From NCBI GenBank assembly GCA_020283715.1, contig JAIQCW010000317.1, positions 62,001 through 126,000 of the forward strand: a stretch of 64,000 nucleotides of DNA, given 5' to 3'. Origin of the DNA: Cytauxzoon felis (Eukaryota; Apicomplexa; Aconoidasida; Piroplasmida; Theileriidae). Shown piece by piece: positions 1 to 64,000 of this stretch; the first letter of the stretch is position 1; each line of letters starts with the position of its first letter. A program made the translations under genes and the position numbers. The notes below the pieces were generated by a model, which was given only the letters and a program-made list of their open reading frames with translations, was not told the DNA's origin and did not search any database.

Positions 1-3000
1 TCAAGTATGTTCTAGAACAATTATACAATCTGACTTTCTCCACCGAAGATTGTCCACCGGAGATCCAATCCTACTCTCTTTACACTAGGCGTGGAGGCTT
101 CTTCAAATTACCTCCCCCTACGCTTCCCTGAGATCAGCTACGGGTTCCACTTGAGGTCAAGTACTACCTTCGCCACGATCTCCGGGAGTGGCATTACCGT
201 CTACGGGGAGGTAATTGGAAGAGCTGTCTGCAAGACGACCTCAGGTGGAGGCGAGTAGGATTGGACTTCAGGTAGAAATGTCGATGTTAATATTTGATGT
301 AGAAAGTTTTATTGATATTATTTTTTGGTAAATATATATATAATAGTTTTTTAAGAAGGGTGAGGTTGTTGATTTGGAGATATTGCGTAGTCCATCATTA
401 CCTAAGATATCTGGATATTTGGCGGGGATACCTTGGTTTTCTCCTAAACGTGAGGAGATTGCGAATAAATATCCTGAATTAGCTTGTAAATTATTGAGGA
501 CACATAATAGTAAGTTTGATGATGAAATATGAAAATAATTTTATCATTAGATAAATATGATGGTGGATCTTGGTCATTTACAACTGTTAATAATACATTT
601 AATAATAATTTTGTATCAATGGATGCCAATATACAAGGCAATAATATTACAGAAAATATAAATCATAAACCATCAATATCAACAGATAATAACGAAACAT
701 GTACTATATCCGAATTTGTACGCAAAATTAATGGTGATTTAAAATGTATACTAAAATATCTATTACTTAAAACCAATACACATGTCAATCCAAATAAAAT
801 CATCTCCAATAACCTCGCTAAAATCATAAACAATTTCATACACGGAAAAAATCATCACTATATCACCACACAAGAAGAAGAATATGAATACCAATTACTC
901 AAAGTACGTTTATAAAAAGAACTTGAAACTACTCGAATTGAAGTCCAATCCATCTGAGGTTACAACTACTGTTCCACTAGGCGTGGAGCCTCTTCTATTT
1001 ACCTCCCCTCGGATTCCCTGAGATCATCCTCGGTATAATGTCTACTCCGAGGAACAGAAAAACTTCAACCCGGAAGAACAGACCTCAAGTGGACTACCCG
1101 TAGCTGATCTCAGGGAAGCGGAGGGGGAAGTAAATAGAGGATGCCACCACGGCGAGTGGAAAAGATAGACCTCAAGTGGAAAGGCTAGTAGAAGAAGAAT
1201 AGGATTGGACCTCAGGTGCTACGTTTATTTGATATATATTATTATTATATATAATATAGGAGGGTGAGAATTCTGAAGAGGTTGATAGACCTCCAGTGGT
1301 TGTGGTTTTAGGTCATGTTAATCACGGTAAGACGACATTGTATAAGATGTTATGTGGTGATAATTTTATTGAGAGTGGTGATATAACTCAGAATATTCGT
1401 GCATCTAAAGTAGAGGGTACGAATCCGATAACATTGATTGATACTCCTGGCCATGAGATATTTTCATTGATGAAGGATTATAGTGCTAAGATAGCTGATA
1501 TAGCGATGATTGTTATTGCAGCTGATGAAGGTATAATGGAACAGACTATAGAAAGTATAAATTTATGTAAAAAAATTAAATTACCATTCATTATTGTCGT
1601 TACTAAAAATGATTTATCAAATGATAACACAGTAGAAGATATCGCACATTCATTATCTGATGAAGGAATTATTGTAGAACAATTCGGAGGAAATATCGAA
1701 TATATAACTTCATCCATACATGATCATGAAAGCTCAAAAAAAAATATCATCGATGCTATTCTACTACAAGTAGCAATCTCCGATCATATCAAATCAACCA
1801 CATCCGATGCCAGAATCGGCGACGGTTATATACTCGACGCCGGTATCGAACAAGGACTCGGTCCATATGCACTCCTAATACTCAAAAATGGAAAACTCAA
1901 GTATGTTTAAGAAATAGCATCTCCAGTTGCCGTTCCACCTGAGGTCCAATTCACCTCTCTTCGTCTTGCAGACAGCTCTTCCAATTACCTATCTCTAAAG
2001 AGTAAAGCCACTCCCGGAGATCGTGGCGAAGGTGGTGATTGGACATCAGGTGGAGTACCCGTAGCTGATCTCAGGGAAGCGAAGGGGGAGGTAATTAGAA
2101 GAGCTGACGGCAGGAACGACCTCAGGTGGAACAACGAGTGGATGTATAGGTGGCTTAGACCTTGGATGGAGTGGTTGTCATCTCAATAACTTTCTTTCCT
2201 CGTTTATTATATATTTATAGGAGGGGTGATTATTTATGTTCTGAATCGAGTTCTGCAAAGATAAAGACAATAAAGGGTGTTTATGGTGATTTACTTGAGG
2301 AAGGCAATCCATCGGAGGTTTTATATGTTTATGGGTTTGAATCTGAGGATATTCCTAGTCCTGGTTCATCATTTACCATATTTAAACATAAAAAGGATGC
2401 TGAAGTATTATCAGAGGTAAATTTGATGCATGAAAATTAAAGTTAAATTCTATATAGCATAAAATGTCTGAGATGCTGAAATTAAAAGTTGATGATGATC
2501 GTTTACAGAAAATGGAGGAGACATTGAACGATTTAGACAATAAGGTTAGGTAGATGGGTAGAACTTATATCATTACTTTAGACTCGTATAGATGGTATAA
2601 CGTATATACCTGTATTATTGAAGTGTGGCACCAGAGGTTCTATTGAACCAATTGAATCCGCAATTGAGGAATTAACATCCATTGGTATAACAAAACGCGC
2701 TAAATTTAAAGTTATACGCTCCAGTATCGGTGAAATTAATGATGTGAGTTGAAGTTTGTGCCAAATTTATCATCATTCAGCACGATATACAATTCGCTAA
2801 TAACAACGATGCAGTTATCATCGAATTTAGCTCCAACAAGCCGAAGAAAGTTAAAGTGGGTTGAGTTGAATCCAATAATTACAATTTTATAACTCATCTA
2901 GACAAAGAGTAAAGTGACGATTGTACAGGGTGATTTAATACATGAACTCTTGAAAGATGCTAAAGAGCAATTGGATTTGTTGATCGGTGAACGTCTTTTA

Positions 3001-3352
3001 GGTATACCAATAGGTAAAGGGGAGATATTAAAAGTATTTGATGCATCAAAGGTAATTTCACTTCATCTGATCTCATTTCAATGACCTTCCAGAATCGCAA
3101 AGCTGCTGGATGTCTAATCTCTAATGGTAAAGTGACCATAGATTCCGAGGTTCGGTTACTACGTGATGATTTACAGTTATTCTATGTGAGTTATTAATCT
3201 CTAGTGTCCATATATTTCAGGGTAAAATATCATCGTTACGAGGAACTAGGGATGACATACAAGAGGCACTAGAGTCTGAATCCTGTGGCATCACACTAGA
3301 TAATTTTAATGATTTCAAACCAAATGATAAATTAGAATTTTATAATTGTTAA
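1..3352 (+). CDS. Translation initiation factor IF-2, organellar type (5' partial)
   Basis: IF-2 brings initiator tRNA to the small subunit of bacterial-type ribosomes, so this copy probably serves the mitochondrion or apicoplast. Exons that splice in phase: up to about 4, 356-509, 551-903, 1260-1900, 2221-2416, 2458-2544, 2582-2743, 2781-2855, 2902-3051, 3093-3185, 3221-3352. Exon 3 carries the IF2_N-like domain (TISEFVRKINGDLKCILKYL). Exon 4 carries the GTPase domain with G1 GHVNHGKTT, G3 DTPGHE and G4 TKND. Exon 5 carries the domain 2 signature GVYGDLLEEGNPSEV, and exon 7 the domain 3 core LLKCGTRGSIEPIESAIEEL. The gene ends normally in domain 4. Three introns (about 5-355, 904-1259, 1901-2220) each hold a PTW repeat; the other seven are 35-46 bp. 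G1 has Asn where IF-2 usually has Asp (GHVDHGKT). The N-terminus, with any targeting peptide, is outside the window. Confidence 0.88.
40..275. repeat. PTW repeat copy 1 (IF-2 intron)
   Basis: Contains the CACTAGGCGTGG tag, a reverse C core (CTTCCCTGAGATCAGC), a reverse W core (CCACGATCTCCGGGAGTGGC) and the tag GCTGTCTGCAAG, and ends at GACCTCAGGTGG. It lies between a GTATGT donor at 5 and an acceptor at 355. Confidence 0.85.
945..1222. repeat. PTW repeat copy 2 (IF-2 intron)
   Basis: The CACTAGGCGTGG tag is followed by CTTCTATTTACC, two D units (ACCCGGAAGAACAG type) and a forward C core, then GTAAATAGAGG, which pairs with the left spacer. It fills most of intron 904-1259. Confidence 0.85.
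1930..2146. repeat. PTW repeat copy 3 (IF-2 intron)
   Basis: Has the CTTGCAGACAGCTC tag, a W core with CTCTAAAGAG and the GCCAC/GTGGC hairpin, a forward C core, the tag GCTGACGGCAG and closing CCTCAGGTGG. It lies inside intron 1901-2220. Confidence 0.85.
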
Positions 3353-3419
3353 TTTTTTAATGTAATTTAACGTTTTCAACTCTAAATATACACATTTTCA
3401 GTGTCATCCTCCCTCCATA

Positions 3420-4358
3420 ATGTCTACTACACATCCAACTGATATAACGACGGAATGGGACGATATACAGAGAAAGCATGGCAATTTACCGAAATTAATA
3501 AAAGGTAAAACGACAGAGGAATTGGATTCTGAGTTTGTTCGGACAACAGAAGATGAATTGTTACGGCAAGTAAGATTGAAGGAGTTGAAGCGAAAGTTTT
3601 ACAGTAAAAATAAGTTATACGGTACACCTGTCCATATCGACTGCAATAACTTCATAAAGGAAGTTACAAATTCTTCGAAATGTAGTGGAGGTGAAGACTT
3701 TTCATTATCTTCCATTCCCATAAATCGTGGCTGTACACCCGAAGCTGATCTCAGGGAAGCGGAGGGGAAGCTAAATAGAGATGCCGTCTGCAAGACGACC
3801 TCAGATGGAATGAATAGCAAAAGAAGTGATGGATATTCTCCGGAAATTGTAGGCAACTATGTGCCTGTGTTGTTATATGGTGATGGAGAAGACGTTAACG
3901 TTTTCAAACGAGCGTGGATAGTTTTGGCTAAGCGGTACCCACATATTAAATTTACAATGGGAAACGTTGTTAATGTGTTGAAGTGTAGTGATAAAAATAT
4001 CAAACCACCGTCGTCTATACTTTTATATTACGCTGGAGACAGTATTTTGCAAAAAAGTACAGCGAGTATACTTAAATTAAATTATGAACTCAAGTCTGCT
4101 ACAGTAGAAGAACGGTTAGCGAATTCAATACAACTCGTTTTGAATAGTGTTAAAGGGCATTCACCATTTACTAGAAGATTTGATGATTCATCAGATGATG
4201 AAAATGACTCCTCTGATGAAGATGATGAAGACATGTTCAAATCCTCAGGTAAAGATCTCAAGTGCAATTTCCTTAATAATCTCACGAAAGGAAATATCAA
4301 TAACAAAAACTCAAAGTCTTACACATCATGGATACTCGATAAAGCAATCGGTGAATGA
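3420..4358 (+). CDS. Phosducin-like protein (PhLP2/PDCL3 type)
   Basis: Phosducin-like proteins are thioredoxin-fold cofactors of the CCT chaperonin that help fold actin, tubulin and G-beta proteins. The N-terminal helix motif EWDDIQRKHGNLP, the strand TPVHIDCNNFIKEV and the later block VPVLLYGDG...FKRAWIVLAKRYPHIKF give the family signature. The tail has an acidic run (DDSSDDENDSSDEDDEDMF), as is common in these proteins. A PTW half-repeat at 3731-3812 sits exactly where the thioredoxin fold should run on, and is read in frame as [18 protein letters not shown]. It may be a 3n intron: GTGAAG at 3691 and TTGTAG ending at 3852 would join in phase, restoring a continuous family match. The start is the first ATG after an AT-rich leader, 68 bases after IF-2. 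Confidence 0.72.
   Translation: MSTTHPTDITTEWDDIQRKHGNLPKLIKGKTTEELDSEFVRTTEDELLRQVRLKELKRKFYSKNKLYGTPVHIDCNNFIKEVTNSSKCSGGEDFSLSSIPINRGCTPEADLREAEGKLNRDAVCKTTSDGMNSKRSDGYSPEIVGNYVPVLLYGDGEDVNVFKRAWIVLAKRYPHIKFTMGNVVNVLKCSDKNIKPPSSILLYYAGDSILQKSTASILKLNYELKSATVEERLANSIQLVLNSVKGHSPFTRRFDDSSDDENDSSDEDDEDMFKSSGKDLKCNFLNNLTKGNINNKNSKSYTSWILDKAIGE
3731..3812. repeat. PTW half-repeat, in frame in phosducin-like ORF
   Basis: Forward C core GCTGATCTCAGGGAAGCGG, then the tag GCCGTCTGCAAGACG and CCTCAGATGG. It has no stop in the reading frame of the surrounding gene. Confidence 0.8.
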
Positions 4359-4397
4359 TACTTTTTCTACATCGAGGATTACTCAGCGAATACATTG

Positions 4398-4492
4398 AGC
4401 GTTCCACCTGAATTCCGTCTCACATATCTTAGTCCTACCGTCAGTTCCTCTATTTACTTCCCCCTCAAACTCCCGTAGATCGCTCTCGGGTA
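4398..4492. repeat. Degenerate PTW half-repeat
   Basis: Starts TTCCACCTGAATTCCGTC, then a CTACCGTCAG tag remnant and CCCCCTCAAACTCCCGTAGA. It is intergenic and more diverged than most copies. Confidence 0.7.
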
Positions 4493-4556
4493 ATTGTTTA
4501 TCTCGCTGTAATTGTTAATACGAAAGTTATCGGACATCGAGTCTTATGTATACCAA

Positions 4557-5906
4557 TTAATACTGATCATTATGTTTAACTGAAGACAATGTGAAGTTAG
4601 GAGTTTTACGAGGATCAACAGGTGAATGCTTATGTCTAACATAATTATCTGGTACTATACTTCCATCACCATCCTTCTTTTCAACAGTAATTTGATTATT
4701 CCCTATTCCATATAAAGCTCCATTAGCTGCAGTAGTATTAGTAGGTGTTACACTTGCATCAATAACATTAGAACCCGATAGAGTATAACCTGTATCATTA
4801 TCAAGTTCAGGTGCATCTTTAATTCCTTGGAGTTTGGTTACAAGTTGGCTAATTGTACCTGGAGGTATACTATCATAACTTTTATCATCACCAACGACTG
4901 CATTCGTCCACTTATTGGAACTGCCTTCTAATATACGTTTATACCATTTATTAGTAGAACCTGTTCCACCATTTGGAGATAAACATATTAAGTATGGCCT
5001 TTGGAGCTTTTCATCACCAGTTTCCGAGTAGTATACATATACGAATTTTTTACTTGAAAGATCAGCAGTAATTCCTGTTATCTCATTTCCATGTATTTTA
5101 ACTTTATTTATAGTCTCCGGAGTGCCAAGATCATGCTTATATCCCTTGAAATTTGTACTATCTGTTAATCTTTCAACAGTAACTTGTTTATCACCCGTCC
5201 GATATTTAATTGTATCATTAGCTCCTGTACCATTTGCAGCATAATCCAATTTTACAACAAGTTCTGGTTTAGGATAACCTGTATCACCAGGAATACTAAT
5301 TGCTTGGAGTTTTGCTTTAAGATTTCCATCAATTGTCGTACCATTTGTTCCACCCGGGATTATACTTTGAAATAGAGATTCTTCCTTCTCCCATAAATAG
5401 TCATCGCCCTCCTTCTTCCTCCTATACCAAATATTGCCAGAATCAGCCGTTCTATCACTCACAGCCAAACATATCAACAGAGGCTTAGTATTATTGTCGT
5501 CACCAGTTGAATAATATACGAATACAAAATTTTTATTTGCAAAATCAGTATCCTGTATATCTTTTAGAGCTTGTCCATGTATAGTGATGCGATTTATATC
5601 TATAACAGAACTATCTTGCTTATGATGTTTAAAACCTTTATAACCTCCACTACCAGGTACTGCTGTAACAGTAATTTGATGATTTTGAGTATCAGGACGC
5701 GCTGTATATGGAGTACCAGAACCAGACGTGTCGGTTTTTTCAAGCTTAACTTCGTATTGTGAGATGAGTGTGCCAAGTGGACCGCTAAGTTCAGTAGCAA
5801 CTCCATTTACCTCCGGACCTTTATTTATGCCATTCTGTATAGTCCATTCATTCCCTCTCTTACAATATTTGTGATCACCACCACCTTTATCAACACAAAC
5901 AATTAA
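4557..5906 (-). pseudogene. Truncated FAINT-like (DUF529-like) fragment
   Basis: One frame is open on the minus strand from 5906 to the stop at 4557. It begins mid-domain (LIVCVDKGGG, matching PLIVCVKV in intact relatives) and ends just after the start of another unit (SSVKHNDQY). Two full units contain the hallmark strand pairs FVFVYYSTGDDNNTKPLLI and FVYVYYSETGDEKLQRPYLI. No ATG or splice acceptor lies upstream; an in-frame stop follows at once in AT-rich DNA that is duplicated near 45.9 kb. An internal ATG at 5477 would give 306 residues but would split the domain. FAINT domains are known mainly from secreted Theileria proteins. I read this as a fragment cut at both ends. Confidence 0.6.
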
Positions 5907-6030
5907 TATAAATAATTATTATAATATATATACTATATAACTATTAACATGATATGAAGTATAGTAACTATATTATACTTATAATAATTCTAATTATATA
6001 TACTATTATAAAATTATTACGATATTATAA
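5907..6030. repeat. AT-rich repeat shared with 45886-46000
   Basis: Both sites share ATAATTATTATAATATATAT followed by ACTATATAACTA, CTAACATGA/TTAACATGA, TAGTAACTATATTATA and TATAAAATTATTA. Here it abuts the broken 5' end of the FAINT-like fragment. Confidence 0.6.
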
Positions 6031-6127
6031 GAGGTTTATAAGTGATAAACTACATTTAATATTGTTACAATTGCCTTGATATGGCATTAACTACGATATC
6101 GATTGATAACTTTCATATTTCAAATTG

Positions 6128-6955
6128 TTATTCCAATTGAGTTAATTTTTCATCAAAAGTTTTCTTTGAAATTTGTGAATACTTCTCTTCATCATCCTTG
6201 TAATAGTACAAAAATACGTTTTTCCCAGGATACTTTACAAATAATAGCAAAAGTTGTGGTGTCTTTCCTGAATAATGCACTCTAATTTTATAACAACCAA
6301 ATACGGAGCCTTCCCCAGACCAAACAAGCTCTTTTCCACATAAAACTTTTGATATTACAGAATTACTATCTACGTTATAAATACGACAAAATTTACCACC
6401 TTCGTTTGAATAATGGGTTATTACCCCAGGATAATTAGGCTTATCAACTTCCACATCAACATCGTAATGATTTTTAGACTTTTCTCTAAGAAGCATGCTA
6501 TATTCCTTTTGTATATTTTCTTTATTAATTTCAATACCAGTCTTCATCTTTCCAATAACGTATTGAGATAATTCAACAGTAATTTCTTTCCACCCCTTAT
6601 TGTCGAAGAAGAAATTAATGCATTTTTTACTACTGAGCGCTCCAGATGAATACGTCAACGTTGCCAAAGTAACATCATCAGTTGACTTAGGACATTTAAC
6701 CTCAACATATAGAAACGATGATTTTCCCTGTGGCCTGCATATTACTGTTTGACCATCCAAAAGTTTGTCTGCTTTAAATTTATTTCCGGGTTCAATCTTA
6801 TAAGTTACCATGTTACCATCCTCACTTTTCGTTGAAACAAGTCTATCTGATTGTGTTCTAGTACGTACATCTAAATCTACTTTATTATCACCTTTAGAAA
6901 CAGCAAATGTTGGATATTGGCATAATGCAATAATTATGAGTAAAATGCGACACAT
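6128..6955 (-). CDS. Signal-peptide protein, piroplasm surface/secreted type
   Basis: The product has 275 residues in one exon. It starts MCRILLIIIALCQYPTFAV, a good signal peptide with cleavage probably soon after the Ala-Val. The mature part is beta-rich with spaced cysteines (TVICRPQG, EVKCPKS, KKCINFFF, GKFCRIY, KVLCGKEL, VFGCYKI) and no later membrane segment, so it should be secreted or held at the surface by partners. Strand patterns such as FLYVEVKCP and NVFLYYYKDDEEKYSQI resemble FAINT domains, but the match is weak. It lies just upstream, on the same strand, of the truncated FAINT-like fragment. The family is unassigned. Confidence 0.6.
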   Translation of the reverse strand: MCRILLIIIALCQYPTFAVSKGDNKVDLDVRTRTQSDRLVSTKSEDGNMVTYKIEPGNKFKADKLLDGQTVICRPQGKSSFLYVEVKCPKSTDDVTLATLTYSSGALSSKKCINFFFDNKGWKEITVELSQYVIGKMKTGIEINKENIQKEYSMLLREKSKNHYDVDVEVDKPNYPGVITHYSNEGGKFCRIYNVDSNSVISKVLCGKELVWSGEGSVFGCYKIRVHYSGKTPQLLLLFVKYPGKNVFLYYYKDDEEKYSQISKKTFDEKLTQLE

Positions 6956-7558
6956 TTAGAAATACATGGAAAATGAGAATAAGTACTGTTGATGCGATTA
7001 TATATTGAATGTATTCCCGGAATTATTGAAGAATGAAGATAACATGGATAATATTACAGATGACATACGATTGATAGCAAGTATATCCTTGAACATTCAC
7101 GTATCATATGCTGTTAATTAAGATAATTTAGATTCTCTCGATAAATTATCTTAAAATTTCCTCCCTTGATACAAGCATACAGAAGATATTGATTCCTAGA
7201 ATCATGATAACAATAATGGGGTATTTAATCAACACATTACTAGGCACCTATAGGAGCCCATACTAGCATAATGACTAAGAATTTCCATTGCTAGGTCTAT
7301 TTCTACTACATGTTGTTTCCCACTCGCCGTGGATGCTCTTCTAATTAGCTATCTCTAAAGAGTAAAGCCACTCCCAGAGATCGTGGCTGTACACCCGTAG
7401 CTGATCTCAGGGAACTTGAGGGGAAAATAAATAAAGGAGCTCCATGCAATGGAATAGATGTACCTCGAGTGGAATACCGTCTGCATGACGACAAAAGTGA
7501 CCATGCATTAGTCGACAATGAATAAATTATTCCTTTGTATAGATAAACGTATATTCCT
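6956..7558. other. Intergenic region with one PTW repeat
   Basis: AT-rich DNA between the 5' end of the signal-peptide gene and the 3' end of the TruA gene. I see no convincing exon apart from the repeat at 7311-7495. Confidence 0.5.
7311..7495. repeat. PTW repeat copy (intergenic)
   Basis: CACTCGCCGTGG tag, W core with CTCTAAAGAG, forward C core in its short variant, CTCCATGCAATGG tag, then GTACCTCGAGTGG and a partial TCTGCATGACG tag. Confidence 0.8.
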
Positions 7559-9302
7559 TTAAATTAGATTAATGGATCGATTTTTATAACGTCGATTTGA
7601 TTCATTGATTAGAGCCATTGTATTATCATCGAAGTAGACGTTATGTAGATAGAGTCCATGGCCAGGAGCGCAAATGATATTTGGAATTTCCTTTCCATTT
7701 TCTAGTGCTGATTTGATGTCTGATAATTTCAACACGTTAAATCCATACTGTTGAAGAATGATGAGGATAATATTAGTAGTAGAGGACTTACCAGCACCAA
7801 ATGACTGACTATACAGCGTATCATTTTATATAGAAATCTATCACCACTTATAATTATATTCAGCCTGACATGTATCATATAATGGATGAGGGTCAAACGT
7901 ACTTTTTAACATCACCACTTGTATCTTCACGTAATAAATCTATCCTCTTTATAGTACACACTGGGTCCTTTATTTGATCACGCTCATTTCCCCTACTCTT
8001 ACGACTGAAGCCCTAAAGGGGAGAATGAGGAAAGGAAAAGTGAGGAATATAGGAGGAAACAAGAAGTTTCCATAAACTTACGGTGAAATTATACTTTCCA
8101 ACGAATATGTCACACGCTTCCCTAAGCTTCTCGAATGAGAACTCCTTCCTCTTATCAAAATATTCTAAGAGGTAAATTTTGGATGAAAGACTTCCACATA
8201 CTGCCGTGTAAGGTATTAATGAATTGCCTATCTTCAGCAAGTTGCCAATAGTAATTGCGCTCAAATATTGAGGGTAATATTGAAAAATCGATTTTATATA
8301 TATAGCACTTGCCCAGATTATCAAACCTGACATGGAACTGGGGTTGGAGTAGAGACGAGGCTATAGAGAGGGAAACTTACATCATCTCTTGGAGCTCTGA
8401 TTAATGATGTGATGCGTATGTCATCAGGTAGCATTTTGTTTAGTGAGTCATGTACCTTTTCCAAATCTTCATACTGAAACTCTCTATCAAATGATAAATA
8501 TTGACATGCCTAGAGGATAATTATTATTTAAACATCACAAACACACAGTTCCCAGAGAATGTACACCTTTATCCGTCCTACTCGACGTTATTAACGTAAA
8601 TCTCTTCTCATATACACCGAAGGTGTCCTCTACAACAGCTTCTTTTCCATTGCATCCATTTGAAGTCCAAATGTCAGCTTCACCACCTGAGGTCAATCCA
8701 CTAGGCGTGGAACCCTCTCTATTTAGTTCCCCTTCCAGCTCCCGTAGATCGCTTACAGGTTCTGCTTGAGGTCCAACCATTACACTTCTGCCACGATCTC
8801 CGGGAGTGGCTATACCGTTTACGGGGAGGTAATTGGAAGAGCTGACGGCAGGACGGACATCAGTTGGAGAGTTCTCTGCAAGATCGACTTCTGATCTCTT
8901 AACCTTTTTTCTACCCTTGCCAAAGTATCCGTGAATAAGGGTCATGACTCTGAGGATTTCATTGGAAATGCTGTTGACGGCTGGATTATACTTGTCTACG
9001 TTGATGCCATAATTATGTAGGAATATACAGGGGCCTACAAATCCACAATACTTGGTGCCATCATAGGCTACTGTTAATAGGAGGTTAGTTTTAGGCCTCT
9101 CCTCAGCTAAATTATAGGAATTAACGACATTTTTCAAAATTTCTATATTGGTAATGAACAATTTATCGAAATCATTTCTTTTGCGATTATTAAAACAGCC
9201 CATGTTATTTACAAATGATGTGTGTTTACTACATTTACTGACATTGATTAACAAGACATTTAGGCGATTAATACAAATGAACAAGAAGAATTTGATTAAC
9301 AT
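7559..9302 (-). CDS. tRNA pseudouridine synthase, TruA/Pus1 family
   Basis: TruA enzymes isomerise uridine in the tRNA anticodon arm. Exons on the minus strand: 9302-8547, 8509-8381, 8337-8202, 8164-8082, 8012-7903, 7864-7792, 7747-7559; all phases match and introns are 37-69 bp. Motifs in order: VAYDGTKYCGF (substrate strand), SSRTDKGVHSLGT with the catalytic Asp, MLPDDIRITSLIRAP, FHVRFDNLGKCYIYKI, ISGDRFLYKMIRCIVSHLV and the C-terminal APGHGLYLHNVYF. The first 25 residues are hydrophobic, which could be a targeting leader. Between the substrate strand and the catalytic motif, a PTW repeat (8682-8885) adds about 65 in-frame residues starting SSNYLPVNGIATPGDRG. Whether it is translated or spliced out is unclear, since I see no strong splice pair. 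Confidence 0.8.
8682..8885. repeat. PTW repeat, in frame in TruA exon 1
   Basis: Reads without stops on the minus strand as SSNYLPVNGIATPGDRG then PVSDLRELEGELNREG, the same frame used by the copies in the phosducin-like and giant genes. Confidence 0.8.
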
Positions 9303-9780
9303 TTACTACTTCATTATCGGAATGAATTTATATGTAGCTATTTATTCCATTATATACATGTACATATACATAGATGGGTGATATAGCTCTGTACTTCATC
9401 CTTCCTCAGGCCTTCTATAGGTATGCCTCATGGATGGGGGGAAGGCTAGAATAATAAAGGTAGGAGTCGTATAATATAAATTGAAAATAAATTAAATGTA
9501 ATTAATAGCTAATAAATAAAGTATTTATATTATCTGTTAATAATAGAATTTGATTTAAATTTGGGTATACATTTTGATCCTTTTATGCAGTAGAGTTTAA
9601 AAATCGCCCTTAATTGTAAGTTGATTTCCACAAATTTAAATTACAAATTATGAATTTTAAACGTATTATTTTTTATATATAATCATCTATACCAGATTTC
9701 TAATGGTATCAGTTGATTAAGATCTAATTTCAATTTTTATAAATACGACCCTATAACATATTACATTCATACAGGTAACC
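9303..9780. other. Divergent intergenic region (TruA / RPS14)
   Basis: About 480 AT-rich bases between divergently transcribed genes, so it should hold both promoters. A T-rich stretch precedes the RPS14 ATG. No repeat and no convincing exon seen. Confidence 0.5.
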
Positions 9781-10605
9781 ATGGCAACCAAGAAAGTATC
9801 TACACCTACCGCAGAAAATACGATGCTAGGACCACAAAGTAAAGGCGAACATGTATTTGGAGTCGCCCATATTTATGCATCATTCAATGATACATTCATA
9901 CACGTCACCGATCTCTCCGGTAGAGAAACACTCGTCAGAGTTACAGGTATGTTTATCAAAAGGACTATAACAACTACTCAACATGAGCTCCAATTAGTAT
10001 CTTCACCCCTTTAACTAGCCGTTCCGCCATAGGTCCATCCTGCCGTCAGCTCTTTTACTTACCTATCTCTAAAGAGTAGAGCCACTCCCGGAGATCGTGG
10101 CAGAGATGTTGGTGATTGGACATCAGGTGGAGTACCCGTAGCTGATCTCAGGGAAGCGGAGGGGGAAGTAAAAGGAAAAGCTGACGGCAGGATGGACCTC
10201 AGGTGGGGGAAGTAAAAATATAGTAGATTGGACAAAGCTCGCTCATTTTGTTAATTGCTATATATTTCTATTATAGGTGGTATGAAGGTTAAAGCAGATC
10301 GTGATGAGTCTAGTCCTTATGCTGCTATGATGGCTGCACAGGACGCGGCTGCACGCTTAAAGGAGCTTGGTATAACTGCTGTACATGTCAAACTACGTGC
10401 TACGGGTGGTACAAGATCAAAGACTCCTGGACCAGGAGCTCAATCAGCACTGAGGTTTGTTGGCGTTTTATATATTATACTTTAACTCTTAAACTTCAGG
10501 TCACTTGCACGCTCAGGCTTGAAAATCGGTAGAATTGAAGATGTCACTCCAATACCTACAGATTCTACTAGGAGGAAATGCGGTAGAAGAGGTAGACGTT
10601 TGTAA
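9781..10605 (+). CDS. RPS14: 40S ribosomal protein S14 (uS11)
   Basis: A 149-residue small-subunit platform protein of the cytosolic ribosome. Exons 9781-9946, 10277-10454 and 10500-10605 join in phase. Signatures: [39 protein letters not shown] (split by intron 1 at the Gly codon), [31 protein letters not shown] and the basic end [11 protein letters not shown]. The length matches eukaryotic S14. Intron 1 (9947-10276, 330 bp) is almost filled by a PTW repeat; intron 2 is 45 bp. The strong conservation of S14 makes this one of the clearest places to see the repeat splitting a housekeeping gene. Confidence 0.97.
10018..10214. repeat. PTW repeat (RPS14 intron 1)
   Basis: Left arm CATCCTGCCGTCAGCTC plus TTTTACTTACC; right arm GGAAGTAAAAGG plus AAAGCTGACGGCAGGATG. 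The two arms are near-perfect inverted copies, with a W core and a C core between them. Confidence 0.9.
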
Positions 10606-10831
10606 TATTGGGTATTCAATATCATATCAGTACATTTACATATTATACATTTTCCACGCTACACCACAATTTCAATTTCGTCCTTGACGAATTGCTCTCT
10701 TTTCTACCCGGTTTTATCAACAATTCCCCGTTAAAAATATAGGGTTTTTATGTAACTTTACCTTCCGTGGTAGTATAGTTCACACATCGCCCAAGTGGTG
10801 GTATGGTAAAAGTCCTTTTAAAAATTTTTAT

Positions 10832-10990
10832 AACCTTCTTCATCAAGGAGAGGTTTTTTGACATTACTTTTTATGTTTTATTATTAATGAAGTTTAAAAT
10901 TTAAGAATCACTCAAAATATGTATATCTGATCATCTCTGGGTATACTACACGTCGCGGTCTTAAAAAATCTCTCCTTGATGAAGAATGTT
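10832..10990. other. 28-bp inverted repeat with about 100-base loop
   Basis: Arm 10832-10859 (core TTCTTCATCAAGGAGAG) is the reverse complement of arm 10963-10990 (core CTCTCCTTGATGAAGAA) with two mismatches. It is unlike the PTW repeats and contains none of their modules. Confidence 0.7.
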
Positions 10991-11611
10991 ATAAAATTAC
11001 AGATTCTGATATTTATTTAATATACATTATACATAATACGTGTCAATTTTTATTAATTTTCAGCATTTACTGTAATTTATACCTGCACTGCATCGCAGTA
11101 TTAGACAGGATCTAGATTCGTATATGTCTAGACATGCTTAATTCCTATCTTTAAAATTTGTAATGTAAAATAGCACATTTTTGTTCATGTATATACATAA
11201 ACTTTAGTTGAGTGTATATTTTTATTTTTTAAATAATATCAATATGTAAACATGTAACTGTAATGGGTAATTGTACCTATATACTAATGAAAGTAATTGA
11301 AATATAGACAAGGTATGTTAAAGATGATAGCTATTTGATATCTATTATAATATGAAAAAATTACACCGGTTTATAAAATTTATTTTAATATTCCTCCAAA
11401 ACTTCCTCAATAATTTTTTCCTCTGCCACTTTATTGAGTTATAAGTAGTATAATATTGATCGTAACAAACTTAATTTGTTATTAATATTCTGGATGTGTA
11501 TACTCAATATTGGTGATTACCCATATTCTATCACCATATCCAATTAGCATCCCCAAAGTGGTTGTCTATCTAAGATTACTATACGCCTTCCGCTAGGTCT
11601 ATGTCACCCTG

Positions 11612-11885
11612 TTTCCCATTGCATGGAGTCTCTCTACCTGAGGTCCAATCCTACTATCTTTTCCACTAGGCGTGGAGCCTCTTCTATTTAGCTCCCCTTC
11701 CAGCTCCCGTAGATCGCTTACAGGTATTCCACTTCCACTTGAGGTTACATCATTACCTTCAACATTGCCACGATCTCTGGGAGTGGCTCTACTCTTTATA
11801 GATAGGTAATTAGAAGAGCTGTCTGCAAGACGACCTCAGGTGGAGAGCTCCATGCAATGGGAATATGTACTTCAGGTGTAGTTTC
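11612..11885. repeat. PTW repeat upstream of giant gene
   Basis: CCATTGCATGGAG tag, CCTACTATCTTTTCC spacer, CACTAGGCGTGG tag, reverse C2 core (CTCCCGTAGATCGCTT), reverse W core, GCTGTCTGCAAG tag, then CTCCATGCAATGG. It may lie in a 5' intron of the next gene. Confidence 0.85.
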
Positions 11886-12092
11886 TTCATGACAAGGAGG
11901 GGACTTCAATGAGAAGGTGGTAATGCTTATTTATATATTAATTTGACTATATATGATATAGATTTCAATAAATGTTAGTAAAAGTAATAATAAATTTGGA
12001 TTAAAGTCAGTATGTTATATATTAATTGATGTAAGTTTAATAATTTTAATTATTTTATATCATGAATTATAGTGTCTCGTTCTATAAGAATA

Positions 12093-15000
12093 ATGAACAG
12101 ACATGAAAATATGATGAGAGATGCCTATTTGATTCGATTTATGGGGAGATTATCAATTATTTCTATTGGTTTTCTAATATTAAATATATCATTATCGCCA
12201 ATTTATACATTACCTTTAGATGGAAATGAAAATAAATCTATATTTGAAGGTATAAAATTTTATTATAAAATCATCAGCATATTAATTTCTATAGTATCGG
12301 GGTTCAGTTTTCAAATTCCAGCAACATTAAAAGATATTAGTAATTATGATATATCATTAGTTCAATTAGAATCTAATCCACATAATATATTGTAAGTTAT
12401 AAAATTTCCCCACTTTTTATAAAAAACCCAATAATAGGGAAAAGGCGGCTAAGAAGGCTGAGAATGATAAGAAAAAAGAACGTGAAAGGCAGTTATCTAT
12501 GCCTATTAATTATACATTGCCAAATCCTGTATGTTATTGAATTATACTAGTATAGTAGATATTTATTTTTACAGTTTAAGCCTAAAGACATACATAATTT
12601 CAAAAATATGATCATGGAAACAGATGATGATCAAATAGATTTGAAGAATAAACACGGTGTACTAACGGGTAGATTTAAAATTAATAATATATCGCCTAGA
12701 ACCCATGAACTATTGGAATATATAGCTGGAAATAAAGATACAAATTGTGATATTAAATGGAAACCTAAGGGTGGTAAAAATAATGATGGCAATGTAGAAT
12801 TCAACTGTATACTTAAACTAACTGCTACTGGATATTCAGGTGATGTAAGTTTAATATAAAATTGTACGATTGTGGTGATAATTACCCCCACAATTCCATT
12901 CTGACCCCATAATTTAAATTTATTATAGACACCTCTTAATATAATGATTGTTGGGTTTTCTGGTTTGTCGAATCAGAATGTGCATTTGAATACAAATGGT
13001 TTTAATTTTATGAGGACGTATTCTAATGTGGATGCATTAAAGCATGATATAATGGAATCACTGGGTGTTGAACCGACACATAAATGTTCAATAGTAAATG
13101 TGAATGGTAAATCATTTAAATCGGATGAATTAGCATTTAAGCACATATCGGCTTTGATAACAAAGGGTATGAAACAGATTAATATTAAGGTGGAGCCGAT
13201 GATTAAATTGGATGTGAATATAAGGCATCCATTTTCAAAATCTTCCGAGTCATATAATTATGACGCAGGTTTCTATTCTATTAAGGAATATAAGGCTATG
13301 CTTAAGAGTGATGGTAAGATCCATGATTTTTCTGCTAGATTATTTGGTAAGAGTACGGATGATTACACGTTGGTGGGCGTAAATAATAAATTTACAAATA
13401 TTAAGGGTTACAAACTTAAGAGTTTATATAAGATACCATTTCTTATGCATACGGTATGGACGTTGACACCATCTGTAAGGGTTAATTATTATTATTTGGA
13501 CACTTTGGTATCATCTGTGCAATTACCAGTGCAGACGGATTTGTTAAAAGCGGTTAAAGATGGAGAGAATCTCATTAAAAAACGCTTTAAAAATGTTAAG
13601 AAGGCTGATTATAAGTTGAATTCTTATTCATTACCTGGTTGTTTAGAGGAGGAGGATAGTTTGTACAAGAAAATTAAGACGGGTGCCGTATCATCATTGG
13701 ATACGATCCCGGTATCTGATTCTTGTATGAATAAGAATACTGACGAATTGAACCTTTTTTATTTAAATGATAAACCTGTTCAATTTAAATTTTTAGTTGA
13801 AATATTTAATCCTGATGGCACATTATCATTTGAGAAACCTGTTACGCTGGACTATATAGAGAAGGCTAAACTGAAATATTTAAAGGAGCACATAGTTGTA
13901 GAATTGGAACGTGACGGTCATTTGGTATCACCGGATGATTTGAAGTTTATTGATTTGACTACTGATGATGGTGAACAGCCTGAAGATTCCGTCCTTATTT
14001 CTAAATTTTCTAATGTTATAAAGGAGCAGAAATTGGGCAAGACGACCCATTTAAAGCTAAAGGCGTCTCCAAAACTTGATGCGATATTTACAAACGGTGA
14101 AGGTAAGAAAAATAAATTTAAGGTACATTTGAAATCTACGCATCCTACGACTGATGACATTAAGAATTCGTTGGAGGATACGTTGCACGAACGTCATTTA
14201 TTGAAAGATAGCGAACATTTGGGTACGAAGGTGGTTATACATCCCATGAATAAGAACCATAAAGTTAACGACAAGATAAACATCAACGAGGATAGTCGTG
14301 GATATTTGCCACCAGGCACAAAGGCTGATGAAATTGCTGTGGAAGCTGATAAAAGAGTTGTTATACCTGTTAATTTTGAGCCTAGCAATGGTAAGCAATA
14401 TAGATTTGATTTGAAGGTTCCATATGGTTCTGATGCTGCAACTGTACAGAAGTTGATACTCAAGAAACTCAAGAAGAACGGTTATGGTGATGACGTTAAC
14501 GACTTGCATATATCCATTAATAATACTAAAGATGGTGTTGATAAGTTATGGAATAATGATTTGACTAAGGACCGCATAACACTGAATGTAGTGCCATCTG
14601 TACCTGTGGATGTGCAGGGTGATGTTCATGGCGTACACAGTAAATTTACTATCCGCGTTCATCCCAATGAATCGATGGATGAACTGGACGATAATATAAT
14701 TACTGGACTTAAGAAGAATTCCGAAATTGACAAGTGGCTTAAATCCGACCCTGCGCATGTCCAAGAGATCAGTACTATCGTCTCTGATGACTTGGGAAAG
14801 ATGTATGATGACGATGATTTAAATGGCGGTGATGTATTGTATAAAAATAGGGCGACTATACATTTGGGTGTTGCTGATCATCCATTGGATTTGATATGGG
14901 TAGACCCTATTGATGGAAGTGAATATTCACACTGCATGAGTAAACGTAAAGATGGAAAATGCCGTGGTGTGCCTTCTAACTTGCTCTCGAAATACTCTGC

Positions 15001-18000
15001 TCAATCTATCGGTGATTTTTTGGTATCACAACTGAAGAAGAATGGAAACTATGAGAAGGCTGTCTTGACGCCTATGAAGAAGAGAAAGGATTTGACATCT
15101 ACTGTGAAGCTCTATCAGATACGTCTTGTTGATGGTAGATCTATAGATTGTACTGAGTTGCAATTGCAAGCATCATTACCGTTACTCCATTATCTCTATG
15201 GTATAGAATTGAGTAACATTAGTGCCTTGGTTTACTCTTTAATGACACAGGAGGAGTATACAATTTTAATGGAGCGTCAACGTGAGCCGAAGACCCACGA
15301 CATTGTCTTGTCCAAAGTTACAGGTGACAAGGAGAGTCATGTTTTGAACTCTGGTGATATTACACCTGAGGAACTCAAGATGATCATTTATAAGCATTTC
15401 CATACTGTACCTTTTGATTCGGAGATTGAAAATATCTTAATAAACGGGGAACCCATTCCTCTTAAGGGAGGGGGTAAAGTCCTCAGTGAGAAATTGAAGG
15501 GTGATGGTAAAACACCTGTCAAAATAACCTTTGGTATTAAAGATGACAAACCATTGTCTAATTATACTCTTATAGATTCGGTAAAGATACAGCCCAAATA
15601 TACCGAGACTGTCAGGGAGTATTTCCAACGTGCAATGTCGGAGCCTGGTGACTATGGTCTGTCTCCAATGCACAGCTATGACTTGAAATGTATCGACGAT
15701 AAGGGTAAATTGATGCATATAGATAATTTATTGGATGTACCTGTGGGACAATTGAAGTGTAAAGAAATTAAATTTTCAAAATACCCCACAGTTCGATCGG
15801 ATTTGCCCACTAGAATAGTGATGAATGTACATGGGGTTGATGATCAACCTATGGAGTCGTTAGATTTGGATGAGAGTAGTGATAGGAGTGAATTGAATTC
15901 TAAATTGCGTAAATTTTTATTAAATATACCCGAGGGTCAGATGGGTCATGTAAAGGTAATGATTGATGGGAAGCCTATAAATTGTTCATTGGATGTATTA
16001 AGGGAAGCCTATATGATACGTCATTTAACTCTAGATGGATTATTGGATCTGTGTAACAGTAAGAGGGATATTAATTCTAAAAGTATAATCAACCTCAAGT
16101 TAGATGAACCTTATCATGATCTTAGGGAGAAATCCAATTACAAATTATTAAACACCATAGGTAATAAAGATACCCCACCAATTGCACATTTAACCCTACA
16201 AAAGGGTCAACATGATATGGGGTTGGGATCATTGATAAAGATATCATTGGGTTCATTGAAGAGTGCATTGTCTGATTTTTATAACAAGTTGTATGGCATG
16301 TTTGGTGATGAGTTGGTTGATATAAAAAATGTATCATTGTACGTTGTTAAGAATGGTAAGAATTTTCCTTGTGATTTGGCCAAGGGTTTTAAATCATTAA
16401 ATGATATTAAGAAGGTAACATTGATTGATCTATTTAAATTTTGCCACATTACACCCCATGTACCTCCAAATGGGGTTTATTTAAATTTCATATTCGTTAT
16501 AAATATGGGGGGTTATAATAATACATCATCGATACCGGTAGATATAATAATGGGTGATGAAGATTATTATACGACAGTTAATACTAATGAAGATTTAAAT
16601 ATAACACTAGAAGATTATGTGGATAATAATCCCGACATTGATGTGAATAATTTAGGTGAATATAATTTGATAATACGTGGGGAGGATGTAAATCATAATT
16701 CAAAGGTTAAGAATTATAATATGGGGCATTTGCCACATAATATGACGATACATGATGTGTTCCCACATGAAGATATATCCAATATTAATATTGAGTTGTA
16801 TAATCCTGATGATGAATTGTCATCTGATAATTGGAGTTCTAATATGAAATTACCCGTAGAAGAATTCAAAAATAACTTCAACGATTTAAAACGTGTTATA
16901 CTTCTCAACCTTAAAGCCATGCATGGGGATAATTTAAGCAAAATCGGAGATTATGTGGTTAATGTGGGGATAAATGGGGTAAAACATCAATGTAAAATAA
17001 ATGATTTGAATGGATTTGCGAAGATGACGATGAAGGAGTTTATGAAAAAATGTGTAAATATAGATGAGGTTCGAAATAATCCATCATTATCATTTACGGT
17101 TGGTCATGATGATGCCAGAGTGTTGAAAAAGGTTAACCTCAAATGTGTTTGTGGGGATAATTCTTCAATTACTGTTCGCGGTTTGAATACAAGTGATAAA
17201 ATACCTAAGGAATTAGTTGATGAGGTCAAGGCACGTTATGAAAGCAACGATTTGAAGAGGGTACATTGGAATGTTTTTATCAACAACATTCAAGCGGACT
17301 GTCACCTAAAGGGCATCTCCGAGTTTAGTATCACCCGCATTCTCAATCACTGTGGTGTTGACCATCACAACTCGCAATTCTACAACATTGTACTTCAAGA
17401 TGCTGAAGCTGACTTATACGGGAGTGAAGATGGTCGAGGGCCGAGGAATGCAACGATGAATGTCACTTTTAAAGGACACGATGGAGCTCGAAGAAATATA
17501 AGACATAGTGAGGATGAAGGTAGGGGTGGAGGACGTAACATACGAACACTTAAAATCCCAGGTAGACATGTAACCATGTCATCCTCTGAATCGCCATCTT
17601 CACCTTCAGGAGGAACAAAGAGGATAAGGATCAAATCTCATTCTCCACACTCCCCATCCTCACGAAATGTGCACGTTATGATGCCTAGAAATTATAGTGG
17701 CCATACTATAGATTTGAGTGGCAACGATTCGCTGGGTGACTATGCAAGAGAGATTATATTGGACATGGACGAGAATGAGCCAGGAATGCCAGTGAACATC
17801 AAATTGTACAACAACGACGGTGAATATGACATTGGCAACGTACCAAGAAGAGTATATAATTATCCTTCAGATAGTTTGAACAGCAAATTCTCATTCGTTG
17901 TCAAAGATGACCCCACAGGTAACCTTCAAGGAACTGTCACCACTATCCATTTACCCAACAATTCCAAACAATTATCCGAATTTATAGATGGTTTACATGA

Positions 18001-20017
18001 TAAAAATCCCCATAAAAGAATCTTTCTGGTTAATAGGGACTCAATGTTACGAGAAGAAAATATACCGGATGATTTACTATATAAACCAGTAGATGAATTA
18101 AGGAAATCAGGCTATACAATTTCACTACTCAACGAACACGATGATGATGATACGCCACATGGAATTAAAGTGGGTGTTATATACAAAAATGGGGCAAATG
18201 AGTCAATCATGGTGCGTGATTTGCAAGCCCCACTTAATAAAGCATTTAAATCATTGGATGTGAATAGCAAAAGTAAATTGAGATTATTGATAGATGGATA
18301 TAATGTGAATTGCAATGTACCAGTAATTAAAGTATTGAATGGATCAATGACGCTACAGAATTTATTGGATTTATGCGGTATTGCCGATGTAGATAATGAT
18401 CATAACATCACTATTTACGTCGATAATGGTAAAAGTAACAATAATATCAAATTCAATATGAATATAAATGGGGTTGAAAAGGCGGGTATGGGGTTAAATT
18501 ATGGTGCTGATGTCAATATTGGTAGTGATGGTAATGAATTTTTATCCAAGAATAAATTAAGTCATGTATATGTCGATGTTAAAAGTGATGGTTATGATGA
18601 TTTTATCGAAGTCGATAGCGCAAAATTCCGTAGATTATTAAATAATCATCCAGATTTAATATCAATGCTTGTAAAAATGGGGATACCACCCGACCACCTA
18701 GGAGGATTACACTCGCTGAAATTAATATTATCCACATTATCAAACGCATTAGAAGGCCATCAGAAGTTCAATATCAATAATGGAAATGATATTTCCTTCA
18801 ATGTTAGCGACCCCATATCGAAATATCCAAATGTCAATGCGTTAAAAGATACACTACTCAAGGATCGAGATTTGAATGTCAATTTCACCGTCACACTCGC
18901 CGATAATACCATCGAAGAATTCTCACTCGATGGAAAAGATTTCCTACACGCTCTCAAAGGTAATCTGACATTCAGAGAATTAGCACTCTATGGTATCGAC
19001 TCGGAAGATGCCAAGTCAATCAAACACCTTTCGTTCAATATCGCAGATGTTGAAGGCAATACAACAGAAGGTACTGTTAAGGGTCGCTTCCGTAAACGTA
19101 CTGGAGGTCATCCACCCGATGTTACGACTTCTCGTTCTCCTGCAGAGAGCTCTTCCAATTATTTATCCCTGAAGGGTAAAGCCACTCCCAGAGATCGTGG
19201 CGAGAGTAGTGATGAGGAGGGGGAGGAGAATGAGGACAGGCAGAACATCCGCAAACGACCTACTTTTAAAGGCCAAACTAATACACATACCCGTAGCCGA
19301 CAAATGGTAGGCGGAGGGACAGCTAATAAAGGAGCTGACGGCAGGATGAAGACCTCAGGTGGAATGCCTAGTGGAAAACAAGAACGCAACTCAACAAAAC
19401 AACAAGAAAAGTTAACACTCAGTTCATCGTTATCATCAGTATTTGATGCAAAGATGCTATCTTCGGGTACAAAGAGTGTAGAATTATCGGTGAAAGTAAA
19501 GCATGGGAGACTATATAGGATCCCAGTGAAGAATGAATTCTTGTTAATGATGATTAACAAGAATAAAAACATGAAGGATTTATTGCTGTACTTTGTCCAA
19601 GATGGTGATTTATCATCTGTGGAATCCATAAATATCGAAGTAAAGGGTAAGAGCAAGTCATATTATGTACCACTTATCAAACATACTCCAATAGCGATGC
19701 CTATAATAGCCTCAGACTTACCAACTAGATGTATGATACAGGAATTTAAGAATCCTTGGAATCCCGACGAAAGGGTATGGAAGAATTTGACCATTGGGGA
19801 AAGTATAAATGAATATACAAAGAAATATAAGATAAATGATAAACTAAAGGCTATTTATTTACTCATGAAGGAAGAATATAATAATTTATCCGCCCAACTC
19901 ATTTATAGCAGTGAATTAGATGACGAAAGTTTATTTGATCGCAAATTAAATGATTTCATACCCAAGGGATATACATTGTTCCTCAGGTATAGAAATGAAG
20001 GAGAATTGGTAGACTAA
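12093..20017 (+). CDS. Giant repeat protein (~2,580 aa), unknown function
   Basis: Not recognised. Exons 12093-12391, 12438-12528, 12575-12844 and 12929-20017 join in phase (introns 46, 46 and 84 bp). The N-terminus has two hydrophobic segments (LSIISIGFLILNISLS and KIISILISIVSGFSF), then a charged KK/ER stretch, so it is probably membrane-anchored or secreted. The rest is predicted beta-rich, with at least seven copies of a loose unit: a strand ending in DG or NG, four residues, Cys, then about 15 residues to a 'MTLxxLLxxC' helix. Examples are IDGKPINCSL...LTLDGLLDLC, INGVKHQCKI...MTMKEFMKKC and IDGYNVNCNV...MTLQNLLDLC. A PTW repeat is translated near 19110-19368. The ATG at 12093 follows an acceptor-like TTATAG, so an upstream exon is possible. 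Confidence 0.7.
19110..19368. repeat. PTW repeat inside giant coding exon
   Basis: Left half reads [18 protein letters not shown]; right half reads TANKGADGRMKTSGG with a diverged C core. There is no stop across about 86 codons, and the host frame continues on both sides. Confidence 0.8.
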
Positions 20018-20183
20018 AGAGGGTATACCTCTTTCCTCAAGCATAGAATAATGAGGAGTGGTGGTCTGAACACACATCACTTCAACCACCACATTGACAA
20101 TTTTAAAAATTAATAAAATAATTCAACTCATCTTTTTTAATATTTTTAATTTCATTATTATTTAGTAATGTGTTTCAGATTTT

Positions 20184-23100
20184 ATGATTCCATTCTCTAC
20201 ATCAATCATGGGTGTATCATCTCTAATACTCTCAGTGCTTTCGTGTCTATATGATTTAAATTACTATGCAATCGGTACATTATTCTATTATATTCTATTT
20301 AAATTCATTGAAAGATTAATAATCAATAAGCCCTGGTTCGATAATTCTTCATTCTTACCCAAAAATATCAAGCATACATATTCACTCGTGTTGGATCTAG
20401 ATGAAACCCTCATAAGATCCGTGATCACCAGGGTATGTCTACCATTTCATTTCAATCCACATTTCCCAACTCATTAGGCTAATCCATCTATACCAACCAT
20501 ACCCATTAAAGTAAATAATAAAATCGCACATTTCGCAGTCTCCAAAAGACCACATCTAGACACATTTTTACTAGAAGTTTGTAAAACCTTCATCACCATC
20601 AATATCATACAGATGAGAAAGACATATGAAATTGTTATTTATACTGCAAGCACTCAACAATATGCAGAAGCTATTCTAGGTTAGTTGATGCTCATAACGT
20701 TACCCGCGGCATATGATATTATGAGGCTACATTTATATACTACACATTTACCCATACCAAGGTCCTCAATACGAAGTTCAATCCACCTGAGGTCGTCTTG
20801 CAGACAGCTCTTCCAATTACCTATCTCTAAAGAGTATAGCCACTCCCATAGATCGTGGCGAGGATGAACATTGGACCTCAAGTGGATGCAATAAAAATGT
20901 GACTTTATATTGGATATAGAGGATTATATTTCTCACCGGAGCGTTATGGACTTGGGATCAATTGATCGCTATGAATTTGTTGGGACCATCATTACCTACT
21001 ATTAATGAACAAGAAAGTACTAAGGCTGTTGAAATAAAAATTAATGAGAAGAGTGGTGAATATGCCGGCAGTGCTACTGGCGGTGAACAGGTTACTGTCT
21101 TGACATTTTCTGGTGACCCCAAGGGAGGCTTTACGAGGTATACTCATCATTTGACGGATAAGAAGAAGATGAAAACGGGAACTAAATTTAAAAATGCGTA
21201 TGGTAATACCTTACAATATAATAGTAGCGATATATCTGTTACGGAAGAAGTCAAATTTGTTCATGTATATTATGCCAAAGTTCAGAATGTAGAAAAACCC
21301 TTATTTATACGTATTGATAAACAAAGTGGTTCATGGGAATATTATAAAAATAATGATCCTAGCGATAATACTAATAGAAATTGGCCTAAAGTAGAGGGTC
21401 TTACTGGAGATCCTGACGGTGCAGGTAAAAATGCTCTTTTAGTTGAGTTAGATAAACTTAATGATAAGGCGAATGGCCAGGATGTCATTCATATAGAGAA
21501 AACCCAAACTTACAATACTGGTTCAAATAGTACAGAAATTACTGTTACGAAGAAGACTGATACAAGTGATGGTAAAAAGGTACCTCAAGGATATGTGGCC
21601 TATACTCATAGCCCTGGTTCAGCTATTACATCTGTTAAATTTAAGCACAATGGTAAAGAACTTAAGGGATTACCTACTTCAGGTGTAACTATTGATAATA
21701 ATAACAATAAATTGTGGGTATATTATGAGTTTGATTCCACTACAAGTCAACCTGATATCAATAAGCCATTATTAATATACGTTAAGGAGACTAGTGGCAA
21801 ATGGTATCATACATCTAAGAAATGGGAACTAACTAACGATGTCAGTGGCAATCCAAATACCGCCACGGGTAATACTATTAGCACTCAGGCTAAAACATTG
21901 TTTGAAGGTAAATTAGCAAGACAGGGTACTTTTAAAGAATTGGTATACTTTACGAAACCTATCAATCATCACCGGGAATTATGGCCCATTTGTAAATAAA
22001 TTTGGAACGGATGTGAAGGAAACTATGCGTCTACAATTAGAAAATTTAAACACCCACATGAATACCAAAGTAAATTATACAATTAGTGGTGATTCTACTC
22101 AATATAATTATGGTCCTTCTGATGGAAAATTTGGAAAGAAAGTTAATGATGCTAGAAAGAAGGTTGATCCCAGTGTAGGGAATACTTCTGAACTTGTAAC
22201 AATTGCGACTCTTCTGAAAACCGCCCTAAGTAGTAATACAGGTGCGATAAAATTGGTTGTTGACTTCTGGGAAACAATTGACAAAATTGATAGTGAAGAT
22301 CCTCCTAATAAAGGTAAAGATGATCTTTCTAATAAACCAGCCAAGGATGCTATTGATGAGATAAAAAGATATACAGATGATACTCTACCTGCTCATACTA
22401 GTATAGGTCAACATACAACTTTTGAAACTTCTGCTCAAGCTAAGAATTGGAATATTGAAGATAGGGTGTATGTTATATCTTCTAAATAAAAAATAAACTT
22501 TCCAAATTTAATATTTTTATTGTTGCATTATGGACTTGGGATCAAGTGAAGCAAATGATGCCTCCACCATCATTGAATCTGAATGAAATAGGTAAAAACC
22601 CAGCTGATGGTTCTCCCGCTACAGTTGATATACAAATTGAAATGATGGGTGATTATCAAAGCGGTAGTACTAATAATGTTACAGTCTCTACAACTCCTGA
22701 TAACCCCAAAAGTGGTTTCAAGAGACATACACATTATATTGGCGCGAATAGATTTACGGTAAATAAAATTAAAAAGAACGCTAGTACAGAACTTAGAGAT
22801 GCTCTAGCTCAGGCTATAAATAAAGAACATACCAGATTTGTTCATGTTTATCATGGAGTGGCAAATGGTAATACACCCCTATTGATATGTGTATGTACCA
22901 AACCTAATACTACCGATCAATGGTCATATTATACGAAGAATAATCCTGGTACTCCCTCTGATAATAATTGGTCTCCAGAATCTGGTCTTACTCAAGAGCC
23001 TGATGGTACAGGCAAAAGTGATCTCCAATATCACTTGGATAAACTCAATGATCAAGCTAATCGAGAAACTGTCATTCATGTAGAAAAGACAGATACTAAA

Positions 23101-24984
23101 GGTGTAAGTAGTGGTAGTTATACCACTGGTCCTCAAGGTAATACAGCAATTAATGTTGCGAGGAGGGAGGGAAGTTCCACGGATGGTCAAGTACCTGAAG
23201 GATATATGAGGTATAAACACGAAGGTTCTATTAGCAATCCTACATTTAAACATAATGGCTTTGAATTGAATGGAATTACAGAATCAACTGCTGAAGCACT
23301 TTATGTATATTACCATAACAATGATATTAATGATCATCAATTTCCATTGATTGTTTGTGTAAAGGTATCGGCTAGTAATATTAAATATTATCAAAGGGGG
23401 AACCAATGGAATACAATTCAAGATCTAACTGCAGACCCGGAAACTATAGGTGGTACTGAACTTGATACACTTAAAGGTAAACTTAATGGTCTTAAAGTTA
23501 TGTATGAAGTTAAGCTTGGGAAGGATAACAATTTTAAATATGGATTTAAAAATGAAATTACTGTAACTAATAGAGGTATTCAAACAGTTAATGGTTACAA
23601 TGGATATAAACATTCTAGAACTTCATTTACTATAGAAAAGTTTAGGCACAATGGAAATGTTGTAGGAGGTTTCTCTACACCCATTTCAAGTGTTGAAGAA
23701 GTTCATGTGTATTATAAGAATGATGATACAGACCTCAATAAACCTCTACTTCTGTACACGAAGGCTGCTAAATATACAATTTATGGAAAGGGTTTGAAAT
23801 GGTGGCAGATTGGACAACCTGATACTAAAGCACCAACTGAGGATAAACTTCAACGTCATCTCGAAATGTTGTTAAATAGACAGGGTACTTTTGAGCATTC
23901 ATTTATTTAGAGGATAATATGTTATAAAACAGCTTCTTTCCCCATAAACCTCATAATTCATATTTCTGCCGCATAATCTTTGATTTAATGGGGGTTTTTT
24001 AAAAAAAATAATTTTTAAAATTCATTGATATATATTAATATAGGGCATATATATATAAATCATTTGGTTGATCGCAAATTATATCGTAATGATTGTGTAT
24101 TAAATGATGAAGGTGAATACATTAAAGACTTAAGAAAAGTTAGAAAAGATACATCTAAAGTTATACTAATAGATAATTCAATTATAGCAGGATCCAACTT
24201 CCCTGGTAAGTTTTAAATTAAAAAACACCATAAAATGTTATTAAAAAACACCACAAAATCACTATAGATAATTTTATACAAATTGATAGCTGGTTTGGTG
24301 GCACGAATGATACAGAACTACTAGATATCATACCACTCCTAAAATCACTCAGAAATGTTAGCGATATAAGACTCATCATTCAACTCAAACATAACTATAA
24401 TAAAGTATGTTACATACCAATACAATGAACATATGTTCTCCAATACACTCGAGGTACAATACAACTCTTCTTCCACTTGAGGTCCATCCTGCCGTCAGCT
24501 CTTTTACTTACCTATCTCTAAAGAGTAATGCCACTCCCGGAGATCGTGGCGATTATAATGTTTAACCTCAAGTGGATACCCGTAGCTGATCTCAGGGAAG
24601 CGGAGAGGGAAGTAAATAGAGGAGGCTCCACGCCTAGTGGGAAGACCTCAGGTGGGACGGCGAGTGGAAGAGAAGGTTGTAATGATTGGACCTAGGTGGA
24701 GTGGACCTCGAGTGTACAACATTTCAATTATTATATTTCTTTGTTATATATGATGAATATAGGCTGATGGTATGAAGGATATGATAAAGTTGCCGAATTC
24801 TGCTCGTTATAAGGTTGATCAGGGTGTATATAATAGTGGTATGGACAATTCATTATTTGAATCTCATAATGAGATGAATTGGTTGGATATAGGTGAGAGA
24901 TTGAATATAAGATTGAAAGAGATTACTAATTCCATTTATCATAATGAAGATGACAGTACAACAAACAAGAGATCATTCATATAA
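20184..24984 (+). CDS. HAD/NIF-type phosphatase (Dullard/NEM1-like), with giant intron
   Basis: SCP/Dullard phosphatases are serine phosphatases; Dullard/Nem1 members are anchored in the nuclear envelope/ER and act on lipin. Exons 20184-20432, 20478-20576, 20613-20679, 24044-24205, 24268-24404 and 24763-24984 all join in phase. Exon 1 has an N-terminal membrane segment (SSLILSVLSCLY) and the nucleophile motif LVLDLDETLIRS. Exon 3 has YEIVIYTASTQQYAEAIL, exon 4 RKLYRNDC, YIKDLRKVRKD and VILIDNS, and exon 5 IDSWFGGTNDTELLDIIPLL. Intron 3 is 3,364 bp and holds a PTW repeat plus two FAINT-like genes in the same orientation. Intron 5 (358 bp) holds another repeat; the remaining introns are 36-62 bp. 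Each half alone lacks catalytic parts, so joining is required for function. Confidence 0.85.
20778..20886. repeat. PTW half-repeat (phosphatase intron 3)
   Basis: CCACCTGAGGTC, CTTGCAGACAGCTC tag, W core, then GGACCTCAAGTGG. It sits about 100 bp after the exon 3 donor and just before the first nested gene. Confidence 0.85.
20920..22489 (+). CDS. FAINT-like protein, nested in phosphatase intron (gene A)
   Basis: Two FAINT-like units are seen (FVHVYYAKVQNVEKPLFI and LWVYYEFDSTTSQPDINKPL). An acceptor-like TATAG precedes 20920, and the frame then opens with RIIFLTGALWTWDQ, a hydrophobic leader shared with the next gene and with the 28-38 kb array (ILWTVDQCWN). The first in-frame ATG is 20971, so a leader exon may be missing. 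A 76-bp intron (21943-22018) links the first part, ending RQGTFKEL, in phase to a charged tail ending at 22489. Without that intron the product stops at 21999. The gene lies wholly inside intron 3 of the phosphatase, on the same strand. Function unknown; probably a secreted or surface protein. Confidence 0.6.
22486..23910 (+). CDS. FAINT-like protein, nested in phosphatase intron (gene B)
   Basis: Three FAINT-like units: FVHVYHGVANGNTPLLI, LYVYYHNNDINDHQFPLI and VHVYYKNDDTDLNKPLLL. The frame opens right after the stop of gene A and starts with the hydrophobic stretch NIFIVALWTWDQ; the only ATGs come later (22555 onward), as in gene A. The shared DNA GCATTATGGACTTGGGATCA at 22526 recurs at 20940 with one mismatch, so the two genes are tandem duplicates from this point. 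It ends RQGTFEHSFI, matching the point where gene A reads RQGTFKEL. It follows gene A within the same host intron; the next host exon begins at 24044. Confidence 0.6.
   Translation: MKNKLSKFNIFIVALWTWDQVKQMMPPPSLNLNEIGKNPADGSPATVDIQIEMMGDYQSGSTNNVTVSTTPDNPKSGFKRHTHYIGANRFTVNKIKKNASTELRDALAQAINKEHTRFVHVYHGVANGNTPLLICVCTKPNTTDQWSYYTKNNPGTPSDNNWSPESGLTQEPDGTGKSDLQYHLDKLNDQANRETVIHVEKTDTKGVSSGSYTTGPQGNTAINVARREGSSTDGQVPEGYMRYKHEGSISNPTFKHNGFELNGITESTAEALYVYYHNNDINDHQFPLIVCVKVSASNIKYYQRGNQWNTIQDLTADPETIGGTELDTLKGKLNGLKVMYEVKLGKDNNFKYGFKNEITVTNRGIQTVNGYNGYKHSRTSFTIEKFRHNGNVVGGFSTPISSVEEVHVYYKNDDTDLNKPLLLYTKAAKYTIYGKGLKWWQIGQPDTKAPTEDKLQRHLEMLLNRQGTFEHSFI
24445..24716. repeat. PTW repeat (phosphatase intron 5)
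   Basis: CCACTTGAGGTCC, CTGCCGTCAGCTC tag, W core, forward C core, GGCTCCACGCCTAGTG tag, CCTCAGGTGG and a CGGCGAGTGG tag, all in intron 24405-24762. Confidence 0.85.
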
Positions 24985-25063
24985 TATAAAAATACTAAAT
25001 CAGTAATTTAATTTTTTTTTAAATGATAACTTCTTAAATTTATATTTTCTATTTAATTTAAAA

Positions 25064-25315
25064 ATGTCTAGCTTGAAATTACTTGTAGAAAATAAATTAA
25101 AAAATGCATTATCACCTACTGTATTAAATCTCATTGACAATTCCGGTGGTTGTGGAGCTGCATTTGATGCTACAATTGTCTCACATCTATTTGAAAATAA
25201 AAAATTAATTGATCGACATAGATTAGTTAACTCTATACTCGAAGAGGAACTGAAAACTATACATGCTTTCACTATGAAGTGCCATACACCTGAAGAGTGG
25301 AGCAATAAGAATTGA
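25064..25315 (+). CDS. BolA-like protein
   Basis: BolA proteins bind [2Fe-2S] glutaredoxins and take part in iron-sulfur trafficking. This is a single exon of 83 residues, a normal BolA length. The family pattern is clear: LKNALSPTVLNLIDNSGGC at the start, IVSHLFENKKLIDRHRLVN with the RHR-L-V signature, then EEELKTIHAFTMKCHTPEEW at the end. The residue after the Gly-Gly turn is Cys (GGCG). There is no targeting extension, which fits the cytosolic BOLA2 type better than BOLA1/3. It lies 80 bp downstream of the phosphatase on the same strand, preceded by an AT-rich leader. Confidence 0.88.
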   Translation: MSSLKLLVENKLKNALSPTVLNLIDNSGGCGAAFDATIVSHLFENKKLIDRHRLVNSILEEELKTIHAFTMKCHTPEEWSNKN

Positions 25316-25976
25316 AGGACATGGTAAAAGTTATAGTGATGGTATTAGGAGGATGGAGATGATATAAAGAGATCATTCTGATATGAAATAGAGGTCCCCG
25401 AGTATACAGGGGGTAATACTAAGAATAGTTTACAAGTAGAATAGAACATTCCTACATCACAAATGCTCCGTTTTAGTTTTAAATAATAAACTTCTACTAT
25501 TCTAGATGTAAATATACGGTAGAAATCCGAGTTAGACAATATGATAGCATATCGTCTTCTACAAAGGCATATCAACCTTATACCTCAATTATATAACAAA
25601 TTCAATTGATAATAATGTGTTTAAATGACTTGAGAATAGTATACTTCAATTATTGTCTGTATTAAATTAGATTTAGCACATGGTGTGCATGTGTGTGTCC
25701 AGTGTAATGTGTAAATGTCCCACATGTGAATAATAGATATATAATTGTTGTAGATATATCATCATAATATGTAATTAAACCCAAAGAAAATTTTGATGAT
25801 ATATATATTAAATCTTAGGATATAGAGAATAGGTATTTTTGGTAGTTAGAATATAAGTTTGTATGTTGGAGTTAACACAATCGGTTGAACTCGCGGTAGA
25901 AGCAGGGTAAATCTTATTTTAAAGAGGACAAATAAAGGTATTAATGTGTGAAATATTAACTTTTATATAAATTAGA
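25316..25976. other. Intergenic region without recognised features
   Basis: About 660 AT-rich bases. No PTW repeat, RNA gene or convincing exon seen. A short GTGTGCATGTGTGTGT-like stretch lies near 25684. Confidence 0.4.
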
Positions 25977-27053
25977 ATGGATACTGATTTAAAATTATCT
26001 TTCCGCTGGGAAGATATAAAGCCGTATTGTACTGACCCTGGATTATTAACGCTAGAGGGTTTATTTATATTATTGACATTATGTAATGTATATGTAGTGC
26101 ATACATTATTTGTAACATTAATACCTGCGCCATTATTTGTTACTTGGTGGCAATTGGCTCAGGGGTTAGTAACGGCTTGGATTTTGGGTGATTTTGGACA
26201 TTCATTTCCAAAGTTAGCATATTTTCCACCATTATCTATAAATTATAAATTATTAAAGGAATTATTTTGGCCAACTTTATCATATATATCAATGTTGAGT
26301 TCAGCTAATATATTATTATGTAAGTCACCTACTACGGCCGCTTACCCTATTTTGGCTGCTGGTGCTGTAGCTGCACATCATGCAGCACGTTTTGTAGCCT
26401 GTGGTGAAGAGTATATGCCAATGAGATGGAAAGCTATTGGATTCTTACTCTTTGGTTTCATTCTTGGTGCAACAGATTGTAAAATTGCACCCGGTAACAT
26501 TATAACCATTGCATTTGTCTATGCATTTCTAGCTGCTGTATTCCGTGCAGGTTTTATGGAACGAGCATTACATGTTGTTAATGGTAAAGGTAATACACTA
26601 CATAATCATCAACACTTACTCGGAACACTCCTTCTACCTGTTTTCATTCTACTCTCTGGTGAAGTGAAATTAGTCTTTGATGTGCTTCCATTTGATATTA
26701 CAAACAATAAAACATGGCTGATATGGGGTTGTTTTATATCTGTTGGGGCATTACCATTTATTAAAAATGTTGTATCGAATAGATTAATTAGACAAACTGG
26801 TCAAGCACCTTGGAGATGTCTTGAATTAATTGCAGTTGCATTATTATTTGTAATTGGGTCAATACAACAAACACCAACATGGCAATCAATACTCGCAACA
26901 GTCTTTGTACTATTCGGTAGATTATTAGGAGCATTCGATGTCATTCGTAATTTACAAACCGATGATGAACCTACAGATTTATACACTCAAGCATCAAAAC
27001 CATTCCTCAATGAAGATGAATACGACCAAGAACATGAAACACTTGAACAATAA
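25977..27053 (+). CDS. Nucleotide-sugar transporter-like protein (SLC35/DMT)
   Basis: The product has 358 residues in one exon with about ten hydrophobic segments, the drug/metabolite transporter layout. SLC35 members exchange nucleotide sugars across Golgi or ER membranes. The family-like segment PLFVTWWQLAQGLVTAWILG corresponds to the region after the first helix, and the C-terminal half (FVYAFLAAVFRAGFMERAL, then GCFISVGALPF) keeps the duplicated arrangement. The short acidic tail EDEYDQEHETLEQ faces the cytosol in such proteins. GDP-sugar or UDP-sugar specificity cannot be read from sequence alone, and a related apicoplast-type phosphate translocator is possible. There are no introns and no repeats within the gene. 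Confidence 0.65.
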   Translation: MDTDLKLSFRWEDIKPYCTDPGLLTLEGLFILLTLCNVYVVHTLFVTLIPAPLFVTWWQLAQGLVTAWILGDFGHSFPKLAYFPPLSINYKLLKELFWPTLSYISMLSSANILLCKSPTTAAYPILAAGAVAAHHAARFVACGEEYMPMRWKAIGFLLFGFILGATDCKIAPGNIITIAFVYAFLAAVFRAGFMERALHVVNGKGNTLHNHQHLLGTLLLPVFILLSGEVKLVFDVLPFDITNNKTWLIWGCFISVGALPFIKNVVSNRLIRQTGQAPWRCLELIAVALLFVIGSIQQTPTWQSILATVFVLFGRLLGAFDVIRNLQTDDEPTDLYTQASKPFLNEDEYDQEHETLEQ

Positions 27054-27465
27054 ATATAATATCGTATCCAATTGTATGCTACACGATGATGAAATTATAT
27101 AATGGACCAGAAGGAACGTGACAAGTACTCTACCTGAGGTTACAGTCATACTCTCCTTTCCACTCGGTATTCCACCTGAGGTCCTTTCTTTCCATTGCAT
27201 GGAGCTTTTCTATTTACTTCCCCCTCCGCTTCCCTGAGATCAGCTACGGATTTTCCACTTGAGGTTACATCCAACACATCCTTAGCACCATCTTCCATCA
27301 TTCCCATGATGGATGATCCATCACTACCTTCTCACCGCCACGATCTCTGGGAGTGGCTCTACTCTTTAGAGATAGGTAAAAGGAAGAGGCCTCCACGGCG
27401 AGTGGCAAGGAGAGTAGGATTATACCTCAGGTGGAGAACGAATAATATATTTAGATCTTCAATGA
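27054..27465. other. Intergenic region, mostly one PTW repeat
   Basis: Separates the transporter (+) from the end of the multi-membrane array (-). Nearly all of it is the repeat at 27128-27440. Confidence 0.6.
27128..27440. repeat. PTW repeat (intergenic)
   Basis: TACCTGAGGTTAC, CCATTGCATGGAG tag, reverse C core, CCACTTGAGGTTACATC centre, reverse W core, GCCTCCACGGCGAGTGG tag, then CCTCAGGTGG. Confidence 0.85.
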
Positions 27466-27638
27466 GTATAGGTGTAATGGTATATGATGTAAATTATTCC
27501 ACCAAACCATACATAATGATACCACTGTCTATGGACATCAGTCTTCTTCTCAAGACCTGTACTTTTAGTATCTTGTTTATATGTCTCCCATTTCTTCCCT
27601 GGTCCACAATTGGCAACATCTAAATCTAATATGGCCAT
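27466..27638 (-). pseudogene. 3' fragment of a multi-membrane array unit
   Basis: Encodes MAILDLDVANCGPGKKW, then RQWYHYVWFGGIIYIIY. This matches the region IIDLELPKIGPVGPGKRW...LYHYMWLIGGVPYLI of the fusion protein at 62.4 kb. It has 57 codons and lies just beyond the last array unit on the same strand. It is a remnant or a detached last exon. Confidence 0.5.
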
Positions 27639-27720
27639 GTGATTTTATTTCAAGTAAAGGTTATTTTAAAATATTGAGATTTTATGAGTGATTAGGTGAG
27701 TTAGTAGAGGTTTTAAATGT

Positions 27721-28713
27721 TTAATTTAAGAGTATAGACATTGAGGATGCCAAGATTAAAATAGGAGACCAATCAATTCCATTACCCTTCTTAGCCTCTC
27801 TCTTCTTCATCTCCTCAGCATCCTCCTCCTTACCCTTTTGAGGGATATAAATGTCAAATAATTTCTTTATGCCAGAGTCTGCAGTTGTTGCAGAAAGAAT
27901 GGCTGCGATAAATCCGAAAATTAGGAATCCTCCAATAGTCTGTACAATATTAAAATCTTCCAACGATATGGAAGTAGATGCAATCAATATGAAAGACATG
28001 AAGAGTACATAACTACAATTTTTGGCTTCAACTGTAGCAGCTTGTTTACCTTTGAGTACAAACACCGCTATCGCACTTGATATTGCAATCCCAACAACCG
28101 ATATTAGTCTGGATAAATCAATTTTAGCTTTAGTTTTATCATCAGGTTCTTTAGCTTTACCATTTGTAGCTTGATTACTTATTTCATTCAAAACTGCCTT
28201 TTCTATTTGATTTGCAATCAATACAGGAGTAAATGTAAATGAAGCTGTATAAATCCCAGAAATCATAGCAAATGATTTAGGCTTAGCATAATCCGGATCA
28301 CCAAAATCGAAAAATACCCTCATGTAACTGAGGAATGAGATGGAAATAATTAGTAAAATGTCAATTGATGCTCCTGAAACAGAAGCACCAATGATAATAT
28401 TCTTCTTAAATTTCTCATAGTCATTTACATTCTTCTCAATTTCCTTAATACCACTTGTAATACTTTGCGGATCTATTGGCCTATTGAATGCCTTTATGGC
28501 ATTAGCGATTACTGTTACATCATCACCATCTGTAAGACCTGTATCACCTGTAATTTTTTGATCATATTCATTTGTACTCAAGTCTACATCGTCGTGATTT
28601 GCGGCCATAAGCATGGCTTTTATTTGAAAGTTCTCATACTTCGGATCCAATATATTCCAACATTGATCGATGGTCCATAGTATGCAACAAAGGCTACATG
28701 TGTACAGTGCCAA
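27721..28713 (-). CDS. Multi-membrane array unit (Tpr/Tar-like), unit 1
   Basis: Begins ILWTIDQCWNILDPKYE, the array's start motif, then ANHDD and a hydrophilic part, then about seven hydrophobic segments (including GIAISSAIAVFVLKG and IVQTIGGFLIFGFIAAILS). It ends in a charged loop (EEDAEEMKKREAKKGNGIDW) and a last hydrophobic stretch. The loop and segments are almost identical in the unit at 30956-32401, so one was copied from the other or gene conversion acts. No signal peptide. A surface or membrane role is inference; the link to the Theileria Tpr/Tar families rests on organisation and was not verified. Confidence 0.6.
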   Translation of the reverse strand: MALYTCSLCCILWTIDQCWNILDPKYENFQIKAMLMAANHDDVDLSTNEYDQKITGDTGLTDGDDVTVIANAIKAFNRPIDPQSITSGIKEIEKNVNDYEKFKKNIIIGASVSGASIDILLIISISFLSYMRVFFDFGDPDYAKPKSFAMISGIYTASFTFTPVLIANQIEKAVLNEISNQATNGKAKEPDDKTKAKIDLSRLISVVGIAISSAIAVFVLKGKQAATVEAKNCSYVLFMSFILIASTSISLEDFNIVQTIGGFLIFGFIAAILSATTADSGIKKLFDIYIPQKGKEEDAEEMKKREAKKGNGIDWSPILILASSMSILLN

Positions 28714-29369
28714 TATATACGAGGAGTCTTACTCCAATTAGTTTTATCATCAATTCCACCTGGACCATTAGCTCCCGTAACATCTAATAATGCTATGAAG
28801 AAAAGGTATAAACTACAATTTCTGGCTTTAGTAAGAGTTGGATTAGCTTGAGTAGCACCTAGTACATTATGCATATATATCCCGGCTATCGCGCTTGATA
28901 TTGCAATTCCTCCAAAGGTAAGGGCAGATGTAGATGTAATGAAAGTAAAGAGGAACAGAGGGGCAGCTAAAGATTTCGTATCTCTGTGGAATAATATAAA
29001 ACTGAATAAAAGCACATATCCAAACACGATAACGATAGAGAATATCCCAAATGATACAATAATGTTCGCCTTTATTATATTAGCGACACTTTGTTCACGA
29101 TAACCACCAGTTGTCTCAAATTCGAATCTAGGAGCATTCGTAATTGCGTCAGTTTTTATATGATCCCCATCTTGTAGATTAGTATCTTCAAGAGGAGTAC
29201 TATTATTAATAGTACTTTCCAGTTGCCATTTTTTAGCACTAGTAGTAGCTTCAGGTTTAAATCTATACAATGGAACATTCACCCCAGTTGCAGGTCTATA
29301 TCTGAATTTAAATTTAGTTCTATTAATAGTCCTTTTAAGTGTAGTCTTATCGTAATGATTTCCAAACAT
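28620..29369 (-). CDS. Multi-membrane array unit 2
   Basis: Has the array hallmark block KSLAAPLFLFTFITS, then SALTFGGIAISSAIAG. It ends LLDVTGANGPGG...WHCTHVAF, and this end overlaps the start of unit 1 in another frame. The N-terminal start motif is not in this frame; it is in the 29411-29986 segment upstream. Confidence 0.55.
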   Translation of the reverse strand: MFGNHYDKTTLKRTINRTKFKFRYRPATGVNVPLYRFKPEATTSAKKWQLESTINNSTPLEDTNLQDGDHIKTDAITNAPRFEFETTGGYREQSVANIIKANIIVSFGIFSIVIVFGYVLLFSFILFHRDTKSLAAPLFLFTFITSTSALTFGGIAISSAIAGIYMHNVLGATQANPTLTKARNCSLYLFFIALLDVTGANGPGGIDDKTNWSKTPRIYWHCTHVAFVAYYGPSINVGIYWIRSMRTFK

Positions 29370-29410
29370 TAGACATGTGAAGATAGGAATTAATCCGAGG
29401 ATAGAAAATA

Positions 29411-29986
29411 TTATACCAATGAATATAGGTGAGTAAGGAGATTCCGTGTTCCATATGATGAGAAACCAAAGAAATGTACTGGAGAGTGATATACCCGCAC
29501 AACAGTTGAAGTTATCACAGGAGGTTTCATATCAGCATCAGTCCACGGTGCATCATGATCCTTCGTTATATCCCAAACATTATGAATCTTCTGTACATCC
29601 CCTGTTAATTGATTGGCTAACGAAGTCTTTAAACTATGTGTATTTATAGAATCTTCATTGTAATGTGTACCTTTAGCAAGTTGAGTAGTGCCGTCAGATT
29701 TATAATGATCCTTAATTTCCGGAGTAGCAGGATTATTTTGAGCTTGACCTTGACCCCTAGTACTGGGATCATGTGGTCCCCATGTGTATGATTTGGGTGT
29801 TGGTAATACTTGAGAATTATTGGCTGCATCAAATATCCCCTGCAATGCCCAAAATTCATATTTTGGTTCCATTATATTCCAACATTGATCAATGGTCCAC
29901 AGAAAGGATGAATACCCACGAAAGATGCCACAATTTATGATCATTAGTTCTCTTCGGGGGACCAGCATCCTTATACCATTTACCAT
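29411..29986 (-). CDS. Multi-membrane array segment with start motif (N-half of unit 2)
   Basis: Begins with overlap sequence then FLWTIDQCWNIMEPKYEFW and AANNSQV. It ends in another frame from the hydrophobic half at 28620-29369, with an apparent frame change around 29370-29420. Together they make one normal-sized unit, so this is either an interrupted gene or one with an unrecognised intron. Confidence 0.5.
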   Translation of the reverse strand: MVNGIRMLVPRRELMIINCGIFRGYSSFLWTIDQCWNIMEPKYEFWALQGIFDAANNSQVLPTPKSYTWGPHDPSTRGQGQAQNNPATPEIKDHYKSDGTTQLAKGTHYNEDSINTHSLKTSLANQLTGDVQKIHNVWDITKDHDAPWTDADMKPPVITSTVVRVYHSPVHFFGFSSYGTRNLLTHLYSLV

Positions 29987-29995
29987 TTGGTCCTA

Positions 29996-30790
29996 TTACA
30001 GGGTTATTAGGATCATCAGGATAATAATCAATATGAAAGAAAGGAGTATACAACTACAAATTCTGGCATTCTTGAATTGTTGAGTATCATTATCTGGATT
30101 ACCATCTTTTAGTTCATAGTACATATATATCCCAGCTATCGCACTTGATATTGCAATACCTCCGAAGGTAAGGGCTGAAACTGATACAATGAAAGTAAAG
30201 AGGAACAGGGGAGCGATTATAGTTACAAACTTTAAATCATTTCTATGAAATATTATAGAAATTAGAGTAACGACTAAAAATGTAGCAATTATAACCCCAA
30301 TTCCAATTACAACACCTTGCCTAGAACGAGTAACCCTAGCAGTGAGACCATCTGCTTTGGTAGATCCAGCACCAGTTCCGCCATCAAAATCTTTCAGCGC
30401 ATCCTTCTTAATATAATTTGCTAAAACAATGACTATCAATACAGTAATTACAACAAGTGATCCAAAATAAATTGAAATAAACTTAACCTTATCAACAGTC
30501 GCATCATCATTGAGATCTACAGAAAAACCCGCATATATACCCGGAAATATACCTATGAATATCGCAATCTCAATGAGAGCTAAGATGGCTCCCATTGCTA
30601 TGATAAACCCACCACCTACTTGAAGATATCCGGGAAGATTAGCATCCTTTTGTAGATTCATAGCATCATGATAATTTTTATTAAGAGCATCTTTAGCCTT
30701 TGTAACACCACTAGTATTGTTAGCTTGGGTTTCATTATTCGCGTCCTTCAACAAATTTTTAACCTTCCAATCTTGATATTCAGGTTCCAT
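29996..30790 (-). CDS. Multi-membrane array unit 3
   Basis: Starts MEPEYQDWKVKNLLKDANN directly after the start motif (the preceding SFLWTVDQCWNL is in frame upstream). It has about seven hydrophobic segments, among them PLFLFTFIVSVSALTFGG. Its last codons (SCILLSFILIIILMI) are followed, in another frame, by the GPNGKWY motif near 29990. Confidence 0.55.
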   Translation of the reverse strand: MEPEYQDWKVKNLLKDANNETQANNTSGVTKAKDALNKNYHDAMNLQKDANLPGYLQVGGGFIIAMGAILALIEIAIFIGIFPGIYAGFSVDLNDDATVDKVKFISIYFGSLVVITVLIVIVLANYIKKDALKDFDGGTGAGSTKADGLTARVTRSRQGVVIGIGVIIATFLVVTLISIIFHRNDLKFVTIIAPLFLFTFIVSVSALTFGGIAISSAIAGIYMYYELKDGNPDNDTQQFKNARICSCILLSFILIIILMILITL

Positions 30791-30998
30791 TAAATTCCAA
30801 CATTGATCGACAGTCCATAGGAAGGATGATTAAAACCCACACAAGATGCCACAGCTTATGTTTATCAGATGTATAATTTCCAGCACCTACTGTATCTTTA
30901 TTTTTTTGAGGATCAGAAGGGTACGGATTCTCATACCATCTTCTATTTGGTCCTATTACTTGCCACTTGTTATTTTTAGGATGATAATCAATATCCAA
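30780..30998 (-). pseudogene. Array junction segment (GPNRRWY end overlapping next start)
   Basis: Carries the unit-end motif VIGPNRRWYENP...HKLWHLVW in one frame. The same bases in another frame carry the start motif of unit 3. It continues the unit at 30956-32401. Confidence 0.5.
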
Positions 30999-32401
30999 TA
31001 TTGGAGATTTTTAGATGTGAATGACACAATATAAATATGATATCCAATTGAGGATGCCAACATAGCAATAAGAAACCAATCATGACCATTCCCCTTCTTA
31101 GCCTCTCTCTTCTTCATCTCCTCAGCATCCTCCTCCTTACCCTTTTGAGGGATATAAATATCAAATAATTTCTTTATACCAGAGTCTGCTGTTGTTGCGG
31201 AAACTATTGCAGCAAGAAATTCGAAAATTAGGAATCCTCCAATAGTCTGTACAATATTAAAATCTTCCAACGATATGGAAGTAGATGCAATCAATATGAA
31301 AGACATGAAGAGTACTAAACTACAAATTCTGGCTTCATCTGTAGCAGCTTGTTTACCTTTGAGTACAAACACTGCTATCGCACTCGATATTGCAATTCCT
31401 CCGAAGGTAAGAGCCGAAACCGATGCAATAAAAGTAAAGAGGAAGAGGGGAGCAGCTAGAGATTCATTATATTTTAGGAATAATAAAATGCTGAATATGA
31501 GTACAATAAAGAATGACAGCGCTATACAACAAACTCCAAAGGCAGCCACAATATTCGATCTAATAATATGAACAGCTTTATTAAATTCATGCTGGCTGGG
31601 ATCATCAGCCCATTTTAAGCCTTCGATATCCGTTTTAGTAAGATTAGTGGCACTTTCAGCGGGCCGATTAGTTTTCAACTTAATGTTGACATCTTTAAGA
31701 TGATACCTTTCATTATAATTTGCAATTAATACGCCTGCAAGTATGGCAAATGTAGATGTGACGGATAAGGAAATTCCTAAATTCCTAATTTTATAATAAA
31801 GCTCTAAATCTCCAGGGTCAAGGAATGCAGTTGTAAAAATCCCAACAATTAAACTCGATAAAAGGAGGAGGCTAAATATACCTAAAGCCACAAAACCAGA
31901 GGAAATAAGTTTGCATGAATGGGACGTTAACTTCTTTAGATTTGTAATTTGGATAAATGGTTCAATTACAAAATTCAAATAACAACTACTTCTATCACCA
32001 TGTATTTGCGAATGTAATGTTGTTTTATCTTCCCATATTATATCACGCCCATCTCTTAATATATATGGTACGCCCTTGTAGGTAGCATCGTTTAGATATT
32101 TAGCAATAGCCCCAGAGGTATCGAAGTTAATCTTCTTCCTATCAGCAAGAGCCTTTTGAGCATCAGTATCACCAGTTTTATGAGTTATTTGAGTGGTACC
32201 ATTATCAGCTAATAATTCGTCAACTGATGTTTTATTCGCTGATAAAAGCATGGGGAGGACATTAAAACCAAAGTAAGTTGGACGCAATATATTCCAAAAT
32301 TGATCGACAGTCCATAGGATGGATGAATACTCACGTAAGATGCCACAATTTATGATCATTAGTTCTCTTCGGGGGGCCAGCATCCTGATACCATTTGCCA
32401 T
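30956..32401 (-). CDS. Multi-membrane array unit 4 (longest)
   Basis: 481 codons. Start motif SILWTVDQFWNILRPTYF, then SANKTS, about ten hydrophobic segments, the hallmark ESLAAPLFLFTFIAS plus SALTFGGIAISSA, and the same charged EEDAEEMKKREAKKGNG loop as unit 1. It is the best-preserved array member, reading from the start motif to the unit end without a break. Confidence 0.65.
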   Translation of the reverse strand: MANGIRMLAPRRELMIINCGILREYSSILWTVDQFWNILRPTYFGFNVLPMLLSANKTSVDELLADNGTTQITHKTGDTDAQKALADRKKINFDTSGAIAKYLNDATYKGVPYILRDGRDIIWEDKTTLHSQIHGDRSSCYLNFVIEPFIQITNLKKLTSHSCKLISSGFVALGIFSLLLLSSLIVGIFTTAFLDPGDLELYYKIRNLGISLSVTSTFAILAGVLIANYNERYHLKDVNIKLKTNRPAESATNLTKTDIEGLKWADDPSQHEFNKAVHIIRSNIVAAFGVCCIALSFFIVLIFSILLFLKYNESLAAPLFLFTFIASVSALTFGGIAISSAIAVFVLKGKQAATDEARICSLVLFMSFILIASTSISLEDFNIVQTIGGFLIFEFLAAIVSATTADSGIKKLFDIYIPQKGKEEDAEEMKKREAKKGNGHDWFLIAMLASSIGYHIYIVSFTSKNLQYWILIIILKITSGK

Positions 32402-32849
32402 TTGGTCCTACTGCACCACTATTCGTATAATCAATATCCAATAGTGCAATCATGTTAACCTCAGCTATACCCAACGTTTGATCACTAATATCAGCTGTAA
32501 CTCTAATTTTAGGGGCATTACCACCACTCGTCTGAAAATGGTTAGCATTATTAACTCTATTGGCAGCAATTTTTTGATCTCCACCGGGAACAGTACTGGA
32601 AGGATCAGTATTAGTATCTTCAGCACCTGAAACTTCATTAGTATCATCTTTTCTGGTATAAATCTTCTCAAAATTGTAATATTCGTATTGCTCTCCAGTT
32701 ATTCTTATTTCATTAAGATTTTTCTTGTCCTGATAATTCGCCATAATTAAGTTCATAATAAATAAAGAAATAAACCACATGGAAAAAACTAAACCAATTA
32801 ATATAAATATTTCTGTATAGTCCTCATTCCATGTAATAAATAACCACAT
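32331..32849 (-). CDS. Multi-membrane array segment (unit 5, C-half)
   Basis: Starts inside a hydrophobic segment (WFISLFIMNLIMANYQDKK), continues NLNEIRITGEQYEYYNFE, and ends IALLDIDYTNSG...GPNGKWYQDAG, overlapping the start of unit 4 in another frame. The part KLNEIRITGEQYEYYNF recurs in the unit at 34873-35763. Confidence 0.5.
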   Translation of the reverse strand: MWLFITWNEDYTEIFILIGLVFSMWFISLFIMNLIMANYQDKKNLNEIRITGEQYEYYNFEKIYTRKDDTNEVSGAEDTNTDPSSTVPGGDQKIAANRVNNANHFQTSGGNAPKIRVTADISDQTLGIAEVNMIALLDIDYTNSGAVGPNGKWYQDAGPPKRTNDHKLWHLT

Positions 32850-32902
32850 TAATATAGAAACAAATGAGGTCCCTACAATTACAGTAGATATTGCAAGAGG
32901 TT

Positions 32903-33601
32903 TTATAATATAGGTTCTTCATTCCAACCTCTCCAAGCTTCATCAAGTTTCCCTCCAACACCATTATCTGTATGATTAAGTTCACCAGCTAATCCTTCAA
33001 TGGCAGTTTTCCTATTACCTGCATCTGTAGCTGCATCAACATTAGTAGGACTAATACTCGGAGTTCCACCAGCTTGAACACCTGCACCATCTAGTATACC
33101 CAATAAGGCAATAATATTACCCTCAGCTAGATTATTAGTTCCAGCAGCTTCAGCAGTATGACCAGTATTCACTTTAACTATAAGATCAGTCATATTCTTA
33201 ACTTTAAAATAATATTTGTTGTTTCCAGCACCTTCAACAGCAGTTACAGTAGGATTATCAGTACCAGAACTATTAGTATCAATTTTATACCAATTTGTGT
33301 GGCCAGTATATGATTGAAAATCCCCCTTTCGAATATTTACATTCTTCAACTTCACTTTATCAACATAGTTTGCCATAAGCAGATTGACAAATATCACAGC
33401 AATTGTCAAGATTGAAAACGAAATGCCAGTAGATATAAAAAGGACTATAAATTCCCCATTTATTGGGGTAAATATCCCCATTAATATATAGATGAATGAT
33501 GTTCCAGACATTGTACCAGATATAACAAGAGGTGCATAAATAGGTCCTTCGTTACTCGTATCCCAACAATTCCATAGTTTGTTTTTAACATCATTAGTCA
33601 T
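32903..33601 (-). CDS. Multi-membrane array segment (unit 6, C-half)
   Basis: Hydrophobic segments PLVISGTMSGTSFIYILMG and GISFSILTIAVIFVNLLMAN, then DKVKLKNVNIRKGDFQSY and a soluble part. The ATG at 33601 is only nominal: the matching N-half is in another frame just upstream (33598-33891). Confidence 0.5.
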   Translation of the reverse strand: MTNDVKNKLWNCWDTSNEGPIYAPLVISGTMSGTSFIYILMGIFTPINGEFIVLFISTGISFSILTIAVIFVNLLMANYVDKVKLKNVNIRKGDFQSYTGHTNWYKIDTNSSGTDNPTVTAVEGAGNNKYYFKVKNMTDLIVKVNTGHTAEAAGTNNLAEGNIIALLGILDGAGVQAGGTPSISPTNVDAATDAGNRKTAIEGLAGELNHTDNGVGGKLDEAWRGWNEEPIL

Positions 33602-33891
33602 TTTATCAGCGACAACACCCCCATCTCATAAAAAAGATCCTCACCAGCATCAACTTCTGTAGCATTAGCAGGTTTTTCCCATTTACCACTATTGCTTTGA
33701 GGCGTCGCTGTACCGTATGAATAGCTTATGCTTGTTGCCTTGAGATTATTAACCGTCTTTTCATTATTAGCTGCTCCTAGGATGTCTGCGATATTAAATC
33801 CAAAATAAGTTGGATTCAATATATTCCAACATTGATCGATGGTCCATAGTATGTGACAAAGGCTACATGTGTACAGTGCCAATATGTACAT
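33598..33891 (-). CDS. Multi-membrane array segment (unit 6, N-half)
   Basis: Start motif HILWTIDQCWNILNPTYFGF and AANNEK, ending EDLFYEMGVLSLIK after runs of six T and five G. Paralogues (for example DLGKRWDLAANK at 36.37 kb) run on here, so frame is lost at or near these runs. Confidence 0.5.
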   Translation of the reverse strand: MYILALYTCSLCHILWTIDQCWNILNPTYFGFNIADILGAANNEKTVNNLKATSISYSYGTATPQSNSGKWEKPANATEVDAGEDLFYEMGVLSLIK

Positions 33892-33940
33892 TTATCATTC
33901 CATTGAGAACCTGGGCCATTAGCTGGAATATTTGCACCAT

Positions 33941-34852
33941 CTAATATATCCAGAATGAAGTTACTATAAAAGACGGAAGGAGTACACAACTACTAGCTCT
34001 GGCATTCTTGAATGGTTGAGTATCAGTAGCTCCACTTTCTGTTAGTTCATTGAACACGTGTATTGCAGCCGCGGCACTCGATATTGCGATTCCTCCAAAT
34101 GTTAGAACTGAAACTGATACAATGAAAGTGAATAGAAATAGGGGAGCTGCGAGGGAATCTGACTTGTTGTAAAGTACAATAGAAAATATCAGGACGAAAA
34201 ATAGAACCAACAAAAGACATCCTAAACCTATGGCTGCAACAAAATTACATCTGGCTAAATCCACAACTTTATTAAATTCATGATCAGTAGCGGTAGTGCT
34301 ATATGCTTCATTAGCTTTATGAGCATTAAGATTATCTGACGTACTTTTAAGTTTGATTGTGGCATTCTTAAATGAAAGTTTTTCGTATGCATTTGCAATT
34401 AATACACCAACAATTATAGGGAAAATTGAAAGAGTACCACAAGATATACCAAAGATTCCTATGACATTATTAATATCCGGATGATTTATATGTATCTTTA
34501 TGAAAATTATTATACCAACAACAACAACTAATATCCCTAGAACACCAAATGAAACTAAAGCTGCAATAGAAGCCTTTTTAACATCTCCAGCCGCACCTTT
34601 ACTTGGCCACTTTGTAATTGCATCTTTAAGTTTCGCTCCAACTCCTAGGGTTCCATCATTAAGTCTATTTGCTATGGCTTCGCCTTTCTTAAAAGTCAGC
34701 TTTTTATCATTAGCATCAGCGCCACTAAGAGAACCACTAGTACTACTCAATATATCATCTATTTTATCTCTGTTTGCTGCTCTAAGAATCCGTTCCATTT
34801 TAAAATCCAAAAAAGTAGGCTGTAATATATTCCAACATTGGTCGACGGACAA
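33941..34852 (-). CDS. Multi-membrane array unit 7
   Basis: SVDQCWNILQPTFLDFKMERI, then AANRDK and many hydrophobic segments with the hallmark DSLAAPLFLFTFIVS plus VLTFGGIAISSA. It ends near the unit end, where ANGPGSQW follows in another frame (about 33930). The frame extends upstream of the ATG as RLITIPTFLLSVDQCW, a hydrophobic leader. Confidence 0.6.
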   Translation of the reverse strand: MSVDQCWNILQPTFLDFKMERILRAANRDKIDDILSSTSGSLSGADANDKKLTFKKGEAIANRLNDGTLGVGAKLKDAITKWPSKGAAGDVKKASIAALVSFGVLGILVVVVGIIIFIKIHINHPDINNVIGIFGISCGTLSIFPIIVGVLIANAYEKLSFKNATIKLKSTSDNLNAHKANEAYSTTATDHEFNKVVDLARCNFVAAIGLGCLLLVLFFVLIFSIVLYNKSDSLAAPLFLFTFIVSVSVLTFGGIAISSAAAAIHVFNELTESGATDTQPFKNARASSCVLLPSFIVTSFWIY

Positions 34853-34872
34853 TAGAAATGTAGGAATGGTTA

Positions 34873-35763
34873 TTAAACGTCAATAATATTAGCCTTAGCT
34901 ATACCTTCTGCTTTTGTAGTAGTATTACCGGTCGTAACTCTAATTTTAGGAGCATGTTTCGGTTCATTACCATTTGTCTTGAAATGATAATTATTTTGAA
35001 CACTACTTGCAGCAATTTTTTGATCTCCACCGGGATTAGTTTCAGTATCATTATTATTATCTTGAGAGGCAACTGTAGTAGCAGTGCTACCCGTACCAGT
35101 ATATAGTGCCGCAAAATTGTAATATTCGTATTGCTCTCCAGTTATTCTTATTTCATTAAGTTTAACCTTATCTTGGCCATTCGCAGGAATGAGGGAAGAG
35201 AATGTTGATGTTGAGGTTAAAACAGAGAATGATATCCCTGTAATGATGAATGGCGTAACTTCATCAATCTTAAAAACAACTATTATCCCCATAATTAACA
35301 ATAAACCCAATACTCCTCCAACAACAGATAATATTATAACAGGTACTTGGAATGGTGGATCCTTCCATAATTTTTTAGGTTCACTCCGCAAAGTAACTGT
35401 CCAATACGTTTGAAGTTTAGTTTTAACACTTTCATCTCCATTGTTTAGTTCATCAGCTATTTTAATATATTTGGCGAATTTCCTATTCCCTGCATCTTGA
35501 ACATCAGTAACATTAGTAGAGGGACCAGTATTACTGGTACCACCCGCTTGATTGTTCCAGGTGTATGCTGTGCCTGCTGGCGTTGTAATATTTTTATTAT
35601 TTGCTGCATCAAGTATTCCTTGTATCGCCCATCCCGCATAAGTGGGATGTAATATATTCCAACATTGATCGACAGTCCATAGGATGGAATGATGAATACC
35701 GGAGTAAGATGCCACCATGCATGATCCTTCTTTCTTGGCGGGGGACCATTGTCCTGATACCAT
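34873..35763 (-). CDS. Multi-membrane array unit 8
   Basis: SILWTVDQCWNILHPTYAGW, AANNKN, hydrophobic segments VPVIILSVVGGVLGLLL and ITGISFSVLTSTSTF, then KLNEIRITGEQYEYYNF and a short end GIAKANIIDV. It lacks the hallmark PLFLFTF block, so it is a shorter subtype like those at 33 and 38 kb. Confidence 0.55.
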   Translation of the reverse strand: MVSGQWSPAKKEGSCMVASYSGIHHSILWTVDQCWNILHPTYAGWAIQGILDAANNKNITTPAGTAYTWNNQAGGTSNTGPSTNVTDVQDAGNRKFAKYIKIADELNNGDESVKTKLQTYWTVTLRSEPKKLWKDPPFQVPVIILSVVGGVLGLLLIMGIIVVFKIDEVTPFIITGISFSVLTSTSTFSSLIPANGQDKVKLNEIRITGEQYEYYNFAALYTGTGSTATTVASQDNNNDTETNPGGDQKIAASSVQNNYHFKTNGNEPKHAPKIRVTTGNTTTKAEGIAKANIIDV

Positions 35764-35841
35764 CTACCATTTGGTCCTATTGCAGCTTTATTGTCATTAG
35801 GTTTATAATCAATATCCAAAGTGCAATCACGTTAACCTCAG

Positions 35842-36351
35842 CTATACCCTCAGTTTGGACACTGATATCGGCAGAGTTTTGTTTAACTTGTACTTAGGAG
35901 GATTAGGGTTACCCTGACCATCTGCTGTCACTTGAAAGTAAACTTTATCGGTTCCAAGATCACTAGCGTCTACAGTATTACCACTAGCAGGAGTTTGAGG
36001 AGTGCCAAGATTAGTATAACTGGTCCCTGTGTGATAATTTTCAATATTCGTATATTCTAAATGTGTCTTTTGAATATCTACAGCCTTAAGATTAACTTTA
36101 TCCTCCTTATTAGCATTTAAAACTCCACAGAGAATAGATGCTGTTGTAAATATCGAAAAGAGTGTAACGAAATACACGTATAATTTAGAAGTTTCTATGG
36201 ACCATATCATGGATAACCCAATGAATATACCAGGGAATGATAATCCAGCCATGACAGATGATATAATAAGAGGTGTTAAAATAACATCTGCCGGATTAGT
36301 AATTCTATTTTTAGCTTGATCAAGTTTTTTTTGCAACTCCATCATCTCCAT
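35842..36351 (-). pseudogene. Multi-membrane array segment, frameshifted (unit 9, C-half)
   Basis: KLDQAKNRI continues in a new frame from the segment ending at 36320; the join is a run of eight A. Further on, frame is lost again near 35880 and 35823: the expected IALLDIDY is split by a missing base, and the GPNGRWYQDNG end lies in another frame (35760-35819). Confidence 0.55.
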
Positions 36352-37453
36352 TAAATTTATTGGCAGCTAGATCCCATCTCTTACCAAGATCAACTTCAGC
36401 TTTAACTTCTGTAGCACTTGCAGGAGGCGGATATTTGCCACTATCTCTAGGATTTTCAGTTGCTTCTGTATGATGGTATTTATATCCTATTTTACCGAGG
36501 TTAGTTTCGGTTGTATTCTCATTATTAGCTGCTCCTAATATCATAGGCAATGACCACACTTCATATTTCGGATCCAATATATTCCAATATATATGGTGTT
36601 CGTGAGCCAAATTGAATAAAGCACCTGCTTTATCTTTATTGGCCTCAGTAGCGCTGTGAGTTCCTGGTGGATGATGATACCATCGTCTATTTGGTCCAAA
36701 GACGTAGGCCGTGTTTATCTTAGGATTAAAATCGATATCCAATAGTGAGGTAATATTAGCCTTTGATAGTCCTTTAACCACAGGTGCTGAATTCTTAGTG
36801 ACTTCTTCACCGCTGTAACCTTTATTGACTGCGGATTTAAGTTCAGTTTCACCAGGAGCTTCATTACCGTTAAGATAATTGACATCATTTGCGTTTTTAG
36901 CGTTAGTACCTGCGGGTTGATTAGCTTTAGGTTGAATCTCGATAGGTTTCCCTTTATTCCTCAATGTGGCCTTGTCTATATAATTACTGGATATTAAGCA
37001 GTGAAGTATAGTGGCAATAGTGAATAATCCAAACGTAATTGAGTTTATTAAAATTATATAGACATTTACAGAGCTGTTTGAGTGCAGGAATGATGCAACA
37101 ATATCAGTAATAAATACCGAAAACATTGACCATACAATGGTACCAATTGAGATAGGAAACTTGGGATTCTCAATAATCTTTTTATTTAATTCTCCACCAG
37201 CACTTCCAATTGTATCCCCTTTCCCAACTTCAGTCGTTAAATACGATGCAACCGCGACAAACATGTTAAATCTATCTATTCCTTGCTGCCCAGCAAGAGT
37301 TTTCACATGAGCAGGATTAGTTGCATCATAATCAGTTTTCCATGGTCGTATTTTTGAAACTAATTTAGTCGTATTATGATTAGCCGCTTTAAGAATTCCT
37401 TCCATAGCCCATCCCTCATATGTTGGCTTCAATATATTCAGACATTGGTACAA
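36320..37453 (-). CDS. Multi-membrane array units 9-10, joined in one frame
   Basis: Contains a full unit (start YQCLNILKPTYEGW, AANHN, hydrophobic segments, end LLDIDFNPK...FGPNRRWYHHP) and, without a stop, the start of the next (IYWNILDPKYEVW, AANNEN). This is the one junction where unit end and next unit start are in the same frame. It stops at VAKKT after the A8 run. Confidence 0.55.
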   Translation of the reverse strand: MYQCLNILKPTYEGWAMEGILKAANHNTTKLVSKIRPWKTDYDATNPAHVKTLAGQQGIDRFNMFVAVASYLTTEVGKGDTIGSAGGELNKKIIENPKFPISIGTIVWSMFSVFITDIVASFLHSNSSVNVYIILINSITFGLFTIATILHCLISSNYIDKATLRNKGKPIEIQPKANQPAGTNAKNANDVNYLNGNEAPGETELKSAVNKGYSGEEVTKNSAPVVKGLSKANITSLLDIDFNPKINTAYVFGPNRRWYHHPPGTHSATEANKDKAGALFNLAHEHHIYWNILDPKYEVWSLPMILGAANNENTTETNLGKIGYKYHHTEATENPRDSGKYPPPASATEVKAEVDLGKRWDLAANKFNGDDGVAKKT

Positions 37454-37489
37454 GTTATATAAATTGTTGAAACAATGATAATTAAACGC

Positions 37490-38260
37490 CTATAATATTA
37501 ACTTAGCTAGATCTAGCTCTTTAAGAACAGCATTACCCGCCGATGATACCTCCACCCTGGGTTTTGTATTTGTTTCAATATAAAAGTGATTTGTAGCAGT
37601 AGAAAGACCGGAAGCATCTTCAGTTCGTTCACCAGTTTGACCTGGAGTAATAGTTGGACTAGTGGGATCAGTATTATTTTGTAACTTTAGTTTCATTCCT
37701 CTATACTGAAATGAGATCTGGTCAAATGTCATGTCTTTCAATTTAGATTTGTCATGATTGCTAGCTCTTATTATACAAAATAGTATAGATGTGATTGAAA
37801 ATATAGATAATAAGATAGCGATTAATATGTAGATTATCGGGTAATTAACAAGCCACGCTATAAATAACCCCAAGAATATACCAGCGAATGATAGACTTGT
37901 CATGACAGAAGATATTATAAGAGGTGTTTTAATAGGAGACGCAGTAATAGTATCAGGCCAATTACTATTCATTTCACCAAGTTTTTTTTCAACTTCTCCA
38001 CTAATATGAATTCCTACGGCACTCCATCGATCGAAGGTATCTTCAGCTTCCACAACTGTTGTACTACCATCAGGAATACCAAAACCACTACCACTTTGTT
38101 TCCTAATTGTTCCACTGCTATATGTATATTCCGTAGTGCCATTACTATTTAATTTAGTTAGAGTACCAGTATTCTGATTATTAGCCGCTTTGGCTATTCC
38201 TTCCATACCGAATGCTAGATGTGTTGATAATAACATATTCCAACATTGATCATAATACAT
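37490..38260 (-). CDS. Multi-membrane array unit 11 (array start)
   Basis: YYDQCWNMLLSTHLAFGMEGI, AANNQN, a soluble part, then TPLIISSVMTSLSFAGIFLG, IFSITSILFCIIRASNHDK and a second soluble part ending near LKELDLAKLIL. It is a short subtype without the PLFLFTF block. It is the first unit of the array in the direction of transcription. Confidence 0.55.
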   Translation of the reverse strand: MYYDQCWNMLLSTHLAFGMEGIAKAANNQNTGTLTKLNSNGTTEYTYSSGTIRKQSGSGFGIPDGSTTVVEAEDTFDRWSAVGIHISGEVEKKLGEMNSNWPDTITASPIKTPLIISSVMTSLSFAGIFLGLFIAWLVNYPIIYILIAILLSIFSITSILFCIIRASNHDKSKLKDMTFDQISFQYRGMKLKLQNNTDPTSPTITPGQTGERTEDASGLSTATNHFYIETNTKPRVEVSSAGNAVLKELDLAKLIL

Positions 38261-38277
38261 ATAAACTTAATAATCAG

Positions 38278-38540
38278 CACTCCACTCGAGGTCCAATCTA
38301 CCTCTCCTTCCACTCGCCGTGGAGGCTTCTTCTAATTACTTCTCCCTCCGCTTCCCTGAGATCAGCTACGGGTTCCATTTGAGGTTACATCCATACCACA
38401 TTCATCCTCGCCACGATCTCTGGGAGTGGCTATACTCTTTAGAGATAGGTAATTAGAAGAGCTCTCTGCAGGAGAACGCGAGGTTGTAACTTCAGGTGGA
38501 ACGAAGAGTGGAAGAGAGTTGGTTTGGACTTCGAGTATGT
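38278..38540. repeat. PTW repeat between array and PARP-like gene
   Basis: CACTCGCCGTGGAGGC tag, TTCTAATTACTTC matched by GGTAATTAGAAG on the right, reverse C core, CATTTGAGGTTACATC centre and reverse W core. It fills the gap between the array and the next gene. Confidence 0.85.
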
Positions 38541-38610
38541 ATCTGACATCAGGATGATGGGATGATTTATTGTGTATATTCTTTATTAGGAAATGGGGAA
38601 TGTTGTATAT

Positions 38611-41424
38611 TCAGATATTATTGGTATGTGTTTGTTCGATTAGATGTGGTAATGTATCTTCTGTGATGATATTTAATTGTGCTTCGAGTGTAATATCTGG
38701 GAATATATCATAAGGTTTATTTTTATAACTAGAATTATATAATTGATATCTTAATTTACAATGTCTTAACCAAGATTTAAGAAAATCTGGTGGTAAAAGT
38801 ATATTTTTCATATATTCTACAAATGATTCTGACCATTTTATTTCATTTAATTGTCTTTTATTTTCATTTTGTTCTGATAATACAATTTCTAATATATCAT
38901 TCGATAAATTTTTTAATTTTATTAATGATTCATCTAATTTTTTATAACATAATGATTCAATCTCATTACAATTTTTATAAATATTATTTTTTATATTCTC
39001 AATATTATTTAATATATTATTTAATTCTTCTTTACGTTTAATTAATTTTATATTTGTTGTTGTCTTCATTTCTCTTATAGATGATTCATATGCTGTCATT
39101 ATAGGTATAAATGATGTACATGATTCATCTAATAATTTAATATATTAATTAATTATTTATATTCATACTCACCATCATTCAATTTATTATGTATATGATT
39201 CGATGTACATAATTGACATATCGGTACATTACATACAGTACAATACATATGATACGTTTTTGTAGGATGATATCTACATAATGTCATAGGCCTCGGCATC
39301 TATAACAAATTATACATTAATACATATATATAACCTTAACCCACATCTCATGTCTTTCTACCTGAGGTCCAATTCACCGTAGGTCGTCTTGCAGACAGCT
39401 TCTCTATTTATTTCCCCCTCAAACTCCCGTAGATCGTTCCTGGGTTCCACTTGAGGTTAATTCCTATCTCGCTGAGATATGACTAAAGTGACAGATTTCA
39501 TGTTTGTTCGGATATCTCAATGAATATAAATTGGAATTAAGTGAGGATGATAAAATTAAATACAATCATCAAAGTCCTCTTCAATGAGATATTAACATCA
39601 GATGTTCATTCAATATTCACTCCACAATCTTCAAAAGTTTCCCCAGAAATTCATAATTTCCCTCAAATTTTGGAGGTAAAAATGAAGGTAGTGAAATTAG
39701 TGATTTTGACCTCAGGTGGAGACCCCAAGTGTAATACCTGGAAGCGATCTCAGGGAGCTGGAAGGGGAAATAAATAGAGGAGCTCCATGCAATGGGAAGT
39801 GAGTAGGATTGGACCTCAAGTGGAGAGCTGTCTGCAAGACGAAGGAAGGTGTGTGGAAGAGGTGAAGGTAGTGATTGAACCTCAGGTGGAAGGTATATAG
39901 GTACATAGTAGATGGTTAATTTGTGATAAACATACATCGCTGAGTGGTACTCTGATATGTTTTGAGACAACTTTATTATTCGAATGTAAAAGTACATCAC
40001 ATTTAATGCATATTCTAAATGTTTAATAATATTATTATTTGTAATTTACCTTGCAATATCTGATGGACAATATATCGTAGCTACATCATTATGACAATTA
40101 TCACATAATGGTAATGCATATAATTCATCCGATTGATAATCACACTCAAATTGTATCAAATAACGAGCCAATATCTATATATCAATATCACCTCATACTA
40201 TCCAACTCCACCACCCAAAGTCCAATCCAGCTCTCTTCCTCTTGCAGAGAGCTCTCCACCTGAGGTCCATCCTGCCGTCAGCTCTTCCAATTACCTATCT
40301 CTAAAGAGTATAGCCACTCCCGGAGATCGTTCGGATTTTAACCCGGAAGAACGGGATCTTCAACCCCTAAGAACAGGAATTCTACCCGGAGGAACAAAGA
40401 ATGTTAACCCGGAAGAACAGACTTCGAATGTAGTTAATGGACCTCAAGTGTAATACCCGCAGCTGATCTCTGGGAAGCGAAGGGGGAAATAAATAAAGGA
40501 GCTGACGGCAGGATGGACCTCTGGTGGAGAGGCACCACGCCTAGTGGAAAGACCTCAAGTGGAGAAGCTGACGGCAGGACAACCTCAGGTGGAAGAGCTA
40601 TCATTATGTAATTTGATTATTACTAACCTGTGAGGAGTCGTAGATGATATAGTCATGTTTGAAGGTATATTGTGGTAGTATTCCTTTAGAGTGGATATCA
40701 TCATTGATGATATTATTATCATTATCATGATTATTGAAGAAGGTTAATGTATTTAATTTTAAATCTTGTGTATTTTTGATGAAATATGAATCGTATTCTA
40801 TAGGCATTGATACTCTGGATCTTTGTGCTTCTATAATATCAGTTACTTCAATAGATTTCCCTAGACCTAATATAATTAAAATTTATAATAATATAAAACA
40901 TACCAACATCACATATAAAATATTCAAATATACGTTTATCAGGATATAATTTTGGTGTATTTAATGACATTGTACTATATTTTGATTGAATTAATTTACC
41001 ATTTGTATTTAAATTTCCAGTAGCTGCATCATTTTCAAATTTTAATAATGGGAAATCAGGTAGACTAAAAAATTTCATTAATGAAAATGAAATTAGATAC
41101 TTACCTTAGATTACCAAAACTAACTAGAAAACCTGATGAATTAATCTCAAATCCACGAGTACATACATCTTGTATGGAATTATAATAATCTAAATCTTCA
41201 GTATTAATAAACGTATCTAATGTAGACATATTCTATAAATTTATATATTATCATAAATATTATCATAAAAATACCTTTGTTCTTCTATTAAACATAGCTA
41301 ATGATTCAGTATTTATTATATTCCATGCTTGTAATAATTTAACTCTAGATGTACGACAACGTAATTGTAATGAAAACTCAATCATATTCCATTCATCACT
41401 ATCACGTATAACAGCATTCTCCAT
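38611..41424 (-). CDS. PARP-like domain + two B-boxes + coiled coil protein
   Basis: Eight exons join in phase: 41424-41275, 41232-41105, 41064-40904, 40866-40628, 40174-40050, 40014-39936, 39299-39173, 39128-38611. The N-half resembles a poly(ADP-ribose) polymerase catalytic domain: AWNIINTESLAMFNRR, then FICDVGLGKSIEV and HDYIIYDSSQ joined by splicing to ILARYLIQFE. The usual His-Gly of the NAD site is not evident, so activity is doubtful. Next come B-box zinc-finger patterns: PLCDNCHND..IYCPSD..ICIKCDVLLH, then LCRYHPTKTYHMYCTVC with PICQLC and NHIH. A coiled coil rich in Asn/Lys/Glu ends the protein, as in TRIM proteins but without a RING. Introns 40627-40175 and 39935-39300 carry PTW repeats; the others are 35-44 bp. 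The B-boxes are clear; the PARP call is moderate. Confidence 0.65.
39358..39470. repeat. PTW half-repeat (B-box gene intron)
   Basis: CTTGCAGACAGCT tag, CTATTTATTTCCCCC, reverse C2 core and CCACTTGAGGTTA. Lies in intron 39935-39300. Confidence 0.75.
39700..39893. repeat. PTW half-repeat, second in same intron
   Basis: ACCTCAGGTGG, C2 core (GGAAGCGATCTCAGGGAGC), CTCCATGCAATGG tag, GCTGTCTGCAAGACG tag and final CCTCAGGTGG. Confidence 0.75.
40212..40600. repeat. PTW repeat with D units (B-box gene intron)
   Basis: Left tags TTGCAGAGAGCTC and CTGCCGTCAGCTC, W core, then four D units (AACCCGGAAGAAC, AACCCCTAAGAACA, ACCCGGAGGAACA, AACCCGGAAGAACA), C core, and three right tags. It fills intron 40627-40175. 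Confidence 0.85.
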
Positions 41425-41587
41425 TATTTATTATTATCAATCTATTTAAAAAATCATTTCATTTTATATAATAATCATCAAAATGTGTAAAACATATATA
41501 TCATATCAATTATCCAATATATATAAATATCGGGGGCTAACTCATACATAATAATATACCAGTTCTATACAATGTAATCATTAACAA

Positions 41588-43028
41588 ATGACTCGACACA
41601 GTAAAAATAATACCGCTAATTCATTCTTCACTTATCATGAACGCAAATCCGTCAAAGGTTAGTCAACAATTCATAACACAAAGGAGTTTAACAACTTAAA
41701 TGTTGTATATCGAAGTTTAATATTATCCGAGGTTAACTCTATCATTTTACTCAAAGTGTAATACTACAACTTTATTACCATTGAATCAAGTTCCTGTACC
41801 TGAGGTCTTTCCACTAGCCGTGGTGCCTCTCCACCAGAGGTCCATCCTGCCGTCAGCTCCTTTATTTATTTCCCCCTTCGCTTCCCTGAGATCAGCTACG
41901 GGTTCCATTTGAGGTCCATTAACTACATTCGAGGTCTGTTCTTCCGGGTTAAACTTTTTTTGTTCCTCCGGGTAGAATTCCTGTTCTTCCGAGTTGAACT
42001 TTTTTGTTCCTCCGGGTAGACATCTCTGTTCTTAGGGGTTGAACATCTACGTTCTTCCGGGTTAACATTATACCGAGGATGATCTACGGGAATCCAAGGG
42101 GAAGTAAATAGAAGAGCTCCATGCAATGGGAAAGTGATGTATAGTAGAATGCAATATTGGACCTACTGTGGAACTCTTAGTGGACAATCTTCTAATCCCT
42201 GGTGGAGGTAATCTATGAGATGTTATAGTTCATTGAACTTTTGGTGGAGATGATCTTCGATATACAGCAGTTTTATTATTAGATTTTTTTATTAACTTTA
42301 ATTCAGATTTCAATTCGTTGAAGGAGAGATTGGGTTCGTGTTCGATGCGGAAGTTTGAACAGTGTTGGTTATGTTTATCAATAGCTACAAAGCCTGTATG
42401 TACACCGCTGGGTTATATATATTGTCATGAATGTATTATATTATCATTATCTAAGCAGATGGAAGAGAATAAGAGGCGTTTATTACAGTGGGAGAATGAT
42501 GTTAAAGAGTATAAAAATCATTTATCGCAGTTAGAGGAGGAGGAAAAGGATCAGAAGAAGCGTAGAATTATACAGGAAAATTTATATGGTATATCGAATA
42601 AGATAAGTAAAAAATCTGATGATGATGTTAAACAAAAAGATTTGTCTAAGAATTTTTGGTTAAGTAATGGTGATGATAAGAAGATCAGTAGTAATTCGGG
42701 TGATAAATTATTGGAGAAGCCGAAGAATATATTAAAATGTCCGATTAGTGGTAAGCCTTTGAAAATTAAAGAATTGATTGGATTGAAGCCTGAGATAGTT
42801 AGAGAAGGTGATGAGACAATGTGGATATGTTCAATTTCTAAAAAACCGATATTACATCATCAATGTTATTTAATAAAATCTACTGGGCAATTAATATTAA
42901 AAGAGTATGTAGAAAATAGTGATTTAGAATCTGATGATAAATTATTATCGGTAATACCTGGTGGTACAGGCTTCTCATTGCATAATAATGTACAATTTAT
43001 AAAATCACGACCAGTTATGCGTATATAA
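41588..43028 (+). CDS. NOSIP homologue (U-box type ubiquitin ligase)
   Basis: NOSIP is a nuclear protein with a split U-box/RING-like fold and E3 ligase activity, associated with spliceosomes. Exon 1 (41588-41657) encodes MTRHSKNNTANSFFTYHERK, the conserved NOSIP N-terminus. Exon 2 (42307-43028) continues in phase with RLGSCSMRKFEQCWLCLS, then KPVCTPLGYIYCHECIILSL, a charged coiled coil (RRLLQWENDVKEYKNHLSQL) and the second half ILKCPISGKPLKIKEL...WICSISKKPI. It ends within the family's normal C-terminal region. The single intron (41658-42306, 649 bp) is filled by a large PTW repeat with D units. The gene is divergent from the PARP-like gene, with only 163 bases between the two start codons, so they share a promoter region. 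Confidence 0.85.
41790..42255. repeat. PTW repeat with D-unit run (NOSIP intron)
   Basis: CACTAGCCGTGG and CTGCCGTCAGCTC tags, reverse C core, then about six reverse D units (GTTCTTCCGGGTTAA, GTTCCTCCGGGTAGA, GTTCTTAGGGGTTGA), the ACCGAGGATGATCTACGGG unit and a CTCCATGCAATGGG tag. Confidence 0.85.
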
Positions 43029-43994
43029 TTTAATATATTAATTTTAATGCATGTATTTATAATTAAAGTGCATAATTGCTTAATTTTTAAGTGGTCTTGG
43101 GGAGTAGGTGTTATAGATGCGTATTCGGCGACGCGGTGGATAACAATGTGATAACTGTGCAATTAGAGCTGGTAAAAATTATAATTTCATATATGAAATA
43201 TTGGTGCCATAATTTTAAGGTATAATCTACAGAGGAATTTTTAGTATCTTGTATGTATATTATGCCCCAAGTATATGAGCTTGGGCAATAGTGTATATTA
43301 TAACTATGGATTATTAATTTTTTTAAATTGTAAATTGTAATTATGTAACATGAATTTCATGTAAACTTTTACTGTATTAAATTATCTTTAATCATCAATT
43401 TTACTACTGTCCAATACATTTCTACACCTTCTCACACCCACAATCACTAATACATGAATATTTACGGGTATAAACCAAGTGTAGCAACTAAGGAGCTCAG
43501 GAAGGATTGTAAAGAGGAACATAGTGACAAGATTATTGACGAAGGAAGTTAGGAACTAGCGAAGGAGGATATTATCAACACGTGTAATGATTAAAGCATA
43601 TCAACTGAGGACTTTGAAATTCATTTACATTACTGAAGAGTTTTGAGTGATATAATTCCACTCTTTCATTGATTATACATTATTTCATTAACGGTACATT
43701 GTTTTGTACCATTGAATACCTGTGAGTGGTATATCATTCCATTGAATGACTTTGAATGATACTTGTAGATCATTATACTCTTCGTATAACTTGTACTTCA
43801 TCCTATCTTCGGGAAGGTATGTATTATAGGAGATTTTTGATTTGGTAGAATATTTTTTTTTCTAGAGAAGTTGATATTATTCTCTGATAATATTTGGTGG
43901 ATATTAAAAGGGAAATAATTTAATATATAGATTATATAATAATAATTCCCTATATTCATTCACTAAAGATATAGATATTAATTCCTTAGTTAAT
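43029..43994. other. Intergenic region before ApiAP2 gene
   Basis: Nearly 1 kb, AT-rich, with no PTW repeat and no convincing exon. A loosely repeated pattern, ATTCCATTGAATGAC/CATTGAATACC, occurs around 43660-43760. Confidence 0.4.
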
Positions 43995-45503
43995 ATGAAT
44001 GTAAGGAGTAAGGGTATAAAGGGTGGTGGGGGTTTATCTCTAAAGGTTGAATCGGATTTAATATTTGATGGTATAAATAATGTCGGTGTGATGAATAATA
44101 ATACACCAAATTGTAATTTACCAAATCAACATCATATAATTGATAATAATGATGTTTATATGGCTAATAATAATAATTTAGCTATTAATGATGATAAATT
44201 ATCATTAAATTATGGTATGTATCCATTTAATTATCAACATGAATTAAATGGTAAAATTAATATTGATAGTTTTACAATGGATGATAAAATACCCAATAAT
44301 TCTACATTTTATGATGGTAAAATACCCAATAACCCTACATTTCCACAATTTGATGGTAAATATCATCCAAATGTATCATTTCCATCTATGGGTATGTTAC
44401 CATGTCCACAATTAAAAGAAGAATTATTAAATAATATGATGACAACAATGAATCCATTACAAACAAAATTAAGTTATATAAAAGAAGAAAATATAAAATC
44501 AATAACAACACCATTTATAGAATTATCAGGTGGTGTAATTTATGATAATGGACCATTATCTAATGGTGGTAGATGGTTAATATTTTGGTCACATCGTGGA
44601 CGTATATGGAGAAAGGCTTATTCTATATCAATGTATGGTTATAATGGTGCTAAAGAATTAGCTGAATTATTTTGGGTTAATAAAATGAGGGCTATACAAT
44701 TATTTAATAGAAGTAAACAAGAAAAATTACTTTTATTAAATGATAATGGGAAGATGATGACTACAGTCGCACCGGCGACGATGATGACGGCGGCAACAAC
44801 TACAACTACAATACCAACATCATTGCCTCCACATCCACCTCCATCTCATCCTCCTCTTCCTACAACAAATCTTCCTACATCATTTAATAAAATGAAAAAT
44901 CAGCAACCATCATCTTCTTCATCTTCAACAAACCTCAATCAACAACCAATAGATGATAGTGATGTCTTCTGGGATGAAAATACAAAGTCATGGTGCTTCG
45001 AATATGTCTCACCAGATTATAATAATTTATACACTAGAAAATTCAAAGTTGTAAATGATGACATCAACGATGCCAAAAATGAAGCTATAAAATATAAAAA
45101 TATATACTACCAAGAATTTTTAAGAAATTATAGCGAATCTAAATATTCTGGATTAACCTATGAAAAAGCTAGATGCTGTTGGAGAGTAGCATACTGGATC
45201 TCTAGCAAGAAAATTAAAAAGAATAAGTATTTTAATATATCCAAATATGGATATCAAATCGCCAAAGAATACTCCGAACAATATCGTTTGCTACTCGAAC
45301 AATATAACGGTAACGAACCTCCACAACATCTATTAAATGATCAATTACCAACACAAGAATTCCTACAACTTAATACAACACAACATATCCATAAATTATT
45401 ATACTCGTTTAGACCCAAGGAAAATCGGCTCAAATCCGAATCACTCAATACATTCTCTAACATCATTAATAACATCATCGAACACGATCAACTTAATAAT
45501 TAA
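43995..45503 (+). CDS. ApiAP2-family DNA-binding protein
   Basis: ApiAP2 proteins are the main transcription factors of apicomplexans. This is a single exon of 502 residues. Three AP2-like units are visible. Unit 1: GGRWLIFWSHRGRIWRKAYS then MYGYNGAKELAELF. Unit 2: FWDENTKSWCFEYV..YTRKFKV..DAKNEAIKYK. Unit 3: ARCCWRVAYWISSKKIKKNK then ISKYGYQIAKEYSEQYR. Each has the AP2 strand-strand-strand-helix order, with the final helix starting G-x-x-x-A. The N-terminal 150 residues are Asn-rich and low complexity, and a Pro/Thr/Ser linker (PTSLPPHPPPSHPP) separates units 1 and 2. Target genes cannot be read from sequence. A long upstream gap may hold its promoter. Confidence 0.78.
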   Translation: MNVRSKGIKGGGGLSLKVESDLIFDGINNVGVMNNNTPNCNLPNQHHIIDNNDVYMANNNNLAINDDKLSLNYGMYPFNYQHELNGKINIDSFTMDDKIPNNSTFYDGKIPNNPTFPQFDGKYHPNVSFPSMGMLPCPQLKEELLNNMMTTMNPLQTKLSYIKEENIKSITTPFIELSGGVIYDNGPLSNGGRWLIFWSHRGRIWRKAYSISMYGYNGAKELAELFWVNKMRAIQLFNRSKQEKLLLLNDNGKMMTTVAPATMMTAATTTTTIPTSLPPHPPPSHPPLPTTNLPTSFNKMKNQQPSSSSSSTNLNQQPIDDSDVFWDENTKSWCFEYVSPDYNNLYTRKFKVVNDDINDAKNEAIKYKNIYYQEFLRNYSESKYSGLTYEKARCCWRVAYWISSKKIKKNKYFNISKYGYQIAKEYSEQYRLLLEQYNGNEPPQHLLNDQLPTQEFLQLNTTQHIHKLLYSFRPKENRLKSESLNTFSNIINNIIEHDQLNN

Positions 45504-45574
45504 CTACCTTTATATACACTCTAGTTATACACTTCAATTAATCCAACAAATTTAATTAAGTGAAGTTTACAGCC

Positions 45575-45678
45575 GATGTCCATCTTTTCCATTGCATGGA
45601 GCTTTCCACTTGAGGTCTATCCTGCCGTCAGCTCTTCTATTTACCTCCCCCTTCGCTTCCCTGAGATCCGCTACGGGA
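45575..45678. repeat. PTW half-repeat
   Basis: CCATTGCATGGAGC tag, CCACTTGAGGTC, CTGCCGTCAGCTC tag, CTATTTACCTCCCCC and reverse C core, ending abruptly at CTACGGG. Confidence 0.75.
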
Positions 45679-45885
45679 ATTATTTTGTCAGTTTCGCACA
45701 GTAGATTACTTGTTTAAAAACACCACAAAGGTAGGGCTAGGTGGATAATAAACACCACATTCCCTACATTACTAATGTCTAATGAAGATTTCTCTATGAA
45801 TATAATATATGCCACTATATTAATACAATTGAAGGATGATGTATAGTTATATGATGTTGTCGATGTATTAATAATAAATAATTAT

Positions 45886-46000
45886 TATAATATATATACT
45901 ATATAACTACTAACATGAACTGATACTATTCTAGTAACTATATTATATTGATAAGAATACTAACTTAACTAACTTCTATAAAATTATTATAATATTAAAC
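45886..46000. repeat. AT-rich repeat shared with 5907-6030
   Basis: Same order of blocks as at 5.9 kb, including ATAATTATTATAATATATAT and TAGTAACTATATTATA, with substitutions and short indels. Confidence 0.6.
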
Positions 46001-46067
46001 TTCAGTTGTAAATGATTGAAGGAAGATAATTATTGTATTTCTAGATTATTAAAGGATTATTAGAGTA

Positions 46068-46146
46068 CTGGACCTCGAGTGGAACCTGGAAGCGATCTAC
46101 GGGAGCTGGAGGGGGAAGTAAATAGAGAAGCTGACGGCAGGATAAA
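46068..46146. repeat. PTW right half
   Basis: GGACCTCGAGTGG, C2 core GAAGCGATCTACGGGAGC, GGAAGTAAATAGAG, GCTGACGGCAGG. Confidence 0.75.
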
Positions 46147-46319
46147 GACGAAATGTGGATATATATCAGTAGATAATAGCTCTTTCATTACATTTTATTG
46201 GATATTAACCTTTGCAGAGATTAATGTTGATTAGAATATGAACTAGGTGTATGTTATGGAATTTGGTTGAAATAGTTATAAGCATATAAATGTATTTTTT
46301 AAATTATTTTATTAAAATG

Positions 46320-48342
46320 TTATTTAGTGCCTAAAATGACATCTACAATTTCTTCTGTTAAACCTCCAGTGTTATTAGCGATCAAATACGTGCGATTAGT
46401 TCTATGTGCCTCAAATGATTTAGTTATGAACGACGCTAGTAATGCAAATAACAACATGATTACAGCATCACAGAAGTTTACGAAATCAAACATTGCGTTA
46501 GAATACTTTCTCACTTCATCTGGTATGATCTTCTTGTCATCACTTCCTTCCTTATGCTTATTGAAATATGCGATGGCCCAGTTTATAGAGTTCATGGTTC
46601 TTGTTAATGTTATTCCAAGTCCAATAGAGCCGAATAAAATGATACAGAAGACAAACGCTATAGATTTGGAGTATTCGTGATTATTCCATGTCATTACGAT
46701 GAGTGATATTATTGATGCATGGACAAGTGAAATCAAAAGAATGTATTTCAAGTCTTTCATGAAAATATAAAGAGAATGTGATTGTGACTCTGATTTATCT
46801 TTATCATCCAATTCTTTATCTAGTGTTGATCCTATGGTTCTTCCAATTAAATCACCATATGAGAATAGTAGTGATCCAAGTAATTTCATTGGCCTTGGTA
46901 TATTCAAACAGAATGGTACAATTACTGGCGAATAGAAGAACAATAAACTTGATCCAGTGAAGAACATTAATGGACGCCAATAGAAGTGTTTCATATATGG
47001 TATAACCTTTACAACTTGCTCCCATTTACCTAATTCACTACCACCGGATGGAGAACCATCACCTGTAGAAGCTCCCTCTTCAATCCTCTTTTTATCACTT
47101 TCATCATCTTTTACATTCAAACATTCAATATATAATACAAATGCCCATATAGCACCAATAAGTGTCAATAATGCGCGTGTAGTATGACATAAGAAAAGGA
47201 TACGTCTGCATTGCGATATAGTTTCGGTACCTACAATTTTCTCCAATATACCCTGTAATGTACCTAATGCTATACGTGAAGATGTGAAACCGATATAAAT
47301 TGTAGAGAATGCAGAATTTAGCAAAAATCTATTCGTTACGTACGATGCTGTAGAAATTAATATGAAGATGAATAACAATGGATGGATAAACACTTCAGCC
47401 CTATCTTCTTCTTACAGAGAGCTTCTACACATTACATTCTACTGTCACATCCACAATTCGTATCCCTCTTCGTTTCTCTGAGATCAGCTACGGGTTACAG
47501 CCACGATCTCTGGGAGCGGCGGATAGCAGATTAAAAGAGCTCCATTCAATGAGATAATCATACACTCATTTCTTAGAATTCTGTTCTATTTATTCCCCCT
47601 TCCAGCTCCCTTAGATCGCTTCCAGGTAGATCCTGTTCATCCGTACTAAAGCCGCGATTTCCGGGAGTGACGTATATCAAATAAGATCTTTCTCTGCAAG
47701 AACGTAACTAATATCCTCGACACATCTTTTATTTACATTCCCCTCTCTCCAATAATAACAACTAGCTCCGGCTATGTTGGTTTTTAACGGCACGCTAACC
47801 GGTGAGCGATAATCAGGAGATCCAAGGGAACGTAAATAGAGGATGCACCGCTCTTTTAGGGCAATAAGAAGTATTATAACATTTTACTGTTAACTTTATG
47901 ACAATATAAACATACCAGATTGTGTGATTAAAGGATCTAGGAATCCACAGACTAGGTACGCTAATGTATATAACACTTTAGCGGTATAACCGGATCCTAA
48001 CGCTCCTAAAAGGGCTTGTGAGAATTGCGATGATGCCATTAAAAGCGCTATAATTGATAAATATTCCGGTTTGTACGATATGAAGAATGTAGAAATTACG
48101 TACGCGGTAGCGAAGCCGGAAATATAAGCTACAGCGCAGTTATTTGAGAAGTTTTCACAGTTGAAAACGATTGGTGTTAATAAGCCTGTGTTGAGATTTA
48201 AGGCTGCACTTAATCCTATGAATATCAATAGGAATCTGTGCTTTCTAGATCTTTCAGATTTCGCCTTTAAGTAGGCATCCTCTTCAGCCACGGTCTTCTT
48301 CTTTACGACTTTTGACCGTAGCCTATGCGATGTTATCCTCAT
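46320..48342 (-). CDS. Equilibrative nucleoside transporter-like protein
   Basis: ENT carriers import purines, which apicomplexans cannot make. Two exons, 48342-47916 and 47392-46320, join in phase to about 499 residues with roughly eleven hydrophobic segments. Exon 1 starts with a basic tail and then FLLIFIGLSAALNLNTGLL; the segments that follow are rich in Gly, Ser and Ala. The late motif LLFSYGDLIGRTIGS matches the ENT pattern with Asp-x-x-Gly-Arg. A loop rich in Lys, Asp and Ser (DDESDKKRIEEGASTGDGS) lies in the middle, as in ENTs. The intron (47393-47915, 523 bp) is filled by strongly decayed PTW sequence. A general major-facilitator carrier is the alternative. Confidence 0.6.
47400..47870. 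repeat. Decayed double PTW repeat (ENT-like intron)
   Basis: Recognisable but mutated parts: TTACAGAGAGCTTC, TTCTCTGAGATCAGCTACGGG, CCACGATCTCTGGGAGCGGC, CTCCATTCAATGAG, CCAGCTCCCTTAGATCGCTT. Many substitutions suggest an older copy than elsewhere. Confidence 0.7.
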
Positions 48343-48612
48343 TATACTAGGGAAAAATCTTTAGAAGTATTACTACATTTACTTTAACGGATGTTAATCT
48401 CCAATCGAGTTTACTACTTCATTTAAAACAACTACATTAAGTTTTTAACAGAATTTAAACATTAAAACATGATAAATAATATATTTAAAGCTACATTTAT
48501 GCGATTTATAAAAAACTTAAGCCGATTTTGTAAAGTTTTACGGCTATATCAACATGTTACAGCAATACATAACTGAAATCTTGAAGTTAAAACTACTTTT
48601 ATACGAATAAAG

Positions 48613-48735
48613 CTACTGACCTCCGTCCAATCGTGTATTTGGAGTTTCAAATTTCAATCGCTCGTAAGGGCCGTCTATAAATCCTTTAGATTTTCGAGAT
48701 TTATAACCCCATGGGAAGAAATGGTAAAAAATTCA
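48613..48735 (-). other. Orphan open stretch, possible terminal exon
   Basis: Reads FFPWGYKSRKSKGFIDGPY then ERLKFETPNTRLDGGQ and a stop. The composition looks protein-like, but it has no start and no AG acceptor directly upstream. It could be the end of the small gene at 48854-49169 if the GTGAGT donor within its last exon were used, but I could not find the matching acceptor. Confidence 0.25.
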
Positions 48736-48853
48736 GAATATATTTATTTGAATAAAATTCACACATTAATTATATCTCAATGAATTCTTATTCATTATCA
48801 TATAATTAATTCTTACAACGTGTTGATCATTTGCTCATTTATCGCATTGTGTA

Positions 48854-49169
48854 TTACATCCAATCTTTGTAACCACTCACAAATCTATTTTCAATTTCAT
48901 CAACTAATCCATATTCAGATATAATTTCGAAATTTTCGGGCTGTAAAAAATATTATATTTTATATTTTAGTAGAATCTTTCATCTGTGTTTAAATTTGTA
49001 GTATTTTTCGATACTTTAATTTTAGGGTCATATTGCCATATCACCCACTGGTCATAGGGGAATATTATCGCTTATTTTATAACCATAATGGAATATTCCA
49101 TTTATACAATACCTCAATTTTGATGCCACTTCTCACTCTCAACACTTGTGGCCAACTTGCTCTAGTCAT
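48854..49169 (-). CDS. Small three-exon gene, unknown function (58 aa)
   Basis: Exons 49169-49113, 49047-49015 and 48940-48854 are bounded by GT-AG signals and join in phase. The product begins MTRASWPQVLRVRSGIKIE, continues WVIWQYDPKIK and ends EYGLVDEIENRFVSGYKDWM. Introns are 65 and 74 bp. I do not recognise the family; the size, the Trp-rich centre and a basic first stretch would suit a small subunit of a mitochondrial complex, but that is a guess. The splice model rests only on sequence. Confidence 0.4.
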
Positions 49170-50013
49170 AGGAAGAGCAAATTAAAGAAAGCTTCCACAT
49201 TTACTGGTAAACCTCTTTATCCATGTTCCAATTATAGGAAACATTACATATTATCACATTCTGTATTATATACTTCATCACTCTATCTCTGCTGTTTAAC
49301 TTGATCATCCGACTCTTCGGCGAGCTTAATTTCAGTACGAACCGTACTTTCCACACATTGTAACATTTAATAGTTTTTGGCATTAAATAATATTTTAGAG
49401 GTGATTTAAAGTACTTATAAGCTCTACAAACACGTTTTAAGATGAGAAGATGATATGTCACTATATGAGATTTTTGGAAATTTAATAACTAAGACCTTCT
49501 ACAATGGAACTACATTCAAATGAATGAAATGGTTATTTTATATATTAAGAACAACATTTAACGCTATAAATTCGCTCTGAAGAGTAACATAGATATAGGA
49601 AACCATCTTGCATCGAATTCACGTAAAAATCTCCAAGATTTATAACTACGCTATAATGATTATTTATTTATTTAAATTAATTAATTTAACTATCTATATA
49701 TTTATTAATTAAATTTGGTGGATTTCTATTAAAGACAGTATTGTTGATTATTCTGCGACTGTTGTACACATTTGGTTATAATAGCTCTAGGATATAAGAT
49801 AAAATTAAATAATTAAGGTTTAATATGATATTTTGATGTATAAATGAGTTATTGATATATTTTTTATACGTTTACATGTTGATTCTAAAAATCGCACTTT
49901 CATGCATTATGTAGCGGTATTTTATCGGATTCTAGCGCGTTATTTTTTATATTAATGAAGAGTCTTATTATTTCTTTAATGAATTTGGATGGGAATTTAT
50001 AATTTAATAGAAG

Positions 50014-51385
50014 ATGAATAATTTTATAAAATATGTGGATGATAAATATGATAGGAATCAACAGGTTTGTTCTTATATGTGTATAAATGTTATGATTTAT
50101 ATCTAGCCGGTTGATATTAAGGGTGAGAATGATGTGTTAAATGTTGGTTATAATTTAAATGGTAATATACCAAAATATAGAAATGTCTTTGAAAGGTTAA
50201 CTGATCCTAAATTTTTTACTGGTATCCATAGGGAAAGATTTGATGAATATGGTAATGGTAGAGGTCTAGCAGGTAGAGAATATGTATATTTATTCGATGG
50301 TAATACGGAATCATATAACAGAGTCCATGAAGTATATTCATCTGTTATTAAAAAGGATAGAAAATCATATAAACCTACCACTTTAGGTATACAAAAGTAT
50401 GGAATACAAATTGCTACACCTAAATTGATGTGGTTATATCGCAATGGTGATAAATATCATAATGGAACTCCATTTTATCTTAGACCATTCATCAAGAATA
50501 TGAATGTCTTATTATTTGAAATGTCTAAGGTATGATCCTTAACATCTCTAACATTATCATAATCCAGGAACTAACATTAATCGCCGGACCAGTAAGGAAA
50601 ATATACGACCAAAATCTCAAACCCATCAATGATATCAAAGATATAGTGGATGGAGCCAAATATCTATGCACATCAGGTATGTTACAATCAAAGGTCATTA
50701 ATCACTCTCTTTTTTACCTAAACATCTCCTTGATCTGCTATTACATACGAGGTTGCAAAATTTGTTCGTCCTACTTCCATCGTAGGTCTAGCAGACGGGT
50801 ATTACACCCGAGTTATTCTTGCCGTCAGCTCTCTACCTGAGGATACAACCTTGTCTTCCACTAAGAGTTCCACTTTAGGTCCAATCCTACTCACTTCCCA
50901 TTGCATGGAGCTCCTTTATTTACTTCCCCTCGGATTCCCGTAGATCATCCTCGGTATAATGTCTACCCGGAAGAACGTAAATATGTCAACCCCTAAGAGC
51001 AGGATGTTAACCCGGAAGAACAGAAATTCTACCCGGAGGAACAAAAAAGTTTAACCCGGAAGAACGAAAAGTACCTACCCCTAAGAACAAGACCTCAAGT
51101 GGAATACCTGTAAGCGATCTATGGGAGCTGGAAGGGGAAATAAATAGAAGAGGCTCCACGCCTAGTGGAACAGTGGTTGTAACCTCAGGTGGAGAGTCGT
51201 CTGCAAGAAAATGAGATGACCTCAAGTGGACGTGTAATATAAATTGGTTACAATGTTATGTTGATAAAAATTGGTTTATAAATTTCATAGTTTTATTATA
51301 TAAAATTTTTATTATAGGTGAGCAGCCTGCTCCTAGGAATAGATTGGATAAATTTTTGAGTGAATGGGTGATACAGAGTTTTTAA
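50014..51385 (+). CDS. Apicortin (p25-alpha + doublecortin domains)
   Basis: Apicortin is a microtubule-binding protein characteristic of apicomplexans and acts at the apical complex. Exons 50014-50064, 50107-50529, 50568-50676 and 51318-51385 join in phase to about 216 residues. The partial p25-alpha (TPPP) domain is VFERLTDPKFFTGIHRERFD plus GNGRGLAGRE. The DCX domain follows: MWLYRNGDKYHNGTPFYL, MNVLLFEMSKELTLIAGPVR, KIYDQNLKPINDIKDIVDG, AKYLCTSG. The end is short and basic (APRNRLDKFLSEW). Introns 1 and 2 are 42 and 38 bp; intron 3 (50677-51317, 641 bp) contains a double PTW repeat with D units. The two-domain order and length match known apicortins. Confidence 0.9.
50775..51232. repeat. 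PTW repeat with D-unit run (apicortin intron 3)
   Basis: TGCCGTCAGCTC and CCATTGCATGGAGCTCC tags, CTTTATTTACTTCCCC, the ATCATCCTCGGTATAATG unit, then D units alternating ACCCGGAAGAAC, ACCCCTAAGAGC and ACCCGGAGGAAC, C2 core, GGCTCCACGCCTAGTGG tag, GTCTGCAAG tag. Confidence 0.85.
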
Positions 51386-51411
51386 GAGATTTAAAAGATT
51401 ATAATGGGTGA

Positions 51412-54400
51412 TTATTCTAATACTTCTTCTTTAACTTCGATAATTTCTTCAAAAATGAGATCGGTAGTTTCATATTCATGTGGGTTATAGAATTTATCCC
51501 AGCCATTTTTGAATTCATAATAATTATCCTGTGATTTATACCAATGTACTAAGCTATCCATAATTTTTATAAATTCATCATTATTTTCTTTTCTTTTTTG
51601 TAAATATGCTTCTTTATAATCTCTTTTGGCCTTTTCATCTATCGAATCATACCTCTTTGTATATTCCTTCAAATTTCTACGTATCTTATCAATCTCAGCA
51701 CTCTTTAATAATGATGGCGGATGAGGACGGAAATCGAAACTGAAAAAATTCTCAAGTTTTACCCTATACAGCAATTTCCCTTGAAATGTCCATATACAAT
51801 ACCCAGCCTCTGCGCTATACCTATAAAAAATTGAAATGATTATTGTATATTTTCAATCCAATAAAAAAATAAACCAATCTCATCCACCTGATATCAAATC
51901 CTACTCTCTTTTCCACTCGCTGTTCCACCTGAGGTCGTCCTGCCGTCAGCTCTTCTAATTACCTATCTCTAAAGAGTAGAGCCACTCCCGGAGATCGTGG
52001 CGGAAGAGAAGGTAGTAAGGATGTAACCCCAAGTGGAGAACCCGTAGCTGATCTCAGGGAAGCGGAGGGGGAATTAAATAAAGGAAGCTGTCTGCAAGAC
52101 GAAGAAAGGTGGGAGTAGAAGAGGGAATGTAGTGATTGGACCTCAGGTGGAGTGGGAAATGGTTGTATTAATATTTGATATGTAACATTGGTTATTGAAT
52201 TTCTTGTATTTTATTAGTTTATGTTATAAATACCTGAATGTATCCGATGTTGAGGTTGAGTTATATGTTGGCATGGGTACATTGACACAGGTTGCGAGAT
52301 ATCTACCACAGCTGCTCCATCTGATAGCGTTCATCATAAAGTGTTCATCTTTATATAAGACCTGAGTAAGAATATGATTTTCTTATTGAAATAAACATAC
52401 TTCAACCATATCATTATCATTGAGTGTACAAAAAAATAATGTGCCTTCGGCACCTAAACCACCGAGTATGAAGTAATTACCAGATGGTGACCATTGCATA
52501 TGATTTAATTGTGATGTTATATCAAATGTTGATGTCCACTATATGTAAATATAAAAGTAAGAACAAAAGAACATACAACTGTATCTCTAGTTGTACCAAC
52601 TTCTGATACTTTATAAAATCTAATTGAATGACTTCTAGTTTCTTCATCTTTAACAATTAATGCAAATCTTTTACCTTTAATAATAATAAATAATATATTT
52701 TAATTAAATCAACATACTACCACCTTCTTCCCAATGTAATTGTTTAACACCAGCATCTTCTATCTGTATAGTATCAACTGGTACATTCCTTTCCCTCAAA
52801 CGAAATATTTCAAGTTGATTAAATTGTTTCCTACCCTTTTTACCAGTCTTTTTAGATATAGTAGTCTATATTTATTTTAATTCAATCAAATAATAATCAA
52901 CATACTCTAAGACATAAACAATCACCCTTTGCTTGCCAATGCATAGCTGTACTACATACATTATAAACATTCCTAGAACTCAATTCCTTCCTAGATGGTA
53001 TCTCTATCAATACCAAACGTGCTATAATAATATATATATATATTAAACGAATATATAAGCAAGTCGTCATCTATTCCAATGATGTCCAATAAGTACTTCA
53101 GCTCTTCCACTCACACCTATTTTCGTCCTGCAGACAGCTTCTCTATTTACTTCCCCTTCCAGCTCCCGTAGATCGCTTACAGGTATTCCACTTGAGGTCC
53201 AGTAACTACCTTCACCACGATCTCCGGGAGTGGCTATACTCTTTAGAGATAGATAATTGGAAGAGGCACCACGCCTAGTGGAAAGAAGAGGTAGAGGTAA
53301 CCTCAGGTGGAAGTTGTCTGCAGGACGAGGATAGGTAGAAAAATAGGCTAATGGTATAAAATATTGAGATGTATGGGTGTTGATATGTACCGTAGGGATC
53401 ATTAATGGTATGAGTTTGAAATAAATACCATCAACATGACAACGGTATTAATATCGCAGATTTAAATTATAATATAAATAAAATATATATCATACTCAAT
53501 AAAATCTGCTTACATGATGTACAAATAAATTACATCAATAATCATTTTATACCATTATTACCAGATGGAGTCTAATCTCTATATAATCCACTACACCTTG
53601 CCTTCCACCTGAGGTCTAGTCCTGCCGCCAGCTCCTTTATTTACTTCCCCTCGGATTCCCGTAGATCATCCTCGGTATAATGTCTACCCGGAAGAACATA
53701 AATATGTCAACCCGGAACAACGAAGAGTGTCTACCCCTAAGAACAAGACCTCAAGTGGAAAACCCGTAGCTGATCTCTGGGAAGCGAAGGGGGAAATAAA
53801 TAGGAGAGGCTGACGGCAGGACGACCTCAGGTGGAAGTGGAAGACAAAGTGTATTGGACATCAAGTGGAGTAAGAGATGGTTATATTAATATTTGATGAA
53901 ACAAACCTGGTGCATCTAAAGATCCGGGTATGACGATGGAGAGTATATTATCGGTGGGTGACCAATCGAATTTTTCTGCTGAGTATTTGAGTGGTGCAGG
54001 TTTATTATCATGTCCTGGTATAAGTATCATTTCGGGTAATTGATATACTAATATTTCACTACCAGTTTTTGTTTGATTTAATCTTGCAATATAATTTCCA
54101 TCATGACTCCATAATAATTGTGGAAAATCACCACCTTTAGGTGACATTAAAGGTGTAGGAAATGAACGTAATAATTCACCAGTTATAACTCTCCATATAC
54201 AAATAGATTTATCATGTCTATCTTGTCCTTTAGTACCATCCCATGTTAATAAATATTCTTCACCGGGTGAAAATTGTATTTGAAATACACCTTTATGCTC
54301 AAATCTTATTTTTAAACTAAAATCATCACCACCATATAATGCAATACCAGGTCTTTTATATACAGCTAAATATGAACCACTAGGACTCCATTCTACTTTT

Positions 54401-55785
54401 TGATCAGCCCATGAACGTTTACCTTCAGCACGTTCTCTAGCACCATCATATACTATTGATGTTTCATGCTCTAATGCATCAAACCAATGAACCTCTGTCT
54501 TATCAGCATAACGTATCACAAATTGATCTCTCATATTATCACCAACTAACCACCAATCATTTATACCCTTACGTATAAAACCAAATGTTTTCAATGGAGG
54601 TATACATTTATTTTCATCACTCACTATCCTATCAAAATCATCCAATAATACTATTTTAAATACATGATTCGCATCCAATTTATAATTATTCATATACTTC
54701 AATGCCATATTCGCCTCAAATGATGTCGAAAATGTCATAAACGCTATACCCTTTGTCATCTCATTCGAATTAGTAGGCAACTCCAATTTAAATTCAGCCT
54801 GCTGTACCTCACAACCTATAAATTTATATCATAATTAAAAAAACATCACAAATGAAACTTTTATATTGATGGCCATTCACCTATCTTCGTCTTGCAGACG
54901 GCCTTCTCTATTTATTTCCCCTTCCAGCTCCCGTAGATCGCTTCCAGGTATTCCACTTGAGGTCCAATCTATATACCCGAGGTCTGTTCTTCCGGATACA
55001 GCGTGTTATGTATCATACCGCACTTATAACCGTCCTTTAAGCAGTGATCTTCTTTTTTGTCTATACAACATTTGCACTCATAAAATTTTGGCTTGGGTCC
55101 CTGAGTAGTTAGATTCGTTTCTTGGCCATTTTCGACCTTACCATTCTTAGAATTTGGACCAGTAAACATTTTGGAGACGATGTAGAGAGAGTCTAATACC
55201 ATCTGAAAAATTATTTTGCCAATTTCAGGTTTACACTCGCATTTAGCCTTCTTCAATTCATTCGTATACACCTCAACAAGTTTGAAGTAAAAGAGTATGC
55301 CCGTAGCTGATCTCAGGGAAGCGGAGGGGGAAGTAAATAGAAGAAGCTGACGGCAGGACCAAGAGAGGTGGATGAAAAATGGCATAAGACCTTCGTTAGA
55401 CAGCAGATTAATTATAACATTTCTTCAGATGATAGAATGTATAGTTACCTTTCTTTTCTAGTTCTTTGGTGATGATTTTTTTGAGTACATCATGTAGACG
55501 TGTAAATCTATCTGGGCCGACTTCCGGTACACCGAGTACTGAAGTGATGATTGACGGGTATATGAATAGAAATACCTATTAATGTATTTGGAAATGAATG
55601 TGAAAGAGTAATGGGTGGCTCATTCTCTGCATATTTTTTCATAACTTCTTGATCGAAATCTTCATCATGATCGGATATCCAATCCATTAAACCAGATTCA
55701 AGTTCATCTAATAAAATAATAATATCAAGATGATTTAATTGTTTAAAATACCTGAAGTGAGATCAGATTCCAATATTTTTACCAT
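51412..55785 (-). CDS. EIF3B: Eukaryotic translation initiation factor 3 subunit b
   Basis: eIF3b is a scaffold of the eIF3 complex on the 40S subunit. Ten exons join in phase to about 730 residues: 55785-55752, 55707-55576, 55538-55449, 54815-53907, 53021-52906, 52865-52721, 52674-52577, 52538-52401, 52361-52234, 51814-51412. Landmarks: the pre-RRM strand VLGVPEVGPDRFTRLHDVL, the RRM stretch GIAFMTFSTSFEANMALKYM, beta-propeller blades such as VEWSPSGSYLAVYKRPGIAL and MQWSPSGNYFILGGLGAEG, LVLIEIPSRKELSSRNVYNV, and the helical end DSLVHWYKSQDNYYEFKNGW. Introns of 633, 885 and 419 bp contain PTW repeats; the other six are 37-46 bp. The 633-bp intron also carries an unrelated coding-like insert. 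The start ATG is the first after a stop-rich leader. Confidence 0.93.
51888..52162. repeat. PTW repeat (eIF3b last intron)
   Basis: CACTCGCTGTTCCACCTGAGG, CTGCCGTCAGCTC tag, TTCTAATTACC, W core, C core, GCTGTCTGCAAGACG tag, CCTCAGGTGG. Fills intron 51815-52233. Confidence 0.85.
53095..53340. repeat. PTW repeat (eIF3b 885-bp intron, copy 1)
   Basis: CTGCAGACAGCTTC tag, CTATTTACTTCCCC, reverse C2 core, CCACTTGAGGTCC centre, reverse W core, GGCACCACGCCTAGTGG tag, CCTCAGGTGG, GTCTGCAGGACG. Confidence 0.85.
53600..53882. repeat. PTW repeat with D units (eIF3b 885-bp intron, copy 2)
   Basis: CCACCTGAGGTC, CTGCCGCCAGCTC tag, TTTATTTACTTCCCC, ATCATCCTCGGTATAATG unit, three D units, C core, GCTGACGGCAGG tag and CCTCAGGTGG. 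Two separate elements share one intron here. Confidence 0.85.
54878..54992. repeat. PTW left half flanking an insert (eIF3b intron)
   Basis: CTTGCAGACGGCCTTC tag, CTATTTATTTCCCC, reverse C2 core, CCACTTGAGGTCC and one D-like unit GTTCTTCCGG, then unique coding-like DNA begins. Confidence 0.8.
54993..55300 (-). pseudogene. Coding-like insert between PTW halves (captured gene fragment?)
   Basis: The minus frame is open through the insert: FKLVEVYTNELKKAKCECK, PEIGKIIFQMVLDSLYIV, SKMFTGPNSKNGKVENGQET, FYECKCCIDKKEDHCLKDGY, KCGMIHNT. It is Cys- and Lys-rich and has normal amino-acid composition, unlike an intron. It has no start or stop of its own: the frame enters from one PTW half and leaves through the other. 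It is not part of eIF3b, whose exons on both sides join in phase without it. The source gene is not recognised; a surface-protein fragment is possible. Confidence 0.5.
55298..55380. repeat. PTW right half flanking the insert
   Basis: C core (GCTGATCTCAGGGAAGCGG), GGAAGTAAATAGAAG, GCTGACGGCAGG tag and AGAGAGGTGG, directly after the coding-like insert. Confidence 0.8.
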
Positions 55786-56499
55786 TTTTTTTACAATTAC
55801 GATCAAGATGTTAGTTTCTATAGTATTCCACTCATAATTTAGAGTAACATAATTTTTAAATCCAATGGATATGTTAAATGAACAAAAGTATAATGTACTA
55901 CGTTTTAATAAATTAATGGATTATTATCAACTACAAATTATATTATTCTATGAACTACTTGGTCATTCTACTAATACATGGGGAATACGGTCATTTAAAT
56001 CACTATAGTAAAAGTAGAAGATTGAATGATAGAAAGCTTAAATTAACATATAATATTATTATTATCGCTACTTTATAAATTTCACTAGTCTAGACATTGA
56101 CTTTACCATGAATAGTAGTTACCCCTGTATAACAAGCCTTGATATTTACTATTCTCTTACATTCCTTCCATTAAAACACAGTAAAATACATTATAATTCA
56201 CCCTCACTTTAAATCATTTAAACTTCTACTATTTCTTTGGATTGGACATCTTCTAGTAGTTCGCATCCAACATCACGTTTGCATCCATACTGACCTTTAT
56301 AGCTTGTAGTATATATTTAAAGTCTGGTAAATTTATCAATTTCTTTAAACCACATTTATAAATTGTGATTCTTTACAATGTTTTTACCCTTTGGTTTATA
56401 AAGCTTGTTTTTTTTAACAATGATAGCCTTGACGAGGCTACTACATACGAAATCGCATAATATACCAGCATCTTCCACGGTATTTTAATTACCAGCTTT
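55786..56499. other. Divergent intergenic region eIF3b / COX10
   Basis: Promoter region of both genes. One short open stretch at 55867-56009 (+) reads MDMLNEQKYNVLRFNKLM, then YYQLQIILFYELLGHSTNTW. It looks protein-like, but I cannot tie it to either gene. Confidence 0.35.
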
Positions 56500-56634
56500 A
56501 TGAATTCTATATATTTAAAGGTGGTTAAAAAATTAATTTATTATCCAAGCCGAAATCGCAAAATTTTCTCGTTACTATAAGTGTATGTACCCCAATCTCT
56601 TCTTGAATTCTGTATCTTACTCTCTATTTTATAG

Positions 56635-59600
56635 CATTTGAGTAAAGTAAAACTATCATTATGGGTCACTGCTACTGGAGCAAGCTCGTATTTGATGACA
56701 TTACCCGTAATTTCATTGGACTTATTGAATACTTGTGGAGGTATATTCTTTTGTAGCACTGCCTCTCATACATTCAACCAAATTATCGAGCGAAAACAAG
56801 ACGCATTGATGAAAAGGACATGTAACAGGTTTGTTGAAACTGTAATCTTCATCTGAAGCTTTGATGGGTGATGATGAAGGTGGTCCAAAGCTTATTGATG
56901 ATGGTGGAGGTTTAACATTGGCAACAGAAATTACATTGGATATTAATGAAGGTACTACTACTCTTTCTGAAGGTGAAACTACAACTTATACTAGTGGTGC
57001 CAGCGATAAGGTGAAAGTTAAGTATCAAAGTTCAGATTATAAAACCACAGGTTTCCAATTCTACATCCATACATTAGTAGCTGGAGGGAAGTTTACATTG
57101 AAGAAGGATATAAAGTATAATGCTAGTGGTGGAACTGCTCCATTACAAGGTGAAGATAATCCTATTCCAAACGTATATGAAGTTTATTATTACAAACATA
57201 ATACTCAAGATAAAGGAGCTTTGAAGATTAAAACTTCTAGTGAGGCAAAGATATTTTATAGTACAACTATTAATACTAATAGCCCATGGAAAAATGAAGA
57301 AAAAGAATCTGTCCCCAGTACTGAAACTGAACTTAAAGCTCTTGTTGAAAAAATTAAAGATGAGGTTGAGATTAAAATTGATAAGATTAAGCCCTACGGC
57401 TGTAATAAACGAATTAATGTTGAAAAGACTCCTGGTAATGGGACTACAGTACCGCAAGGTTACGTTAGATATGAGCATAAACCTAAGAATATCGCTACAA
57501 CTGATTCATTCAAATTAGGTCTCGTTAGGTATAAAGATATTCCATTGAAGTTCGAGCCAGCTCCTCCAACTACAGGTGTTACAGCAGTTTATGTATATTA
57601 TAGTGACAGTGACAATACCCATGAGTTTCCATTAATTGTTTGCGTCAAAGTATCACAAACTAGTCGTACGTATTATAAGAGAGGTAACACGTGGACAAAT
57701 ATTGGTGGTCAGCTTGCTGGTAAAGACCCAGAAAGTGATGAAGTCTCTTCTCTACTTAACACTGAATTTAATAAAATCATCGATAAATATGAAATTAAGC
57801 TTGAGCAAATCGGTAATTACAAAGCAACCCCTCAGGGTGATATAATAACTCCTGAAGCAGTAGAGGAAAAAGGTGCTTCTCCTACATATAAAGGTTTTAA
57901 ACATGAAGTTCCTAGTGGAAGTGTTATAAACCGCGTTACAATCCACAATCAAGTGATAACACAAATTAGCGCGGCCGATCTTCGAGAAAAACAACAGGTA
58001 TTCGTATATTTTACTGAGAGCGAGGCTAATGGAAATCGTGAGAAACCACTCTTGATATGTCTTTCTAAAGATGGAATTAGCGATAATAAAACTGTTCCTG
58101 GTAACAATATTTGGTATAAGCGGAAGGAGAGTAATGGAAATTTTATATGGGAAAATGTTCCCAATGAATATGATAGAATAAAACCAGGTGGAACAAACGG
58201 TAACACAATTGAAACTAATCTTAAAAATCAACTTAGTACAATTAATGGTGCAGTTTCTGGTGATCCAGGTTATCCTAAATTAGAGCCCAATTTAAGTGAT
58301 ACAATGAAAAGTAATCCCGATATAGGAATTATGGATTTCTTCAATTTGTGAATTATTAATCTTACCGTTGATGAAACAATTTCATATTATTGGAATAAAT
58401 TCTTTTGTCTTGCCATTATTTCATCAACAGAGGTTCTTTACTCGCCGTTCCACCTTTATTCGTCTTGCAGACAGCTTCCTCTATTTACTTCCCCCTTCGC
58501 TTCCCTGAGATCAGCTGCGGGTTCTCCACTTGAGGTTACATCACTAACTTCTTGTTCTTAGGGGTAGACATTCTCCGTTCTTCCGGGTTAAACTTTTTTT
58601 GTTCTTCCGGGTAGACATACCGAGGATGATCTACGGGAATCCGAAGGGAAATAAATAGAGAAGCTGTCTGCAAGACGAATAAAGGTGGACAGAAACTATG
58701 TTGAAACGGGTATTTATGATGAGGACCAAAAATAAATCTCTATCGTATTGAATATATCACAATTTATTTCAATATATAGGCCTTTACCTTCATCTTTAAT
58801 AACACCAGCTCAGGCTGGTATGGTAGGATTGACATCATCAATTATTGGAGCATCATTATTATACATGGGTGGTGGTATATACGCGTCATCATTAGCCATA
58901 CTTAATATCGGTCTTTATACATTGGCGTATACACCTTTAAAAAGTATTTATACATGCAAATTCATATTATATTATATTTATAGGGAAAACGGAATGGAAT
59001 ACACATATCGGATCATTAGTAGGAAGCATACCACCACTCATCGGAACACTCGCAGCGGGTGTAAGTTTTTATACACTCTATCAACTTCCATTCGACGACC
59101 GATCACTATCACTCCCACTCGCCGTGGTGGTTCTTTTAATTAGTTATCCCTCAAGTTCCCATAGATCACTTTCGGGTTCCACTTGTGGTTACATAATCAC
59201 TAACTTTCTGTTCTTCCGGGTTGACACTATTTGTTCCTCCGGGTAGAATTCCTGTTCTTAGGGGTTAATAAAATACCGAAGATGATCTACGGGAATCCGA
59301 GGGGAACTAAATAGAAGAGCTCCATGCAATGGGAAAGAGAGTAGGATTGGACTTTATGCGAAACAGCCATACCCTCCTTAGATTTCGCTTATACTTCGCT
59401 TCCATATTTGATAATGTAATCTACAGGGTACATTGATGTCTCATGGTCCATGGTTATTATTTGGTCTGATGTATGTATGGCAATTACCACACTTTTATTC
59501 ATTGGCATGGTTGTGTCGTAAGGATTATATAAGAGCGGAATTTAAAATGTATGGTATACATGATGATACCGGTAAAACTACAGCACGCGCATCATTAATA

Positions 59601-60208
59601 TGGCTATCATTATTAACTGCACTGCCAATGGTATTTATAATTATATAATCCATCATATGTATCTATAGATTTATAACCTATTAGGATATACACCTCCACA
59701 TTTACCAATCATCGCAGCAATTCCAAATTTCATTATTGCACATAAAGCAACTCAATATTACAAAAACCCAAATAACAAAACCGTCGTCAACCTCTTCAAA
59801 CACTCCCTATGGTACGTCATACTATACACAATAAGGAACGTACAAGGCATTACAACTAAGTCAATCCATCTTCTCTTTCTCTTGCAGAGAGCTCTTCTTT
59901 TTACTTCCCCTCGGATTCCCGTAGATCATCCTCGGTATATCTACCCGGAATAACAGGAAGTTAGTGATGTAACCTCAAGTGGAACCCGAAGCTGATCTCA
60001 GGGAAGCGAAGGGAGAATTAAATAGAAGAGCTGTCTGCAAGACGACCTCAGGTGGTGAAGCTCTATGTAATGGGGAAGAGAGTTGGATTGCACTTTGGGT
60101 TGATAGAATTCCATTCGTTTGATATATATAACTTCATATAGGCACATATTATTTTTGATTGGTTGTACATCATATTATGTGAATATTACGGAAAAGAAAC
60201 GAGATTGA
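56635..60208 (+). CDS. COX10: COX10, protoheme IX farnesyltransferase (5' end uncertain)
   Basis: COX10 makes heme O in the inner mitochondrial membrane, for cytochrome oxidase. Exons about 56635-56828, 58780-58943, 58984-59060, 59427-59630, 59669-59811 and 60142-60208 join in phase. Motifs: SKVKLSLWVTATGASSYLM, the prenyl-diphosphate site TFNQIIERKQDALMKRTCNR continuing across the intron to PLPSSLITPAQAG, YTPLKRKTEWNTHIGSLVG, IPPLIGTLAAG, and VWQLPHFYSLAWLCRKDYIR. The next segment, GYTPPHLPIIAAIP, is a helix, and the end ILFLIGCTSYYVN is the last helix. An ATG at 56500 opens a basic presequence-like stretch (YLKVVKKLIYYPSRNRKIFS), but its join is unsure. Intron 56829-58779 (1,951 bp) contains a whole FAINT-like gene plus a PTW repeat; introns of 366 and 330 bp hold repeats; two others are 40 and 38 bp. 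Confidence 0.88.
56864..58351 (+). CDS. FAINT-like protein nested in COX10 intron
   Basis: A single open frame of 495 residues from the ATG at 56864 with three FAINT-like units (YEVYYYKHNTQDKGALKI, AVYVYYSDSDNTHEFPLIV and VFVYFTESEANGNREKPLLI). It begins MGDDEGGPKLIDDGGG with no signal peptide and no LWTWDQ leader, so a 5' exon may be lost. The ATG is only 35 bases from the COX10 donor at 56829, leaving almost no room for a separate promoter. It stops at DIGIMDFFNL and is followed by a PTW repeat, then COX10 exon 2. Closest in style to the fragment at 4.5-5.9 kb (shared IHNQVITQI / IHGNEITGI strands). Confidence 0.6.
   Translation: MGDDEGGPKLIDDGGGLTLATEITLDINEGTTTLSEGETTTYTSGASDKVKVKYQSSDYKTTGFQFYIHTLVAGGKFTLKKDIKYNASGGTAPLQGEDNPIPNVYEVYYYKHNTQDKGALKIKTSSEAKIFYSTTINTNSPWKNEEKESVPSTETELKALVEKIKDEVEIKIDKIKPYGCNKRINVEKTPGNGTTVPQGYVRYEHKPKNIATTDSFKLGLVRYKDIPLKFEPAPPTTGVTAVYVYYSDSDNTHEFPLIVCVKVSQTSRTYYKRGNTWTNIGGQLAGKDPESDEVSSLLNTEFNKIIDKYEIKLEQIGNYKATPQGDIITPEAVEEKGASPTYKGFKHEVPSGSVINRVTIHNQVITQISAADLREKQQVFVYFTESEANGNREKPLLICLSKDGISDNKTVPGNNIWYKRKESNGNFIWENVPNEYDRIKPGGTNGNTIETNLKNQLSTINGAVSGDPGYPKLEPNLSDTMKSNPDIGIMDFFNL
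58432..58692. repeat. PTW repeat with D units (COX10 intron, after nested gene)
   Basis: CTCGCCGTTCCACC, CTTGCAGACAGCTTC tag, reverse C core, CCACTTGAGGTTACATC centre, three reverse D units, ACCGAGGATGATCTACGGG unit, GCTGTCTGCAAGACG tag. Confidence 0.85.
59098..59358. repeat. PTW repeat with D units (COX10 intron)
   Basis: CACTCGCCGTGG tag, TTTTAATTAGTTATCCC, reverse C2-like core, CCACTTGTGGTTACAT centre, three reverse D units, ACCGAAGATGATCTACGGG, CTCCATGCAATGGG tag. In intron 59061-59426. Confidence 0.85.
59868..60088. repeat. PTW repeat (COX10 last intron)
   Basis: CTTGCAGAGAGCTC tag, TTTTTACTTCCCC, ATCATCCTCGGTATA unit, one D unit, C core, GCTGTCTGCAAGACG tag, CCTCAGGTGG and a CTCTATGTAATGGG tag. 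In intron 59812-60141. Confidence 0.85.
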
Positions 60209-60244
60209 GATATTAATTTATAATGTGTTTTATGATTTACATGT

Positions 60245-60652
60245 TTATTTCTTTTTACCGGCTGTGCATTTGGCCTTTTCTTTACCGCGTACTTTTTTCC
60301 TTCTATTTTTGAGTTCTTTCTTGGCACGTCTACCCATTTTAGTTTTGGCTTCTTCAATACCTAATCTAATTTGGCGATATTTATGTTCATATCTTTTTAA
60401 TGATGACATGTTATCATAGATTAGACCGAAACCTGTACTTCTACCACCACCGAATAAAGTTTTTAGACCGAATAATACAACAGTTTTAGGATCTTTAATT
60501 TTAAATTGTTTAGCAATTTTATCTCTGAGTTCAGTTTTAGGTATATTTCCTATACCTGGATGTAATACTTCAATACAGAATTGCTTTCTGCTTAATAGAG
60601 GATTAGATAAGAACTTTTTAACCCTAACGCTAAATTGATCAGGATTCACCAT
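60245..60652 (-). CDS. RPS24: 40S ribosomal protein S24 (eS24)
   Basis: A small-subunit protein of the cytosolic ribosome, 135 residues in one exon from the ATG at 60652. Family blocks: FLSNPLLSRKQFCIEVLHPG, NIPKTELRDKIAKQFKI, TVVLFGLKTLFGGGRSTGFG and LIYDNMSSLKRYEHKYR, followed by the very basic tail KKELKNRRKKVRGKEKAK. The length matches eukaryotic S24. A longer reading from 60745 would add a hydrophobic leader that S24 proteins do not have, so I chose the internal ATG. It converges with COX10: the two stops are only 36 bases apart. No intron or repeat. Confidence 0.95.
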   Translation of the reverse strand: MVNPDQFSVRVKKFLSNPLLSRKQFCIEVLHPGIGNIPKTELRDKIAKQFKIKDPKTVVLFGLKTLFGGGRSTGFGLIYDNMSSLKRYEHKYRQIRLGIEEAKTKMGRRAKKELKNRRKKVRGKEKAKCTAGKKK

Positions 60653-60745
60653 GATTGATAATTTTATGAATAAAATTTTTTGAATTAACAAATGAAATCT
60701 GAATGTAATTTTAAGAATCTTAAGATACCCCAACAGTAGAGCCAA

Positions 60746-61029
60746 GATGGCAAGTATGGAGTAAATGTAAATGAAAACTAACCTTTAACAATAAAAATAG
60801 TGTATTAAAACAATCCTATAATGATTATTTAAAACTAAAAATTTCTCATTTATTCAATAATATTAAAACATAAAATTTAATAATTTAATGGGGTGATGGC
60901 GCTCTTACATATCCTCCGGTCAAATTATATAAAAAATATCAATGCAATCTATGGAATTTATTGTTTATACTTTTTAATAATAATTACTTATCATATATAA
61001 TAATATAAATTAACATTTATTAAATTTAA
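60746..61029. other. Intergenic, AT-rich
   Basis: Short region between the S24 start and the helicase end. Very A/T-rich, nothing recognised. Confidence 0.4.
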
Positions 61030-61998
61030 TTAAGTTTTATTACTACTAGTGGTAGTAGTACTTGTTGATCCAGGTTTAACCTTTGATGCTGGATGTTGAC
61101 TTAATTCTAATGGTACAATATTATCTGTAGATAATAGTAATTGTTTAAGATCATAAAATATCCCCGAGTCTTCTTCAGTTACAAATGATATAGCGTTGCC
61201 CTTCAATCCAGCACGTCCAGTACGACCTATTGTATTATAATTTGAACACCAATACATATAAACATACCAATTCTATGAGTATAAGTTTGTATATCTTTAG
61301 GCATGTCAAAATTGATCACATATTTAACACCTTCTACATCAACACCACGACCAGCAACATCCGTGGCAACCAATATATCATAATCACCCGATTTAAAACT
61401 CGACATCGCCTCCTCCCTACTCTCTTGAGTTTTACCCCCATGCAATGATACAGCACTGTAATAATTTATTATATAGAGTAGCTTCAAATGATGTCCAATC
61501 ACTGTGCCTCTTATAGAGAGATATCCACTTGAGGTCCAATCTACTCTTCTTACACTCCATTCGAGGTCGTCCTGCCGTCAGCTCTTCCAATTACTTATCC
61601 CTGAAGGGTAGAGCCACTCCCAGAGATCGTGGCGATGATAATGATTGGACCTCAGGTGGAACCCGCAGCTGATCTCAGGGAAGCGAAGGGGGAAGTAAAT
61701 AGAGAAGGCCACACGGCGAGTGTAAGACGAGGATGGTGATTGGACCTTGAGTGGAGTTCTTTCTGTATTGTTACATGAAACAAACCGATAGTTCATTTTG
61801 ATGATGGTTTTTGCGATGACATCTGCGACTTTTTTGAGATTGGTAAAGATGATGATTGGTGGTTCGCATGTTGCGAGAATTTCTTCAAGCCTTTGTTTCT
61901 TTTTAGATTCAGGAATGAATTCTAATTGTTGTGTAATTGAACGTTTACCACCACCGACATCTCCAATTGATATAAAAGCTGGAGCTCTTAAATATTTC
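61030..61998 (-). CDS. DEAD-box helicase PRP28/DDX23, C-terminal part
   Basis: PRP28 (human DDX23, U5-100K) replaces U1 by U6 at the 5' splice site. Exons 61998-61785, 61455-61268 and 61226-61030 encode helicase domain 2 in order: [15 protein letters not shown], the Q-L-E-F linker, [20 protein letters not shown] (motif IV), [37 protein letters not shown] (motif V), [20 protein letters not shown] (motif VI) and the PRP28-type end [20 protein letters not shown]. The intron 61784-61456 holds a PTW repeat. The exon at 61998 is preceded by an acceptor, and domain 1 (Q motif, Walker A, DEAD) is missing from the remaining 2 kb. It is therefore either beyond the window or lost. Confidence 0.85.
61512..61765. 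repeat. PTW repeat (PRP28 intron)
   Basis: CCACTTGAGGTCC, CTGCCGTCAGCTC tag, CTTCCAATTACTTATCCC, W core, C core, CCACACGGCGAGTG tag, CCTTGAGTGG. Confidence 0.85.
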
Positions 61999-62094
61999 CT
62001 ATAGAAAATTATAATATATAAATACATTCCGTAAGTAATCTATGGGAAATTAATAGGAGTAAATGAAAGACAATATCTGAGATCCAATTCTTTA

Positions 62095-62402
62095 CAACCA
62101 CTGTTTCCACTCGCTTCCACCGTAGGTCCAATCACTATCTTCCTTCGTCTTGCAGACAGCCTCTCTATTTATCTATCTCTAAAGAGTAGAGCCACTCCCA
62201 GAGATCGTGGCGATGATGAAGGTTATAGTTATTGGACCTCAAGTGGATGTGGAACCCGAGAACGATCTCCGGGAGTTTGAGGGGGAAGTAATTAGGAAAG
62301 CTGTCTGCAGGACGAGTAGACGCAGGATAGACCTCGAGTGGAGAGCTCCATGCAATGGAAAATGAAGGTGGAGATGATATATAGATTGGACCCGGAGTAG
62401 AT
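62095..62402. repeat. PTW repeat between fusion gene and PRP28 exon
   Basis: CCACCGTAGGTCC, CTTGCAGACAGCC tag, CTATTTATCTATCTC, W core, C2-like core, GCTGTCTGCAGGACG tag, ACCTCGAGTGG, CTCCATGCAATGG tag. Probably in a PRP28 intron. Confidence 0.85.
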
Positions 62403-62407
62403 ATATG

Positions 62408-64000
62408 TTAATACGAGAGAAAATTATGTGGCGTCCCCATAATTATGGTGTATTTTATCCCCATATAAAATAATGTTTTTTTCAAATACCCATCACATGA
62501 GAACATAGTAAATACACATGTTATAAGCATTAATAATACAGAAAATTGATTGATTGATCCTACAAATCCTACATTGCTCTGCTTAGCTCCACCACCAAAT
62601 GCTGTGGACTCCATAAATTCCTGAACAGTATTGAAGACAACTCCAAAAAATCCAACGACATAAGGATTATCCTTGACATGTCTACCGATAAATCCTTCAG
62701 GAAAGTGTAATGTACTGAAGAATACATAAAGACAAATCAAATAAGGGACACCACCTATAAGCCACATATAATGATACAAAGTTCTATTTACTTTTATCTG
62801 ATCATGAGGTGTATCCCATGAATTATAATCCTGTTTGAAATCAATCCATCGTTTCCCAGGGCCTACTGGACCGATTTTAGGAAGTTCCAAATCTATTATC
62901 GCTAGACCAAGATTTGGTAAAGCGCAAATGACGACAATCCACAAGTCAATTTTCTCCGCTCTCTCGGGATCAATTAAAGAATATGGAGAAATCATGGGGT
63001 AAAAAGCATAAATTGTCCCTAATGAAAATGTTAACATTAATATGGGGGACCAGTGATAGGGGTTGTCGAAACATAATAATTCCTTGAATGTACCTTCCCG
63101 CTTTAATATAACTTCAATCAAGTGTTTAGCTTGAGTGCCAATATCAGTAGAACTATTATCATTTGGATCTCCTCTCACGGCGCTAGTTTCTTCCCATTTC
63201 TTAGATGTATGATACCATGTATCACTACTATTCTCATAAATATATATTAATAATGGATTATCGAGTTTCGGATGACCTGTGGCAGAATTAAACTCATAAT
63301 ATACCCATAAATTTTTGGTATTAATATCTACACTTTTGTCAGGTAGTCCCTTAAGTTCTTTACCGTTGTGCTTATATTTAACCGTGCCACTTACACTACC
63401 AGAATGAGTGTATGCCACATATCCTTGAGGTACCTTATTACCATCACTATCCTGCTTCGCAACGGTAATGTCTGTACCGCCTGCATTAGATTTGTATCCA
63501 GACCCGGTGTTATCAAGTAAAATTTCATGTATATCTTTGAGCTCATTAAGTTTATTTGCAAGTGGCTGACCTGATTGTCCAGCAGTATTCGAATCTGGAT
63601 CTATTTTATTAAGTGCTGAACCAGCGTCGTTCCACGTTTGACCCCTCGTATAATATGTCTGAGCGGGTGAACCACTACTTTTCTTAACACAAACAATCAA
63701 TGGGAATTCGTGACCCGTATCATCGGTTTTATAATATACATAAACAGCTGAAACATTTTCCGTAAATGGAATTCCACTCAATAAAACATCATTGTGCATG
63801 ACAAAACCTAATTTGAATTGAGAACCACCAGTTTGAAGTGAATGCTTATATCTCTTGTAACCAGTTGGTACTCCATTACTAGGAGTGGTTTCTTGAGCAA
63901 CTTGAATTTTGGAACCATCAGCACTTGCTTTGTATGTATCATTACCTGACTGGGTATTAGTATGTTCAATTCTAATTTCATATTTAACTTTGAGCCTGTC
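62408..64000 (-). CDS. FAINT-like / multi-membrane fusion protein (5' partial)
   Basis: The frame is open from the window edge. The N-terminal part has FAINT-like units (AVYVYYKTDDTGHEFPLIV and LWVYYEFNSATGHPKLDNPL) ending with KREGTFKEL, like nested gene A. It then turns into a membrane part with about six hydrophobic segments: HWSPILMLTFSLGTIYAF, IDLWIVVICALPNLGLAII, LYHYMWLIGGVPYLICLYVF, FSVLLMLITCVFTMFSCDG. Between them lies IIDLELPKIGPVGPGKRW, resembling the unit end LLDIDY...IGPNGRWY of the 28-38 kb array. It thus joins the two gene families of the window in one protein. It is on the same strand as PRP28 and directly upstream of its exon at 61998, so it is likely nested in a PRP28 intron. 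Confidence 0.65.
   Translation of the reverse strand, partial: DRLKVKYEIRIEHTNTQSGNDTYKASADGSKIQVAQETTPSNGVPTGYKRYKHSLQTGGSQFKLGFVMHNDVLLSGIPFTENVSAVYVYYKTDDTGHEFPLIVCVKKSSGSPAQTYYTRGQTWNDAGSALNKIDPDSNTAGQSGQPLANKLNELKDIHEILLDNTGSGYKSNAGGTDITVAKQDSDGNKVPQGYVAYTHSGSVSGTVKYKHNGKELKGLPDKSVDINTKNLWVYYEFNSATGHPKLDNPLLIYIYENSSDTWYHTSKKWEETSAVRGDPNDNSSTDIGTQAKHLIEVILKREGTFKELLCFDNPYHWSPILMLTFSLGTIYAFYPMISPYSLIDPERAEKIDLWIVVICALPNLGLAIIDLELPKIGPVGPGKRWIDFKQDYNSWDTPHDQIKVNRTLYHYMWLIGGVPYLICLYVFFSTLHFPEGFIGRHVKDNPYVVGFFGVVFNTVQEFMESTAFGGGAKQSNVGFVGSINQFSVLLMLITCVFTMFSCDGYLKKTLFYMGIKYTIIMGTPHNFLSY

What the first reader, a model, noticed from the sequence alone, without database searches (positions are those of the whole stretch)
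40..62402. A modular hairpin repeat family ('PTW element') built from interchangeable parts
About 32 copies in 64 kb share a grammar rather than one consensus. Outer P arms are CCACCTGAGGTC or CCACTTGAGGT and their complements. Next comes one of about six short tags: CTTGCAGACAGCTC, CTGCCGTCAGCTC, CCATTGCATGGAGC, CACTAGGCGTGGAGC, CACTCGCCGTGGAGGC, TTGCAGAGAGCTC. Then a spacer such as TTCTAATTACC or CTATTTACTTCC, then a W core (with CTCTAAAGAG and GCCACTCCCGGAGATCGTGG) or a C core (GCTGATCTCAGGGAAGCGG, or the rearranged C2 form GAAGCGATCTACGGGAGC). The right half mirrors the left. Modules recombine freely between copies, and several are small hairpins (CAC..GTG, CTG..CAG, CCAT..ATGG). I know no described element with this combinatorial layout.
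Basis: seen in the sequence. Interest (0 to 1): 0.88.

Follow-up and report, generated by a model that had tools for sequence, protein, structure and literature searches.

The report
Shuffled hairpin repeats skewing neighbouring DNA
A parasite genome carries thousands of copies of a two-sided DNA element built from interchangeable hairpins, and the host DNA next to most copies that could be measured has changed in a strand-specific way, which suggests that the element acts on the DNA around it rather than just sitting there.

Summary
The element is real: 33 core-bearing intervals in the window, 7,087 core loops in the 8.6-Mb genome (reversed control 12), 14% of a 304-kb sample. Of 111 two-core intervals 109 are head-to-head halves, usually one W/F-type and one C-type (92 of 93 classifiable). 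Stems covary around a constant loop (96% Watson-Crick; slid controls at most 32%). Modules are near linkage equilibrium beyond about 25 bases, so the combinatorial reading holds. Predicted places: 95 intronic, 67 intergenic, 29 exonic, 23 of these in one frame. Main new result: host DNA switches strand composition at the element. Third-codon-position GC skew is -0.75 left and +0.78 right of intronic copies, similar but weaker elsewhere, fading over 200-600 bp, near zero at control introns. On the outward strand the change looks like A->G plus C->T. I infer single-stranded exposure, most likely by outward transcription with R-loops (0.42). No target-site duplication was seen in 31 elements. My searches of an open-access library found no description of it.

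The parts
64..273 (.). element 1: C half left, W half right; in predicted intron 1-346
939..1218 (.). element 2: F half left, C half right; predicted intron 904-1259
1929..2133 (.). element 3: W left, C right; predicted intron 1901-2220 after the IF-2-like exon
3737..3814 (+). element 4: C half (possible decayed W part by eye) in frame in ORF 3420-4358
4400..4484 (.). element 5: single left half, intergenic
7317..7478 (.). element 6: W left, variant C right, intergenic
8642..8883 (-). element 7: two-core copy in frame inside ORF 8535-9302 (weak TruA match, E 0.00029, below cut-off; no Pfam match)
10031..10216 (.). element 8: W left, C right; intron 9947-10276 of ribosomal protein S11-family gene
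11613..11863 (.). element 9: D left, W right, intergenic
19111..19204 (+). element 10: W half in frame in ORF 12944-20017
20781..20887 (.). element 11: W half, intergenic
24444..24716 (.). element 12: W left, C right; predicted intron 24405-24762
27129..27439 (.). element 13: C left, W right, intergenic
38238..38522 (.). element 14: C left, W right, intergenic
39357..39892 (.). elements 15-16: E half ... ~235-nt interior ... D half (N-type), predicted intron 39300-39935
40218..40599 (.). element 17: W-like left (stem altered), C right, predicted intron
41797..42132 (.). element 18: C left, F right with repeat array between, predicted intron
45578..46143 (.). elements 19-20: C-type half and D half, loops 436 bp apart, intergenic
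47478..47628 (.). elements 21-22: one altered and one D half, predicted intron
50820..51231 (.). element 23: F left, D right with repeat array, predicted intron
51897..52155 (.). element 24: W left, C right, predicted intron
53080..53328 (.). element 25: D left, W right, predicted intron
53602..53869 (.). element 26: F left, C right, predicted intron
54884..55373 (.). elements 27-28: D half and C half, loops 380 bp apart
58440..58679 (.). element 29: C left, F right, predicted intron
59113..59354 (.). element 30: G left, F right, predicted intron
59877..60090 (.). element 31: F left, C right, intergenic
61489..61747 (.). element 32: W left, C right, predicted intron
62092..62392 (.). element 33: W left, E right, predicted intron
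1701..1900 (+). IF-2-like exon left of element 3: third positions 21 C, 0 G
2221..2416 (+). predicted exon right of element 3: third positions 13 G, 2 C
9781..9946 (+). S11 exon 1 left of element 8: third positions 14 C, 4 G
10277..10454 (+). S11 exon 2 right of element 8: third positions 12 G, 3 C

Best explanation
A long-resident, genome-wide family of two-sided initiation-like sites. SHOWN: a complete copy is two inverted half-elements (core hairpin, spacer, tag hairpin, P box) facing outward; the hairpins are conserved as base-paired shapes with constant loops; modules a few tens of bases apart are nearly in linkage equilibrium across copies; and the host DNA outside carries an excess of G over C and T over A, as if by A->G and C->T, on the strand that runs 5'->3' away from the element on both sides, strongest about 100-260 bp from the core and fading over 200-600 bp. 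INFERRED: the outward strand is repeatedly single-stranded there. The mechanism I think most likely is outward transcription starting in or next to each half, with R-loops that expose the non-template strand; the arm linkers, poor in G on the left and in C on the right, would have been worn by the same process while the paired modules are kept. INFERRED: modules are refreshed by short-tract ectopic conversion between copies, and copies have stayed in place long enough for the flanks to change.
For: Covarying stems and loops; tags covary too, including a pseudoknot-like pair GCC/GGC 68, GGC/GCC 37, mismatched 4 among forms with an intact GTGG. Near linkage equilibrium. Third-position GC skew at 50-100 bp left/right: -0.75/+0.78 for intronic (95), -0.59/+0.63 intergenic (67), -0.71/+0.60 exonic (29); 81 ordinary introns >400 bp from elements near zero (largest within 600 bp: +0.22). 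Present on all four contigs sampled, 0.55-0.70, and for core classes W, F, C, D, E, 0.62-0.80 (class G, 12 G+C only, 0.17); cores with an altered stem 0.47 (Fisher p=0.006 against the pooled intact classes). Of 224 halves with at least 4 assessable G+C (322 loops in all), 207 have the predicted sign, 11 the opposite, 6 tie. On the outward strand C/(C+T) goes from 0.22 (1,000-1,500 bp) to 0.08, G/(G+A) from 0.17-0.24 to 0.44, and purines at four-fold sites stay at 0.50-0.53, as transitions would give. Element-free regions show no excess of such flips (5 vs 5 reverse). Transcription exposes the non-template strand and gives G+T excess (passages of PMC2927911, PMC10030826).
Against: No transcript, R-loop or replication data. 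Elements avoid divergent spacers (7 of 30 hold one) and favour convergent ones (18 of 27; tandem 12 of 28 and 11 of 33), so they do not look like gene promoters. Single halves are not cleanly one-sided: single '+' halves (18) give -0.03 inner, +0.56 outer; single '-' halves (16) give -0.31 outer, +0.28 inner; 13 of these 34 keep a degenerate opposite loop. No start motif was looked for or found; the middle linker varies. Substitutions are inferred from composition, not from an alignment with an outgroup. Gene models come from a home-made HMM without RNA evidence.
Confidence: 0.42

Rival explanations
1. Nick-and-displace: an endonuclease nicks at the core hairpin and DNA synthesis runs outward, displacing the outward strand for about 200-300 nt (rolling-circle-like), which also spreads and shuffles modules.
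For: Polarity and short range fit; conserved hairpins could be the recognition sites; would also explain copy spread.
Against: No tyrosine recombinase (PF00589) or Y1 transposase (PF01797) match in the genome; Helitron_like_N gave none but its control set also rang nowhere, so that search is uninformative; no target-site duplication signal in 31 elements. Other nickase families were not searched.
Confidence: 0.2
2. Sequence-specified replication origins: two inverted half-sites launch diverging forks; the outward strand is the lagging-strand template.
For: Head-to-head halves and G+T-rich outward strand are origin-like; more frequent in convergent spacers; where the next element is more than 2.5 kb away a weaker tail persists (+0.31 at 500-700 bp).
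Against: Most of the skew is lost by about 300-400 bp in all three gap classes, whereas fork polarity should fall roughly linearly over the gap (the expectation is my inference); roughly 3,700 sites in 8.6 Mb is very dense.
Confidence: 0.15
3. Passive mobile element (MITE or introner type): copies spread by transposition, structure matters only for mobilisation, and the flanks are a by-product of insertion or were chosen by the inserting machinery.
For: Dispersed in introns, intergenic DNA and exons; 23 of 29 predicted exonic copies use one frame, as random insertion plus purging of stops would give.
Against: No TSD seen; only one RVT locus, in a 1,010-aa open frame, plausibly telomerase; no subfamily linkage; such strong flank bias should need long residence (inference); no excess of element-free flips that could have been targets.
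Confidence: 0.13
4. Selection, not mutation, sets the flanks: left DNA is kept G-poor and right DNA C-poor so that the element folds without competing pairs.
For: Linkers inside elements follow the same rule.
Against: Reaches third codon positions of coding exons to 260 bp and beyond and looks transitional; left and right flanks of one element are only slightly more complementary than swapped ones (11.1 +- 0.3 vs 10.5 +- 0.2, 70 elements).
Confidence: 0.1

Closest known systems
Rickettsia palindromic elements (RPE)
   Same: About 150-bp palindromic repeats that sit in frame inside protein genes and encode a recurrent peptide (passage in PMC10969869); here 23 of 29 predicted exonic copies read SSSNYLSL...TPGDRG and/or [12 protein letters not shown] in one frame.
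   Different: Nuclear genome of a eukaryote, two-half grammar, covarying interchangeable hairpins, about half of the intervals in predicted introns, flank asymmetry.
BOX-type modular repeats of pneumococcus
   Same: Modular inverted repeats, many copies (modularity recalled; the review passage seen only mentions large BOX elements).
   Different: No tandem boxB-like core (recalled); modules here are alternative hairpins near equilibrium; eukaryote.
Introner elements (e.g. Amoebophrya)
   Same: Repeated hairpin-forming intron sequences in a protist, not explained by a transposase (passages in PMC7789003).
   Different: There, inverted and direct repeats lie at the exon/intron borders. Here splice sites lie a median 48 nt (donor) and 61 nt (acceptor) outside the recognisable modules (82 introns), and copies also sit in exons and between genes.
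MITEs
   Same: Short, inverted-repeat, dispersed.
   Different: No TSD seen, no fixed terminal sequence recognised, no transposase found in the families searched; Apicomplexa were reported to lack class II elements (PMC9141347 passages).
Mobile double-hairpin elements / GC clusters of fungal mitochondria (recalled, from no call)
   Same: Hairpins with constant loops and compensating stems.
   Different: Organelle elements; no flank asymmetry known to me.
Transcription starts / replication origins with GC and AT skew switches
   Same: Same sign and kind of asymmetry on diverging strands (passages).
   Different: Depleted upstream of genes; about 300-bp scale; thousands of sequence-defined sites in exons, introns and spacers.

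Membership tests
MITE / TIR DNA transposon | target-site duplication of fixed length | tested here: not met
   no offset pair stands out in 31 elements with outer P boxes on both sides; true ends uncertain, so the test is weak
MITE / TIR DNA transposon | related transposase in the genome | tested here: inconclusive
   Phage_integrase and Y1_Tnp absent; eukaryotic DDE families not searched
MITE / TIR DNA transposon | subfamilies with linked diagnostic changes | tested here: not met
   near linkage equilibrium in 91 elements
Rickettsia palindromic element | in-frame insertion in one reading frame | tested here: met
   10 of 11 simple two-core exonic copies are sense and 10 of 11 open in one frame; 23 of 29 predicted exonic intervals (counted by eye)
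Rickettsia palindromic element | sequence relationship to RPE families | not tested
   only an exact W-core scan of the prokaryote genome collection was run: one hit, in an archaeal MAG, not examined
Introner element | element supplies the splice sites or lies at the exon border | tested here: inconclusive
   median 48 and 61 nt between recognisable modules and predicted splice sites; donor-like motif on the proper side in 0 and 1 of 30 intergenic copies for the two strands, against 15 and 17 of 61 intronic ones; true element ends unknown
Introner element | same intron absent in close relatives | not testable with these tools
   no related genomes held; within-sample paralogs uninformative
Retroelement / SINE | reverse transcriptase source | tested here: inconclusive
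   one RVT_1 locus, in a 1,010-aa frame, probably telomerase
Known structured RNA | match to an Rfam family | tested here: not met
   none in the window (gathering) or in L017, L022, L023 (E<=0.5)
Replication origin | fork polarity extending towards the next origin | tested here: inconclusive
   most skew lost by 300-400 bp regardless of gap, with a weak tail when the gap exceeds 2.5 kb
Gene promoter | enrichment upstream of genes | tested here: not met
   depleted in divergent spacers

The most novel reading that the evidence does not exclude
Roughly 3,700 sequence-encoded, two-sided sites open the parasite's DNA outward in both directions in every part of the genome, including inside exons and introns of housekeeping genes; their hairpin modules evolve like freely recombining genes in a population, and their activity has rewritten the codon usage of the neighbouring genes.
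Probability: 0.4. Interest if true: 0.95.

Novelty: categorically new. Interest (0 to 1): 0.87.

Why it matters
Repeats are usually treated as passengers. Here a repeat family filling 14% of the sampled DNA sits at the centre of a strong, local, strand-specific composition field that reaches coding sequence. Codon usage in this genome then partly records distance from the nearest element, which would confound dN/dS and phylogeny, and it points to a process at thousands of defined sites that can be mapped directly. Near linkage equilibrium between hairpins only tens of bases apart is also unusual and offers a clean system for studying exchange between dispersed repeats.

Tried and rejected
DSB with 5' resection: would expose the opposite strands and give the opposite skew signs (compare); rejected on polarity. 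Host-gene transcription as the sole cause: the upstream side has the opposite strand affected, and intergenic and exonic copies behave alike; rejected. Introner with built-in splice sites: not supported. Kissing-loop co-evolution between the two cores of an element: W-loop x C-loop p=0.86; no support. Local spread: 81 pairs of copies within 4 kb hardly share more alleles than copies on other loci (0.384 +- 0.024 vs 0.358). Reading frame: intronic copies keep core spacing 1 mod 3 in 32 of 53, equally in sense and antisense, intergenic 10 of 27 (Fisher p=0.06); unexplained, not used. Empty sites: of the rows that stayed in view none spanned a junction, but the printout was cut, so this is not a full negative. 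Homology search of the TruA-like ORF: 345 candidates, none at E<=0.001. Organism not identified: a FAINT domain, intron style and genome size point to a Theileria/Cytauxzoon-like piroplasm (my judgement); C. felis assembly statistics differ (9.1 Mb, 361 contigs, 31.8% GC; PMC3748084 passages). T. parva introns have modes of 55 and 80 bp (PMC2612703 passages), so a class of 379-nt element introns is not apparent there. An earlier count gave 109 of 117 two-core intervals; the recount is 109 of 111.
Full report
SAMPLE. The window is G000:C162:62001-126000 of an unnamed 8.62-Mb, 181-contig genome. I worked on the window plus 24 ten-kb stretches from contigs C162, C4, C8 and C9 (L009-L032): 304 kb, 3.5% of the genome. 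Contigs were taken from the top of a hit list, so the sample is richer in cores (1.06 per kb) than the genome (7,087 in 8.62 Mb, 0.82 per kb). Scaling 167 core units per 322 loops gives roughly 3,700 elements genome-wide; this is an extrapolation.

ANATOMY. The common denominator is an 11-base loop, GATCTNNGGGA: 324 copies in the sample, reversed control 1. Around it stand different stems: GCCAC/GTGGC (W), GCT/AGC (C), AGC/GCT (D), AAC/GTT (E), GAT/ATC (F) and rarer ones. Over 322 copies the three innermost pairs are Watson-Crick in 97, 96 and 95%, against 51, 38 and 35% if the two sides were independent; sliding one side by 1-3 bases drops the mean from 0.96 to at most 0.32 over copies, and from 0.94 to at most 0.43 over 196 distinct 31-mers. 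Pairs 4 and 5 are mostly not Watson-Crick (43 and 46%). Departures of G-T and A-C type in pairs 1-3 are 16 and 9, so this does not say which strand, or whether RNA or DNA, is selected. Tags behave alike: GTCT/AGAC 66, CCAT/ATGG 20, CTCT/AGAG 15; one common tag (GACG with GGAC, GGAT or GGAA, 94 copies) does not fit this pairing; the CCAC/GTGG tags add a second, interleaved pair, GCC/GGC 68 or GGC/GCC 37 with 4 mismatched, as in an H-type pseudoknot. A second W-half hairpin shows r2=1.0 and 0.85 between paired bases. Whole copies fold better than shuffles (z mean -4.83, 36 of 40 sampled below -2).

GRAMMAR. A half is core, spacer, tag, P box, reading outward. 191 core-bearing intervals cover 42.5 kb, 14.0% of the sample: 109 two-core '-+' (head to head), one '--', one '++', none '+-', 71 with one core, 9 with three or more. 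Of 93 '-+' intervals with both stems classifiable, 92 pair a W/F with a C/D/E/G core; one is F with W. A third form has two C-type halves around a conserved ~235-nt interior (14 units), and some linkers hold ACCCGGAAGAAC arrays.

SHUFFLING. In 91 of the 109 two-core elements, mutual information is near its shuffled value for most of 45 feature pairs, including tag against core of the same half. Exceptions: stem x loop of one hairpin and W/F core x its spacer (p=0.0005), C tag x orientation (0.003), W loop x W spacer (0.02), W/F core x C-type core (0.05), uncorrected. Nucleotide r2 falls from 0.32 (84 W halves) and 0.47 (77 C/D halves) at neighbouring sites to 0.011 beyond 15 nt in the W half and 0.015 beyond 25 nt in the C half, about the 1/n floor; the 15-24 nt bin of the C half still has mean 0.17, median 0.02, because paired bases lie that far apart. 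Ordinary repeat subfamilies would not look like this. I infer short-tract exchange among copies plus selection that keeps each hairpin whole.

PLACEMENT. A home-made HMM gene finder, trained on the sample itself, puts 95 intervals in introns, 67 between genes and 29 in exons. 87 introns with elements have median length 379 nt, 230 without have 44; of 82 complete element introns 81 would carry at least one stop if retained. Some exon calls are partial or doubtful (rows 4, 9, 13, 14 and 18). Homology-backed cases: an exon with a partial IF-2 match (TIGR00487, 6.6e-49, below the whole-protein cut-off) and a ribosomal S11-family gene whose two exons match PF00411 on either side of element 8. 23 of 29 predicted exonic intervals read the same strand and frame; of 11 simple two-core ones 10 are sense, against 25 sense and 28 antisense in introns. 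Convergent spacers hold elements in 18 of 27 cases, divergent in 7 of 30, tandem in 12 of 28 and 11 of 33 (convergent vs divergent p=0.0014).

THE ASYMMETRY. Host DNA beside the elements switches strand composition at the element. Third codon positions, GC skew at 50-100 and 100-150 bp: intronic -0.75, -0.73 left and +0.78, +0.72 right; intergenic -0.59, -0.54 and +0.63, +0.45; exonic -0.71, -0.45 and +0.60, +0.65. It fades by 200-300 bp for intergenic and exonic copies and over 300-600 bp for intronic ones. Controls: 81 ordinary introns more than 400 bp from elements show values near zero, with one bin at +0.22 (z 2.9) and the 600-900 bp bins at -0.19 and +0.15; all 174 ordinary introns, elements allowed nearby, show a weak skew of the opposite sign (up to +0.26 left, -0.18 right), as expected between elements. 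The skew is also seen without gene models: -0.33 and +0.31 over all bases 0-20 bp outside the modules. 207 of 224 assessable halves have the expected sign (p about 5e-48 if independent, which neighbouring halves are not quite). On the outward strand C/(C+T) falls from 0.22 at 1,000-1,500 bp to 0.08 at 180-220 bp and G/(G+A) rises from 0.17-0.24 to 0.44 at 150-180 bp; the closest bins (60-120 bp from the core, 53-148 sites) are less extreme; four-fold sites go from A .40 C .10 G .10 T .40 to A .27 C .02 G .26 T .45, so purine and pyrimidine totals hardly move, as transitions would give. By example, the IF-2-like exon to the left of element 3 ends its codons with 21 C and no G, the exon to the right with 13 G and 2 C. 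Regions more than 600 bp from any core hold 5 flips of this kind and 5 of the reverse kind, so there is no sign of pre-existing flips that elements might have chosen. Cores with an altered stem show less (0.47 vs 0.66 pooled; p=0.006). Genes have a mild baseline of the same sign on their own coding strand (+0.12 overall, +0.175 more than 800 bp from cores), which may explain the longer tail downstream within genes.

WHAT IT MEANS. A->G with C->T on one strand is what long single-stranded exposure is expected to do (deamination of A and C; general knowledge); the non-template strand and the replicating leading/lagging strands are the usual cases (passages in PMC2927911 and PMC10030826). The exposed strand runs outward on both sides. 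Outward transcription with R-loops, outward displacement synthesis from a nick, and diverging forks have the right polarity; double-strand-break resection has the wrong one. Most of the skew is lost by 300-400 bp whatever the distance to the next element, which speaks against fork polarity, though a weak tail (+0.31 at 500-700 bp) remains where the next element is more than 2.5 kb away. Single halves give a mixed picture: 18 '+' halves are one-sided (+0.56 outer, -0.03 inner), 16 '-' halves are not (-0.31 outer, +0.28 inner), and 13 of the 34 keep a degenerate partner loop. I therefore favour outward transcription at 0.42 and leave the rest open.

ENZYMES AND RELATIVES. No match for Phage_integrase or Y1_Tnp; one RVT_1 locus in a 1,010-aa frame, likely telomerase (my guess); Helitron_like_N uninformative because its controls were silent. 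An exact C core is absent from the viral contigs, and an exact W core has one hit, in an archaeal MAG, in the prokaryote genome collection. A survey of 64 apicomplexan genomes reports no transposable elements in C. felis, T. parva, T. annulata and T. orientalis and dropped its MITE candidates as likely false positives (PMC9141347 passages). Ten literature searches were answered; those aimed at such an element in piroplasms (two returned nothing) listed no title or abstract describing it, and on hairpin elements was swamped by unrelated papers. Of the listed papers I saw passages of eight and listings of the rest. Subscription papers, preprints, Dfam and Repbase were not searched.

Noticed in passing
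window 27500-38230: About 10.7 kb of tandem paralogous genes on the minus strand with no element inside (6.7 expected from the sample average; one interval starts at the right edge); recently expanded families may lack elements.
   Followed up: partly
window 39460-39635; L017 2117-2389, 7624-7896; L022 2076-2347; L023 966-1273: A conserved ~235-nt interior, about 80% identical between copies, found between two C-type halves; no Rfam match in L017, L022, L023.
   Followed up: partly
window 50935-51115; L022 9513-9685; L024 7532-7734: Arrays of ACCCGGAAGAAC-like 12-mers with variable C-poor spacers between the two cores; in exons they read NPEEQ, STPKN, PGGTG.
   Followed up: no
L012 1850-1935; L016 about 2300-2400; window 27270-27330: A linker with a further palindrome (CATCATTCCCATGATGG) shared by several copies.
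   Followed up: no
window 45657-46093 and L016 6980-7416: Two loci with a similar AT-rich 436-bp stretch between element halves, also resembling window 5860-6100 by eye.
   Followed up: no
L009 7500-9000, L017 1-1500, L031 3900-5200, L012 500-2100, L013 9200-10000, L016 2100-3200, window 61800-63200: Gene family (membrane-protein-like by eye) whose members mostly carry an element or half-element near their 3' ends, each with different modules: a possible case of module turnover at a shared site.
   Followed up: partly
intronic elements, sample-wide: Distance between W and C loops is 1 mod 3 in 32 of 53 intronic copies, in both orientations, but in 10 of 27 intergenic ones; intronic copies may be refreshed from coding copies.
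   Followed up: partly
window 4560-5900 and 6128-6955, minus strand: FAINT-domain (PF04385) gene at 6128-6955; the neighbouring stretch looks similar by eye and was not scanned.
   Followed up: partly
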